64,000 bases of DNA from Bugula neritina (taxonomy: Eukaryota > Bryozoa > Gymnolaemata > Cheilostomatida > Bugulidae), in assembly GCA_964035545.1 (NCBI GenBank), contig OZ037771.1, positions 558,001-622,000 of the forward strand. Direction: 5' to 3'. Below are positions 1-64,000 of the stretch, one piece after another. The notes below the pieces were generated by a model. That model searched no databases, had not been told where the DNA came from, and saw only the letters and a list, made by a program, of their open reading frames with translations. A program made the translations under genes and the position numbers. Every line of letters starts with the position of its first letter. Positions within the stretch are counted from its first letter, which is position 1.

Positions 1-1021
1 TTTTATGGTAATAACTATAACTATAAGTTAATTTACTATAAGTATAATAATTATAAGAAGTTTTAGTATAAATATTTTATTTGCAAGAAAATTATTAAAC
101 TAGGTCTGACTATACAGTATACTTTTGAGTATAATTGATAGCAAAAAATGACTTGCTAGAAAATTTTTTTAAATTTCATTGCTGAAATAGTCAATAAAAA
201 TTATATTATATTTACATTATAATAAATAACATTTACTATACAGTATACTAATACTTAATCTTATAGTTATACTATAAATTTTATAGTAATAACTATAAGT
301 TAATTTACTATAACTACTATAACTATAAGTATAAGTATAAGACTAAGTAAAATTTAGTAATACCAATACTCAATAGTAATACTAATACTAATAGTATAAT
401 AATAATTTCACTATAATAATTATAATTTCAATTTCTAAGAATTTTTAGTATAAATATTTTATTTGCAAGAAAATTATTAAACTAGGTCTGACTACACTTT
501 TGAGTATAATTGATAGCAAAAATGACTTTTAATCATTATGATTATCATGATAGTATTTAATTTTCTAGATAGCGTAAAACTAAACTAGCAACACTAAATT
601 AGAAACTTGCAGCAGATTTCTAGTGAGTCCTTGGGTAATAACCTAGATGCATATTTTAACGCGCAGCGAAAAGTTTCCGGGGTCGCCTTAAAAAGCCATC
701 CAAATACTGATCGGGTTTGCTGATTTCAGCTAAATTCGCGCTAATAAACTAAATGCCAAGGCAAAACCAATTGCTAATAGGAAATCGAAAGACCATTGGG
801 TATTCACTGTAAACAAAGAAAGAACTTTAACCCACGTGGACTATTTTCGGAGACCAAGCTCTCTATTGCCGCATGCCTGGTTAGCCAGTTGAACCATCAA
901 GTATAGCTGCAAGTTGATGTAGTTGAGTTTTGGCGGACACACTCATTAATAATCAAAGTGATCGCAGTTAAATCTTTGATTGAACCACAAACTTTTTTCC
1001 AGCTTTAATTTGAATTTAAAA
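1..1021. other. AT-rich upstream region of PPAT
   Basis: No gene is visible. Bases 1-580 are AT-rich cryptically simple DNA rich in TATAGTTAT and ACTAATA words, with one direct repeat (listed separately). From about 600 the composition becomes more balanced, as expected for a promoter and 5' leader of the PPAT gene that starts at 1022. A pyrimidine run followed by AG at 1001-1002 looks like a splice acceptor 19 bases before the PPAT start codon, so a leader exon or a trans-splice site is possible. Confidence 0.5.
61..527 (+). repeat. Direct repeat pair of about 85-93 bp
   Basis: Bases 61-153 and 443-527 are near-identical copies in the same orientation. Both begin TTTTAGTATAAATATTTTAT and end near a GATAGCAAAAA stretch. 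The first copy carries a small insertion (about 8 bases) in the middle. They may be remnants of a dispersed element or a local duplication; no coding capacity or terminal repeats are visible. Confidence 0.75.
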
Positions 1022-4000
1022 ATGGAGCATTACTGTGGCGTGTTCGGCTGTATCACAGCCGGGCCGTGGCCAAACGAGTCCAACTTAAATGTTGCTCAAC
1101 TCATACGGAGGGCTCTAATTGGTCTCCAACATAGGTAAGCATTGACTTTAGTTAAAGTTTGTAATTTACTTTTAGTTTTAGCATTGACAACGATTTTGAT
1201 GTGCAATTACCAGAGGTTTAATCGAAAATAACTGTATAAATAATAATTGATTAATATCAATATCAATATGACTATGTTAATCATAATGATAATGTATAAC
1301 TATAAGTACGAATTATTGAATACCAAGTCCAATATGATAATAATTATAATATGAATGTAATAATATCAATATTATTATATATTACTAATTATAATATATT
1401 TATAATTTAAATTATAAACGCTGATGTAAGGTAATATCGATGTGCCTATGATAATCATAATGATGGGGATATACGGATAGCATCTTGAAGTGATCTTGAT
1501 ATTCATGTAGACTTGAAGCTTTAAAGCTAAAAAAACATTAGATTATCAAATTTAATCTCTAATACTCGAATACAGTTTTGTGAAAATGCATGTAGCACTA
1601 TTACTATTAGTATTAATAATAATTTATTTTAAACATCCAAGTCTTTTTTAATATTATAATTAAATTTCAGTTTAGCCAGACAGTATTCATATTCATATTG
1701 AAACACCACCTTTGACAGATAGGCCTCTTGACAGAAATATGTATTTAATTTTATTTGTCTAGAAGTAGATGCCACTTAGTTTTAGTAAAGACTTGCAACT
1801 ACTGCAAACTTTTATCTAATTCACTTCTGCTGGGTGGTTTCCTTATCCTAGCCCTAATCAAATGGTTGTAATTCTAGAGGCCAAGAGAGTGCTGGCATTG
1901 TGACTAGCTACGGAGGGGTCAATGCGAAGGACATGTTTTCATGGAAAGGTCACGGACTAGTTAATCAGGTAAGGCTACCATATGTAATAACATGCTGTCG
2001 CTATATGTATGCACTGTGTTACCAAAGTATACATAACTCAAGCATGTTTAGAATGTTTTGCATGTGTTCTAAGCTTCACAAAATTACAGGACCCAATTGA
2101 AACTAATAATCCCTGTTGCTAAGTCCCTATTGGTTGATCGCTTGTAGCACAAGAAAAAAACCTTTATATGTAAATTTTTTGATAAGTTATTGAGTACTAA
2201 AGTTACAGTTCACTTTTAGATTTTCACAGATGACGTGTTGTCCAAGTTGAAAGGTAACCTTGGGGTTGGTCACACCAGGTACTCCACGTATGGTGGCAGC
2301 TCTGATAATAACACTATTAGTGTGCAGCCGTTTGTGGTAGACACTGTCTATGGACTGCTGGCTGTTGGTCACAATGGAGAGTTGGTGAACGCTAAGCAGC
2401 TTCGACAGGATGTGAGTTCGTGTTATGTTTTCCTTTGGGTTTCAGTTCTGATCTATTAGTGGAAACAGGAGGGGATCGTGTGTTAAGGGCGGAGTGAACA
2501 GGCAGGGAAAGATAACTACTAGTATGACTTGTAATTGTACTGGGAAAATATATTTGATTTGGTGGAATCAGCTCCTAGCCTCCAAAATATGAGTACATAG
2601 TATTTTCTACTAGAAAATGGAGCGTTTAGTTTAATAAATATTGGTGTTGGATAAAACAGCTTGCCATTAGCTAGATGGCTTAGGATGTAATAAGGATATG
2701 ATTTCTATGACATGACATGAACGCCATCTTACACTGTCTTGCTCCTGTATGTAGAATTAGCTACATTATATAGAGAATTGAACTGCAGGTACTGAAAAGG
2801 GGCGTCGGCCTGTCCTCCTACACCGACAGCGAACTCATCACCCAGATGCTGACTTTGTCTCCCCCTGAGGACCCTGATGACTGGCCAAGTCGTATTCGCC
2901 AGTTTATGGAGTCATCTCCCCTGGCCTACTCTCTGGTCATCATGCACGCAGACAAGCTGTACGCAGTGCGAGACCCGTACGGCAACAGACCTCTCTGTAT
3001 TGGTAGACTGAATCGCCTTGTCAACTGTGAGTGTGAATATGAGCTTGACATGCTCCTGCATTCACTCTGAGTCAGTGGGCAGCAGTAGTAGGGTTGCGGG
3101 TGGGGCACTGGGCACCCTCAACTTGAGTGTCTGATGAATAATATCTGTTGTATCTTATTTCACTTTGAATATTCCTGATGCTTAGGGAATGCTAATATTC
3201 TCAGTCTTTCAAGAGACAAATTCTCCAAACCAGAACGGGGAGGGAATTTACCAACCTACTTCTCTGCATTCTGTGTTGAGTATTAGTAGTTGAAGTGTTT
3301 GTGACTGACTGACGGTCAATGTTTATATTATAAGGTAGTTATAACGGTGCACGTAAGTTACTTACTCAGTAGTCTGGAAACTGGTGTAAGTGAAACAGTG
3401 TAACACCGCTAAACGGCTAACACTCGTTCTTGGGTTTCTTTCTGCACTTTGATCTGTACTCTCTATTCTATTTGTGTTTCAACTTGTCCACCATCTCCAC
3501 CTGTTACTTTCTCTTTTACTCTCACTCAATTGCTATCTCTTGCTCTCTCTCTTAGTCTATATTTGTATGCTCTGTATATATTATTTAGGTGTGGCTGATA
3601 ATACCCAGGATGCTATAGGATGGGTTGTGTCCTCTGAAACATGCCCCTTCTACAGTATTGGAGCTGAGATTATAAGAGAGGTGCTTCCAGGTGTGTGAAA
3701 CCAAAGCATGTTAACTGTAGAGTATGACAATAACTAGTCATGATTGGAACGCTGTGATCAATGCTAGGAATTACAGTCTAGTTATTTCCATAGCTGCAAT
3801 TTAGTTTCTAGTGGTTTTCTTGCATGCATATATGACAAATGTATGCGTATGATGTGTATTTAACTATGTAGAGGTCATGTATATGATATGTGTGTATATA
3901 TATGTAGAGAGTATGTTTAAATGTAGAGGTCATGTATGCACGATGTCTTGTAGGCGAGATAGTAGAGATCAGTAACCAGGGTGTCAAGTCACTAGAGGTC

Positions 4001-5749
4001 GTTGCTAGACCTCCTTCCCGCCCTCCCGCCTTCTGCATCTTTGAATACGTCTACTTCTCTCGACCGGACAGCTATCTTGAAGGTAGGATATGATGCCATT
4101 GCGTTAATTTCCTGTAGCTCTGTAATTCGACTGCACATTTCATGTCTGGCCTCGTTTCCATCTAGGTCAAATGGTGTACACTGTACGCAAGAAGTGCGGG
4201 AAGATGCTCGCTATAGAGTCGTACGTAGAGGCTGACGTTGTGTCAACAATACCAGAATCAGCGACTCCGGCAGCTATGGGTTACTCTGAGCACACTGGAA
4301 TACCCTATGTAGAGGTAGGACAACTTCTATATTACTGCTGTATGTTGGTATTGTAATATCTACTATAATATTCATTTGTAACAGTTGAAGCTCTTTTAAT
4401 GTGTAATGCAGTGCCATTGAGTGGCACCCAATAGATATGATACTTCTATGATGTTATGCAACTTCTGCCAGGATATTAATCAGACTATTACATAACATGT
4501 TGTCACCTGTTCTAGGTCTATTGGCTTAGCCATTTTTTGTAGGTGCTGTTAACTGTGTATTTACAAGCTTACCAGCCTGCTCCTTTTTATCAACCTGTAA
4601 ATTATATCAATTACCCTCAACCTGTGATTTTTGTGAACAGTTTCAGCAAAACCTTTCCCAATCTACATTATCTTACTAATATTCACTTAACTGGACATGT
4701 TATGGTGCTCTGTAAGAACAAGTATGTTGTGTTGCTGTCACACAGGTGCTCTGTAAGAACAGGTGTGTTGTGTTGCTGTCACACAGGTGCTCTGTAAGAA
4801 CAGGTGTGTTGTGTTGCTGTCACACAGGTGCTCTGTAAGAACAGGTATGTTGTGTTGCTGTCACACAGGTGCTCTGTAAGAACAGGTATGTCGGGAGATC
4901 TTTCATTCAACCCACCACCAGACTCAGACAGCTGGCTGTGGCAAGCAAGTTCGGTCCTTATGAAGATAACATCAAAGGGAAGAGAATTGTGTTGGTAGAC
5001 GACTCCATAGTCAGGGGGAATACTATGCAGCCAATAGTAGCCCTGTTGAGGTCATCTGGTGCTCTAGAGGTGCAGTGTTTACCTCCTCTTCTACTCTACT
5101 ATCTGTTTCTATCTCATGAATTTACTATTTAATTTGTTGCTAAATCTGGTTAAATTCTTTACGCAAAATGCACTATATACTTATCTTAGCTGCTTTATTC
5201 ACCCAGGTACATGTGAGAATTGCCTCCCCTCCCATCAAGCACCCTTGCTATATGGGAATCAATATCCCAACAAAGGCTGAGCTCATAGCCAACAGAGTGG
5301 AGCTGGACAAACTCGCCGAGTATTTTGGTAATATAACCTTGACCCCGTGTTGACCTTGTCATTACCAGTTTTACGAATAGCTTGTCTAGTTAACTAATGT
5401 TTAGTTCCTCTCTCAATACTAACTGATACTTACTCTCTCTCACTATTAACTGACACTTCCTCTCACTACTAACTGACACTTCCTCTCACTACTAACTGAT
5501 ACTTACTCTCAATACTAAATGATACTTACTCTTACTACTGACCCTTACTCTCACTACTAACTGATACTTACTTTCTCACTACTAACTGACACTTACCTCA
5601 TGTTGATGTTACCAGGTGCCGACAGTGTACGATACCTCACTGTGGAGGGGCTGAAGAAAGCTGTTATGGAAGGTGCACAAGTGAACAGAGAGATAGGGCA
5701 GTGCACTGCTTGTTTAACTGGTGAATACCCTGTAGATATCACCTGGTAG
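1022..5749 (+). CDS. PPAT: Amidophosphoribosyltransferase (glutamine PRPP amidotransferase)
   Basis: Catalyses the first committed step of de novo purine synthesis in the cytosol: PRPP plus glutamine to phosphoribosylamine. Ten coding exons: 1022-1134, 1878-1968, 2220-2411, 2789-3026, 3589-3690, 3954-4082, 4166-4314, 4869-5069, 5207-5327, 5616-5749. All phases close, giving 489 aa (human about 517). Visible signatures are CGVFGC at the N-terminus, [23 protein letters not shown] and GHNGELVNA of the class II glutaminase, then [12 protein letters not shown], the PRPP-binding loop. C-terminal [10 protein letters not shown] is typical of the animal enzyme. The nucleophile Cys5 follows only MEHY, so the propeptide is very short. 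Exon 8 begins at the last copy of a 41-bp tandem repeat that contains its own acceptor. The gene converges with RNASEH2B. A possible poly(A) signal AATAAA lies at 6259-6264. Confidence 0.96.
1135..1877 (+). other. PPAT intron 1, AT-rich
   Basis: A 743-bp intron with AT-rich simple sequence (AATATTATTATAT-type words) around 1220-1420. No array or gene is seen in it. Confidence 0.6.
4705..4909 (+). repeat. 41-bp tandem repeat carrying the PPAT exon 8 acceptor
   Basis: Five copies at exact 41-bp spacing start at 4705, 4746, 4787, 4828 and 4869. Each begins GTGCTCTGTAAGAACA, the first bases of exon 8. Copies 2 to 5 are preceded by CACAG, a complete 3' splice site; copy 1 is preceded by TTATG and so lacks an acceptor. 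Each unit also contains AACAGGTRTGT or a close variant, which resembles a 5' splice site, so the unit holds a potential 17-nt microexon. Only the last acceptor keeps the PPAT frame without extra exon sequence, because 41 is not a multiple of three. Confidence 0.9.
5404..5600 (+). repeat. Array in PPAT intron 9
   Basis: Imperfect tandem copies of CTCACTACTAACTGACACTT and variants, filling most of the intron 5328-5615 and ending a few bases before the acceptor of the last exon. Confidence 0.75.
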
Positions 5750-6467
5750 TTTTCTGTAGATTCACAGGGCAACTTGCTGTATATTTCATCTGATAATTTA
5801 GTGTAGATTTTATGTGGCAGCTTGATGTGAATTTTTTAAAGAAAATTTTATAGGTTTTGCTGAAAATCTCAACAGTCATGTTTTTATTACATATATCGCA
5901 GTATTTTATGTGGTATACAGTTTATTATATACGAAACATCATGTCAAATGGTATACAGTGTTTCATCATGATTACCGCAATCTCTATTTTATGTATTTTG
6001 CTCAATTGGAAGCTTTAATCTACATTATACATGTGCTCAGCCATATCATGAAATCTCAATTCGTGTGCTAAAATTTCACTGAATTATATCACTTTTACTA
6101 TACATTGTATTATACCTCCATGGTTATTTCAACTACTTATTTACAATACAGTCTTTTTATAAAGCATGTAAAATATATAAAATTATGAACACAATATTAT
6201 AAAACAATGCATTTCCTGTTCGCACAAGTAACCTTGTATGTGCTGCTGTGTATTGCACAATAAAACATCGTGTGTAGTGTAGTATATTGCTTGCATTGTA
6301 TGGTGTGTCGCGTACATTGTACAGCATGTGGTGTACATTGTTTAGTCCGTAATGTGTCTTGCATAGCTACAGTGAATATTGCGTGACCCCAGATGGACTG
6401 ATTTGCAGTTTTACTCACACGGCAGCAAGTGAACTGTAGGTCAGATGTGGTAGCAGTGGCTGTTATA
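5750..6467. other. Convergent 3' regions of PPAT and RNASEH2B
   Basis: No coding signal is seen. This stretch must hold both 3' UTRs. It includes AATAAA at 6259-6264 for the + strand. Around 6240-6350 there is degenerate TGTGTAGTGTAGTATATTG-type simple sequence. Confidence 0.5.
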
Positions 6468-9114
6468 TCAATTAGATTTCGGTTTAACAGAAAAGAAACT
6501 TGTAAGACTCTTCATTCCTGTCTTATCAATCTTAGCCAGTTTCTTCTGTGTTGTTGACAGTTTCTGTAAACAGGAAGCCTCTGATAGACAGGAAGTTCTC
6601 TGATGAAAAGTAAAATTTGAAACAACACAACCAAGAGATGCTAAACCACATAATACCAATGAGAGTATATCACTATAGTCAGTGAATGTAGATTTTGCTA
6701 GTTTTAATTGGGAATGCAGCTTTATTCAAGATGAAACAACTCCGTGTTGCTATATTTTACTGTAAGTTTGTCACACTGCTGGAGTTATATTCTCACTGCA
6801 TAACAACTTAAAATTATTTTACACATGTGAAATACTTTATTAGGCAAGGTGAAGATAACTACCATAATTCTACTTATTGAAATCAAGTCATGGATACCTT
6901 GTTTAGTTGAGACTGCTTCTCAGCTAATACTCCTTTGGAGTTATCTTCTACTGGCCCACAATGTGCTGATCCAGTCTTTCCTTTCTGTTGACATAAATAA
7001 ATCATTACATATACTAACATGAGAAACAGTTCAGCACATACATTATTTCCCTAACACTCTGCAGCTATGATTGCTATCTGATGTCTATAGCTTCATATAA
7101 TGAGAGCATATCAAAGTGTGCTTAACAAATGCTACTTCTAGCAAAAACTAACTGACCTTTGGGGCAGGTTCCTCAGCTGCTGGCTTTACTTCCTCTGGTA
7201 ACCTAGGAGACAGAAATAACAACTGTGAGAATACCTATCCAATCAGCATTAGAGAATTTAGATTGCAAGTTGTATTACAATCTAATAGATGCATAGCAAA
7301 GATATAACAACCATAGAGTGCTATAACGTATGCATATATTACATATATAATACGTTATACGTAACATGATATACTTATATAATGTTACATATAATATGGG
7401 AATGTAGTATATGGCACTATTCTATATGCCGAGATAAAAACTCACTTAAGGTGCTGCCGTAGTAAACTCGACAGCTCAGGGTTGAGGTAGTCAGATATGA
7501 TGCCAAAAGCATACAACTTATAAGCTGCTGTAAAATAGAGATGAACATGCATGGTATGAGAAAACAGTTGAAAGATGCTAACGTGTTGTAACAACATGTT
7601 TCCAAACATTATAGCTAAGCAATAGAGAAATAAAATATTGTAAGGAAAGATAACTGCAGACCAATATAGCAGAGAGTATTGAGGAAACTAGTTCGGAATA
7701 GCATGTGACCTGAAGCAAGATCTGCATAGGTTCACTGCAAGCTTATCTCAATCATCTTTAAATGTTTTTTCAATCAAAATTTTGAAGAAAATCTTCAATA
7801 TTAAACTTGTCTGGTTTAGAGAAAGCATTACCAGTTTGAAACTCTGAGTTGTTACTCCTTACAAAGTTAGAAGACTGGGCTCCCGAAGATACATATGTTT
7901 TAGATGTTTGGAGAAAACAGGCTAACTTTTCAACCTGTAACAGACAAGTGAACATTAAATTGTAATTGAAGTGAAAAACAGATTTACACAAAATCAACAA
8001 AGCAGAACTTTTAGTACTAAATTACCAAAATATTATATATATTTTTAAACAGATGCATAAAACAAATAATCATAAAACTAAAAGAAAATAGAAATATAGT
8101 ATAATGACATAACCTAGTAGACATAAGGAGTTACCTTCTTCTCTAGCCAGTTTAACACTTTCTGTTCACTGTACTTATATGCCTTGAAGTCGTCAGCTCC
8201 TGATAAAATATAATCAATAACTAGTGGAATTCAGGAGCTGTTGTTGACAATATATTAATCCATTAATTTGTAAAAGAATTAGAGCACAGCTATTGTGAAG
8301 TATAGATTAATATTTGGGTAAAATGCTAAATAACAGCATAACAGCAATACCTTTGAAGTCAGAGTAGAGATGCAGGTTAGAGAGTTCCTTAAAACGACAC
8401 AGTTTACGGGTGTGTGGATAGTCCTCATCATCTAGTATCTGCTCCAGAGGGCTGTATCTCTCAGGCTACACAAATTCACACTTATAATCTAGTCATATTC
8501 ATATTCAAATAAATTAGGAAACAAATTTTTAGGCTTGAAAATTTTCAACAGTTGGAACAGTTGGAAAACATAGTTTTCCCTAATAAGAAATCAAGCTATA
8601 CCATTTAGATCTTAGAGAAATAAAGACGAATGCTAAAAGTATTCGGGTTTGATCACCAACTTGCCAAGGGATTAGAAAGAATGCCATGCCATGACTTACA
8701 TTAGTCTTGTACTGCTTATAAAGATAGTCAACAACAAGGAATAGTGGGTCACACTTGGTGAGGTATGTCAAGGAACCATTAGAACACACCTCTGAATCTA
8801 TGAACCAACAGCTCAACTCTGGTTTATGATGGACTACCTGTTTCAGAAAGTTAGAGTCTGCTTACAAAACTAGATTATGAAAAGAAATGCAATAAGTAAC
8901 CAACTAAACTAGCACTAAGAAACGTCCTCTTCACTTCACATAAATGTATAAACAGCAGATAAACTTGTGAATATTTTACCTCAAATAAAGTTGAGTAGTC
9001 TTGAGCAAAGGCAAATTGAACAGCTTTTTCAGTCTTTGGTTGTTTGAGAATCACGATATGAAACTCGTGTCCTTGTAACAATTCATCTGATGTACAAAAA
9101 TAGCTGCAAGTCAT
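6468..9114 (-). CDS. RNASEH2B: Ribonuclease H2 subunit B
   Basis: Non-catalytic subunit of the nuclear RNase H2 complex, which removes ribonucleotides and RNA-DNA hybrids from DNA. Nine exons on the minus strand, 5' to 3': 9114-8980, 8837-8700, 8465-8351, 8199-8135, 7934-7832, 7527-7446, 7202-7157, 6984-6898, 6599-6468. Phases close to give 300 aa (human 312). Diagnostic stretches are CWFIDSEV and CDPLFLVVDYLYKQ in the triple-barrel region, the KYSEQKVLNWLEKKV helix, AFGIISDYLNPEL, and a C-terminal LAKIDKTGMKSLTSFF. The last ends in a PCNA-interaction (PIP-like) box, as in vertebrate RNASEH2B. The start is less sure: ATG at 9114 gives a normal length, but the following ACTTGCAG could itself be a splice acceptor for an earlier exon. 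It is head-to-head with RBFA. Confidence 0.9.
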
Positions 9115-10898
9115 ACATCACCATTTCTACTATTAGTATTATATCAAGTCAAGTATTGAGATATACATATACTATCACTAGAGCAGGTAACCAGAGTATA
9201 AATTATCAAGTTATTGATATGAGGATAAACATGAATTGATGTCAACACAAATATTCATTTTGATATTTACATTAATTTTTATCTATTACTATGACTATCA
9301 GTACTGCTATTTATAATTTATTATTTATTACTTTACAATTATAATAATAGTACTATCAATAACATTATAATCATTATTATAATTTTAACTTGAAAAAGTA
9401 AAAACTTATAATAATAATAAAAATAATATATTATTGTTATAATAGTAGAACTAATACTCACTAAATCTAATAGTAAATCAAAATGTAATATTAATTGTAA
9501 TACTATTAGTATTAGTACTACCTTTACTGTATTACTATTACTAATACAAATAGTATTAATAAATCTAAATCACAATGTAACAACAACACTAAAACTACTA
9601 CTATTACTAGCAACATTAACAGTATGAGTCATGCTTATACTTACAGACTATAGGTATAGCAATACTGATAATTATAGAATATAATGTAAGTTATACTTAT
9701 ATTTACTTATAAGTTATAGTAATACTAATACTCTTAGTCTTAGTAAGCCTTAGCCTTACACTTACAATTACAGTTACGTTAGCGTTACTCAATTTGATTT
9801 TGAGTTTGAGCTTTATACTGAAACTGATATCAATACTACAATACGAATAGTTATAGAACAAGAGTAAAACTAAATACAGCTACAATATTAGGTATAAGAT
9901 GAACTTTAACTTCAAAAGTTTACTGATACTCATAGCCATACTGATACTCATTGATTAAATTATTGAAAATGAAAATCAAATTGAAATCAATTTGAATTTG
10001 AATTTTGATTACCTGAAGATATAGCTAATTGGTACATTTCGCAAGGCCGAACAGATCAAGCTTCAATTTATCATTGCAGTAAACGCTTTTTGTTCAAGTG
10101 CTTTTGGAAACATGCACTTGCACTTACACTGGTGCTATAATTTCAATTTTAAAAATTAAATGAATGGATATGACCATTTGAAGTGGATTCGGACAAGTGA
10201 AAAATCTTGGAATTCCCGCTGTTGTATCTCATTTTACTGCCATCAGCATCAAAGAAAAAAACTTATTTAACCAATGGTGGTCGTTACTTATGAATAGTAA
10301 ATCTCTAACGGGTGTTATGATATTACGCCTAAAATTTACCTAAGAGCCAAAGAAACCAGGTTATAAAAATCAACTTCCAACACGTGAGTTAGCGCTATTA
10401 TCATGTTGATGTGAATAAATGATAGTAATACTAATACTAATAGTAATAATATTAATATTTAATAATACTAATAGTAATAGTTAATTTTAGTAAATAGTAA
10501 TATGAACTTGACGGTCAAGTGTTTGATACGCCTGCATCTTTAGTTATACTTATAATTATATGATATATCAATAATTTCAATTATAGTTAAAAGTTACGCT
10601 TACTGTTAGTGTTAGTGTTCGTGTTACTAACCGTTAGTGTTACTGTTAGTGTAACTGTAAGTGTTACACTTAGTCTAACTGTTATACTTAGTCTTACGTC
10701 TTAGTCTTACAGTTAGTGTTACACTGTGAGTTACAGTAATACTAATAATTATACTTATACTAGTTATACTTATAGTTATATCAACTTTAAGAGTTAGAGT
10801 AAGAGTAAGTCTAATTTATAATTGTTAAAATAATATAGTTCTACTCAATACTTGTAGTACTCTACTAATACTGAAAGCAAACGCAATCAACTATTACT
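9115..10898. other. AT-rich divergent spacer between RNASEH2B and RBFA
   Basis: About 1.8 kb with no coding signal. Bases 9240-9990 and 10420-10870 are cryptically simple, made of overlapping words such as AATACTAATA, TTAGTGTTAC and CTTAGTCTTA. Bases 10000-10400 are of normal complexity and are the most promoter-like part. Confidence 0.6.
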
Positions 10899-12785
10899 AT
10901 GTCTATTCTCAGCCTCAAACATAGACAAGTCTTGAAAACTACATGCACTTTTGTAAACTGTTCAATGCTACAAGTAACGCTAACAGTCAACAATAATTTT
11001 GTGTCTAAGACTAGTGCCATTCCAATATCAACTTTTGGTCTTGATAAAAGTATTTTTAAAATTAAAAACCAATGCGGAAACTTGTCTTTAATTTCTAAAC
11101 GAGAAAAGAAGCAGTCAGCTTATGGAAGGCATAAGCTAGTTAAAAAGTTGGCCAACATAAATTCGAATCCTAAAGCTATAAATCCTCCAAAGCGCATGTG
11201 AGTTAAATCTATTTTTGGAACTAATTTATTTATAAAAAGTTCATTGTTGAATGGTATAGCTGATATATGGTGTTTGACTGGGTAATAATTGAGCCCTTAC
11301 ATTGAATCATTCAATGACTTATCAGATTCTGATTTCTTAAATTATTTTTATTTAAACTCTTAAATTTATAATAGAAATATTTCTGTAGAAAGAAGCAAGA
11401 AGATGTGTTTAGCATGCCAGTTGAAAATGCTCGCAATCACAATCAGCGACACCCAGCAGTTTTAAAACAGATAATGACTGTGGCAAGGGATTACAAATCT
11501 GAACTAAATAGTATTGTTCACTCCGGAAAATATGGAAATGAAGTGACTGGAATGAAAATATCTAAGGTAGTTTGCATTTGTTATTTAGTTTAACTTTTAC
11601 GCTGGTTTTCTTGAGTTTTGCGAGCATTTTATACTTTAAATTTGAGTTGGATTTAAGTAATTTAATGCATGTTATATTCCTTTACCTACTAGTGGAACTG
11701 TGGAAAGTGTTAAAACTTGATGCCCAAAATAAAATTCAAATGCTGATTGACAAACTGTTGGGTAACTCCTCATTTGGTTAACACATTATAACAGTGTACT
11801 GTTTCTACAATTAGTTTGTATTTGTATTTAGCTATTGACTGATATGCTGATGTACAGGTTGGAATCTCTCCTGGAGGAACGGAGATGGTGGTGCTTTGGG
11901 AACCATCTGGCAGTGAAGTACTAGACAGTCAGTTGGACAGCAAGCTGGCGGATATTACCTCTGATATACAGTGAGTTGCTGCTAGTATTGTGTTGTTTCA
12001 AACACCCTGCAGCTGGATGTAGTCCAAGTTCATTGATTTGCTTGTTATTTTAGGGAGGAGTTGAGTGCACGCTATCGTTCTGCCAGCGTCCCAAATATAC
12101 AGTTCCAAATAGAGGCCTCTATAAATTCCAATATATACAATTTGCTAGAAAAGTTGGATGTTGGTAGAGAAGAAGAACTTGAGGAAGATGATGGTGTGTA
12201 CTCTACTTTATAAATATATATATATATAGACTTATCAAAATACAGTTTAGGACTCACAATCAATAAACAGTTTAGTTTTGGCTAGCTGGTAATTTACAAA
12301 CAGCGTTTCTCGTAATTTGATAATACTTTTGTCTGTAATATTGTTTTGTAGAATAGTAAAATAGTTGTACATTGGTAAAGTTGGTATCATTAAATAGCCT
12401 TAGGTTTTACTTTATCCACCAGGCATAAGGATGTGTGCACCAGAAATATCACTTTTAGCATACAAGAAGGCATTAGTGTGTCCCACGAATGCGTTATGTT
12501 ACCTCTTTTTGAAAAGTAGTTTGCAATCTAGTTGATACACAAAAGATAGTATGCAACTTTTAAGATCACATCACACTTATGAACCCATTTTATATGTATT
12601 CAGGTGAACTGCTTGCCCGACATTCACGGAAAATCACCATTACTCAGGGCGTGTACGACCTTGACAGGACTTCCATGATTCACAAAATCATTAGTTCTAA
12701 GAATATGACAAAGTTTGGGGCGCACGAGAGGTCTACTACAAGTACCCTAACTGTAAAAGAGATTGATTCTGAGAGTAAAAACTGA
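10899..12785 (+). CDS. RBFA: Mitochondrial ribosome-binding factor A-like protein
   Basis: Likely assists maturation of the mitochondrial small ribosomal subunit. Five exons: 10899-11197, 11389-11566, 11858-11970, 12054-12193, 12604-12785; phases close to 303 aa. The basic, hydroxylated, acid-poor N-terminus suits a mitochondrial import signal. Residues from about 115 to 235 fit the RbfA KH-like fold: a helix around MTVARDYKSELNSIVHSG, the strand MKISKVGISPGGTEMVVLW, and RSASVPNIQFQIEASI followed by NLLEKL, matching the family pattern R-x-x-P-x-L-x-F-x-x-D-x-S-I. A later VYDLDRTSMIHKIISSKN resembles the C-terminal segment of animal RBFA. Residues around EEELEEDD are acidic. The family call rests on motif memory, not a search. 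AATAAA lies at 12928-12933. Confidence 0.75.
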
Positions 12786-12927
12786 GCAAAACTATTCAGC
12801 TATAAGCAGCTGCTGCAGTTTTGCATCTTGTCTTCAATGTTTACCACACAAACCTTCTTTTTCTGTGTTTTGAGTTGGTTGCTAATAGTATTACTGTTTT
12901 ATGTGATGAGAAGTTTATTCTTATGAA

Positions 12928-12933
12928 AATAAA
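12928..12933 (+). terminator. Poly(A) signal of the RBFA-like gene
   Basis: AATAAA 143 bases after the stop codon. Confidence 0.6.
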
Positions 12934-12987
12934 ACATTTCAATGATTATCTTATGCAAAGAACTTTGCCTGGTGGCCCTTATTAATT

Positions 12988-13090
12988 ACACAGTTACGTA
13001 CTCAGTCACATAGTTAGTCATTTAGTCACACAGTGAGTCACTCAGTCCTTCACTCAGTTGCATAGTTAGTCAGTCACTCACTCAATCGTG
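12988..13090 (+). repeat. Simple repeat between RBFA and TRIM genes
   Basis: Degenerate copies of CAGTCACTCAGT and CATAGTTAGTCA. No gene is seen in 12786-13258. Confidence 0.6.
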
Positions 13091-13258
13091 AAATTTGTCT
13101 GTTACTGCTAGACGTCACACCAGACTTAAACCAATGAGCTTAGATTTTTTCCCTGCTTCTCCATCTTACAATCATGTAGCTTCTTAGCAGTCTGTCATTG
13201 CCTCAACGAACAATATTTTGTTGCACGCAATGCTATACAGACATTGTTGGTTTTAATA

Positions 13259-16200
13259 ATGGAGTCTATCATGAAACTAACATTCAAGGACTTGTTTGTT
13301 TGTCGTGTCTGCAATGTTAGCCAGGAAACGCCCATTTTCTTACCATGTTACCATGTTATCTGTCAGGTAATATCTGCATCTCCTTACCATGTTATCTGTC
13401 AGGTAATGTCTGCATCTCCTTACCATGTTATCTGTCAGGTAATATCTGCATCTCCTTACCATGTTATCTGTCAGGTAATGTCTGCATCTCCTTACCATGT
13501 TATCTGTCAGGTAATATCTGCATCTCCTTACCATGTTATCTGTCAGGTAATATCTGCATCTCCTTACCATGTTATCTGTCAGGTAATATCTGCATCTCCT
13601 TACCATGCTATCTGTCAAGTAATATCTGCATCTCCTTACCATGCTATCTGTCAGGTAATATCTGCATCTCCTTACCATATGATGTAATGTTCACAGGAAT
13701 GTATGAGACAAGTGCGGAACAGGAGTAATGATGGCGAGGTTAGGGTATGTGAAGAGAACACAACTAACACACAGGCTGAGTGTGTAGACACTGAGGTAAC
13801 ACCTACTAGACTGGAGCATGAAGGAGTGGATCAGAGATCAGTTGGTAAAGTAACGAGGGACAGAGAAGTAGACCACACAACTCTCTCCTGCCCTGTCTGT
13901 GGATCTCAATTCACTAAAGACTCTGTTTGCATTCTTACGTCTGAAGTGTTCCAAGACCTTGGCCTAGATAAGTAACTCTAGAGATCTTGCATATGCATAT
14001 ATGTAGAAACTTAGTCTAATGCATGGTTATTACAATAATATATTCATTAATTCTAGCTGGTCCTATCTGTAGGCACAGAGTAGTTAACATAACTTAACCA
14101 TTTTGCTGAAGCTAATGTTTAAGTGAGATACTTTGGTATGAAAACCTAAGTTACTAAAGCTGTAAGAACAAATAGTAATAGATATAACACATGATTAGTG
14201 CTTAGTTAATGACTGTGTGACGTTATGTTATATAAGACCAGCAGTGGAGCCCTGTAGCACAGTAGCTGAATCGTCGCATACTCCATCCGAGGAGACCACC
14301 TGGTGCACTGTCTGCTCTCTACCTCCAGCATCAAAGGTGCAGTTAACTTAGTGATTCTCTTCCACTCTCTGCTACTACTTGTTGTGATGCATGTTGAAAT
14401 ATGGTGGCTACTAATGAAGTGGTTAGCTTTTTATTGCAGAGAGTTGAGACGACACATCAGTGTGTAGATTGTTTTGACTTCCTGTGCGAGGAATGCTCGG
14501 CAGCGCATCAAAGGACCCGACAGACACATGGCCATGTTGTACTTAAACTATCAGATATACTGGAAGGAAGTCCCGAGCTTGAAATGAAGAAAAGAAGTTG
14601 CCTCCCCTGTGCTAATCATACACAAAATGCATTGGAGCTTTACTGCATGCCTTGCGAGAAGGTATATCATTGTGGCAACTTTGTGGGCAATAGCAGCCCT
14701 TTAATTAATCAGAGTTTAAATTATTGGAATTCTCAGATAATAGACTTATTATATTGTATTATTATACTTTAAATACCTTTTTATATCTTGACTTTTGGTC
14801 TAACATGCTGCACACACATTTATATATTTATACCTCATACATGTAGTGTATATTATGTCTGTCTTTTATGCATGTTTATTATGTGTATTCATTGCCAACA
14901 TTTATACAATAAATCTGTTATAATGTATGTTTATTGTGTATATTTTAGCTGCTGTGCATAAAGTGCAAGCTAATTGATCACAATACTCATATCTGCTCAG
15001 AAATTCATGCGGCCGCAAAAAGTCATCGTGGGAAGATAGCCGCTGACAGGATCATTGAAGACACAAAACGCAATATACTGATGGAGAGTTTAGAGAGGTG
15101 CTTAGAGGTGAGGTGATGTGTGTGTTGACTATGAGATCTGTCAGGTCTACTGTGTTGTAAACATGTAATTATACTGTGCTGTAGCTATTGGCTATTATGT
15201 AGACCTCTAAACTTGCTGTGAGTGAGGAGAAGCACCTGCTGACTAGACTGGATGACAGACTGTCACAACTGAAACACCAACTAGACATCTATTACAAGCA
15301 CTTGTTCACTCGTGTCACCCAGCATTACCAGCAGTTCAAGGAGCTCAACCAGCAGGTGCTCTTTTATTTTCACTGCAAACAAAGTATTTTAAACTTTTGA
15401 CTTCTATGATATATATACTTGATCTATATACCATAGGTTATCACATTTAGACAGCTGATGAGATTCTAATGAGCGAGAGGTGAAGCACATAAAGTTGTCG
15501 TCTTTTTAATGTTTCAATATTGTCAGGATACTAAGGCTAGCCTGTGTTCTTTTAGAAAGAAGAGGAACTACGAAAGAAGCTGTGTAATCTGAAAAGCTTG
15601 CAAATATTATCTGAGAGAATAGAGGTTGATGCTACTGACATCCAAGTACTTGCTAGCAAGCACCATTACACCAATAAGCATAAGGTAGAGCATATTATGT
15701 GGAGTATAATTAATATAGAGAGAGTATGAATAGCGTGAGGTATATAGTAACACGTCATACTAGAGTATAATAATGATATTGTAGAAGTTATGTTCCCATG
15801 TCTATCCCCCAACCTTACCCCAATTAGACAGCCTCTCTTTGAATGTTCCAAACATCACAGAGTCAGCGGTTGGTATGCTTTTTGGGAATCTGGTTACAGA
15901 CGTACATAAAGGTAGGGATTCTTATGGGAAGTTGTACTGTGGTTTTATAGCTCTTAGTGAGCAAGGGCAGAACCTATACATGCTCTGTGTGTTACAGTCA
16001 AGGGGGACAGAGCACGCCCCGTCTCGCCTTGTAGAGCAGATGAGACAGTAGGAACTCATGCTAAACCCTGCGAAGATGGAGAGATCTTGCCCCTACTCTC
16101 GCCTTCTGGGAGAATATACGAGGCTTATCACGAACTCTTACATTGTGAGTCAAAAGTTGTCAATTGCTTATAATTATAAAACAAAGACCGGCTGCTTTCA

Positions 16201-19200
16201 GCCATTAAATAAGTGTTAACATGCATCTCTTGTCTGTTGCTAGCCGCTGAAGCAGGAGAAGTGGAGGAGAGGTTAAAGCAGGTTGAGGCGGGGGGTCATG
16301 CACCTCCCCCACTTCCTGTAACAGAGCAGGTGGAGACTGGAGACTGCGCTAGGAAGATGAGTTCTGCCAGGATACAGAATCCTGTGATTGGAAGTGCAGA
16401 GCTGATGTGGAGCAGTAAATCTCTCAGCAGTATGTTGCTTTTTACCTGTTATATACTGTACTGTAGTAGTATATACCAGCTGTGTGTATATACTAACTGT
16501 GTGTATACTAACTGTATGTGTATACTGCCAGTATATATACTGTAGTAATACTACCTGCTATATACTGTAGTACTACTAACTGTGTGTATATACTAACTGT
16601 GTGTATACTGTACTGTGTATATACTGTAGTACTACTAACTGTATGTGTATATACTAACTGTATGTGTATACTAACTGTGTATATACTGTAGAACACGCCT
16701 CTGTTGTCAAAGTGGCCGTCACATCCGATGCTGATCTTGTGTTGGCCGTCTTCTACCGGTTTTACAAAAATCAGGTAATTTTATTTTCATATTCATATAG
16801 AGGTTCTGTCTACCCATTCCCATTCCCTTGTATTAGCATTTCCTGTTTCCTGTATTCCTCTAATCTAAAACATTCTAGATGTTTATCACGGCAGATCTAA
16901 ATTAAGATCAATTTATTTATGCTCTATAGAAGTGTTGTAGGTACTTAGTGTACTGTAGTTTCCTGTGCTCTACTGTAGTGTATAGTGTACTGTAGTGTAT
17001 ATAGTGTACTGTAATGTATATAGTGTACTGTAGTGTATATAGTGTACTGTAGTGTATATAGTGTACTGTAGTGTGTATAGTGTACTGTAGTGTGTAGTGT
17101 ACTGTAGTGTATATAGTGTACTGTAGTGTGTATAGTGTACTGTAGTGTATATAGTGTACTGTAGTGTGTATAGTGTACTGTAGTGTGTATAGTGTACTGT
17201 AGTGTATATAGTGTACTGTAGTGTGTATAGTGTACTGTAGTGTGTATAGTGTACTGTAGTGTACTGTAGTGTGTATAGTGTACTGTAGTGTGTATAGTGT
17301 ACTGTAATGTATATAGTGTACTGTAGTGTGTATAGTGTACTGTAGTGTGTATAGTGTACTGTAGTGTGCATAGTGTACTGTAGTGTGTATAGTGTACTGT
17401 AGTGTGTATAGTGTACTGTAGTGTGCATAGTGTACTGTAGTGTGCATAGTGTACTGTAGTGTATATAGTGTATTGTAGTGTATATAGTGTACTGTAGTGT
17501 ATATAGTGTACTGTAGTGTATATAGTGTACTGTAGTGTATATAGTGTACTGTAGTGTGTATAGTGTACTGTAGTGTGTATAGTGTACTGTAGTGTATAGT
17601 GTACTGTAGTGTATATAGTGTACTGTAGTGCGTGTAGTGTACTGTATGTAATGTAGGTGCGAAACTGTGATAGAGTGAGACTGATGAAGATTAATTCAAG
17701 TGGAGAGGTGAAGATGGACATCCCGTATGGTAACATCATACACGGGTTAGCTGTGGGCAGCCATGACCAGATTGTCATCTCTGGCGGAGAGGTTAATGGC
17801 AGCCATATTGATGTGCTTTGGACCAATCGTAAAGAGGTACGAGATACGCTGTAATAGTGGAGCATATACCACACAGTGTTCATTATAACTAGACCTATGC
17901 TATGCTATGCTATGCTATGCTATGCTATGCTGTGCTGTGCTGTGCTGTGCTATGCTATGCTATGCTGTGCTATACTCTGCTATGTTATGCTATGCTATGC
18001 TATGCTATGCTATGCTATGCACTGTGAGCTCACCTACTAGTATATTGTCTAATTTAATATTTCTTTAATATTGTTTTGTATTTGCAAACATATCTGAAGG
18101 AACATCTTTCTGCAACCAATCCAGGCAGTTGTGTGTGTTTTAGAGAGCTAGCTTCCAACCTAGATGTGGTACGGGTGGGGTAGCTGTAGATGGCTCTAAC
18201 AACATTGTCATTGCTGGAGCCAAGACTATTGAATACTACAGGATGGAAGGTGAATTTGTCAGTTCCTTCTCTGACGTGGTGCCCAATCTAGGAGATAAAT
18301 ATGGAAATCAGGACTTTGAGTTGATTAGAAAGGAGATAGCAGTTGGGGTGGATGACAGCGTATTTGTGAGTGATGCCAACACTAACAGCGTCAGAGGTGA
18401 GAGACTTGAGATTTTTCTGCTTTGTTTTGATAACTCAGTTTGCCTTTGTTGTACTCAAATCACTTTGCCTTTCCTTAATGTCTCAAGTCACTTTAGGTTA
18501 CTCTAGTAAAGGCGAGCTGCTCTTCACTTATGGACATCAAGCCCCGCATATCTTACCAATAATTCACCCCAGAGGCATTTCTACTGACAAGTTTGGGCAC
18601 GTTCTCATCTGTGACGCAAGTGGCCCCTGTGTAAGTTGTAACTAGTGTAATACATAAATATAATGTACATAGAAAGTATATTATATATTCAGCAGATATA
18701 ATATAATATATAAAAGGAAAGCATGTGCTTACATAATACTTCTTATGCAATACTAGTATGATGTAGTAGAATACAATGCCCTGCTTTGCATATTGCATGT
18801 CTCCATCTTATAACACATTTGTGCAGTCATCTATGTGTTGGTATAAAGTATAAATAAATGTATTGGCAGGTTCACATAATAAACAATCTCGGAGCCTTCC
18901 AGTGCAAGATATTGGAGAATGAGATCAACGGGCCTAGAGACGTGGCCTGTTTTAACTCCGCCTTCCTAGTCATTGGTAAGATTAGAATATTCTATGCACT
19001 AATTTATTCTCTTGTATTTCCCTTTTTATTTTAGGCTGTGGGGCATAACTTGTATTGATATTGCTATTTGCTATCAACTTCTGTATCAACTAATCTAAAA
19101 GATAAGTTTTGTGAAATACCTATAGTTGCCGCTCTGTGTCAGGTGTTGAGAAGGTGGAACTTATTTTACAGGACAGAATTCTGGTCGCTTGCAAGTCTTT

Positions 19201-19272
19201 CAGTACATCTTCAATAGAGATGAGACCAGCTATTCTCAAGGAAAAGATAACTCCGAACTTATAGTAATTTAG
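13259..19272 (+). CDS. TRIM protein: RING, two B-boxes, coiled coil, NHL-like propeller
   Basis: Probable RING E3 ubiquitin ligase. Sixteen exons: 13259-13366, 13697-13971, 14258-14336, 14440-14661, 14949-15107, 15203-15355, 15556-15703, 15828-15911, 15998-16144, 16244-16429, 16692-16774, 17657-17836, 18144-18396, 18497-18630, 18870-18975, 19172-19272; about 805 aa. The RING is split by intron 1: CRVC, PCYHVICQ then ECM, closing with CPVC about 60 residues later, an unusually long last loop. B-box 1 runs WCTVC to CVDC, CEEC and HQR; B-box 2 is CANH, YCMPC, CIKC and HICSEIH. Exons 5 to 7 encode a Lys/Glu/Leu-rich coiled coil. The C-terminal half has propeller-type repeats such as GGVAVDGSNNIVIAG, HPRGISTDKFGHVLICD and NSGRLQVFQYIF, as in TRIM-NHL proteins. 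The exon 7 to 8 junction is uncertain: the obvious donor at 15685 breaks the frame, so I used GT at 15704. AATAAA is at 19330-19335. Confidence 0.85.
13345..13678 (+). repeat. 36-bp tandem repeat carrying the TRIM RING exon donor
   Basis: Nine successive donor copies end at 13366, 13402, 13438, 13474, 13510, 13546, 13582, 13618 and 13654. Each unit holds the exon end TTACCATGTTATCTGTCAG followed by GTAAT. The eighth copy has CAAGT instead of CAGGT. The unit is 12 codons long and stays open, so any donor preserves the frame; each added unit inserts VISASPYHVICQ or VMSASPYHVICQ (YHAICQ in the last two units). Confidence 0.92.
13972..14257 (+). other. TRIM intron 2 and exon 3 acceptor choice
   Basis: No array here. 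The acceptor TGTAG at 14253-14257 is the only nearby one that keeps the frame open into B-box 1; nearer CAGCAG acceptors run into a TAG. Confidence 0.55.
16440..16690 (+). repeat. Array ending at the TRIM exon 11 acceptor
   Basis: Imperfect copies of TATACTAACTGTGTGTATA and TATATACTGTAGTAC fill the intron 16430-16691. The real acceptor, TATATACTGTAG at 16680-16691, is the final copy of a word that occurs repeatedly in the array. Confidence 0.85.
16965..17650 (+). repeat. 19-bp minisatellite in TRIM intron 11
   Basis: About 35 copies of TGTAGTGTATATAGTGTAC with C/T and A/G variants. The array ends within a few bases of the exon 12 acceptor ATGTAG at 17651-17656. The same unit fills a PSMD1 intron at 21500-22607 in the opposite genomic orientation. 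Confidence 0.95.
17893..18021 (+). repeat. 5-bp microsatellite in TRIM intron 12
   Basis: Runs of TATGC with TGTGC interruptions, about 25 copies. Confidence 0.9.
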
Positions 19273-19863
19273 CCTTAGGCTATAAACACACTATACACTA
19301 GCACTACACACTAGTTTTGAAACAACAGCAATAAAGGATTTCATACTATATTGTTTTTGCCGCGTTTCAAATACTTATTACATTGAAATTATGTCAGAAT
19401 TTCAAAGTTCTTGAAGTTTTTGAAAGTTAGAAAATACCTGCAAACTTGTGGGAGTCTAGCAGCTGCGATTGAATAGAAAACCTGCTAATCACCTGTTTCA
19501 CACTCCATCATCATCCTGACACACAGTCATTAGACTCGGTGTCATGCTCTGTGAGCTCATAATCGTCTTAACAAATTTAATTAATTTTTAATTGTTTAAT
19601 CCCTGTCTTCATCAACTTATATTAGATATTTGCTTATAAAATCCAATCTAGGAAAAACAGTCTACTTCAATTTTGTTAATTGTATAAATGAAGAAAGTAA
19701 AACACAAATATCTATAGTCTTGCATTTAAATCCTTAGTGAATACCTGAAAATTAAAACGTTGACAATTTTGACAAGGATAAAGAATAATGCAAGTTGTTA
19801 AGTTGGCTACTGAAGAGTCACGCAAAAGGTGAATTAGCCATCCGAAGTAAGACTAGTCTTGCG
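19273..19863. other. TRIM 3' region and upstream region of the peptide gene
   Basis: Contains AATAAA at 19330-19335, then about 500 bases with no coding signal leading to the TATA box of the next gene. Confidence 0.5.
19330..19335 (+). terminator. Poly(A) signal of the TRIM gene
   Basis: AATAAA 58 bases after the stop codon. Confidence 0.6.
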
Positions 19864-19871
19864 TATATAAA
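19864..19871 (+). promoter_or_regulatory. TATA box of the secreted-peptide gene
   Basis: TATATAAA in a locally GC-containing context, 91 bases before the start codon. A pyrimidine-rich initiator-like segment (TTCTCCAGTCTTG) lies 20-35 bases downstream at about 19889-19901. This is the clearest core promoter in the window. Confidence 0.65.
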
Positions 19872-19954
19872 GAATCAGCGGGTTTTACTTCTCCAGTCTT
19901 GACAACTGATCGCTACTAAGGTAAGCTCACTTGGACATTTGTGTAAATTCAAAT

Positions 19955-20524
19955 ATGAAGAGCAGACAACTCTTAATTTGCTTGTGTCTCCTGGCTGGCA
20001 CAGTTCACGCAGGTAAGTTTATTTTGTATATAGCATTAATGGTCTTTGTGCAGTCATTTCGTAAAATGGTAATTGTTCAAAAATTTGATCGCCTGTCAAA
20101 TTAATTTAGTTTATATTATGGTGTATAAAATGACTCCATCTATTTGGAGTTACCTCTCTTGAATATCACCCAGCACTCACTGAAACCGCGTAAAAATACT
20201 GAATCAGTATGCAATGGATAGAAAAGCAATCAAACTTGGTTACATGCTTTCAGCAGGATTAAACATCCTATAGGCTATTAGTCCATTACTACTTCACTTC
20301 CATGAACTGACCACTTAATTGTAGCATTCATGGCTAATAAAGAGGAGGACAACTCCCTCTCCTTTGAAGAACTCGGCCCAAGTGAGATGCAATTCCTTGC
20401 GTCTCTGTTCCAGCCAGTTAGGAGGAATGGTGAGCTGATGAAGAGAGTCCGTGGATACCCTGGGAGGTACCCCAAGAAAGCTGGTTACTATGTCCCAACT
20501 TCCAATACTGAGCAATTACCATGA
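19955..20524 (+). CDS. Small secreted peptide precursor (possible prohormone)
   Basis: Two exons, 19955-20012 and 20325-20524, joining in phase to 85 aa. Exon 1 encodes a classic signal peptide: MKSR, a hydrophobic core LLICLCLLAG, and a TVHA cleavage site, with the intron falling exactly after it. The mature part of about 65 residues is acidic first (NKEEDNSLSFEEL) and basic later. It has three dibasic sites, RR, KR and KK, that could be cut by prohormone convertases to release short pieces such as VRGYPGRYP and AGYYVPTSNTEQLP. There are no cysteines in the mature region. No C-terminal amidation Gly sits directly before a dibasic site. I do not recognise the family. A TATA box lies upstream and AATAAA at 20721-20726 downstream, where it overlaps the PSMD1 3' end. 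Confidence 0.62.
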
Positions 20525-20669
20525 AGAGAAATACTTAATTGACACCAAACGCTGTCAGTGTGTAGAAACAAGTTACAAATAATGATTATTTTCTGTTGTG
20601 TACTAGTGGAACTGAGTTCAGTTAAGCTAACCCTGTTGGCATTATTTCAATACTGATAAGTTTGTAATA

Positions 20670-20675
20670 TTTATT
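20670..20675 (-). terminator. Poly(A) signal of PSMD1
   Basis: TTTATT on the + strand, AATAAA on the minus strand, 66 bases past the PSMD1 stop codon at 20741. Confidence 0.55.
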
Positions 20676-20720
20676 TTGTGAATTCCAATACAGCACATAA
20701 TTATGATATTTTAAGTTTTC

Positions 20721-20726
20721 AATAAA
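20721..20726 (+). terminator. Poly(A) signal of the secreted-peptide gene
   Basis: AATAAA about 200 bases after the stop codon. It is downstream, on the other strand, of the PSMD1 poly(A) signal, so the two 3' UTRs should overlap. Confidence 0.55.
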
Positions 20727-20740
20727 CAAATTGAACTGTT

Positions 20741-23700
20741 TTATATATCCTCAGGCCACTCGAATGGTTCAGGCGCGTCAGGCTCAACCCCTTCATCTTC
20801 TTCTACTTCTTTCTTTGGACCACCAGCTATAAATCAACGACTCCAACAAATAAGTACATGACGGTTAATTTCTACGTTTTTGGCATCAGTGATATTATCT
20901 AAACCGTTGATTAGTGACGAGCATCTCACAAGCACTTATGAAGCAAATGAATTAACGCAGAGTTTAGGAGTTATTCCCTCAACTTGCTTAATTTTCAGAC
21001 TATTTTCATTGGACAAATGGTGACCGGAGAGTGTGTAACTGATGTTGAGAACTAATCACGATATAAAGCCACACAGTAACACATAATGCAACATATTTCA
21101 AATTGATTTTTTAGACATGGTGATTTAAAAGTGTGTAACTGATGTGATAGCCTGGTTTGGAACTCATTTTAACATGAAGACGTATAATAACACAACACAT
21201 ATAATATAATACATATAATAATAATACTTAATACTATAATAATATATTATTGTGGTTATAAAATATAACAACCAGCAATATACACTACCTTTCACAACTT
21301 CCACCAGTTTTTCTTCCTCACCAGGTTTGGTATCCTTGAGGATAAGTATGCCTCCTGTGCTAACAGGTTTTATTGAAACATAACGAGCTTTGTCAGTGGG
21401 CATGCTCAGCACCTGCAACCAATTAGAGCGCTCGATAAAAACAGGTAGATTAATATGTAATATTTTACAATCAAAATATTGGAACAAGTCAGCTTTACAG
21501 TACACTATATACACTACAGTACACTATATACATTACAGTACACTATACACACTACAGTACACTATACACACTACAGTACACTATACACACTACAGTACAC
21601 TATACACACTACAGTACACTATATACACTACAGTACACTATAGACACTACAATACACTATACACACTACAATACACTATACACACTACAGTACACTATAC
21701 ACACTACAGTACACTATATACACTACAGTACACTATACACACTACAGTACACTATATACACTACAGTACACTATATACACTACAATACACTATACACACT
21801 ACAGTACACTATACACACTACAATACACTATACACACTACAGTACACTATACACACTACAGTACACTATACACACTACAGTACACTATACACACTACAGT
21901 ACACTATACACACTACAGTACACTATACACACTACAGTACACTATATACACTACAATACACTATACACACTACAATACACTATACACACTACAGTACACT
22001 ATACACACTACAGTACACTATACACACTACAGTACACTATACACACTACAGTACACTATACACACTACAGTACACTATACACACTACAGTACACAATACA
22101 CACTACAGTACACTATAGACAGTACACTATGCACACTACAGTACACTATACACACTACAGTACACTACACACTACAGTACACTATACACACTACAGTACA
22201 CAATACACACTACAGTACACTATAGACAGTACACTATATACACTACAGTACACTATACACACTACAGTACACTATACACACTACAGTACACTATACACAC
22301 TACAGTACACTATACACACTACAGTACACTATATACACTACAGTACACTATATACACTACAGTACACTATACACAATACACTATACACAGTACACTATAC
22401 ACACTCCAGTACACTATATACACTACAGTACACTATACACAATACACTATATACACTACAGTACACTATACACACTCCAGTACACTATATACACTACAGT
22501 ACACTATACACAATACACTATACACACTACAGTACACTATACACACTACAGTACACAATACACACTACAGTACACTACACACTACAGTACACTATACACA
22601 CTACAGTCTGTAGCTCACCTTCAACTGCTGTCTCATCACTCGAGATGGGTTGGACAACAACTCAAATGATGGCTCCTTCTCCTTTACCTTCTTCTCTTCA
22701 GTTTTTGCATCTTTTGCTCCGTCTTTCTTCTCGCTCTGAAAAATCAACACACTATAATCTACTACATCTCTTGGAGTTGTCTACACTCTGTAGTTGATAT
22801 AACGCAGCATAATGTACTATATCTCTTAGAGTTGTCTACACTCTGTAGTTGATATAACGCAGCATAATGTACTACATCTCTTGGAGTTGTCTACATATAT
22901 TTAAGTAGGAGTAATCTATATCAGGTAGTCAAGTTTCACCCCAGTGACACAACTTACTGTATCCATTTTCTCAGCTTTGCTAACTTCCGTATCAGTGGCT
23001 GGAGTTTTCTCTCCTTTCTTCTTCTTGTGCTTGGCTGTGATGCTGAGAATGGCCGTCTCTACCTTCTCTCTGGTCTTATCCTTTCTTTCTTCCAGTTTGG
23101 CAGGGTAACCAAAGAGGGAGGGCTTGGCATTGCTGGTCACTTCTAGCTCTGGCATCTGCAACCCATACACCACACTTGAAACATACTTTATATAACATGT
23201 GACATACTACAACAGGTGATCTACTACAACAGGTGACACACTACAACAGGTGACACACTACAACAAGTGACACACTATAACAGGTGACACACTACAACAG
23301 GTGACACACTATAACAAGTGACACACTACAACAAGTGACACACTATAACAAGTGACACACTACAACAGGTGACACACTAAAACAGGTGACACACTATAAC
23401 ACATGACATCCTACAACAGGTGATATACTACAACAGGTGACACACTATAAATGTGACGTACTACAACAGGTGACACACTACAACAGGTGACACACTATAA
23501 ATGTGACGTACTACAACAGGTGATCTACTATAACATGTGACACACTACAACAGGTGCTTTGGGCACCTCACCTTGAGGTCAGAGTTGAGGCAGATGATGG
23601 CCGTGGGAGAGAACGCGAGAGAGAGGAAGTGACTGAGTGGAAACCAGTACCAAAACTGTTGAAATACGAGAAGTCCGACAACTGCTTCCATATTCATGTG

Positions 23701-26700
23701 CCCAGTGCGCGACTGCAGAGCTACTGTTACATTCCTTCCTCCTGAAAATGAGAGCAGAAACTTATCATCTAGTTGAACAATTTGCAACAGCAAGTCCCTG
23801 ATCTACTGGAAACAACAGCAAGTCCCTGATATACTGGAAACAAGAGCAAACTGAGTGATGCCTTCCATTCAATAGTTTATTAAAATCAAAGCTTCTATTA
23901 ACAATCCTAGTTTATTCTGTTATTGAATTTAGAGTTCACAAATCAAGAGTGAATAACTCCTTTACTGACTTCTATGAATAACCAGAGCCTGTATTGACAA
24001 CATCACCATTTCTATTATTGTAGACACGTATGCAGGGAGCGTAGGCAGAGTTGAAATATAACTTGATTACCTGCATCAATAATGCCTTGGGCTAAAATAG
24101 CGCCGAACTTTGCCATCACATCTTCGTGCTTGTCTCCGATGACCTTAGTGTATGTCTCCCTGGTCGACTTGACCTTTGAGTAGAACCACATACGAGTGAG
24201 CAGCTCTTACAGGAGAACACAACCACACATACTGGGTACAGCTCTTACAGGAGAACACAACTTCTCTGCTAACTCATGTTAGACATTATGTTAATCAACT
24301 GTAGCCATTTCTCAATTCAAACTGTCAAGAAATGTGCTTTGTATAATATCACACAGTCTAGCAAAAAAATTGATAGACTAAGAATCTAATAATAGCTATT
24401 TGGAGAGTGGAGGTTACCTGTAATCACACAGTGATAGACTCACCTTAGACGAGGTGTGTTCAGTGTGCTGTATTAGGACAAGAGCCGAGGCTATGAGAGC
24501 AGCTTGTCTCACGTAGTTAACGGGGTCGTTGATGAGTGGCTCCAGCAGCAGCATGGCTTCCTGTAAACAGAACAGCTTCTGTAGAGTATATTCCATACCT
24601 GCATATTCTACCTGTATACTCTACCTGTATATTCTACCTGTATATTCTACCTGTATACTCTACCTGTATACTCTACCTGTATCTCTACCTTTATATTCTA
24701 CCTGTATACTCTACCTGCATATTCTATAGAGAGTAGAGTATATTCTATAGAGAGTAGAGTATATTCTATAGAGAATAGAGTATATTCTGTAGAGAGTAGA
24801 GTATATTCTATAGAGAGTAGAGTATATTCTATAGAGAATAGAGTATATTCTGTAGAGAGTAGAGTATATTCTACACCATTACAGAGTACACAACAGAGAA
24901 GGTAGCATCAGTGTTGCTAGTGCACATACCTTGTGAGCAGTGCCGGCACACGCTATGCCCAGTGCCATGGCAGCGCCGTACCTAACATGGCTGTTGTAGC
25001 TCTCCGACAGCAGTGAAACTACGCTCGGACATTGCTCCGGGTTCCTGAAACACCACATCAAACTTAATCAGGTAAAGACTGACAGGATGTGTCAGCGAGA
25101 CATCTTTGCATGTGTCAACATGATTAGACACCTTTCCAATAATCAACACGAGATGTGTTGATTAAAAAGTGTTAACGATTTACCCACATGACTGTCAATT
25201 ATATAATATACAAATGTCACAATAGAATAGCAACTAGTCCTGGGAAAAATATACATGGAAGAATTAAAACAGCCACAGAAATATTATTCAATGTACAACA
25301 TATATATAAATTATAAATGATAGCCCAACACATGGTCTTTTAATCTCAGCCATACGAAGAAGTGTATACTGTATAGTCCAGCACAAGGCTGTCAGCGTAG
25401 AGAGGGTAGGCAAGGCTTCACCTCAGATATAAAAGTGCTGTCATAATGCAATAACTTATAATGTTCTTTTCTTAAGCTTCAAGTATGCAAGAGTCAGCGA
25501 TAAATAATTGATTACTCTGAAATAATAGTTTAGAATTCAATTAATGAAAGTGCAAGCAGCAGCAGTAGCAGCAGCAGGTGTAAGAGAGAGAGACCTGTAA
25601 GACGAAATTACTAGAGGGAGGTTCACTCGATTCAACAGGTATTTGGTGTCTGAAGTAGATAGCTTTAAAGAAAACAGTTATTTGCAAAGCTTTAGTTTAT
25701 TGTCGCCTACAATAAATGCTTTTGATTTCTCTAAGATAAATGCATGGATGCAGCATAATACTTTGAAAACAACCATCGTTTGCAATGGGTTACCATGTGA
25801 AGTGAAGATTGTGCAAATATTACTGCTACCGTTCACAATATTGTGGTTGGCTTCTTGGAGATATCAATTGATATTTTTTCATTTATTATACCTCAAGCAG
25901 GTCAAGCACACATAGAAGGTAGAACAAAAAGAGAGTTGAAGCTTGGCTAACCAATAATGCTTTAGCTGGTGAACTTTGCCTCAAGGTGTGCTTAGTGCTC
26001 AAGTATCATCAGAAGCACCATCGACAATCATAAGGGAGCTATTTGTAATGGAATCTAGTATATCCAATACATCTGTGACATTATACAACACTACAAAGAT
26101 CAATGTCGGGGAAGATAGCCTCACTGCATATACTAGGTATATGTTATGTTGGTATATGTTATGTTGGTATATGTTGTGTTGGTATATGTTATGTTGGCAT
26201 ATGTTATGTTGGTATATGTTGTGTTGGTATATGTTGTGTTGGTATATGTTATGTAGGTATATGTTATGTAGGTATATGTTATGTTGGTGTATGTTATGTT
26301 AGTATATGATATGTTGGTATATGTTATGTTGGTATATGTTATGTTGGTATATGTTATGTTGGTATATGTTATGTTAGTATATGATATGTTGGTATATGTT
26401 ATGTTGGTATATGATATGTTGGTATATGTTATGTTGGTATATGTTATGTTGGTATATGTTATGTTAGTATATGATATGTTGGTATATGTTATGTTAGTAT
26501 ATGATATGTTGGTATATGTTATGTTGGTATATGTTATGTTGGTATATGTTATGTTGGTATATGTTATGTTAGTATATGATATGTTGGTATATGTTATGTT
26601 GGTATATGATATGTTGGTATATGTTATGTAGGTATATGTTATGTTGGTATATGTTATGTTAGTATATGATATGTTGGTATATGTTATGTTAGTATATGTT

Positions 26701-29700
26701 GTGTTAGTATATGTTGTGTTGGTGTATGTTGTGTTAGTATATGGTGTTAGTGATATGGCCGCGCTGGTGTGAGTTGCAATACCATGATTATATAATGCTA
26801 CATTTAAAGGGTGCAAGTTATGCTGTTAAAATTGATTTATTAATGCAATAAAAAGAATACAATACTTGAGAATATTTGTTTCAGATATTGGTACGTTTTA
26901 CTGCTCATCATCAGCTTGGTGGGAGTAACTGGTAACCTACTAGTCATCATAGCAGTCTGCACTGTTCAACGACTGAATACTGCAACTAACGTGGCATTAT
27001 CCTCTCTTGCTATAGCTGACTTGTTAGTATCAGCACTTGTAGTGCCTTTTAAAACAGCTCAACACATCACAGGTAAGGGCTTACTTGTATATACTTATAG
27101 ATCCCATGTTCATTGATTTAGATGGTATGGGCTGCTATAAACATATTTAAAATGACTTTTATATATAGTTGTAACTTTGAAGGAATTTTCTTCTGCAAAA
27201 AACTCAACACTTCAAAAAGCTATGACTTAAGTTCAATTTTGAAATATATAATTCACATGATAAGGCACAAAAGACAACCTTTTAAACACATTGCTCACTT
27301 GCATACCGATGCTGAAGTGAGATATATTTATTCCAGAGACCAAAACATGATAAGTTACAATGTTGAGAGGTTTAGACAAACATTTTTCCTTAGAAGATAG
27401 GAGAGGTTAAAGGCTACTTAAATGAAGAGAAGCTTAACAAGGCTGACTTGCAGCTCATTAAAATACTATTTCACCGAGCTAGTATTTTTTGTTGAAATTA
27501 CAGGTCATTGGCCAATGGATGAGAAAGTATGCTTGCTGTTTATATTCTTGGATGTAGGTCTATGCACTGCTAGCATTTGGCAGATGTGCATTATTGCATT
27601 CAATAGATGCGTTGGAATATATTTTCCAATTGAAAACTCTGCAAAATTCAAGTGAGTATTAAATTGGTTTCAATGGTCTTCAGTTGTGAAAAACTGGTTT
27701 TATTACTGCATTAAAAAGGAAAAACTGATGACTAAAACCTTTAAAACAGACTAACTGATTTCTGGCCACGTCTTCACCATGATTTAAAATTATTTTTTGA
27801 AATTTTCAGAACTGCCAAAATGAACAAGATAAAGATAGGAGCAATGTGGCTGATATCGGTGGCTATAGCAAGTCCAGTGCTGGGAAAAGGCATCAACAAC
27901 CCAACATTCACTTTTATAGGAGACAGGTGCACTTTAAATGACCCCAAATTTCAGGTAAGCTAATGCAAGCAGCTGCTTCAGTTCTGAATATTCAAGTCAA
28001 TAGGTAGGAGGCCGCACAACTGGAGTTTATCTACTAAGTTAGCAGTGACTCCATAGCGTGCAATAGGAACTGGGACTAAATTTATTTTAAGGAAAAAGTT
28101 GATTTGTTTTTAAGAGAAATGTAGGTGGTATCCCACAGCTGCGTCTATGGAAGATTTTATCCTGCACAGAACTTAGTAGCTAGTTGAGTAGCGCAGAGAA
28201 AGTGAAATCAGTATATACATAAAATATCACCTAGTGTTATAGCTTGTTCTCTGAAAGCATGTATAATTATGCTAGAATACAATACATTTTCAAATCTTGA
28301 GATTTATAAGAAAATTACTTGAACAATTTTTTTTCTATTCAAAAATACTATTCCTGCTTGACCACTACATTTGGGATGCTGGTCGTATATTTTTGCTGCA
28401 ATAAATTATTTGTTCACATAAGTTGCTATCAAAGCCTGAACAACGGATATAAACTCTATAACAAAGTCCACCAATGAATAACCAACACTCCTATGCTATC
28501 AGCTATATTTACACAGCTGACCATCATATTATACAGTCAAACTGTGCACCCCTCAACAATATTCAAAGTTTCACAAAGTGGGAGATTTTGTTGCCAGTCT
28601 TTAAAGTATGCATACATAATACTCTTGTATTTGGGACAGATATATGGCAGTATGGTGGCTTTCTTTGTACCACTGACTCTCATGATAGTCATTTATGGCC
28701 TGACCCAAAGACGCCTAAACAGACAAAGACACATCTTAGAAAGTGGGTTGAGACGAACAACAGGCGTGCCATCAGCAAACTTTGAAAAGTTTTCTCTCGC
28801 TAACAAACCTAAGAACTCAAGAATTAACCATAAAAACTCAAGAATTAAGATCGAAACAACACCTCTCGTAGAAATGCACATGCACAAAATGAGTAAACCA
28901 AAAACTGGAAACATGAAACATGACAATTGTGACCAACGTATGAAGAGAAAAGAAGTCACTGGACATCGGATATCGCAGCAGCCCAGCCCACTCCACAGAC
29001 AACCAGAATCACAGGCTAACCTTGCACAGAAACCTTCCTCCAACAACGAAGCACAAAGAACCCTCAGAAGAACCTTAACCAAAACTCTAAGCCGTACGGG
29101 TTCACTAAGAAGTGAGAATACAACTTCCTACAAAGTGGATAAGGAAAAGAAAGCCTCCCATGTGAGTATGTGTGAGGTCCATATAGCTCAGTTTGAATAA
29201 GTGTGAGCTAGTGAAACAGAACTAGTACTTCACTGAATGGTGCTCTTTTCAGGTGCTTAGCGTAGTCTTCATGGCCTTTGTCATATCATGGACTCCATTC
29301 TTCATCATGAACACTATTGACGCAATATGCACACTGCAAGGTCGGCCATGTTTTCTGAGGGCTCACGTGGCAATAGACATAGGAGTATGGCTAGGATATG
29401 TGTCCAGTATCATCAACCCAATCATATATACCATCATTAATAAGGACTTCCAAACAGCTTTCAAGTAAGTTTATTCCACAACTGTCTAAATTCTGTAGAG
29501 TGGTAGAAACTGCAACCCTTCCACACCATATTGAAAGCAACTATACACTAGTTAGGTCTTAGAATTTAAATGAAAGAAAAATTAATATGCAATAATGTCA
29601 TGTGATGTGACGAATGTCCTTTGCCTTTAGAAATATACTCCGTTGCCAGTGCTATAAGAACGCCAGGTCAAGAAATCATCCTCCGTTAGTGTATACAAGC

Positions 29701-32700
29701 AGCATAGAGAATAGAAGACGTAGAGAGCAAGTCTCGTCCCAGTCACTCTCCTATACAGTGAATACTACGGGAGGCTCATTGAAGAAAAACTATGATGTGT
29801 AGGACAATATGTTCGGGAATTTTCATCTTGTAGAGTAAACGTATATTTCTATGTAATTAAAACTACTACTTATGTGAAACAATTAATGTTACAACAAGCT
29901 GCTCAACCAGTTGAGTGAGCAACTGTGAGAGGAGAATACAACTTTAGCGGCTGATGATGACAATATCTCTCATAAGCTGACACATTTTAATTTACTAGTT
30001 GAGTGAACCGTAAACAGAATTTGAGTGAAAACTACAGGAAACTCTACAGTTACCCTGTAGTAGATATGAAACCAAATACGGTAAAATTATAACTAGAGAA
30101 GAGAGCAGACAAATCTAAGTATAAACACAGAGAAACTATATAGCAACTATAAATAATGTTATGTCTTTTGTAGAATATTTTTAAAGAGTAAATGGCCAGT
30201 GTATTTTATTTGTGTAAATGTGTATGCGCATGTGTCAAATAATACTAATCCCTCTAGCACACCAGTTTATCTTTTCTGACTTATAAGAGATTTGGTGATG
30301 CAGTTTGAAGACAAGTGATTGGAGTAGAGTGCAGAACCCTAAGAGTTAGACAGGATGAGGAGAAACTAGGCAGCCATGTTGTGCACAGTAATCAGCGCAC
30401 GCGGTAACTCACACGGTTTATTCAAAGTAATGAGTTGTTTACCTGAAGAGGAGGAAGCCAAGGGAAGTAACTGCCGTTCTTCTCACATCATCATTAACAT
30501 CACTCACCTGAAGACAGACAGACAGACCAGCATGCACTGAGTGACACAAAACTAACAGTAATATTGATTCAAGGTAAATTCGACAAGTAAAGATGCATAT
30601 GTTGATTACAGAGAATGGCGCCACTATATCAACTCAGACAACTCAAAGTTACTTGAATTGTCACTCACTATGTTCTAACAGAACTTCATTAAACCAATCA
30701 TAAGATATGCAATGCAATGTGATGGTGAACCACAACTCCAATATCAGTAAGACACACCCATTAGACACTCACAGCTACGTGCAGAAGTCTTCTGATGGCC
30801 TGGTTGTTTCCTGTGCCAGCATAGGCCATGGCGATAGTGTACATGGCACTCCACCTGAGTATGGGGTCTTTATCTCTCTATACAATATAATATACAGTAT
30901 AACATATACAGCATATAAAATACACTGTTAGTATAACATATACAGTATATAATATACAGTATAACATATACAGTATATAATGTAGACACAGACACTAGAG
31001 AGTAGAGACATTGTAGTCTGAGAGTTGGTTACCTGAAGGCTATCAATAAGGGGGTCAGCCTCCTCCTCCCGGCCATACATGGTGAGGGCTATGCCCACAG
31101 CTAAACCTCTCAGTATCTTCTCATGTTGAGATTCCTTGGCGTACTACAAACAGTAATGTGCACAGTGTGTACTGTATACTCTACAGTATAACATGTAGTA
31201 TATACTGTATACACTACAGCAGAACGTGTTGTGTAAACTGTATAGGCTACAACAGCACATGTTGTGCGTACAGTATACACTACAGTAAGACATGTAGTGC
31301 ATGCAGTAAACTCACCGTAACCATGTCTTCAATGGCGCCAGCACTCTTGGTGCCCAGCATAACCAGTCCCATGGCAATCCCGGCAGCTTCCCCGGCGACA
31401 GCGTCATCCAGGTACAGATTGCTCTTGAGCTGTTCGTAGACGTCTGATCGGGCAGTGCCCATGGCTGCCAGGCCTAAGGCTAGGCATCCCCCATGTCTGT
31501 TTTGCTAAATACAAACAGATGACAGGTTGAAGGAACACAGTCTAAACATCGGCAGAGCAATACAGCATATACGTAGAGTAATACAGCATATACGTAGAGT
31601 AATACAGCATATACGTAGAGTAATACAGCATATACGTAGAGTAATACAGCATATACGTAGAGTAATACAGCATATACGTAGAGTAATACAGCATATACGT
31701 AGAGTAATACAGCATATACGTAGAGTAATACAGCATATACGTAGAGTAATACAGCATATACGTAGAGTAATACAGCATATACGTAGAGTAATACAGCATA
31801 TACGTAGAGTAACACAGCATATACCTAGAGTAATACAGCATATACGTAGAGCAATACAGCATATACGTAGAGTAATACAGCATATATGTAGAGTAATACA
31901 GCATATACGTAGAGTAATACAGCATATACCTAGAGTAATACAGCATATACCTAGAGTAATACAGCATATGCGTAGAGTAATACAGCATATACGTAGAGTA
32001 ATACAGCACAAACCTCATCTGTGGCATCTTTCAATTGATTGAGGAGATAGTCTGTGATGTTAGCTCCGTGGTTGGCGTGGATCAGACCGAGGGCGTACAG
32101 CCCCCCACCCTCACTGTATGGTGACCCACCTGGAAATGAGGTAATAAACTATAGCTTAGAGCACAGCAGCGACGTCCTACACAAGTTCAACAATAGAAAG
32201 GGAAATGAGGCTAATAACAAAACATACATCACACATGACATACAGGTTATGTTATGAATAGTGTGCACACTAACCGGTGCTATCCCGGGGCAGGTACTGG
32301 GCCATGAGGTTGAGAGAGTCACTCTCGTGTCCTTTATGTACCACACCAAGTGATGCCGTCGCCGTGAACTTGGCCCAGTTGGTGGACTTGGCCAGCCACT
32401 CCAGATTGTCTCTAAATGATAACATATTTCACCTGCTTTAATGGAAACACAGTGAGAAAACAGGGCCTTTTTTAGTGGCCTTACAAAGCTGATTATAGAA
32501 AGACAATTCCAAAGAGAAGATGATGATTGACAGAGAAGGGGAGAAGAGAGTATAACGTACCTGAGGAACTGATCACTGGTTGTACCACAGTGCATGTATG
32601 CATTGGCTATCACAGTGGCTGAATGGCAAATGGAGTTCCTCACTGCATCCTGTAAGGATGTGTTACATAATATAGTACGTGTTATTCCATGTAATATTTC

Positions 32701-35700
32701 ATGTCATCTAATGTTATATATAAAACAATACAAGAAATCAGATGCCATGATGTTTGAAAAGAATAAGAGGAGTTGATAGGATAAAGAAGAGAATCACAGT
32801 TACCACAAACACCACCAACCTTAGTGTTCTTCAGTATCAACATGTCTGTTTTATTATTTTTTATAAGAAACTGTAAGTGTAGATTTATTGAATGTTCTCC
32901 GTTCAGAATAGTGTCGAGTTTTTCTAGAGAAGCTTGTATTGCTTTATCCTTGTCAGACTACAATAAGATACAATATACTAGAGAATATAATATACTAGAC
33001 TCTAGAGATACAAGTAAAGTTACTATAGAATATAATATACTAGAGATACAAGTATAGTTACCCTAGAATATAATATACTAGAGATACAAGTATAGTTACT
33101 ATAGAATATAATATACTAGAGATACAAGTATAGTTACTATAGAATATAATATACTAGAGATACAAGTATAGTTACTATAGTGAAAAGATGTGAGACTGAC
33201 CAGTGAAGGTTGCTCTACACTCTCTTCATCCGTGGAGACAGGTTCTGGGACAGTCTCACCGGGTACAGGAGAACTGGTAACTATAGGGGCGTCAGTCTTA
33301 GCCCCACTGCCTCCAGTCCCAAGAGGTATTGGAGCGCAGGCTCTAATGCTAGCTTGTACCTGAAGTCACGTGTTTCAGGAAGTTTATTCATCAGTAAACA
33401 CGATTCATAACACTTTGCATACAGCTAAGATATCAATGCTAGTTAGGTGAGCCTTAGAAATGAGGTCACAACTCACAATGATACCAAACTCACTTTTTGT
33501 ATAAACTTCTGAGTTGCAGAATCATAGAGATCAAAGCCGATCTGGTAGGCCATCAACACAGAGTCCTGGTCGCCAGATTTAACGAGTTGCTCCAAAACAT
33601 CAGCACAACTCTGCGCGTCATCCAGGAAGATATAGCACTGCATTGTATATACAGACAACATGTGATTGCATTTATATATTATGGTAGACCAACCTGACAT
33701 ACAGATATATAGTCTGGTAGACCAACCTGACATACAGATATATAGTCTGGTAGACTAACCTGACATACAGATATATAGTCTGGTAGACTAACCTGACATA
33801 CAGATATATAGTCTGGTAGACTAACCTGACATACAGATATATAGTCTGGTAGACTAACCTGACATACAGATATATAGTCTGGTAGACTAACCTGACATAC
33901 AGATATATAGTCTGGTAGACTAACCTGACATACAGATATATAGTCTGGTAGACTAACCTGACATACAGATATATAGTCTGGTAGACTAACCTGACATACA
34001 GATATATAGTCTGGTAGACTAACCTGACATACAGATATATAGTCTGGTAGACTAACCTGACATACAGATATATAGTCTGGTAGACTAACCTGACATACAG
34101 ATATATAGTCTGGTAGACTAACCTGGCATACAGATATATAGTCTGGAGTCTGGAGACCCAGGTAGAGTCTCACTAACATCTGTAGAATGGTATTCCGGAA
34201 GGTTCTGCTGGGTATGAGAGACATGCACACCTTCAGACAGTAACTCAGCATCTGAGCAGTGTCGTCTGCTTCCACTATAGCTTTCTCCAGCTTGTCCAGT
34301 CTCCTCGTCTCTATGGCGATACCGATAGCCTGAGTGAACTGCTTGTCGGCAAAACATCTGTCGAACATACGGTCCACCACCGACTCAAGCCTGCAAGAAG
34401 AAAGCAGGTGATAAACTGATAGCAGTATAAAGTGGTTGCATCAATCTGCAGGATCTGGGAAAGAGTGCCGATACTAATTACTCACCTATGATCAATGGTG
34501 GTATGGTACTGCTCATCTGTCTCACAGTTCTCCACTCTCAGCTTTATATAGTGATCTATGCACTTGGCAATGATGGTCTCCACATACTCACTCGTGTCAT
34601 TCACATCAAACAGACTACCTAGAGAGAGATTAGCAGCATTTAGAGCTTCACTGACATAAGCTAGTAGCTGTTAGTCTAAGCTCCTAGTAATGTAATACGG
34701 AGGTCAACTCACCTGCCCCCAAGGCAAAGGTTAGGGAGTCTTCATAGGAACCCAGGTGATAGTAAACTTTACTAGCAACCAGAGCAGCTAACTCACAATA
34801 ACCAAAGCTCTTGTCTTCATACAATACTTCAATTTTATCGATAGACTCAGAAATCTCTGGCCAAAACACATCAACTAATGTGTTTAACTTCTTCAATGAG
34901 AATAGTTTAATGTTTGGCTCTGATTCCTCTAACAAAGCCAACACACCAGCTGAAATAGTATGACAAATCCACATATAAATCACATCCGAAACCCTATACT
35001 TTATAGTAAGCTAATTCTGTATTCAAAATGACTACTTTTAAATTGAATAGAAACATTTATTTTACATAACTATAGTCTGTAACGCTATTGTCAGGTTGTG
35101 TAAATGTTATATTTAAAAACTGGAATTCAAATTCTTATTAGGATTGATCACTTGAACTAAAACAGTTACACTTATAGTTACAGTATAACTTCCAACATAA
35201 TGATAACCATAATCATAATGATAATGAATAATGATAAACTAAAACCTAAACATTGAAGTTTAAAGTAAAAGTTGATTCATTACATTTAGTTTTACTCATT
35301 ACTCATTAAACTTAGTCATTTATAGTTTTAGTTAACTTCTAGTTTTACTTTTAGTCATGAAAGTTACAGTTACTGTTAGTGTTACACATACTCATGGTCA
35401 CTAATCCAAGTCCTAGAAATGCATAAATTGTGATTTAATACACTAGTACCAACATATTATTAGATGTAAAATTACTTAAATCAACTTTAAAATTGACTTT
35501 AAGTTTAATAAAAATATTAATAGAATTCATCAAAATCATTTTGAAAATCAAAATGAGAATATTTTAATTTTAATTTCAATTTAAAATGCCAGTATTAGAT
35601 TTAGTATATTGATAATTTTATTACGTTTTACAAAATGATACACAATAAAACAAACTAAAACTAACAAAATACTAAGTAAAATTTTACCTGCCGATGTGAC

Positions 35701-35712
35701 ATTAATTCTCAT
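20741..35712 (-). CDS. PSMD1: 26S proteasome non-ATPase regulatory subunit 1 (Rpn2)
   Basis: Large scaffold of the 19S base that binds ubiquitin receptors and the ATPase ring. Twenty-two exons on the minus strand, 5' to 3': 35712-35688, 34949-34713, 34618-34486, 34390-34123, 33637-33494, 33359-33201, 32957-32820, 32649-32561, 32411-32275, 32129-32014, 31504-31316, 31143-31033, 30877-30773, 30507-30443, 25044-24930, 24560-24444, 24173-24071, 23741-23572, 23155-22958, 22735-22619, 21412-21284, 20827-20741. Phases close to 983 aa (human 953). Conserved stretches include [62 protein letters not shown], the PC-repeat toroid ([15 protein letters not shown]), [31 protein letters not shown] and a C-terminal [10 protein letters not shown]. 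The last junction uses a weak donor after AGT at 21284, chosen because it restores the conserved GPK. Intron 14 (25045-30442) contains a receptor gene on the other strand. Confidence 0.97.
21500..22607 (-). repeat. 19-bp minisatellite in a PSMD1 intron
   Basis: About 55-58 copies of GTATATAGTGTACTGTAGT on the minus strand. It fills nearly all of the intron between exons 20 and 21 (21413-22618). The unit is the same as in the TRIM intron array at 16965-17650, and both arrays read in the sense of their own gene. Confidence 0.95.
22748..22896 (+). repeat. Tandem repeat of about 60 bp in a PSMD1 intron
   Basis: Two to three copies containing CATCTCTTGGAGTTGTCTAC and TTGATATAACGCAGCATAAT, abutting the exon 22735-22619 acceptor. 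Confidence 0.8.
23200..23560 (-). repeat. 18-bp minisatellite in a PSMD1 intron
   Basis: About 20 copies of CAACAGGTGACACACTAC with variants, filling the intron 23156-23571. The array starts about 12 bases after the donor of exon 23741-23572 in gene orientation. Confidence 0.9.
24600..24875 (+). repeat. Two adjacent arrays in a PSMD1 intron
   Basis: Bases 24600-24725 repeat TATTCTACCTGTATACTC; bases 24726-24875 repeat GAGAGTAGAGTATATTCTAT. Together they fill the intron 24561-24929. Confidence 0.9.
25045..26047. other. PSMD1 intron 14, upstream of the nested receptor
   Basis: About 1 kb without coding signal; presumably holds the promoter and 5' UTR of the receptor on the + strand. A short GCA-type repeat lies at 25554-25577. 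Confidence 0.45.
26048..29802 (+). CDS. Class A aminergic receptor, serotonin-2-like, nested in a PSMD1 intron
   Basis: Seven-helix plasma-membrane receptor. Seven exons: 26048-26136, 26885-27072, 27504-27651, 27810-27954, 28640-29161, 29253-29464, 29631-29802; phases close to 491 aa. The N-terminus has N-glycosylation sites NTS and NTT. TM1 has the GNLLV motif and TM2 LAIADLL. TM3 reads [13 protein letters not shown], with the amine-binding Asp as in 5-HT2 receptors. The usual DRY is NRC here. Extracellular loop 2 has the conserved Cys (GDRCTLND). TM5 is [20 protein letters not shown]. The third cytoplasmic loop is long (about 140 residues), basic and Ser/Thr-rich. TM6 is [14 protein letters not shown]7 is [18 protein letters not shown], followed by CQC for lipidation. 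It closely resembles 5-HT2 receptors; other amine receptors are possible. ATTAAA at 29856-29861 is a possible poly(A) signal. Confidence 0.88.
26137..26745 (+). repeat. 15-bp minisatellite starting at the receptor exon 1 donor
   Basis: About 40 copies of GGTATATGTTATGTT with A/T and G/A variants. The array begins at the donor itself: exon 1 ends TACTAG and GTATATG follows, so nearly every unit repeats a G|GTATATG donor-like word. The 15-bp unit keeps all frames open and creates long artefactual ORFs on both strands. Confidence 0.95.
27955..28639 (+). other. Receptor intron 4
   Basis: A 685-bp intron with no array and no further coding signal. Confidence 0.5.
29803..30442. other. Receptor 3' region within the PSMD1 intron
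   Basis: No coding signal; probably receptor 3' UTR and the 5' part of the PSMD1 intron. Confidence 0.45.
30878..31010 (+). repeat. Simple array in a PSMD1 intron
   Basis: Copies of ATACAGTATAACATATACAG and shorter variants between exons 12 and 13; starts at the acceptor of exon 30877-30773. Confidence 0.8.
31170..31310 (+). repeat. Degenerate array in a PSMD1 intron
   Basis: Copies about 45 bp apart containing GTACTGTATACTCTACAGTA-like sequence (31172-31305), filling the intron 31144-31315. Confidence 0.7.
31553..32012 (-). repeat. 21-bp minisatellite in a PSMD1 intron
   Basis: About 22 copies of CAGCATATACGTAGAGTAAT plus one base. It begins three to ten bases inside the donor of exon 32129-32014 in gene orientation and fills the intron to near the next acceptor. 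Because 21 is a multiple of three, it gives long artefactual ORFs in several frames. Confidence 0.95.
32965..33178 (+). repeat. Array in a PSMD1 intron
   Basis: Copies of about 41 bp containing GAGATACAAGTATAGTTACT and AGAATATAATATACTA, filling the intron 32958-33200. Confidence 0.85.
33665..34146 (-). repeat. 33-bp tandem repeat carrying the PSMD1 exon 4 donor
   Basis: Fourteen donor copies at exact 33-bp spacing end at 34123, 34090 and so on down to 33694. On the minus strand each unit contains CCAGACTATATATCTGTATG, then YCAG, then GTTAGT or GTTGGT. The first is the true exon 4 end, encoding PDYISVCQ. The unit is 11 codons long and open, so use of a later donor would insert [11 protein letters not shown] once per unit without a frameshift. 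Confidence 0.93.
34950..35687 (-). other. PSMD1 intron 1, AT-rich
   Basis: Cryptically simple TTAGTTTTAC, GTTACAGTTA-type sequence around 35160-35600, like that of intergenic regions and unlike the minisatellites of the later introns. It may act as part of the 5' regulatory region. Confidence 0.55.
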
Positions 35713-36111
35713 GTTTGCTGCTTAAGTGAAATTCAAGCATATATTAAAATTATTTAGATTTTTATTCTGGGAATTTTCAAGAATCAATGACCAAGCGAAT
35801 TCGCTCACTCGCTAGTTTCTTCTTCTCGTTTTGTTCGTTGTGGCTAACCCCTTCAATTAATAAACAACGTGATTATAAAGTCCGACCACTACATTAACTC
35901 TTGAACTACATAATTTATATCGATTCAACGTAACTTTTCTTTTTCATTATTTCCGCAACAAAAACTTGTATCTATATTGTTACCTATAAAATGATTGCAG
36001 ACACTATCACAATCAGTATCACAGTGCTAATAGTAATCCTAATGCCATAGTGCATTACTTTTATTTCATTTGAGCACACAGTTGTTTAATGCAATATACT
36101 GCTATTCAACT
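35713..36111. promoter_or_regulatory. Bidirectional promoter region PSMD1 / MSL3
   Basis: The start codons of PSMD1 (35712, minus) and MSL3 (36112, plus) are 399 bases apart, head to head. The 35780-35900 part is the least AT-rich and lacks TATA boxes near either gene, as expected for a shared housekeeping promoter. The exact transcription starts cannot be seen. Confidence 0.6.
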
Positions 36112-39100
36112 ATGAGTCATTTGTTTAATACAGGTGATCATGTATTGTGCTACGAACCAACGCCTTACCGAGCTAAAGTTTTATATGAAGCTAAGGTAAC
36201 CATAAGTTTACCATAATATTGATATTGGTATTATTTATTATACTTACGGTTACTGATGCTGATATTGGATTGTTAATTGGGCTTTTTCATGCGGTATTTT
36301 GTATTCGAAGTTGCTATTGCTATTACAGTATTATCCTTATACTTATAGTAATACTAATAGTAATAGTAATAGCATTACTTAGTAATACTAATAGTAATAC
36401 TAATACTAATAGTAATAGTTATTACTTATTAGTATTACTACTAGCTTACTAGGCCTAGCTCTTATTTTTTCACATCAGTATTACAAATTGAAATATTACT
36501 AGTACTAGTACTACTACTAGTAGTAATACTCAGTAATAGTAATATTCATTACTAATACTAATAGTAATAGTAATACTTATACTGTTAATAATACCAATTA
36601 GTATTACAGTCATGGCACTAACACTAATGGCTAGCTGAAAGTAAATTATTAAATATTATAATAATTTTTACAACTGTAAGTTAGATATACATTGTAATTG
36701 TCATTATTATTATGCAAACAGATTTATATATCAATTATTTGTATTTTTTATAGTTATGGTGACAATATTTTTAATTATAGTTAATGTTATACTTACAGTT
36801 ACACTTGAAGTAATTATTATGTAGTATTAGATTTAATTTTTAGTATTATTATAGTTTTATATACATATGTTATTAATTTGAAAGAATACATATAAAGCTA
36901 CAAATACAAACTTGAGTAAACATGACATGTACTTTTGTTCTCATACTAAAGTTAACTGAGAATTAAAGTTAATATGTAAGAATGAAAATTGAAGCAACAC
37001 TTTTGCTGGTAATTAAAATGGTTAATTTTTGCAATTTGAAAATGACATTAGTTTTAATGCAATTCATCATGCTTAAAATGTTGCTGTTTTTATTTTGCTA
37101 GAAACATATTGTGGTTGTAAACTTGTAGATTGTAGAAGTGGTTCAAAAGAAATCTGGTGAACCATCTTACAAGCTGAGGGTCAACGATTGGAACAAAATG
37201 TGGGTAAACTAATTTTAATTTGGTTTACATCCAGGATGATAATGTAAGCCTATAAGCTGATTACTTCAATCATTACTATTTGGTGTTTTATTTTAGATAC
37301 AAATCTAGGACGAGGAAATTTGGGTATGTTTTATTTATAAGTCATAACTGGCTGCTTTATTGTTGCAAATAGTCTGTAGCTCATCTGTGTCTCAGCTTTG
37401 AGTCTCATAACAGAAGAATTGTTTGCAAGCTTTGCTACAAGCATTAAAGTAAAGGTATGTTACTTATTTCCAGCATTGTAGAGGAAGTCGCGGAGTCATT
37501 TCTGTGTGCTGTTACCAAAAAACGTCTTGTGTTGATGAATAAAATAGCAAAGATAGCGAGTGGAATGTAAGTTATACTACATTCTATTAGTATCATTATA
37601 ATCATTCTATTTTTAGCTGCAATAGAAAATATATAATCTCCCTGCATATAGAAACTGCTGCGTAACCAATATGTTTCATATAAACTCTGCTTTTGATATT
37701 GAATAGTTAGAAATACTTTACTCTTCTACTGAATTGCTAATTAGTAAAGGGGAAGTGGAAAGAATTGAAACCGTACGAGAACTGTTAGTAAAGGCATTAG
37801 ACTTGAAGACTATTAAGGAGTTGCCACCTGGACTACAAGATGATGATTCCCAGTCGGAAGTTGCTGAACACGTCAACAATCCAGAAGATTCTGAAGTGTT
37901 TTAATTACAAATTTCTTGTGTTCATCTTATACTAATTTTGTTTGGGAAAATTTATGTTCTAGTTCTAAGTTACCTTCTTGTTTAACAATATTTGTAGATT
38001 ATTCATAAGTTTGATTATATAGTACTATATATGGTGTGTGATATAATACAGGTAGAAGGTGAAACTATATATGGTGTGTGATATAATACAGGTAGAAGGT
38101 GAAACTATATATGGTGTGTGATATAATACAGGTAGAAGGTGAAACTATATATGGTGTGTGATATAATACAGGTAGAAGGTGAAACTATATATGGTGTGTG
38201 ATATAATACAGGTAGAAGGTGAAACTATATATGGTGTGTGATATAATACAGGTAGAAGGTGAAACTATATATGGTGTGTGATATAATACAGGTAGAAGGT
38301 GAAACTATATATGGTGTGTGATATAATACAGGTAGAAGGTGAAACTATATATGGTGTGTGATATAATACAGGTAGAAGGTGGAACTATATATGGTGTGTG
38401 ATATAATACAGGTAGAAGGTGAAACTATATATGGTGTGTGATATAATACAGGTAGAAGGTGAAACTATATATGGTGTGTGATATAATACAGGTAGAAGGT
38501 GAACATCTCGTTACCATAGAACTACAAGAAGAGCTGAAGGAAGTTCTGGAAAGTGACTTCAGTCAAGTGAAAAATAAACACAAAGTAAGTCCAACCCCAG
38601 CAGTTGGTTCGTATGACAACTACAATTTTAACTATTAATCTGGTTACATATAACTATAACTCTAACTCCAAATTAACGCTAGCCTTACTCTGACTATGTA
38701 ACTATAACTCCAACTATATCACTATAACTCCAACTATGTAACTATAACTCCAACTATATCACTAACTCCAACTATATCACTATAACTCCAACTATGTCAC
38801 TATGACTATAACTATATGACTATAACTCCAACTATGTCACTATGACTATAACTATGTAACTATAACTCCAACTATGTAACTATGACTATAACTATGTAAC
38901 TATAACTCCAACTATGTAACTATGACTCCAACTATATAACTATAACTCCAACTATGTCACTATGACTATAACTATGTAACTATAACTCCAACTATGTAAC
39001 TATGACTACATCTGTAGCTACAACTTGAGTATGCAGTACAGACTAGTATGTATTTTCATCACTTGACCTCATGTGGATTTAGATGTCACTTAATGGGCCT

Positions 39101-42100
39101 CCGGTTGCTGAGGTGTTGGAGTCGTTCCTCCGATCTCATGCACACGCGTTACTGTTTGACAGACCTAAGAATTCAAAGGACGTTTATAAACCAGAAAAAA
39201 GGTATTTAATAGAACTCTTGTTCCTCTTTCACTCCATTGTGAACCTGATGATATACTACAGACTGTAGCAATGCTATTTACTATTAGAGAAATAACCTAA
39301 AGAATTAGGAGTTGTGCTCCCGTTATATAATGAACTCTCGTATGTTTATACATTGTGACAATTTATAATTCTTAGAATAAGTTTAACTAAAGAAGTACTT
39401 GAAGGTATCCGTTGTCTATTTGATGTTATTCTCGCTACCAATCTCTTGTACCTGGAGGAACAAAACTCACACTCTCACATCGTGTCAAACACTGATTGGA
39501 TGGTCACCTCGTAAGTGTAACTTGTTTTATAAGTAACTAAGTTTATTTTTCTGCTTACAGTATATGTATTGCAATAATATATTCTATTGTATAAATTATA
39601 TTTTACTACATTACATTTATTTTCTTACAAAATCTATAAATCAGTAAGGAAAAATGTTATTACAGCGAATACCTGGCATAATAAACTATAGTTATTACAG
39701 TGAACACCTGGAATATTGTATTGTTATACTGTTACTGACTCTAAGAAGTAACACATTATAGTAGGTACAGTGGACACCTTGAGTACTGTATAGTTATACT
39801 GTTACTGATTCACTGCATGTAGGAAGCCTGTCTCCAGACGACAAACTCGCTCATCAGCTGCTGAGACACCTCAGACCGAGGCTACTCCTCCGTTCACTCA
39901 ATACTCTACTAGTGAGCTGAAAACCCCTGCAGTCTCCCAGCAGCTTTGTATGTACTTCTTTATCAGTTGTATATTCCCTTTGGTCAAGTATATTCCCTTT
40001 AGTCGAGTATATTCCCTTTAGTCAAGTATATTACCTTTAGTCAAGTATATTCCCTTTAGTCAAGTATATTCCCTTTAGTCAAGTATATTTCCTTTAGTCA
40101 AGTATATTCCCTCTAGTCAAGTATATTTCCTTTAGTCAAGTATATTCCCTTTAGTCAAGTATATTCCCTTTAGTCAAGTATATTTCCTTTAGTCAAGTAT
40201 ATTCCCTCTAGTCAAGTATATTTCCTTTAGTCAAGTATATTCCCTTTAGTCAAGTATATTCCCTTTAGTCAAGTATATTACCTTTAGTCAAGTATATTCT
40301 CTTTAGTCAAGTATATTCCCTTTAGTCAAGTATATTCCCTTTAGTCAAGTATATTCCCTCTAGTCAAGTATATTCCCTTTAGTCAAGTATATTCCCTTTA
40401 GTCAAGTATATTTCCTTTAGTCAAGTATATTGCCTTTAGTCAACTATATTGTAGAAACTACCATTATGTATTCTAACATCTGGTAGTTAAGTTTATTATT
40501 TGTAGTTTTTACAGCCCTTCAGTTGTCGGAAACCATCCATCAGTTATTAGTTAATATTACAGCATACTGAAATTCAATGCTGGAGAAGTAAATTTATAAA
40601 ACCGTTGTTACATAATTGAATTTGGTTGACACTCTAGATAGTGAATTGAATTATGATTCATCAGAAATGATATCTTATAAGATTGTAATACGATGACTTG
40701 CCTGTCACATGACAGTAATACACACGTATATACAGTGTGGCTTACACATAATATGTTTATATGTGGTTTATACGTACCCATCCGCTGCTCGTCAAGTTGC
40801 CATCTTTTTATTACGTCATGTTGCGAGTGTCGAGTGTCGCACTCCCAACTTTTGTACAGCTGACTGACAGCTGACATTCCTTCAACTTTCTCCTTGGCAA
40901 AAGTTACCTGAATATTTCCACCTGAATCTGTCCTGTAAAACGTCTAATCTTTCATGTACAAAGCTTTACCTTCCCAACACAGCTTGTTTGATTTCACCTA
41001 CTCACAGCTATTCCATTTTTGAGTACAATGTCATACAGCTGATCATATCTATTATAACTTGTCTAGGAACACCTGGTCTAGAAATCACACTCTTTATTTA
41101 TGTTCTGATTTAGTTAGCAAGTTGGAGCAGCACACGGGCACCCCTTGCGATGCACCGTCCTGTAAGAAACCAAGGTTATCTTCTCTACAAACCAGTATGC
41201 AGAATAGCCCTAGCGGCAGGTCGACTCCCACTCAAAACTTGCAGGCGGAAGCTCTAATGAAGGAGGTTTGTATAGTGTTGGTTCACAGGCTAGTATTCTA
41301 CACAGCTGCTAATTGTTGCATTAGCCTGAGAAATGTGCACAGTAAACTACACTGCCAGCTTTGCACTTCCTGCTTTGGGCTTCTCACAAGAACGCAACGT
41401 AACCTCTGCAAAATACATGTCTAGAACAGGAAATGATGCAGTCTTCTACTTCCTGTTATTGGACTGTTGCTGAGGCCACTTCCTGTCGGCTACTAAACTT
41501 TAAGGTCGAGTTTATTGATTCGTCCGGCTGTTTCCTGATAGCCATTACTCTGGCCAGCGATCTACCTCTATGATATATCTACAGTATGATTATATATCTA
41601 TAGTGAATACCTCTATGATATATCTACAGTATGATTATATATCTATAGTGAATACCTCTATGATATATCTACAGTATGATTATATATCTATAGTGAATAC
41701 CTCTATGATATATCTACAGTATGATTATATATCTATAGTGAATACCTCTATGATATATCTACAGTATGATTATATATCTATAGTGAATCTTTCTATGATA
41801 TATCTACAGTATGATTATATATCTATAGTGAATACCTCTATGATATATCTACAGTATGATTATATATCTATAGTGAATACCTCTATGATATATCTACAGT
41901 ATGATTATATATCTATAGTGAATACGTCTATGATATATCTACGGTATGATTATATATCTATAGTGAATACCTCTATGATATATCTACAGTATGATTATAT
42001 ATCTATAGTGAATACTTCTATGATATATCTACAGTATGATTATATATCTATAGTGAATACCTCTATGATATATCTACAGTATGATTATATATCATCTGGT

Positions 42101-45100
42101 CTATGCTGCTGAAAAGTAGTATCCAGGGCTGCTTTGGGGTCTCCTGTCATCACCTGACCCGCTGCCTTCCTGCTAGGGTGATGACCCCACATTCTTGATG
42201 TGGTCAAGTCCCACACACACACTCACGCACACTCACCGTGGCAAAACATACCTGCAAAAAGTGTAGCAACTCTGCTATCCCACACCATTAGCTAGCACGT
42301 GTTGCTAGCTAACAGTCTTACTTACATTTATTATAATAACAAGCTTCTAGCAACAGTTCTTCCCTTTTGTGTCGGCCTCCTGTTATGTCATCAAATAATT
42401 GAAGCCACAAATGCATAACCTTTGCAAGTTTCATTGGCATCTTTTGGAGTATATTATTATCATTAGAGCTTACACAGTTAAACTACAGTTTATATATATT
42501 ATACTGTGTTGTGTATACTGTGTAGTGTGTACTGTGTAGTGTATACTGTGTAGTGTGTACTCTGTAGTGTATACTGTGTAGTAGTGTATACTGTGTAGTG
42601 TGTACTCTGTAGTGTATACTGTGTAGTGTGCACTGTGTAGTGTGTACTTTGTAGTGTGTACTGTGTAGTGTATACTGTGTAGTAGTGTATACTGTGTAGT
42701 GTATACTGTGCAGTGTATACTGTGTAGTGTGCAGTGTATACTGTGTAGTGTGTACTCTGTAGTGTATACTGTGTAGTGTGCACTGTGTAGTGTGTACTTT
42801 GTAGTGTGTACTGTGTAGTGTATACTGTGTAGTAGTGTATACTGTGTAGTGTGTACTGTGTAGTGTATACTGTGTAGTGTATACTGTGTAGTGTATACTG
42901 TGTAGTGTGTACTGTGTAGTGTGTACTCTGTAGTGTGTACTCTGTAGTATATACTGTGTAGTATATACTGTGTAGTGTGTACTGTGTAGTATATACTGTG
43001 TAGTATATACTGTGTAGTATATACTCTGTAGTGTGTACTGTGTAGTGTATACTGTGTAGTGTGTACTCTGTAGTGTATACTCTGTAGTGTGTACTGTGTA
43101 GTGTGTAGTGAATCATTTCCTGTAACTTGATGGTGGGCTAAGGTGTTCGTAAACAAAGCACTCGAAAGGTCGCGAGATCAGCTCTTCCTTGAGGCGCTGT
43201 TGAACCAGAAGACAACAATTTCTTGTTGAATATTTGTGACAGCAGTTTAGTCTGTTAACTAACTTGTACATTGCGGGAGGGCAGTTCATGTGCCGTACTG
43301 CATGGGTTTTGTGGCATCAGTCTACTGCCTCAGGATATGACTTGTTTTTGTTCTGGACACATGACTAAAATTAGCTAGACATACTCGCTGCCTTCATGTG
43401 ACATACTCGCTGCCTTCATGTGACATACTCGCTGCCTCCATGAGACATACTCGCTGCCTTCATGTGACATACTCGCTGCCTCCATGAGACATACTCGCTG
43501 CCTTCATGTGACATACTCGCTGCCTTCATGAGACATACTCGCTGCCTTCATGAGACATACTCGCTGCCTTCATGTGACCAGGCATTACGTTTATATATAC
43601 TATACACTAGCAGTAATATACTATACACTAGCATTAATATATTATACACTAGCAGTAATATGTTATATACTAGCAGTAATATATTGTATGTTGTTTATAA
43701 ACAGTAGAATAATATATTAATAGCATCTAGCCACATTAACATCTCTAACTCTGGTTATTAATAGTGTTTTATGTTCACCTCATTATTTATTGTTTCTCAT
43801 AGGTCACTGATTGGAGGTTGTTACCACAAGACTTGCAGGTCAAGGGCACTCTACCTTCCTGTAAATATGGTGCTGTGTATTTACTCAGACTATTTGGTAA
43901 GTGTTTGTAGTCTAATGAGAGCTGACTGTAACGCTGTCTGCGTATTAACATGTTATACTTGATGTTCTCATCTGTTATACTCGATATTCTCATCTGTTAT
44001 ACTTGATATTCTCATCTGTTATACTTGATATTCTCATCTGTTATACTCGATATCCTCACCTGTTATACTCGATATTCTCATCTGTTATACTCGATATTCT
44101 CATCTGTTATACTTGATATTCTCATCTGTTATACTTGATATTCTCATCTGTTATACTCGATATCCTCATCTGTTATACTCGATATTCTCATCTGTTATAC
44201 TCGATATTCTCATCTGTTATACTTGATATTCTCATCTGTTATACTTGATATTCTCATCTGTTATACTTGATATCCTCATCTGTTATACTCGATATTCTCA
44301 TCTGTTATACTCGATATTCTCATCTGTTATACTTGATATTCTCATCTGTTATACTCGATATTCTCATCTGTTATACTCGATATTCTCATCTGTTATACTT
44401 GATATTCTCATCTGTTATACTCGATATTCTCATCTGTTATACTCGATATTCTCATCTGTTATACTCGATATTCTCATCTGTTATACTTGATATTCTCATC
44501 TGTTATACTCGATATTCTCATCTGTTATACTTGATATCCTCATCTGTTATACTCGATATTCTCATCTGTTATACTTGATATTCTCATCTGTTATACTCGA
44601 TATTCTCATCTGTTATACTCGATATTCTCATCTGTTATACTCGATATTCTCATCTGTTATACTTGATATTCTCATCTGTTATACTCGATATTCTCATCTG
44701 TTATACTTGATATTCTCATCTGTTATACTCGATATTCTCACCTGTTATACTTGATATTCTCATCTGTTATACTCGATATTCTCATCTGTTATACTTGATA
44801 TTCTCATCTGTTATACTCGATATTCTCACCTGTTATAGTCAAACTCCCGGACATACTATCTAAAATGAAGCTGTCGAATGAGTTAAGAAGTTTTCTCCTC
44901 AGTGTGTTCCATTACATATTCAGGTCAGTGAACCTGTTGTGATATTTCAGTTACTCTCACTATACTGTGATATTTTAGTTACTCTCACTATACTCTGATA
45001 TTTCAGTTACTCTCACTATACTGTGATATTTCAGTTACTCTCACTATACTGTGATATTTCAGTTACTCTCACTATACTGTGATATTTCAGTTACTCTCAC

Positions 45101-45497
45101 TATACTCTGATATTTCAGTTACTCTCACTATACTGTGATATTTCAGTTACTCTCACTATACTGTGATATTTCAGTTACTCTCACTATACTCTGATATTTC
45201 AGTTACTGTCACTATACTGTGATATTTCAGTTACTCTCGCTATATTGTGATATTTCAGTTACTGTCACTATACTGTGATATTTCAGTTACTCTCACTATA
45301 CTCTGATATTTCAGTTACTCTCACTATACTGTAATATTTCAGTCACTGTCACTATACTGTGATATTTCAGTTACTCTCACTATACTCTGATATTTTAGTT
45401 ACTGTCACTATATTTTAGTTACCTGATAGAAGAGAAGAAGAGATTATTTGACAGCGTATACTACGTCCCTCTGCCGGTATCAGCGTCAGCACTCTGA
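36112..45497 (+). CDS. MSL3: MSL3-like chromodomain and MRG-domain protein
   Basis: Chromatin subunit expected in an MSL-type histone H4K16 acetyltransferase complex. Thirteen exons: 36112-36195, 37129-37199, 37297-37323, 37474-37566, 37745-37895, 38492-38584, 39083-39201, 39376-39510, 39823-39947, 41114-41265, 43803-43896, 44839-44923, 45419-45497; 435 aa. The N-terminal chromo-barrel reads GDHVLCYEPTPYRAKVLYEAKIVEVV and LRVNDWNK. Exon 3 is a 27-nt microexon. The MRG domain starts at VTIELQEELKEVLESDF and is interrupted by a Ser/Thr/Gln-rich linker (exons 9-10), as in MSL3 rather than MRG15. It resumes at VTDWRLLPQD, YGAVYLLRLFVKLPDILSKM and YLIEEKKRLFDSVYYVPL. Start choice: ATG at 36112 is in frame and gives the family N-terminus, but ATACAG just after it could be an acceptor. 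The exon 5 donor (GTGTTT) is weak. AATAAA is at 45719-45724. Confidence 0.85.
36230..36900 (+). other. Cryptically simple DNA in MSL3 intron 1
   Basis: TAATACTAATAGTAATAGTA-type words dominate 36330-36620. No coding signal is seen in the intron 36196-37128. Confidence 0.7.
38024..38503 (+). repeat. 40-bp tandem repeat carrying the MSL3 exon 6 acceptor
   Basis: Twelve nearly perfect 40-bp copies. Each contains ATATAATACAG followed by GTAGAAGGTGAA, which is the exon 6 acceptor and first four codons. Acceptor AGs end at 38051, 38091 and so on to 38491; the last is the real one. Using any earlier acceptor reads into an in-frame TGA (after GTG) within the first unit, so only the last copy is productive. 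Confidence 0.95.
38640..39015 (+). repeat. Array in MSL3 intron 6
   Basis: Imperfect copies of AACTATAACTCCAACTATGT and AACTATGACTATAACTATGT, filling most of the intron 38585-39082. Confidence 0.9.
39965..40450 (+). repeat. 19-bp minisatellite in MSL3 intron 9
   Basis: About 25 copies of TCAAGTATATTCCCTTTAG, starting about 15 bases after the exon 9 donor. Confidence 0.95.
40451..41113 (+). other. Rest of MSL3 intron 9
   Basis: About 660 bases without array or recognisable coding signal. Confidence 0.45.
41566..42095 (+). repeat. 45-bp minisatellite in MSL3 intron 10
   Basis: About twelve copies of a 45-bp unit containing CTCTATGATATATCTACAG and TATGATTATATATCTATAG, nearly identical. The unit is a multiple of three and open in one frame (15-residue repeat MIYLQYDYISIVNTS), but no splice context joins it to MSL3. 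Confidence 0.95.
42488..43112 (+). repeat. AC/GT-rich minisatellite in MSL3 intron 10
   Basis: Copies of TGTGTAGTGTATACTG with TCTGTAG and GTAGTAG variants. The words resemble the 19-bp unit of the TRIM and PSMD1 arrays but the period is 14-16 bp. Confidence 0.9.
43380..43580 (+). repeat. 22-bp minisatellite in MSL3 intron 10
   Basis: Nine copies of CATACTCGCTGCCTTCATG plus three bases, with TGTGA or TGAGA ends. Confidence 0.9.
43585..43700 (+). repeat. Short array in MSL3 intron 10
   Basis: Four to five copies of TATACACTAGCAGTAATATA. Confidence 0.85.
43955..44838 (+). repeat. 22-bp minisatellite ending at the MSL3 exon 12 acceptor
   Basis: About 40 copies of TGTTATACTCGATATTCTCA plus two bases. 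In the final copy TGTTATAC has become TGTTATAG, and that AG (44837-44838) is the splice acceptor of exon 12, so the array ends exactly at the junction. Confidence 0.95.
44935..45418 (+). repeat. 28-bp minisatellite carrying acceptor-like words before the last MSL3 exon
   Basis: About 17 copies. Each contains TGATATTTCAGTTACTCTCA; the real acceptor is TATTTTAG followed by TTACCTG at 45411-45422. Every unit therefore presents a TTTCAG|TTAC acceptor that resembles the real one. Confidence 0.93.
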
Positions 45498-48446
45498 TAC
45501 AGCAACTGTCCTACTAAATACATTTCTCACTATTATCATGTGACTACATAATAATTATATTGTTATTTGTTATACATCCCTTTTCAGTTGTAAAATATTG
45601 TAATGTTATTTGGATGCATGTAAATATACATTCACCTCATCCGGTCAGCTCAACCCTTTAATTAAATGCCTAAAGAGAATTTTATGGCTATGTCTATGAT
45701 AGCAAAAGGTTAAATATAAATAAATGTACAAACATAAAACACAATTGCCATAGTAAGTTATATTATATAAATGATTACTTACACTTGTATTTTCTTCTGA
45801 AAATGAAACTGACAGTTTTAAATTATTACAAATTTAATAACAATTCCACTCTTCATATTAAAACTAATTATCATTATAAACATGTGACTTTACTATATCG
45901 TCTCACATTATCTTGCCTAGCTAATGCAGATAATACTGGTGGTATTTCTGCTATGGTGAGACACTAGAAGGTGAAGCATGTGACACAATGTGGGACATAA
46001 TGTAATACACCTTAAAATGATGCAGTCTGTACATCACAAGTTAAAATCAAAGTGAATTTCAAGCAGAGGAGTGGTTCTTTCTCCACTTGTAGCTCATATA
46101 CTAGGTGCTTCTATTTATATAACTGTGGAATGATTAGTTGGTACAAATCAATGTTATCAATATGATAAAATCTACAGGTAAAGGAAAACATAAAAAAGAA
46201 AGTCTACAGTCAAGTGACTTTGTTCAGAGTGGCTGAACATATAACACAGTGAAAGGGTATTTGAATATGAATAGCAATTATTGCACAAGCAAATATCTTT
46301 TATGTTGTATTGAATGTGCATAAACTGGTGCCTGGGAGGAATCATGCCACCAGTAATTGCATGCAGCAAACCAATATATCGAATTATAGCTACAGCTTGC
46401 GTACACTGTGGGTGTTGTTGCGAGTCGAAAGGGTGCCCTCACTAGCCACCCAAACATTTATTCAGGATTCTAGAGCCAAACTATCTCAGCCATTTATGTT
46501 CTACCAGCTAGGTAACACCACTTAATAAATAATAGGAGCTTGTGTGCACTCACCATGCATGTATGCTGGATACAATTAAACTTGTTAAAGCACAAAAAAT
46601 AAAACTCCTAATTTAGTACGTTTCCCAGAGCTTATGTCTCAAAAAAGATTAAAAGTCTACAATTTTGTATTCTGCAACAGGTTTGGCAATTCACCAAAAT
46701 TGCCTGCTATTAAGAGTTATCTTCTTAATTAGGGAAACCAAATGAAAATTATAATCAGAAATGAAATCAGTCACAAAAGTTGAGTACTGAATGAAAAACT
46801 TGGTAGGTTTTTCCTTCAACAGAACTCAAAGTTATATGAAAAGCCGACTGCATGACTATCCAAACTTTTCAGTTGCTGCATCAAAAAAGCTTTTTGTCAC
46901 TGACAAAGGCAATTAGAAAAGATTCCATTATTCTGAGACTTTTGGGTGGGGGGGGTCATGTTTTCCCTGTGCTATGTAACTTAGTCTGGTTTCTATTGAA
47001 TGTTCATTCGTTAGCAATGTATTCATATCTTGTTTTCAAGACATTCTCAAATGGAATCTGAAAAGGTTTTTTCAGTGTTCAAAATTGCGTCATTGGAATG
47101 AAACTGAATTACTCGGCAACAATGTGACTGTAATCCCACAACATAGTAGCCAGTTGTATGGCAACATAAAATAATATTATAGTTATGTGCAGTTCAATAT
47201 ATTGTACACAATAATAGGCTGTTCAGTAGCAATAATACTCTTGCTGAAGTCAGCATTGTCAGCTATGTCCATGTACATCTATCTACACATCTGGAAAGAA
47301 TAAACCTGATGATGTAGTTGATGATTAACTCATAACTCAGCTGTGAGAAGACAGCAATCCTCTCTCCAGATGCTGGCGGCCATATTGAATTTATTACGAA
47401 AACTTGTCCTCTGTACCTAATTATTGACCTTGATCAAAAAGCTTCTTCATTGATACAGTGTGACTCACAACCTCAGCTCCACAAGCTGCCACAGCAAGAA
47501 AGTCGGTGGGGTTTAAGGTTTGCCGTAGATTGAATTGCACTGACTTTATATAATCAAATAATAGTCATTCTTTTATCTTGAATTGAATTATCGCAACTAG
47601 GATGTTTTGAAATTCTTGCTCAGCATTAGCACCTTAATTGCATTACATTTAGATAAAGTATAGAAAAGACGAAATTGACAAGTTTCATGATTGTATTCGT
47701 CTCCCCTCTTATCAACAGCATTATAAAACCCAGCACCTCCTTAACATAATATAAAAATTCTCCAATAAACTCAACTCCGTATGCAGTGTTGGCTTTAACA
47801 TGCAATTAATCACTGGAAAATATTTCAACATAAGTAATAGACTAATAGTATACTATGAAGGGTGGCAACAGTACATAAAATCAGTCTTTGAGTATTTAAA
47901 CTTTGAAAATTTGGACAGAATATCAATAAAATGCAGTAACATCATAAAAGACTTGGAAAAATACAAGTGAATTAGTAAGATCTACGGCAGGTGCAGGTGT
48001 GTACATGGAGATTCAGTGTACAGTGTGTGTGTGCGCGTTGTCGGTGTTATAAAGACTAATACTAGGTGAAAGTAACACGCCATGACAATCTGGTAATATG
48101 GCTATTACTGAACACTCTCAGTAGAATGGTGGAGAAAGAACTACGTTGAACGATTCTAGTCTGTCAGAGTTGAAAGTGCCATTGAATAGCGACACTAGTT
48201 AGGAACAAATATCATTTGTTATTTCTTTAAATAGAACATTGCACAAAAATATCATTAAAACAATAAAACTCTATAAATGTTAATTCAGGAATAATACTTC
48301 TAGTATATAGGCTGGAGTTAGACCCCATGAAATTTGGAATATGTGAATAAGTGTATTGTACGAGGCAGTTCTACTCTTCGGCTATAACCAACTGCTGGCA
48401 ATCTGTATTCATAGTTAAAATAATGGCGGGTTAAACTCTGTGTGAG
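45498..48446. other. MSL3 / receptor 2 convergent intergenic region
   Basis: Nearly 3 kb between two stop codons. AATAAA at 45719-45724 probably ends MSL3. No exon with conserved protein sequence was found on either strand; a run of eight Gs lies near 46948. Part of it may be 3' UTR of the receptor on the minus strand. Confidence 0.45.
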
Positions 48447-48450
48447 AATA

Positions 48451-48630
48451 CGCCCCGAGAGTGGTAGTCACGCCCCGAGAGTGGTAGTCACGCCCCGAGA
48501 GTGGTAGTCACGCCCCGAGAGTGGTGGTCACGCCCCGAGAGTGGTGGTCACGCCCCAAGAGTGGTGGTCACGCCCCGAGAGTGGTAGTCACGCCCCGAGA
48601 GTGGTAGTCACGCCCCAAGAGTGGTGGTGG
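48451..48630 (-). repeat. GC-rich 20-bp minisatellite in the receptor 2 3' UTR
   Basis: Nine copies of CGCCCCGAGAGTGGTAGTCA in exact 20-bp register from 48451, with A/G variants. It begins 17 bases past the stop codon of the minus-strand receptor, so it should be transcribed in its 3' UTR. Unlike nearly all other arrays here it is rich in G, C and CpG. Confidence 0.93.
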
Positions 48631-48646
48631 ACATGTGAGGAGGTAG

Positions 48647-51600
48647 TTAGGTGAGGAGAGGTCCATCAGATGCATTGAGCTGGTCGCTCATCTTATACCC
48701 GTGTGTATGCTCGTAGTCACTGTCTCCAGACTTGCAGCATCTGAAATCAAAGGAGAACCAAACTTAACAGAGCTTCTCGGAGCTTAAAGGTCAAAGGTTA
48801 AGGAAAATATTGGTTTTGTCAGCAGCTACAGCAAAAAGTGTATTTGGATAATGATTGGAGAGGTATCTAGTGGTAGCTGCTCTGTTGACAGGGAAGCTGT
48901 GCCAGCTACACTTTTATACCTACAGGCAAGTAACCAGAGCTGCCGTTACTGGGTGATGCAATGCACTTGCTACCAATGTTTCCGCTGCTGTTCCTTTACT
49001 AACAGTTGTGTTAATAACCATTATTCTAATAAGCAGTTAAGACAAACACGTGAACACGTGGCAGTCATACTTAAGTAAATTATAATTTTAATTTTTATTA
49101 TCTTTAGGGCAATTTCAAAACTGATATTAATAGCTTAGTTGTTGAGAAATTTACTTTAAAATTTTGAATTTATGTCCCTTACAATATACCTGGCAATAAA
49201 TTTAAGAGTCCTACTTTAAATAGTATAGGCTAGAAAATATCCTAGATGCAGAGAACAGGTCTGAATGGTTCAGCTAGAGTTGAATAGACTAAACGTAAAA
49301 TGTATCTGATTCTATCAAATATAAATCATCTATATGATAAACATAGACTTGCTACATAAGCCACTTACTTTAGAGCTCTGAAGACAGATTTCCTGAACTG
49401 GCTAGAGGCAGTTATATAGACTATAGGTTTGACCGCCCCTCCAACTATCACCATCACTGTGCCCAGTAGAACTATCATCTCATTGCCGTCTGCAGATGAC
49501 TGCTGGCTCGGACTCGCGTGTAGTTTATAGAAGTAGACGTATCGATATGGGATCCAGAAGACCACGGATATGACTGTCACTACGACCGTACACTTGAGGA
49601 TCTGAAATATAGAGTAGAGAATATGGAATATAGAGAGTATAGAATATGAAATATGGAGAGTATAGAATATGGAATATGGAGAGTACAAGAGGTGTGTCCT
49701 GAGACAAGTTGGTCACAGGTAAACTATTCATAATCTACTGCTGAGTATAAAGACATCATTCCTGATTCAATGAATATGATTTTAATTACAATCTGAGCAG
49801 GAAATAATACCGTTCTTCAAATAAACTAATCATGTTGATAACACACTTTCCTTAGAGCATATAAATGTCACAGGAAGATAGAACAGCTAGTCTGCTACTC
49901 CCTACTATTGCCCCTGCTACTCCCTACTATTGCCTCTGCTACTCCCTGCTATTGCCCCTGCTACTCCCTGCTATTGCCCCTGCTACTCCTTACTATTGCC
50001 TCTCCTACTCTCTACTATTGCCTTTGCTACTCCCTACTATTGCCTCTGCTACTCCCTACTATTGCCTCTCCTACTTTCTACCATTGCCCCTGCTACTCTC
50101 TACTATTGCCCCTGCTACTCCCTACTATTGCCTCTGCTACTCTCTACTATTGCCTCTGCTACTCCCTACTATTGCCTCTCCTACTCTCTACTATTGCCCC
50201 TGCTACTCTCTACTATTGCACATACTTGAGATAATGCCTACTAGAGTGTCTTCTCTGATTTTGTCTCCTGAATATCCAACATCCTGTCAATGGATGCTTA
50301 TGTAACAAAAACATCTCCAATAAATTAGTTACAGACAAACTTTAGGCTGCCCAGCATCTCAGGGGGTTAATCAGTCCACTTGGGATAGAAAAGCATTTCA
50401 ATGATTTCAGCAAATTGAAAGGAGATGCGGTGCACTTGTTGACTAGCTATTCAGTAACATGTATTCAGAGCTTATGCAATGCCTCAGCTCTACAATCAGC
50501 TCTTCAATTCACTATGTTCCCTCAACCAGGCTTCAACTAAATTCATACAAGATGTACACTTTTTACATTTATTTATATCAAGGGTTTGTTGACAACTGGA
50601 GGATTAAAGTTGGCACTGAATTGAATTTGAAATGTTGTGAACTTTGAAATATTTGAGTTTCTAAAGTCAAATTCTGAGATTGTTTGTTATCTTCTAATGA
50701 ATAGCAAAAGATCTGCACTGAAATCAAAAGCTGAAGAATTATTTTGAAAGGCACAGAAATATCAGAGCAGATGTTTCAGACATGAGCTTCTATTTTCTAG
50801 TTTTGCTATTCAGGAATTACAACACAGTGTTTAGGTAACCTATAAACATGTATTTTTTTGTTATTTATAGATTCTTGTTTATGATGCAATAAGCATATAT
50901 GCTCTGGTATGTTTCTATTGAACCTTTGGTTACACACTTTCTCCCCTAATCAAGTTGCACTGGAGTAGATCTGAGAACACAATCGCCACCAATCCAATTA
51001 ATGATGATAATTGAATTATGGGAAATGGAATATATTGACCTAGATATTAAAGTAATTGGGTTACATATTGTTTAGTAATTTACATTGGCCTGGTGTACAC
51101 CTCACATGCCAGTTCACACTACTGTATGGCAGCTGGTGCCAGGTGCTCTCAGGTTACTCTAAGTTGATAAATTTCACCCAACATTACAATAGAGAAAACA
51201 AACAAAGTGAGCCAGGCAAGCAACCTGCTGCACACTTCACCTGTAATCTGCTCAGTTTCAATAACAAAAATAAGATGAAATCACAAAGTTGGAAATGTGA
51301 ATGAATGAAGTTTCAATATAAAATGCTTTCATGTGCTTATACAGTGCTTACTGCATCATGTGCTTATACAGTGCTTACTGCTTCATGTGCTTATACAGTG
51401 CGTACTGCACCATGTGCTTATACAGTGCTTACTGCACCATGTGCTTATATAGTGCTTACTGCACCATGTGCTTATATAGTGCTTACTGCATCATGTGCTT
51501 ATATAGTGCTTACTGCGCCATGTGCTTATACAGTGCTTACTGCACCATGTGCTTATATAGTGCTTACTGCGCCATGTGCTTATACAGTGCTTACTGCACC

Positions 51601-54438
51601 ATGTGCTTATACAGTGCTACAGTGCTTACTGCTTCATGTGCTTATATTAAGTAAGGTAGGTGCTAGTCAACTGCAAGGGGGGGGGGGACAATCTATTAAT
51701 GTTTTAAGATACATATAATCAATAAGGCCTTTGTTATGCACAAAAGATTTGCTAAAGATTGTTAAGTCAATATTTGCGAGGTGATGCTAAAACTATGCTC
51801 TTGATTATAAGATCTAATGTGCCTTATGTTATATAATATCTAATGTGCCTTATGTTATAATAATCTTATATTTGAACTTTTCACATCCCCCAGTTTATTG
51901 TAACAAAGAGCAGTCAACGGGCAGCTTTAGGTCATTGCAGAAGAGAAAAACATGACATTAAGATTCAACAAGTGTGGCAGCATGCATATCGCTGCCGGTG
52001 TGCTGAACTGGCAGCTTGGCATGTCTTTGTAAACAGACTGGAATTCCTTTGTTTCCATATAATTATTTTAGATGACATTTGTACATTTTCATGAAACAAC
52101 TAGTTGAAGAATTTACTTGAAGAAAAATGTATTTTGCTCATCCAAAAATAAAGTCTGTAAAAGTATACCCAGTCCAACCAGCATCTTACATAACAATAAG
52201 TTTGAAATCTTTTATATTTTAGAAAATCTCAATAATTTTTTAAAGTATTTAGACTAAGCTATTTACCACAGGATTAGTACACATGTTATGATTAGTAGAA
52301 TATGGCATAGTATGATATAAACATAATATTATAATATAGTGTAATATGCCTTAATATAATAATATTATGGTACATATAAAATGATGTAATAGAATACAAC
52401 ATAATATAATATAACATAATACAATATAATATAATATAACATAATACAATACAATATAATATAATATAACATAATACAATATAATATAACATAATACAAT
52501 ATAATATAATATAATGCACTTACATGATTCTTAAAATCATCTTTTACGAAATATTCTTCCAGATCAATTCTCCTGGCTTTGCATACTGTACAGATTAGGA
52601 AGGCAGCGCTGACTACAGTGGTGATGCCGTAGAACACACCACCCATCACTGTGAAGTATAACTTCTCTACATCTGGAGGCATGAATAAGTGGCAGGCACC
52701 AGTTGTATAAGCATTGCCATCTACACTGGGGTACTTCAGTGTTACTTCCTTCGTCATGGCTAACAGGGGTGCCAGGATACCTGAAGAATAGACTGAGAGC
52801 TATAGACTGAGAGCTATACACTGAGAGGTATAGACTGAGAGTATAGACTGAGAGTATAGACTGAGAGATATAGACTGAGAGTATAGACTGAGAGATATAG
52901 ACTGAGAGTATAGACTGAGAGAATAGACTGAGAGTATAGACTGAGAGATATAGACTGAGAGTATAGACTGAGAGAATAGACTGAGAGTATAGACTGAGAG
53001 ATGTAAACTGAAGGTATACACTGAGCATTAGATATGACTTCACTTTCAGCTTTGAATGTACGAACCAGAACCAGGAAAACAAGTTGGAAAATATATCGGC
53101 CATCAATAAAAGAAAGTTATATTAAGTTGAATATATTAGCTGTCAGATTGAGCTGAACATACAAGACACTGGGTAGGTTTTCATATGGACACAACAGCCC
53201 CAGGTGATAATGCCTGCTGACGTAACCACGTAGAGGCAGCATTTCAGAGCTGCTTCAGAGCAGTAACTGAGTCTCAATAGAAGCGTATAGAAAGGTTGCC
53301 TAGCTGTTTATGCACATGCAAGCTAATCAATGCAATGGCTTTCAAAGCGAATTACATGCGCACCAGTAGCCCTGTGTATACATTCATCAGCTAGTATTGA
53401 TTGAGTATTTATAGCACTACCTCTGTACAACGGGTCAGCATTACAATGTACACTTGACTGTGTCAGCCAGCTGATAGCACTACTTATTGGCTATTACCAG
53501 CAAGCTCATCCATTATATTTCACCATCAAATTTTTCACCCGCATATTGAAATTATTTCAAGCATTATCTATGTCTACACTCTGATTTGATTGGCACTTGA
53601 TGGGCAAACAATAAGACTATTGTCAGCCAACAAGAAATTGATGAGTAATTTATTTCTATTCAATGCTGAACCGAGAGAATAAAGAGACATCCAGCCCACA
53701 TCTTCCCTTATTGCCAACTCAGTCTTGCCAATGCAGGTACTGCAAGGTGCCAATTCCATACTCCACAGAGAGTGGAACTGACCCCAACATATTTAAGCTA
53801 ACTCTCACCAGCTAGGTAAAAGCTATTCCAATAAACCATCACCTATGCAATACAATATGGTATAGTATATACTATTAGTATATACATGTTGAGATACCCA
53901 ACAAGCGGCCTAAGTTAGCCAAAAAAGAGAGAATACACGCACCTGCGTTGACCACCCAGGTTATAGCTATTATCCCAGACATCTTGCGAGAGGTGATCCA
54001 CAATGCACTGTGAGGCCGACACACTGCATAGAATCTTTCCCAGCAGCAGACGACCAATAAACAGGAAGTCACGTGTGTAGGCAGAAACTGTAGGAAAACT
54101 AGCAGCGTGCATCCTTTGCTGCCGAATGTCCAGTAATGTTGATCGGTTTGATGCAGTCTGTAGGCAACTTCTGGAAGACTGAAAGCTACTAGTAGTATAA
54201 TGTCTGCGAAGGCAATGGCAAAGAGCAGCTGGAATATTGGAGCTTTTAATCTCGGACTATTTCGTGTTGCTACGATCAGAAGGATGTTTGCAATTAATCC
54301 AGCTACTAGTAACACCATAGCTAATGGAAACCCCACATAGCTGTACACTTGGTCACTCACTGTGGCCTGTGTTCTGTTAACGTAAAGAATAGTGTTATTT
54401 ATCAGAGTGTATGCTGTTCCCATATCTAGGTACTCCAT
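48647..54438 (-). CDS. Class A (rhodopsin-like) orphan receptor
   Basis: Seven-helix receptor. Four exons, 5' to 3' on the minus strand: 54438-53943, 52780-52524, 49601-49369, 48740-48647; phases close to 359 aa. The ATG sits in a good context (CACCATGG). The N-terminus carries NNT and NRT glycosylation sites. TM1 has GLIANILLI; TM2 AIAFADIILLVAF with the conserved Asp. The Cys before TM3 is in SKGCTLL. The DRY position is ERF (CCWERFYAVCRP). TM4 spans the exon 1-2 junction, ITWVVNAGILAPLL. Loop 2 Cys is in TTGACHLF. TM6 is VISVVFWIPYRYVYFY. The TM7 NPxxY is replaced by KPIVY. Exon 4 begins with KCCKSG, probably lipidated, after a strong donor GTAAGT that hides this exon if one reads straight to the stop. 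The ligand is unknown; the features suit a peptide or small-molecule receptor. Confidence 0.85.
49605..49690 (+). repeat. Short array at a receptor 2 acceptor
   Basis: Copies of GAGTATAGAATATGGAATAT directly upstream (gene sense) of the exon 3 acceptor at 49602. Confidence 0.85.
49888..50222 (+). repeat. 22-bp minisatellite in receptor 2 intron 3
   Basis: About 15 copies of CTACTCCCTACTATTGCCYC with short variants, pyrimidine-rich on the + strand. Confidence 0.93.
50223..51325. other. Middle of receptor 2 intron 3
   Basis: About 1.1 kb without array, exon or recognisable element. Confidence 0.4.
51327..51652 (+). repeat. 27-bp minisatellite in receptor 2 intron 3
   Basis: Twelve copies containing GTGCTTATACAGTGCTTACT and GCACCAT; the unit is a multiple of three and gives open frames without coding support. 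A run of ten Gs follows at about 51677-51687. Confidence 0.93.
52378..52514 (-). repeat. AT microsatellite at the receptor 2 exon 2 donor
   Basis: Copies of ATAATATAACATAATACAAT, starting about ten bases inside the intron after the exon 2 donor at 52523. Confidence 0.9.
52793..53012 (-). repeat. Array at the receptor 2 exon 2 acceptor
   Basis: Copies of GACTGAGAGTATAGACTGAG beginning about 12 bases upstream of the exon 2 acceptor at 52781. Confidence 0.92.
53013..53942 (-). other. Rest of receptor 2 intron 1
   Basis: About 930 bases with no array and no coding signal. Confidence 0.4.
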
Positions 54439-56661
54439 GGTGACTTTAGTAGTTCTAGCGAGGGCACCACTGCTTCACTCCTCAACCTAGCTGCCAGTGA
54501 GCTAAAACCCTTCCTCTCTCATTATTTGAACTATATAGTATGAATGGAGACCAGCTGATGTGTGTAAACCCTGGATTTTCTTTAGCCCGTGGGGCAAGCA
54601 ATGTTTGAAAAAGCCAGGGTGAACCAAGTCTACCCCGTTCTACAGTGCAGTATCTTATATAATGCCTAGTGCTTATCAATCTTTTGGTATTGACCAGTTT
54701 GACACTAGGAACCGCCCACATGATTGATTGACAGGTGCAAGGTAGTGGCCACAACTCCAACTGTTTTTGAATATTTGTAATTTAACATCCCTAAAAATAA
54801 TAATAGAATTATAAGCATCTATATAATATGTATGTAGGCACTAAATATTGTGTGTTAATTAGATGACAGTACTCTTTTTATTGTAATATAGCTTACATTG
54901 ATTGTAACTTTCATTATTGTTATTGTGAAATAATGAAAAAATGATGAAGTAATTATAATATATGAATATGTTTTATTATAGAAAGTGTGTCTAATCTACC
55001 ATGTAGTATATGTGACGTATACATATAATGTATATAATTATATTTATTTTTACGTCACTAATTTATACATGGTATTGGCATGTTTAGATGTTTTTTTATA
55101 TCAAATATATTTAAAATTTGTACAAATGTGAGTGTAAAACATACAATATTATACATTTATGATATCAATATGTCAATATATACTGCAACTTCACGCAAAG
55201 CTCATGCATGCATTTGACCTCTTTTGTAACCAATCTAGAAAACACAGTCTGTCATTGTACTCTCAAAGGAATATTCAGCCAATATACTGTAGCTACCATA
55301 TTGCACCCCATACTGTCAAACCAGGCTAATTTAGTGATTATGTGTGCAATTTTTTCTAATAATTTTATGATCAGCTGTAAATAACAAAAAATTCTGTACA
55401 TTAATAAGAAACATGGAGTTTCCTCCTCAATCGAGTGCGAGGATAACCAAAGAGTGTCAACAAGGACGTTTGCCTTGTCTACCCACCTCAAAGCAATTTG
55501 CACAAAAAGAAACAAAGTTCAAGGATGTTTTAAAAATTTATCTCAAACAACATAGGGTACCGTTTTTAATGGTAGATAGTCACCAAGTCAACTTTTCATT
55601 TCACTTTGTTGTATTTTATAACTTTTGTGTTGATTTTCAACATGTGATATCTAGAATAACTGGAAGTTATAATTAAAATGAGGTATAGTCATAATCACAT
55701 AATCATAATAAGTTTATAATCAATCTGAATGTTAAGTTGAACTTCAATTTCATGTATAATAATAAATAATAAATAATACTTAATAATAATGTCAATGATG
55801 ATCATAATTATAATATTAATCATAATGCATTTTAGTTTTACTATTTATTAATTTACTTTTATTTATTACTATAAGTGTAAGTATAACTATTACTATTAGT
55901 ATTAGTATTAGTATTAAACTTAGTATTAAATTTAATTAGTATTGATGTTATAATTTTATTCATTTTGATAATTAATTAAAGGATCAAATCTATTGACAGG
56001 GACAGTAATAACTAATAACTAATATTAATAGTAATAGTAATACTAATTAATTTTAATAGTAATACTAATATTGATAAACTAATAGTAATAGTAATAGCAT
56101 TATTTCTATTACTATTACTGTATTACTATTAGTATTAGTAGTACTACTATTTTCAGTACAAGGTCAAGTAGTAATACTTATACTAATACTATTAGTATTA
56201 GTATTAGTTATGGTAATACTATAAGATTAGGTTTATGACTATATCTATAAGTATAATATTAATTGTAATCATAATGGTGATGATGTCTCATAATGATAGT
56301 GGATAATAAGAATGTTAATTATGACATATATTAAAGATAATTAAAATTATTTAGCTCAGGTTTAAGTGTGCTACAAAACTTTGATGTTGATAACTTAATC
56401 ACTAATCAGTAAATGTAATCGCCATGAATTACTGACTCTGTTGGATTTGGTATAGCTCACACTGAAGCGGTTGCTGTTGCATGTTAATTATTAAAAATAT
56501 ACATACTTTTAATTATTATTTTATATTTATATTCATAAGATAAATCTAATGCTGCATAATTACGTTTATAGGAATGCATATGGTTGATCATTTAATAAGT
56601 TATATTTTAGAACTCTAATTAAAGATTGAATTTTGCTGAGCCTAGAGAGTTACCTCAATCT
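54439..56661. other. Divergent spacer between receptor 2 and KCTD3
   Basis: About 2.2 kb. Bases 55680-56260 are cryptically simple (AATAGTAATAGTAATAC words). An ATG-initiated 87-codon frame at 55413-55676 has no visible homology. The promoters of both genes must lie here. Confidence 0.5.
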
Positions 56662-59600
56662 ATGGATGATCAAGAGATACTCAATTTGAATGTTGGAGGA
56701 ACGAGGTAGATGTAATACACAAGCGCTTGTAGATAATATGTAGTGCAGATAAGGCTTGTGTGCTTTTTATGTGAGATTTGTAGAACTTTGCAATGCAATT
56801 AATGCATAGAACTTGTTTTATGCTCTCTTTTAGATTGAAATAGTAAATATATGTGCATCTCTGGTGTTGGTGTAAGTGTAAGTGTAAGTTGACACAATGC
56901 TTCATCATAAATTGTCTGCATAATGTTTTTTTTATTTTTTACTTTAGTTATTGCAATTACTTTGCTGCTTAAAAGACTGTGAATTTTTGTAGATTCTCGA
57001 CGTCAAAACATACGTTGACTTCTGTACCCGACTCTTTCTTTTCGTGTTTAATTAGTGGGCGGATTCCTTCTATCAAAGACGATACTGGAGCAGTAAGTAA
57101 CTCTAGCTATACTCTAGCTGTACTCTAGCTGTACTCTAGCATACTCTAGCTATGCTCTAGCTGTACTCTAGCATACTTTAGCTATACTCTAGCTGTACTC
57201 TAGCATACTCTAGTATACTCTAGCTGTACTCTAGCATACTCTAGCTATACTCTAGCTATAGTGCTATACCCATTACTTATGTTTTCTAAAAGCAGACCAT
57301 GTTGTTGTAGATATTCATTGACAGAGACCCCAGTTTGTTCTCCTGTATTCTTAACTACCTTCGGACTAAAGACATTGACGTCAAGTAAGTACCAACACCT
57401 AAAGTAAGTACCAACACCTAAAGTAAGTACGGCACTCAAATTTTGTGACTTATAGAGCATGTGGGGTAGAGTTACTACAGTATAGATGAATATTAAGAGT
57501 TGATGAGTTTTGACTATCACAGGAATCATGGCGTAGTCACACTGAGGAAAGAGGCCGAGTACTACGGTATCACTCCACTAGTCAACCAACTCACTCTCTG
57601 CAGTGAACTAACAGCAGCTTCCTGCGGGGGAGTTCTCTTTCACGGCTTCATACCTCCTCCCGACCTCTCTCCACTAGATGTCACCCACTCAGAGCCGTTC
57701 CGATGTCGACAGGAAGTGCCCGGTGGTAGTGGAGAAACATTTCACTCGAGTAAGCAGTGTGTGACTCATCACTGACTGTGAATCTGCATGTGTTAATTTA
57801 AGTTATATTCACCCAGTTGTCATTTGAAGAGTGTGCTCCTATATTTCAGTCTGAATTCGTTCTGTTTTCAGTACCAGTTGCACAGAAATTGAAATCAGCC
57901 AATCAAGTCACACTAATTAAGGGCCACCATAATTGGATAGCTGCTGCTTATAATCACAACATATGCATTTATAAGTAAGTATATATGTCAGTGTAAGTAC
58001 TAATATATATATAAGTATATCTGTAAGTGTATATGTTAGTGTAAGTACTAATATATATGTAAGTATATATGTAAGTGTATATGTCAGTGTAAGTACTAAT
58101 ATATATGTAAGTATATCTGTAAGTATATATGTCAGTGTATATGTCAGTGTAAGTACTAATATATACGTAAGTCTATCTGTAAGTATATAGGTCAGTGTAA
58201 GTACTAATATATATGTAAGTATATCTGTAAGTATATATGTCAGTGTAAGTACTAATATACAAAGAGTGAGTGTATATAAACAAGTCATTTTCATAATTAT
58301 TGCTAGAATTAAAGAGAGAAGCCTGTGGCACTGCATCTGGACCAGTCCCTACATGGAGCAGCCTATTGAGAGAATAGCCATTAATGCTAAGGCCCAGTCG
58401 GGGGCGTCACAAGAGAGCACTCACAGGCTAGTCGCTGCTTCATATGGCAGCTCTGTGAGAATGTGGCAAGTCACTAGTGCTGGGGAGGCTACAGACATCG
58501 GTAATATGTCGTATATACCTGTAATATATCATATATATGCCGGTAATATATCATATATATACTGGTAATATGTCATATATATATGCTGGTAATATATCAT
58601 ATATATACCTGTAATATATCATGTATACCCTTAATACATCATATATACTGGTAATATACCATATATATCTGTAATATATCATATATATATACCTGTAATA
58701 TATCATATGTACTGGTAATATCTATTGTCGTCACATATATATTACTATCACATATATTATTGCAATATAATACTACGTAATAATATAATCTATTCTTCTA
58801 TAGGACTGGGACCAGGTAAGCCAACACTCAATGATTTCTGCTCTCATAAAATTAAAATAGTTTTCCAATCTCCAGATACGATAATAAATGCACCTCTTTC
58901 CTGTGTCGCTAGTTGAGAAAATAGTTTCACTACTTCCTGTAGTAGTGTTACTATGTAATAGTGTTTCTACTTACTGTACACAGTGTTACTATATAATAGC
59001 GTTTCTACTTACTGTACACAGTGTTACTATGTAATAACAGTTGTATTTATGCAACAATGTGAATAATGATGATACTTTTGGCCACAATATACAGTATTAT
59101 AATATACTCTAGTACTGTAGTGTTACTGCAATACTGCGGTGTTGTCGTGTTCTGGCCTAACCTAGTGTAGAAATAGTCTAGGCAGGTCTTAGCAGGTCTG
59201 TAGGGCCTCTATTTCTTCTGGTAGTGTGACTCATCAGTGCATACATTGCATTGTGGGATAGTGTGATAGAACTATCTCAGGAGTTGCCCCTCCTGACATA
59301 CTTGTTATTTATGGCTGCATAAGTTGGTGCAGCTTTTGGCCACCTTTGGTAATCTAAAAGATTAAATTTTATTCTATATTTTCAAACAGCTCTGTTAAAA
59401 CTAAATTTTCCACCATCCCCAAAAAAGTTTTAATAATAAGAGTAAAAGTAGCCCAAGTTCATATTCATCTTTTCCAATTATCCCCCCTCATTTCCTATAT
59501 TTGATGATTTGCCCATTTTCAAGCTCGCTGGAACCCTGTTGTGATTTTTCTGCCTGCTTAATTTTGAATTTTTTGTTATGAAATTTGTTTAGTTTAAAAA

Positions 59601-62600
59601 AATGTTTTATAACTTCGGAGAGAATCTGTAAATGTTTTCTCTAAGAAAGTTAGGCTATGCAAGTTCAAACGGATTTTCAGTAACTTTGAGCTAACATTCA
59701 TTACGTAACGGAGTTGTGATTAAATTGACACACTTCCACGTTCACCAGACATAAACTATTGTCATCATCACACAACGCTGACTCTGGTTTGATTCACGCA
59801 ATTAACTGACTAACAACTATAACTCAGTGCGAGTGTATCACCTCACTCCCTCTGACAGTCTGTCTAACCAGTGTAACTCTTAGTATATAGAATACTTGTG
59901 TGCTCTTAGTATATAATACTTGTCTGCTCTTGACACAAGTGGAGGACAACTCTTTACTTGTCTCAAAATAATGCCGCTGTTGTTGAATGATGGTATAAAA
60001 TTATGCTCTATTTGTTTTTGATGTTAATTAAATCATTTATCGAAATTTTTTTAATTATGCTATTTGATTTTTATATAATCAGTGTGCTACACTATATATT
60101 CAATATAATACAATAAAACAATGTTTAATTATATTACATATCCAGTATGATAGAAAATCTATGTTTAACTATAGTATCTTAATAGAATATTTTCTCTTGT
60201 GATTTTCCAGGAACGTTCAATCTTACTGTATGTGTGGATGAGCTAATATTTATTGGTCAACAGTTGGTAGCCTTAGGAAAGTCAGGGAAGTTGGGGGTGT
60301 GGCACTCCATGTCCCAACACTGGCAGGTGAGTTCATCAACACTATGCTCTCTCATGTCTACACACACTGCTGCTATTTCAACATCCCTGAACCACCAGGG
60401 AGCACCTGCACACCACACTCTTGGCACCACTTCTTAGCCAAGTGTAAACTATTAGCATAGTTGGCCCACTCTCAGCATTCACAGCCCATATGCCTATTAT
60501 CTGTTATGTTACAAATTTAGTTATTGTCTTCTACTCTCTGTATCAAATGAAGCTAGCATGAAACTAGCGTAAATTTCGTTATATCTGGAACGACATGTTT
60601 CTATATTGAGGTGGGATTGCAGATTTCAATGTCGGCGACACCCTTGTTAGTTTCTAATTTGATTGCTGATTTCTAGTTGCTGATTGCTAGTTGTGGGTTG
60701 CTGTATTTTTGGACGTCTTTCAAATTTAAAGTTGTGTTTAACAATGTTGGTTTTGGCCCTCAGTCAGTTTGTAAACTGATAGATTATCCCACAACAGTTT
60801 GAGCTCCTTAGGTTAGCACATCCGTGTTCGTCTCTGCATCATCTACTCTGTCGCTATCCGCATCTCGTCTGCTAGGTTTCCCGTCATCTTCTTACTCAAT
60901 GACAGTAACATGATAACTTGAGTATAGTAAAAGAAAATAGCCATGTTTTGGTTGTGGACGATGAACCAGGACCTGCGCTGTGTTTAGCTCCGGTCACAAT
61001 CTCAAGGTCATTCCAGTGTCCGGGTCGTACCGTTTATTCTTAACCTTCTTGTATTGAGTTATGCTTTATATCCTCTTCATCTCATGTTTTAGTTGAGGCT
61101 TTTTAGTGATGCTTGCCTGCGTAGACTACTAATCAGTTGCTGGGGTTTGTTGTGTTCACTTTCCAGTCTGTTTTTATTCTGAGGAAAACACAAATCCTGT
61201 TGCATGTAACCATAATTCATACTAGCATTTTGACATTAAAGTTTACCGAGTACAACTATACTATAGGAACTTTGAGTGTGAGTTACATTGTAAGTTAGTA
61301 CTACTGCTACTAAACACTATAACTGTGAGTACTACTGTTACTGAGTACTATAACTATGAGTACCACTATTACTGACTACTATTACAGTTGGTTCTACTCT
61401 CTCTAGGTTCAAGATGTCACTCCAATCACCAGTCACGACGTTGCCGGAACCAATTTGCTCCTTGGCTGTAGAAACGGCTCCATATATTACACAGACATGC
61501 AGAAGTTCCCTTTGAGAATGAAAGATAATGATTTGTTAATATCTGAGCTGTTCCATGATGTAAACCAGCACGCCATTACAGCTCTTAGTGTTTACGTCTC
61601 ACCTACGACTAGTAAGACTTTATAAATATATAGATATATTATATAATATCATGTAGTAGTCACTATTGTATAATACCATGTAGTAGTCACTATTATATAA
61701 TACCATGTAGTAGTCACTATTATATAATACCATGTAGTAGTCACTATTATATAATATCATGTAGTAGTAACTATTGTATAATATCATGTAGTAGTCACTA
61801 TTATATAATATCATGTAGTAGTCACTATTATATAATACCATGTAGTAGTCACTATTATATAATACCATGTAGTAGTCACTATTATATAATATCATGTAGT
61901 AGTCACTATTATATAATACCATGTAGTAGTAACTATTATATAATATCATGTAGTAGTCACTATTATATAATACCATGTAGTAGTAACTATTATATAATAC
62001 CATGTAGTAGTCACTATTATATAATATCATGTAGTAGTCACTATTATATAATACCATGTAGTAGTCACTATTATATAATATCATGTAGTAGTCACTATTA
62101 TATAATATCATGTAGTAGTCACCATTGTATAATATCATGTAGTAGTCACTATTATATAATATCATGTAGTAGTCACTATTATATAATATCATGTAGTAGT
62201 CACTATTGTATAATACCATGTAGTAGTCACTATTATATAATATCATGTAGTAGTCACTATTATATAATACCATGTAGTAGTCACTATTGTATAATACCAT
62301 GTAGTAGTCACTATTATATAATACCATGTAGTAGTCACTATTATATAATACCATGTAGTAGTCACTATTATATAATACCATGTAGTAGTCACTATTATAT
62401 AATACCATGTAGTAGTCACTATTATATAATATCATGTAGTAGTCACTATTATATAATACCATGTAGTAGTCACTATTATATAATATCATGTAGTAGTCAC
62501 TATTACATAATATTCAGGTATAAGTGGTAATAAGGTAGAGCTGGCCTATGGTACAGAACATGGCACAGTAAACATCATTATCCAGCACCCAGAGACGGTG

Positions 62601-63877
62601 GGCAGGGGGCCACAACTCTTTCAGACCTTTTCTGTCCACAGGTGCCCCGTCAAGTGTGTACATCTCTCCGACAAGCACTTGCTCTCAGGTGTCTATTTAT
62701 ACTAATATTGTCAGCAAACGCTACACCTAATGTTTGATACGTAGTAGGTGTAATGGAGGTGTGTGGATCACATACACACATGTTGTATTCCAAACAGCAC
62801 ATTGTACTTTTGTTGAGTACGCAGCATATAGATTAGTTCCTTCTCTCAGTCTGTATTCTGTTATAATATTCACATCTTATCTTAATTTAGAAATTTTAAC
62901 TTTTAACTGAAATATCTGACAGTGATGGCATCTGTCTAACACATGTAAATATTTGAGATACTCTCTAATCATTATGTGGAACATTGCGTGATGCATTTCA
63001 AAATAACAAGCCCGTGATTAAGTGTCAGAGGAATTAGGAAAAGCTGAACTTCCTTTTATTATTGTATAAATATATGTACTGTTATACTACATTACTGCTA
63101 CTAAATTATATTATTATATGAATATATATAGAATTGCTATATGAATATATATTATATTACTAAATAAATATACTGTAGCTATGTTTCAGTGTGCACCGAG
63201 TACAATCACGTCAGAACTTGGAGTCTCACAAGATTCAGGGGAATGATCTCTACGCAACCTGGTCCTATACCCAAATCATCCTTCAAACTCTTATCTTTAG
63301 AGGATGAGGATCCATTGAATAGCTACAGAGCAGGTAAAGCTTAGCCTCTGTTTCCAGTATTCCTATGATATGCTGTGAGGGTAGTATGGATAGCACTCCA
63401 CTTAGGTTTTAGTAAAAGTTATTTGTGTGATAAAGGTTGCTTAAGGTAAAGGAGTTGTTCTCTCAATATATACCATGTACTCGCATGCCCAGATGTGTCA
63501 GACTACAAGGTGAGACATGCTATACCATGGAATTGATATCTAACTGCCCTACTAATTCATTGCTTCTAAATGTTGTTAGAGTCACAGTAAAACTTTGCTA
63601 TTGAGATAGTAAGCTGCAGATAACTACCAATACATGTGCTGCAGATAACTACCAATACATGTGATGCAGGTAACCACTTTGGGCCGTATGGTGACGCCAA
63701 TGATGAGCAGCAGATTCTCGTACAGAAGGTTGTGCCGGAGACTGACTCTGTATACATTCGTCTGGCGGCTACCGGCCACACTGTATGTGTCATCAGGTCA
63801 TGTGACGGCAGTGACATCACTTCCTTCTTTGTACACGACTGCGAAGGGTCCAGCAGACTGGGTTCACCTCCTCGCAG
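56662..63877 (+). CDS. KCTD3: KCTD3/SHKBP1-type BTB (T1) and WD-repeat protein, 3' end outside window
   Basis: Vertebrate KCTD3 modulates HCN3 channels and SHKBP1 binds CIN85; the family has an N-terminal T1/BTB tetramerisation domain and WD40 repeats. Eleven exons seen: 56662-56705, 56993-57092, 57311-57384, 57523-57749, 57872-57974, 58307-58500, 60211-60326, 61407-61611, 62518-62688, 63190-63333, 63670-63877; about 528 aa so far and open at the right edge after PPRR, in phase 2. T1 domain: [45 protein letters not shown] and [11 protein letters not shown]. Then [13 protein letters not shown] and [17 protein letters not shown]. Propeller blades follow: [68 protein letters not shown] and [22 protein letters not shown]3 and SHKBP1 are vertebrate paralogues, so the single invertebrate gene is the shared orthologue. 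Confidence 0.93.
57093..57265 (+). repeat. Array at the KCTD3 exon 2 donor
   Basis: Copies of TACTCTAGCTGTACTCTAGC, starting about ten bases after the donor GTAAGTAA at 57093. Confidence 0.9.
57385..57430 (+). repeat. Triplicated donor after KCTD3 exon 3
   Basis: GTAAGTACCAACACCTAAA is repeated at 19-bp spacing, giving strong donors GTAAGTAC at 57385, 57404 and 57423. The first follows the exon; using the second or third would add 19 or 38 nt and shift the frame. Confidence 0.9.
57975..58262 (+). repeat. Donor-like array after KCTD3 exon 5
   Basis: Copies of GTAAGTATATCTGTAAGTAT and CAGTGTAAGTACTAATATAT. The array begins with the real donor GTAAGTAT at 57975 and repeats GTAAGTA/GTAAGTG words about fifteen times. 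Confidence 0.92.
58501..58722 (+). repeat. Donor-like array after KCTD3 exon 6
   Basis: Copies of CTGGTAATATATCATATATA. The array begins at the real donor (exon ends ATCG, intron GTAATATG), so most units present a G|GTAATAT word. Confidence 0.92.
58723..60210 (+). other. Rest of KCTD3 intron 6
   Basis: About 1.5 kb. A 12-nt segment 58803-58814 flanked by TCTATAG and GTAAGC could be an optional microexon adding GLGP; otherwise no coding signal or array. Confidence 0.4.
60327..61406 (+). other. KCTD3 intron 7
   Basis: About 1.1 kb; short ACTACTGTTACTGAGTACTA-type simple sequence at 61290-61390 before the acceptor. Nothing else is recognised. Confidence 0.4.
61640..62512 (+). repeat. 27-bp minisatellite filling KCTD3 intron 8
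   Basis: About 32 copies containing CATGTAGTAGTCACTATTAT with ATCATG/ACCATG variants. It fills almost the whole intron 61612-62517, from about 30 bases after the donor to 5 bases before the acceptor. The unit is nine codons long and open on the minus strand (YYMxLYNSD repeats), which is an artefact of the period. Confidence 0.95.
62689..63189 (+). other. KCTD3 intron 9
   Basis: About 500 bases, AT-rich near the 3' end (63050-63180), without array. Confidence 0.4.
63612..63677 (+). repeat. 25-bp tandem repeat carrying the KCTD3 exon 11 acceptor
   Basis: Three acceptor copies ending at 63619, 63644 and 63669. The unit reads GCTGCAG then ATAACTACCAATACATGT; the real junction is GATGCAG then GTAACCAC. 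The exon start is thus copied in degenerate form in each unit. Confidence 0.85.
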
Positions 63878-64000
63878 GTAGCAATCCGTTGCTGTGTTTT
63901 ATTTCTGTTTTCTGTGTGAGCAACCATTCATAAGTTGTCGGTCTTCAACATTGCTCTCTATCATTAGTCTATTTTCCAGCTTAAATACAAACATTTAAAG
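63878..64000 (+). other. KCTD3 intron 11, truncated by the window edge
   Basis: Begins with donor GTAGCA; the remaining WD repeats and the C-terminal tail lie outside the window. Confidence 0.6.

Follow-up and report, generated by a model that had tools for sequence, protein, structure and literature searches.

Minisatellites lying across exon-intron boundaries have been described in amphioxus as "mirages", in the genes for Adh3, the globins BflGb6 and BflGb9, troponin C and PGBD5, and the available text of the two reports describes or argues for normal splicing of these genes (PMC3087553, PMC3902484). As characterized in those portions, the repeated unit joins an exon edge to the adjoining intron edge at either a donor or an acceptor, the units are highly similar, and several surplus splice signals result; amphioxus Adh is also reported to show germline or somatic instability. 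The splice-site-copying arrays described here in the bryozoan Bugula neritina share this anatomy. They differ in the phylum involved, in frequency (twelve clear cases in 158 introns, versus scattered genes) and in occurring alongside more numerous arrays that end 5-25 nt inside the intron. The potato RdRp case, in the part of the report available (PMC4974935), likewise involves a duplication across an exon-intron boundary, whereas the multi-copy arrays of B. neritina lengthen existing introns and give no sign of a new one. With non-coding units of 11-123 bp and up to 60 copies, the arrays resemble ordinary intronic minisatellites (VNTRs), from which they are distinguished by the crowding of expanded arrays at splice sites in array-rich genes. 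Arrays that copy splice sites are already known from the amphioxus mirages; the crowding of expanded repeats at intron ends appears to be novel; at present only some genes show it clearly. In the open-licence PMC literature, the titles and abstracts listed name no junction-spanning minisatellites in animals besides amphioxus, such arrays were not found among the bryozoan matches listed, and the word "intron" is absent from the main text of two bryozoan genome papers that were term-searched.

The window is a stretch of 64,000 nt of DNA of the cheilostome B. neritina (assembly GCA_964035545.1, contig OZ037771.1, positions 558,001 to 622,000); a COX1 match of 99% identity supports the species. 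Tandem arrays were identified with TRF, and gene models were rebuilt by a dynamic-programming gene finder together with homology. Removal of periods below 7 and of overlapping rows, with the best-scoring row kept, reduced the 106 TRF rows in the window to 63 arrays covering ~22% of it. Distances of array ends were measured against 58 curated introns, a set that stops short of the window parts lacking secure exons (~5.8-13.2 kb and parts of TRIM, receptor 1 and MSL3). The sample beyond the window, consisting of SMC2 and other loci including five CCT genes, contributed 36 arrays and brought the introns to 158 in all. An array was called near when one of its ends fell no more than 25 nt from a splice site. 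Introns above 6 kb, predicted exons scoring below 3 and arrays with more than 60 nt of exon overlap were excluded from the intron set. A 5.4-kb PSMD1 intron was left out by hand with its two arrays, one of them counted under receptor 1, and is still included in the 71-array crossing shuffle and in the exon, intron and non-genic coverage figures. Locus L028, a single satellite throughout, was excluded. L030, a retrotransposon with unreal introns and no arrays, was part of the training set of the gene finder and was excluded from the final near-junction counts; it is still in the own-intron shuffles and the coverage, unit-motif, distance-density, short-intron and CCT counts. Array totals vary accordingly: 77 (41 in the window, 36 at the sampled loci) is final and applies to near-junction counts, own-site repetition and the copy-number split, 75 to the tests of unit motifs, exon-edge likeness and identity, and 71 to the crossing count under own-intron shuffle. 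Arrays scoring at least 100 cover 25.7% of predicted introns, 12.8% of non-genic DNA and 1.9% of predicted exons in the window, and 9.9%, 2.9% and 2.4%, respectively, in the sample.

An earlier note on the window had named five arrays whose unit contains the exon edge, and four of them are clear mirages. At the PPAT intron 7/exon 8 acceptor, a 41-bp unit is repeated 4.6 times at 97% identity (4704..4891, + strand); exon 8 starts at 4869, the last 23 nt of the array are exonic, and four exact acceptor copies are present, including the working one. The TRIM exon 1/intron 1 donor is covered by a 36-bp unit in 9.2 copies at 97% (13348..13678, + strand), of which the first 19 nt are exonic; exon 1 ends at 13366, there are eight exact donor copies including the working one, and joining 13366 to 13697 yields a RING finger. 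In PSMD1, a 33-bp unit in 14.4 copies at 99% (33673..34146, - strand) spans the donor at 34123 and reaches 24 nt into exon 34123-34390, with 11 exact donor copies including the working one. The reading frame stays open through this unit (11 codons), and its motif occurs once in Watersipora PSMD1; in PSMD1 and TRIM, splicing at distal copies would lengthen the protein in frame by 11 or 12 codons for each copy. In a search for a haplotype length difference, only one copy of the PSMD1 exon was found in the assembly. At the MSL3 exon 6 acceptor lies a 40-bp unit in 12 copies at 99% (38024..38503, + strand), with exon 6 starting at 38492, the last 12 nt of the array exonic and 12 exact acceptor copies including the working one; the joined exons match the MRG domain. 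Human PPAT and PSMD1 proteins align without gaps over the respective junctions and so fix their positions; as regards the mRNA, these alignments indicate only which splice-site copy the conserved protein requires. The fifth array, at KCTD3 exon 11 (63613..63674, + strand; 25 bp, 2.5 copies), is marginal: the exon starts at 63670, 5 nt of the array are exonic, and the array does not pass the repeated-site test.

Arrays said to start at donors (receptor 1 intron 1; KCTD3 introns 3, 5 and 6) or to end at acceptors (TRIM exon 11; MSL3 exons 12 and 13) were all recovered as such. The receptor 1 array (26136..26743, + strand; 15 bp, 40 copies) begins at the last base of the exon ending at 26136 (d5=-1). 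In KCTD3, a 19-bp unit in 2.5 copies at 100% lies at the donor of intron 3 (57383..57430, + strand), the array starting at the donor of intron 5 (57975..58259, + strand) holds 16 copies of GTAAGT, and the array from the donor of intron 6 (58501..58721, + strand) repeats its own site by a 9-mer test only. The distances used for introns 5 and 6 (+29 and +11) are conservative, since they come from higher-scoring TRF rows although other rows start at the donor. The MSL3 exon 13 array (44938..45412, + strand; 28 bp, 17 copies) carries T[C/T]AG|TTAC in its unit in 17 copies, and the exon starts at 45419 (d3=6). The exon 12 array (43951..44837, + strand; 22 bp, 40 copies) stops 1 nt short of the junction (d3=1; exon start 44839), and its own site is repeated by the 9-mer test only. 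A TRIM array (16548..16691, + strand) runs right up to the exon at 16692 and repeats the acceptor of that exon. Other arrays stop a few bases away from a junction: a TRIM array of 36 copies of a 19-bp unit (16978..17646, + strand) stops 10 nt short of the exon at 17657, a PSMD1 array of 60 copies of 19 bp (21496..22607, - strand) starts 11 nt past its donor, and another PSMD1 array (31554..32008, - strand; 21 bp, 22 copies, 97%) lies 5 nt from the donor. A KCTD3 array of 32 copies of 27 bp (61637..62512, + strand) fills its intron with 25 and 5 nt left over.

Twelve of the 77 arrays, nine of them among the 41 in the window, repeat their own splice site as a 12-mer at least twice, whereas foreign splice sites used as a control give ~0 repeats. 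Duplications placed evenly and tolerated would give 6.2, about half the observed number (P=0.025). The twelve comprise seven donors and five acceptors, and three belong to the 36 sampled-locus arrays (L015, L020, L023). Duplication of 5' and of 3' boundaries, with boundary and splice site inside the tandem unit, is thus present within and beyond the window; most junction-proximal arrays lack this structure. The proposal that exon edges are part of the units as a rule is not borne out: eight of 77 arrays cross the junction by at least 5 nt, and the exon edges beside 38 other near arrays show no likeness to the units (mean z 0.09 over 12 nt, -0.02 over 16 nt). Likeness appears only when the comparison takes in 8 or 12 bases of the intron (z 0.67 and 0.89). 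Decayed mirages, in which the exonic part would have faded, were considered as the origin of the junction-proximal arrays and rejected, the exon edge being unlike the units. The eight crossing arrays have more homogeneous units (median identity 97 versus 90 in the other 67, P=0.0015) and are therefore relatively young.

No sense-strand preference for splice motifs, as their targeting would predict, was found among 75 units: donor-like scores above 3 occur in three sense and three antisense, acceptor-like scores in two and none, and the branch-point-like CTRAY near acceptors in three and one, which is no signal. R-loops, another mechanism suggested earlier, favour a G-rich sense strand. The sense strand of near-junction units is rich in pyrimidines (0.57 to 0.58), about as much as at intron edges lacking arrays (0.54 to 0.61), and the suggestion is not supported.

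The claim that arrays meet exon edges more often than by chance holds in the window, where 28 of 41 arrays are near, versus 7.6 expected if arrays are wholly intronic (P 4e-12) and 13.7 if they may extend into the exon freely by up to 30 nt (P 5e-6). Shuffling arrays within the unrepeated space of their own introns raises the expectation to 18.3 to 21.8 (P <5e-5 to 0.003), so that a large part of the crowding reflects the geometry of short, array-filled introns; within 10 nt, 18 arrays are observed versus 10.0, or versus 17.1 if exon overlap is free (P=0.43). Among introns shorter than 120 nt once collapsed to one unit (L030 included), 24 of 49 carry arrays, and 22 of the 24 are near, as geometry demands. 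Most junction-proximal arrays (33/46) end within the intron, 5 to 25 nt from the junction. The crowding is seen again in SMC2 (14/17 near). The observation of the earlier note is therefore real in the window, and its interpretation is supported only in part: boundary duplication does occur, but a genome-wide process is not supported. At loci besides the window and SMC2 the near fraction is weak (5/19; expectation 2.2 to 4.2, P 0.06 to 0.42), improving only for arrays of at least five copies and a score of at least 100 (4/7 versus 0.8 to 1.5).

We favour, at a probability of roughly 55%, ordinary tandem duplication with expansion up to a splice-signal barrier. Frequent short duplications would hit B. 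neritina introns and grow into minisatellites through slippage or unequal exchange, those in exons being mostly purged by selection. Duplications straddling a junction would be tolerated as neutral, since the RNA could use the exon-adjacent copy while the extra copies turn into intron, producing mirages. Many of these introns are minimal once the repeats are set aside; in them an expanding array would come to occupy all the space between the two splice signals, and we infer that constraint on the 5-25 nt needed by splicing acts as the barrier at which array ends accumulate. Full tolerance of junction crossing is doubtful, as 7 of 71 arrays cross by at least 5 nt versus 17.9 in the own-intron shuffle with 30 nt of exon free.

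Some observations run against the barrier account. Where introns retain at least 300 nt of unrepeated DNA, 15 of their 37 arrays are near versus 2.8 to 5.6 expected, which goes beyond short-intron geometry and would fit only if these introns were short when the arrays formed and were lengthened by later insertions. Growth in copy number alone does not use up the unique sequence that separates an array from its junction. The near excess is limited to expanded arrays (37/50 with at least three copies versus 10/27 in the two-copy class, P=0.003), which simple uniform birth does not predict.

The long introns and the copy-number dependence speak for a possible, though clearly less probable, alternative in which something tied to intron ends causes arrays to originate, or chiefly to grow, within ~25 nt of splice sites. 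So does the density of array ends, counted per 10 kb of intron after collapsing: 52 at -4 to 10 nt (with positions 0 to 10 only as denominator) and 46 at 11-25 nt, versus 13 at 26-50, 3.4 at 51-100 and 0.9 at 101-200 nt. The edge of an exon-bound nucleosome and breaks coupled to transcription or splicing are possible candidates for such a hotspot. Against it stand the renewed rise of the density to 10 at 201-500 nt, the 5/19 near arrays at the remaining loci, the unbiased motifs of the units, and the five CCT genes, whose counted introns contain two arrays that belong to a single gene, one of them 8 nt from a donor. We tentatively consider that splice junctions, or the few dozen bases just inside, may be hotspots of repeat expansion, not birth, in the B. 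neritina lineage, and that a process acting where exons end, be it at a chromatin edge, in transcription or in splicing, might conceivably drive this expansion, lengthening introns gene by gene.

Two further sources of the arrays are very improbable. The first is intron birth by tandem duplication of an AGGT proto-splice site, which would make the arrays new introns; AGGT does lie inside the units of PPAT, TRIM, PSMD1 and MSL3, and the route was proposed by the amphioxus authors (PMC3087553) and reported in potato (PMC4974935), in the parts of those papers available. Nevertheless, none of the 77 arrays repeats both the donor and the acceptor of its intron, as their derivation from two copies of one segment would entail, and most near arrays hold no exon sequence. 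The present data give no support for intron birth; the one-sided repetition indicates that an existing intron was lengthened at one end. The second, in which mobile, dispersed minisatellites or introner-like elements would have landed beside exons, could explain why the TRIM array at 16978..17646 and the PSMD1 array at 21496..22607 have one 19-bp unit in the same sense orientation. However, the exact dimer of this unit occurs at three places genome-wide (exact matches only), all within 110 kb, mirage units are built from the local exon edge and intron, and among 60 of the 66 matching pairs from an all-against-all comparison of 110 arrays, those of at least 90% identity fall within one locus or the window except for one 83-bp pair, whereas such elements are near-identical at many unlinked loci. 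Assembly artefact, the classic risk with high-identity arrays, is the least credible source, given a published PacBio HiFi assembly of 216.00 Mb at ~132-fold (PMC11480708), with which the present one agrees in length and chromosome-level form and is presumably identical. That assembly has 27.37 Gb in 2.82 million reads, ~10 kb per read, and the longest window array measures 1.1 kb.

With 4 to 17 near-identical splice-site copies per array, these genes offer a natural setting in which to study how one copy comes to be chosen by the spliceosome. An array-rich genome of this kind, for which a published HiFi assembly and relatives are available, allows introns to be observed as they lengthen and the duplication model of intron gain to be followed as it happens. 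If it is true that expansion concentrates at junctions, there would be an unsuspected tie between exon ends and repeat instability.

TRF resolves the window into 63 non-overlapping arrays (period at least 7; 106 rows), which occupy ~22% of its length. Gene models were produced by a purpose-written small gene finder seeded with conserved exons, with output curated by homology; models beyond the homology-checked genes are predictions. The PPAT and PSMD1 models align to human amidophosphoribosyltransferase and 26S subunit 1, respectively, over most of their length, with the array junction gap-free, while the joined exons of MSL3, KCTD3 and TRIM (exons 1 and 2) match the MRG domain, the BTB domain and RING-finger models. 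The names MSL3 and KCTD3 go beyond these matches, and we assume them, as we do the reading of the two window receptors as class A GPCRs, from the earlier note and general knowledge.

The earlier note had listed five arrays with an exon edge inside the repeated unit. Four of them stand: the PPAT exon 8 acceptor, TRIM exon 1 donor, PSMD1 donor (34123) and MSL3 exon 6 acceptor arrays contain 12 to 24 nt of exon sequence plus the splice site, and carry 4, 8, 11 and 12 exact site copies, respectively, the working one included; the case of KCTD3 exon 11 is weak. The arrays described as beginning at a donor or finishing at an acceptor were confirmed by comparing TRF rows with curated introns.

The window belongs to an assembly of 215.8 Mb in 295 contigs (bases 558,001-622,000 of contig 7), whose mitochondrial COX1 matches that of the cheilostome bryozoan Bugula neritina at 99% identity along the full query. 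The published PacBio HiFi assembly of Bugula neritina has 216.00 Mb in 9 chromosomal pseudomolecules at ~132-fold HiFi coverage (PMC11480708), and an older draft, at 214 Mb, was described as highly heterozygous with a repeat content of 25.9%; a term search of the main text of the older-draft paper finds neither "intron" nor "tandem". Outside the window we sampled 24 fixed-position stretches, each 10 kb long, and five CCT genes located via Pfam search, leaving out L028 (G000:C6:7000001-7010000), almost entirely occupied by a single 20-bp satellite, and, for the counts on 77 arrays, L030 (G000:C7:5000001-5010000), which is LTR retrotransposon-like and lacks any tandem array. Exons in this ~0.26-Mb sample, dominated by one array-rich gene, are predictions, and several of the predicted proteins are, in our own reading, plainly recognisable (SMC2, CCT, an MTHFD1-like enzyme). 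Array load differs sharply among genes, since 13 of the 18 introns of SMC2 (L020, G000:C4:1000001-1010000) bear arrays, and the counted introns of the five CCT genes hold two, both in L037. At locus L004 (G000:C6:11174072-11175412) a nuclear chromosome contains an almost complete COX1 in which nine codons are TGA; this is probably either a recent transfer of mitochondrial DNA to the nucleus or a misjoin. The small contigs C71, C90, C139, C186, C195 and C211 of the same assembly carry chaperonin genes in which TAA and TAG occur in frame and TGA is scarce; their probable source is an organism that uses a ciliate-like code.

An array was scored as a splice-site ladder if, clear of the junction, it repeats the 12-mer at its intron's own splice site at least 2 times with at most 1 mismatch. 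Ladders were found in 12 of 77 arrays (7 donors, 5 acceptors; window 9/41, SMC2 1/17, elsewhere 2/19), against ~0 cases for foreign sites taken from every third other intron; a 9-mer version gives 14 arrays vs 1.1. Duplicated segments placed evenly over introns and their edges would yield 6.2 ladders (P=0.025; window 9 vs 4.4, SMC2 1 vs 2.0, elsewhere 2 vs 1.2). Ladders are therefore real and commoner than tolerated random duplications, but mildly. A shuffle within the own intron, with 30 nt of exon free, points the opposite way: crossings of at least 5 nt are rarer than expected (7 of 71 arrays vs 17.9).

Whether array ends gather at exon edges beyond chance, as had been claimed, varies with the null model; the excess is clear in the window and SMC2, and weak in the other sampled loci. 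Of 75 arrays, 46 end no more than 25 nt from a splice site; shuffling each array solely inside the unrepeated space of its own intron predicts 29.8, or 36.1 when arrays may overlap the exon by 30 nt without penalty. The corresponding counts are 29 vs 18.4 to 19.7 for acceptors (P 0.0003 to 0.005) and 24 vs 18.4 to 19.6 for donors (P 0.03 to 0.12). Within 10 nt there are 26 arrays vs 16.2 to 28.2, so that the lenient null shows no excess. Against the second null, which spreads 77 arrays evenly over all introns, each collapsed to one unit, 47 near arrays are observed vs 11.2 to 20.9 expected (P 1e-20 to 5e-10), with 28/41 vs 7.6 to 13.7 in the window. Because the window was chosen for its striking look, the sampled loci allow a fairer comparison; pooled, they give 19/36 vs 4.7 to 8.8, with 14 of the 19 supplied by SMC2 (14/17 vs 5.0 to 8.1), and the 19 arrays of the other sampled loci include 5 near ones vs 2.2 to 4.2 (P 0.06 to 0.42). 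Introns with at least 300 nt of unrepeated sequence show 15/37 near arrays vs 2.8 to 5.6 (window 9/16, SMC2 2/4, other sampled loci 4/17 vs 1.3 to 2.6), and 24 of 49 introns with a collapsed length below 120 nt contain an array. Several of these tests draw on the same arrays.

Most near arrays (33/46) stop 5 to 25 nt within the intron. Beside the 38 that do not cross the junction, the exon edge bears no resemblance to the units (mean z 0.09, -0.02), and the junction plus 8 or 12 intronic bases is somewhat unit-like (z 0.67, 0.89); units of near arrays show no sense-strand splice-motif bias. Junction-crossing arrays look younger, as their median unit identity is higher (97 vs 90 in other arrays, P=0.0015). 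Arrays of at least 3 copies are near more often than two-copy arrays (37/50 vs 10/27, P=0.003), a comparison chosen after data inspection; the trend has P=0.04 in introns of at least 300 nt vs 0.18 below that length, and P=0.02 for window arrays vs 0.08 for those elsewhere.

In the sample, 9.9% of predicted intron sequence lies in arrays scoring at least 100, compared with 2.9% of non-genic DNA and 2.4% of predicted exon sequence, so coding DNA is not free of repeats. Coding minisatellites also exist: a 45-bp unit repeated 12 times inside a predicted exon translates in frame into a protein repeat of 15 residues (L014, G000:C2:1003772-1004316). Within the window, a 5.4-kb PSMD1 intron on the minus strand (25045-30442) encloses a plus-strand receptor gene (~26.0-29.8 kb), by our own reading a class A GPCR. 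One 19-bp unit fills introns of two adjacent genes that are transcribed in opposite directions, and it has the same orientation relative to the sense strand in both (16978-17646 and 21496-22607); outside these two arrays its exact dimer was found only at C7:471,547-471,603.

The name "mirages" was coined for tandem repeats across exon-intron boundaries in amphioxus Adh3; such repeats also occur in amphioxus globin genes, and an intron-gain model was presented with them (PMC3087553). Cases listed later are Adh, globin, troponin C and PGBD5, with splicing held undisturbed (PMC3902484). The twelve Bugula neritina ladder arrays fit this structural definition. In contrast, it does not cover the junction-adjacent, exon-free arrays that crowd in Bugula neritina, and among the matches listed in the open-licence literature we found no report of such crowding.

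The arrays are most likely explained by duplication and subsequent expansion, limited by splice signals. Introns would gain short tandem duplications, which then expand, and duplications crossing a junction could be tolerated because the copy adjoining the exon still serves. In minimal introns a growing array would reach both splice signals and then halt, as selection would act against deeper intrusion. The near excess in long introns and its restriction to expanded arrays remain a puzzle for this scheme. A hotspot for array expansion close to junctions would explain the long-intron excess, at the cost of a bolder assumption. For duplication and expansion within splice-signal limits, the simplest extra assumption is that array-bearing long introns were short when their arrays formed.
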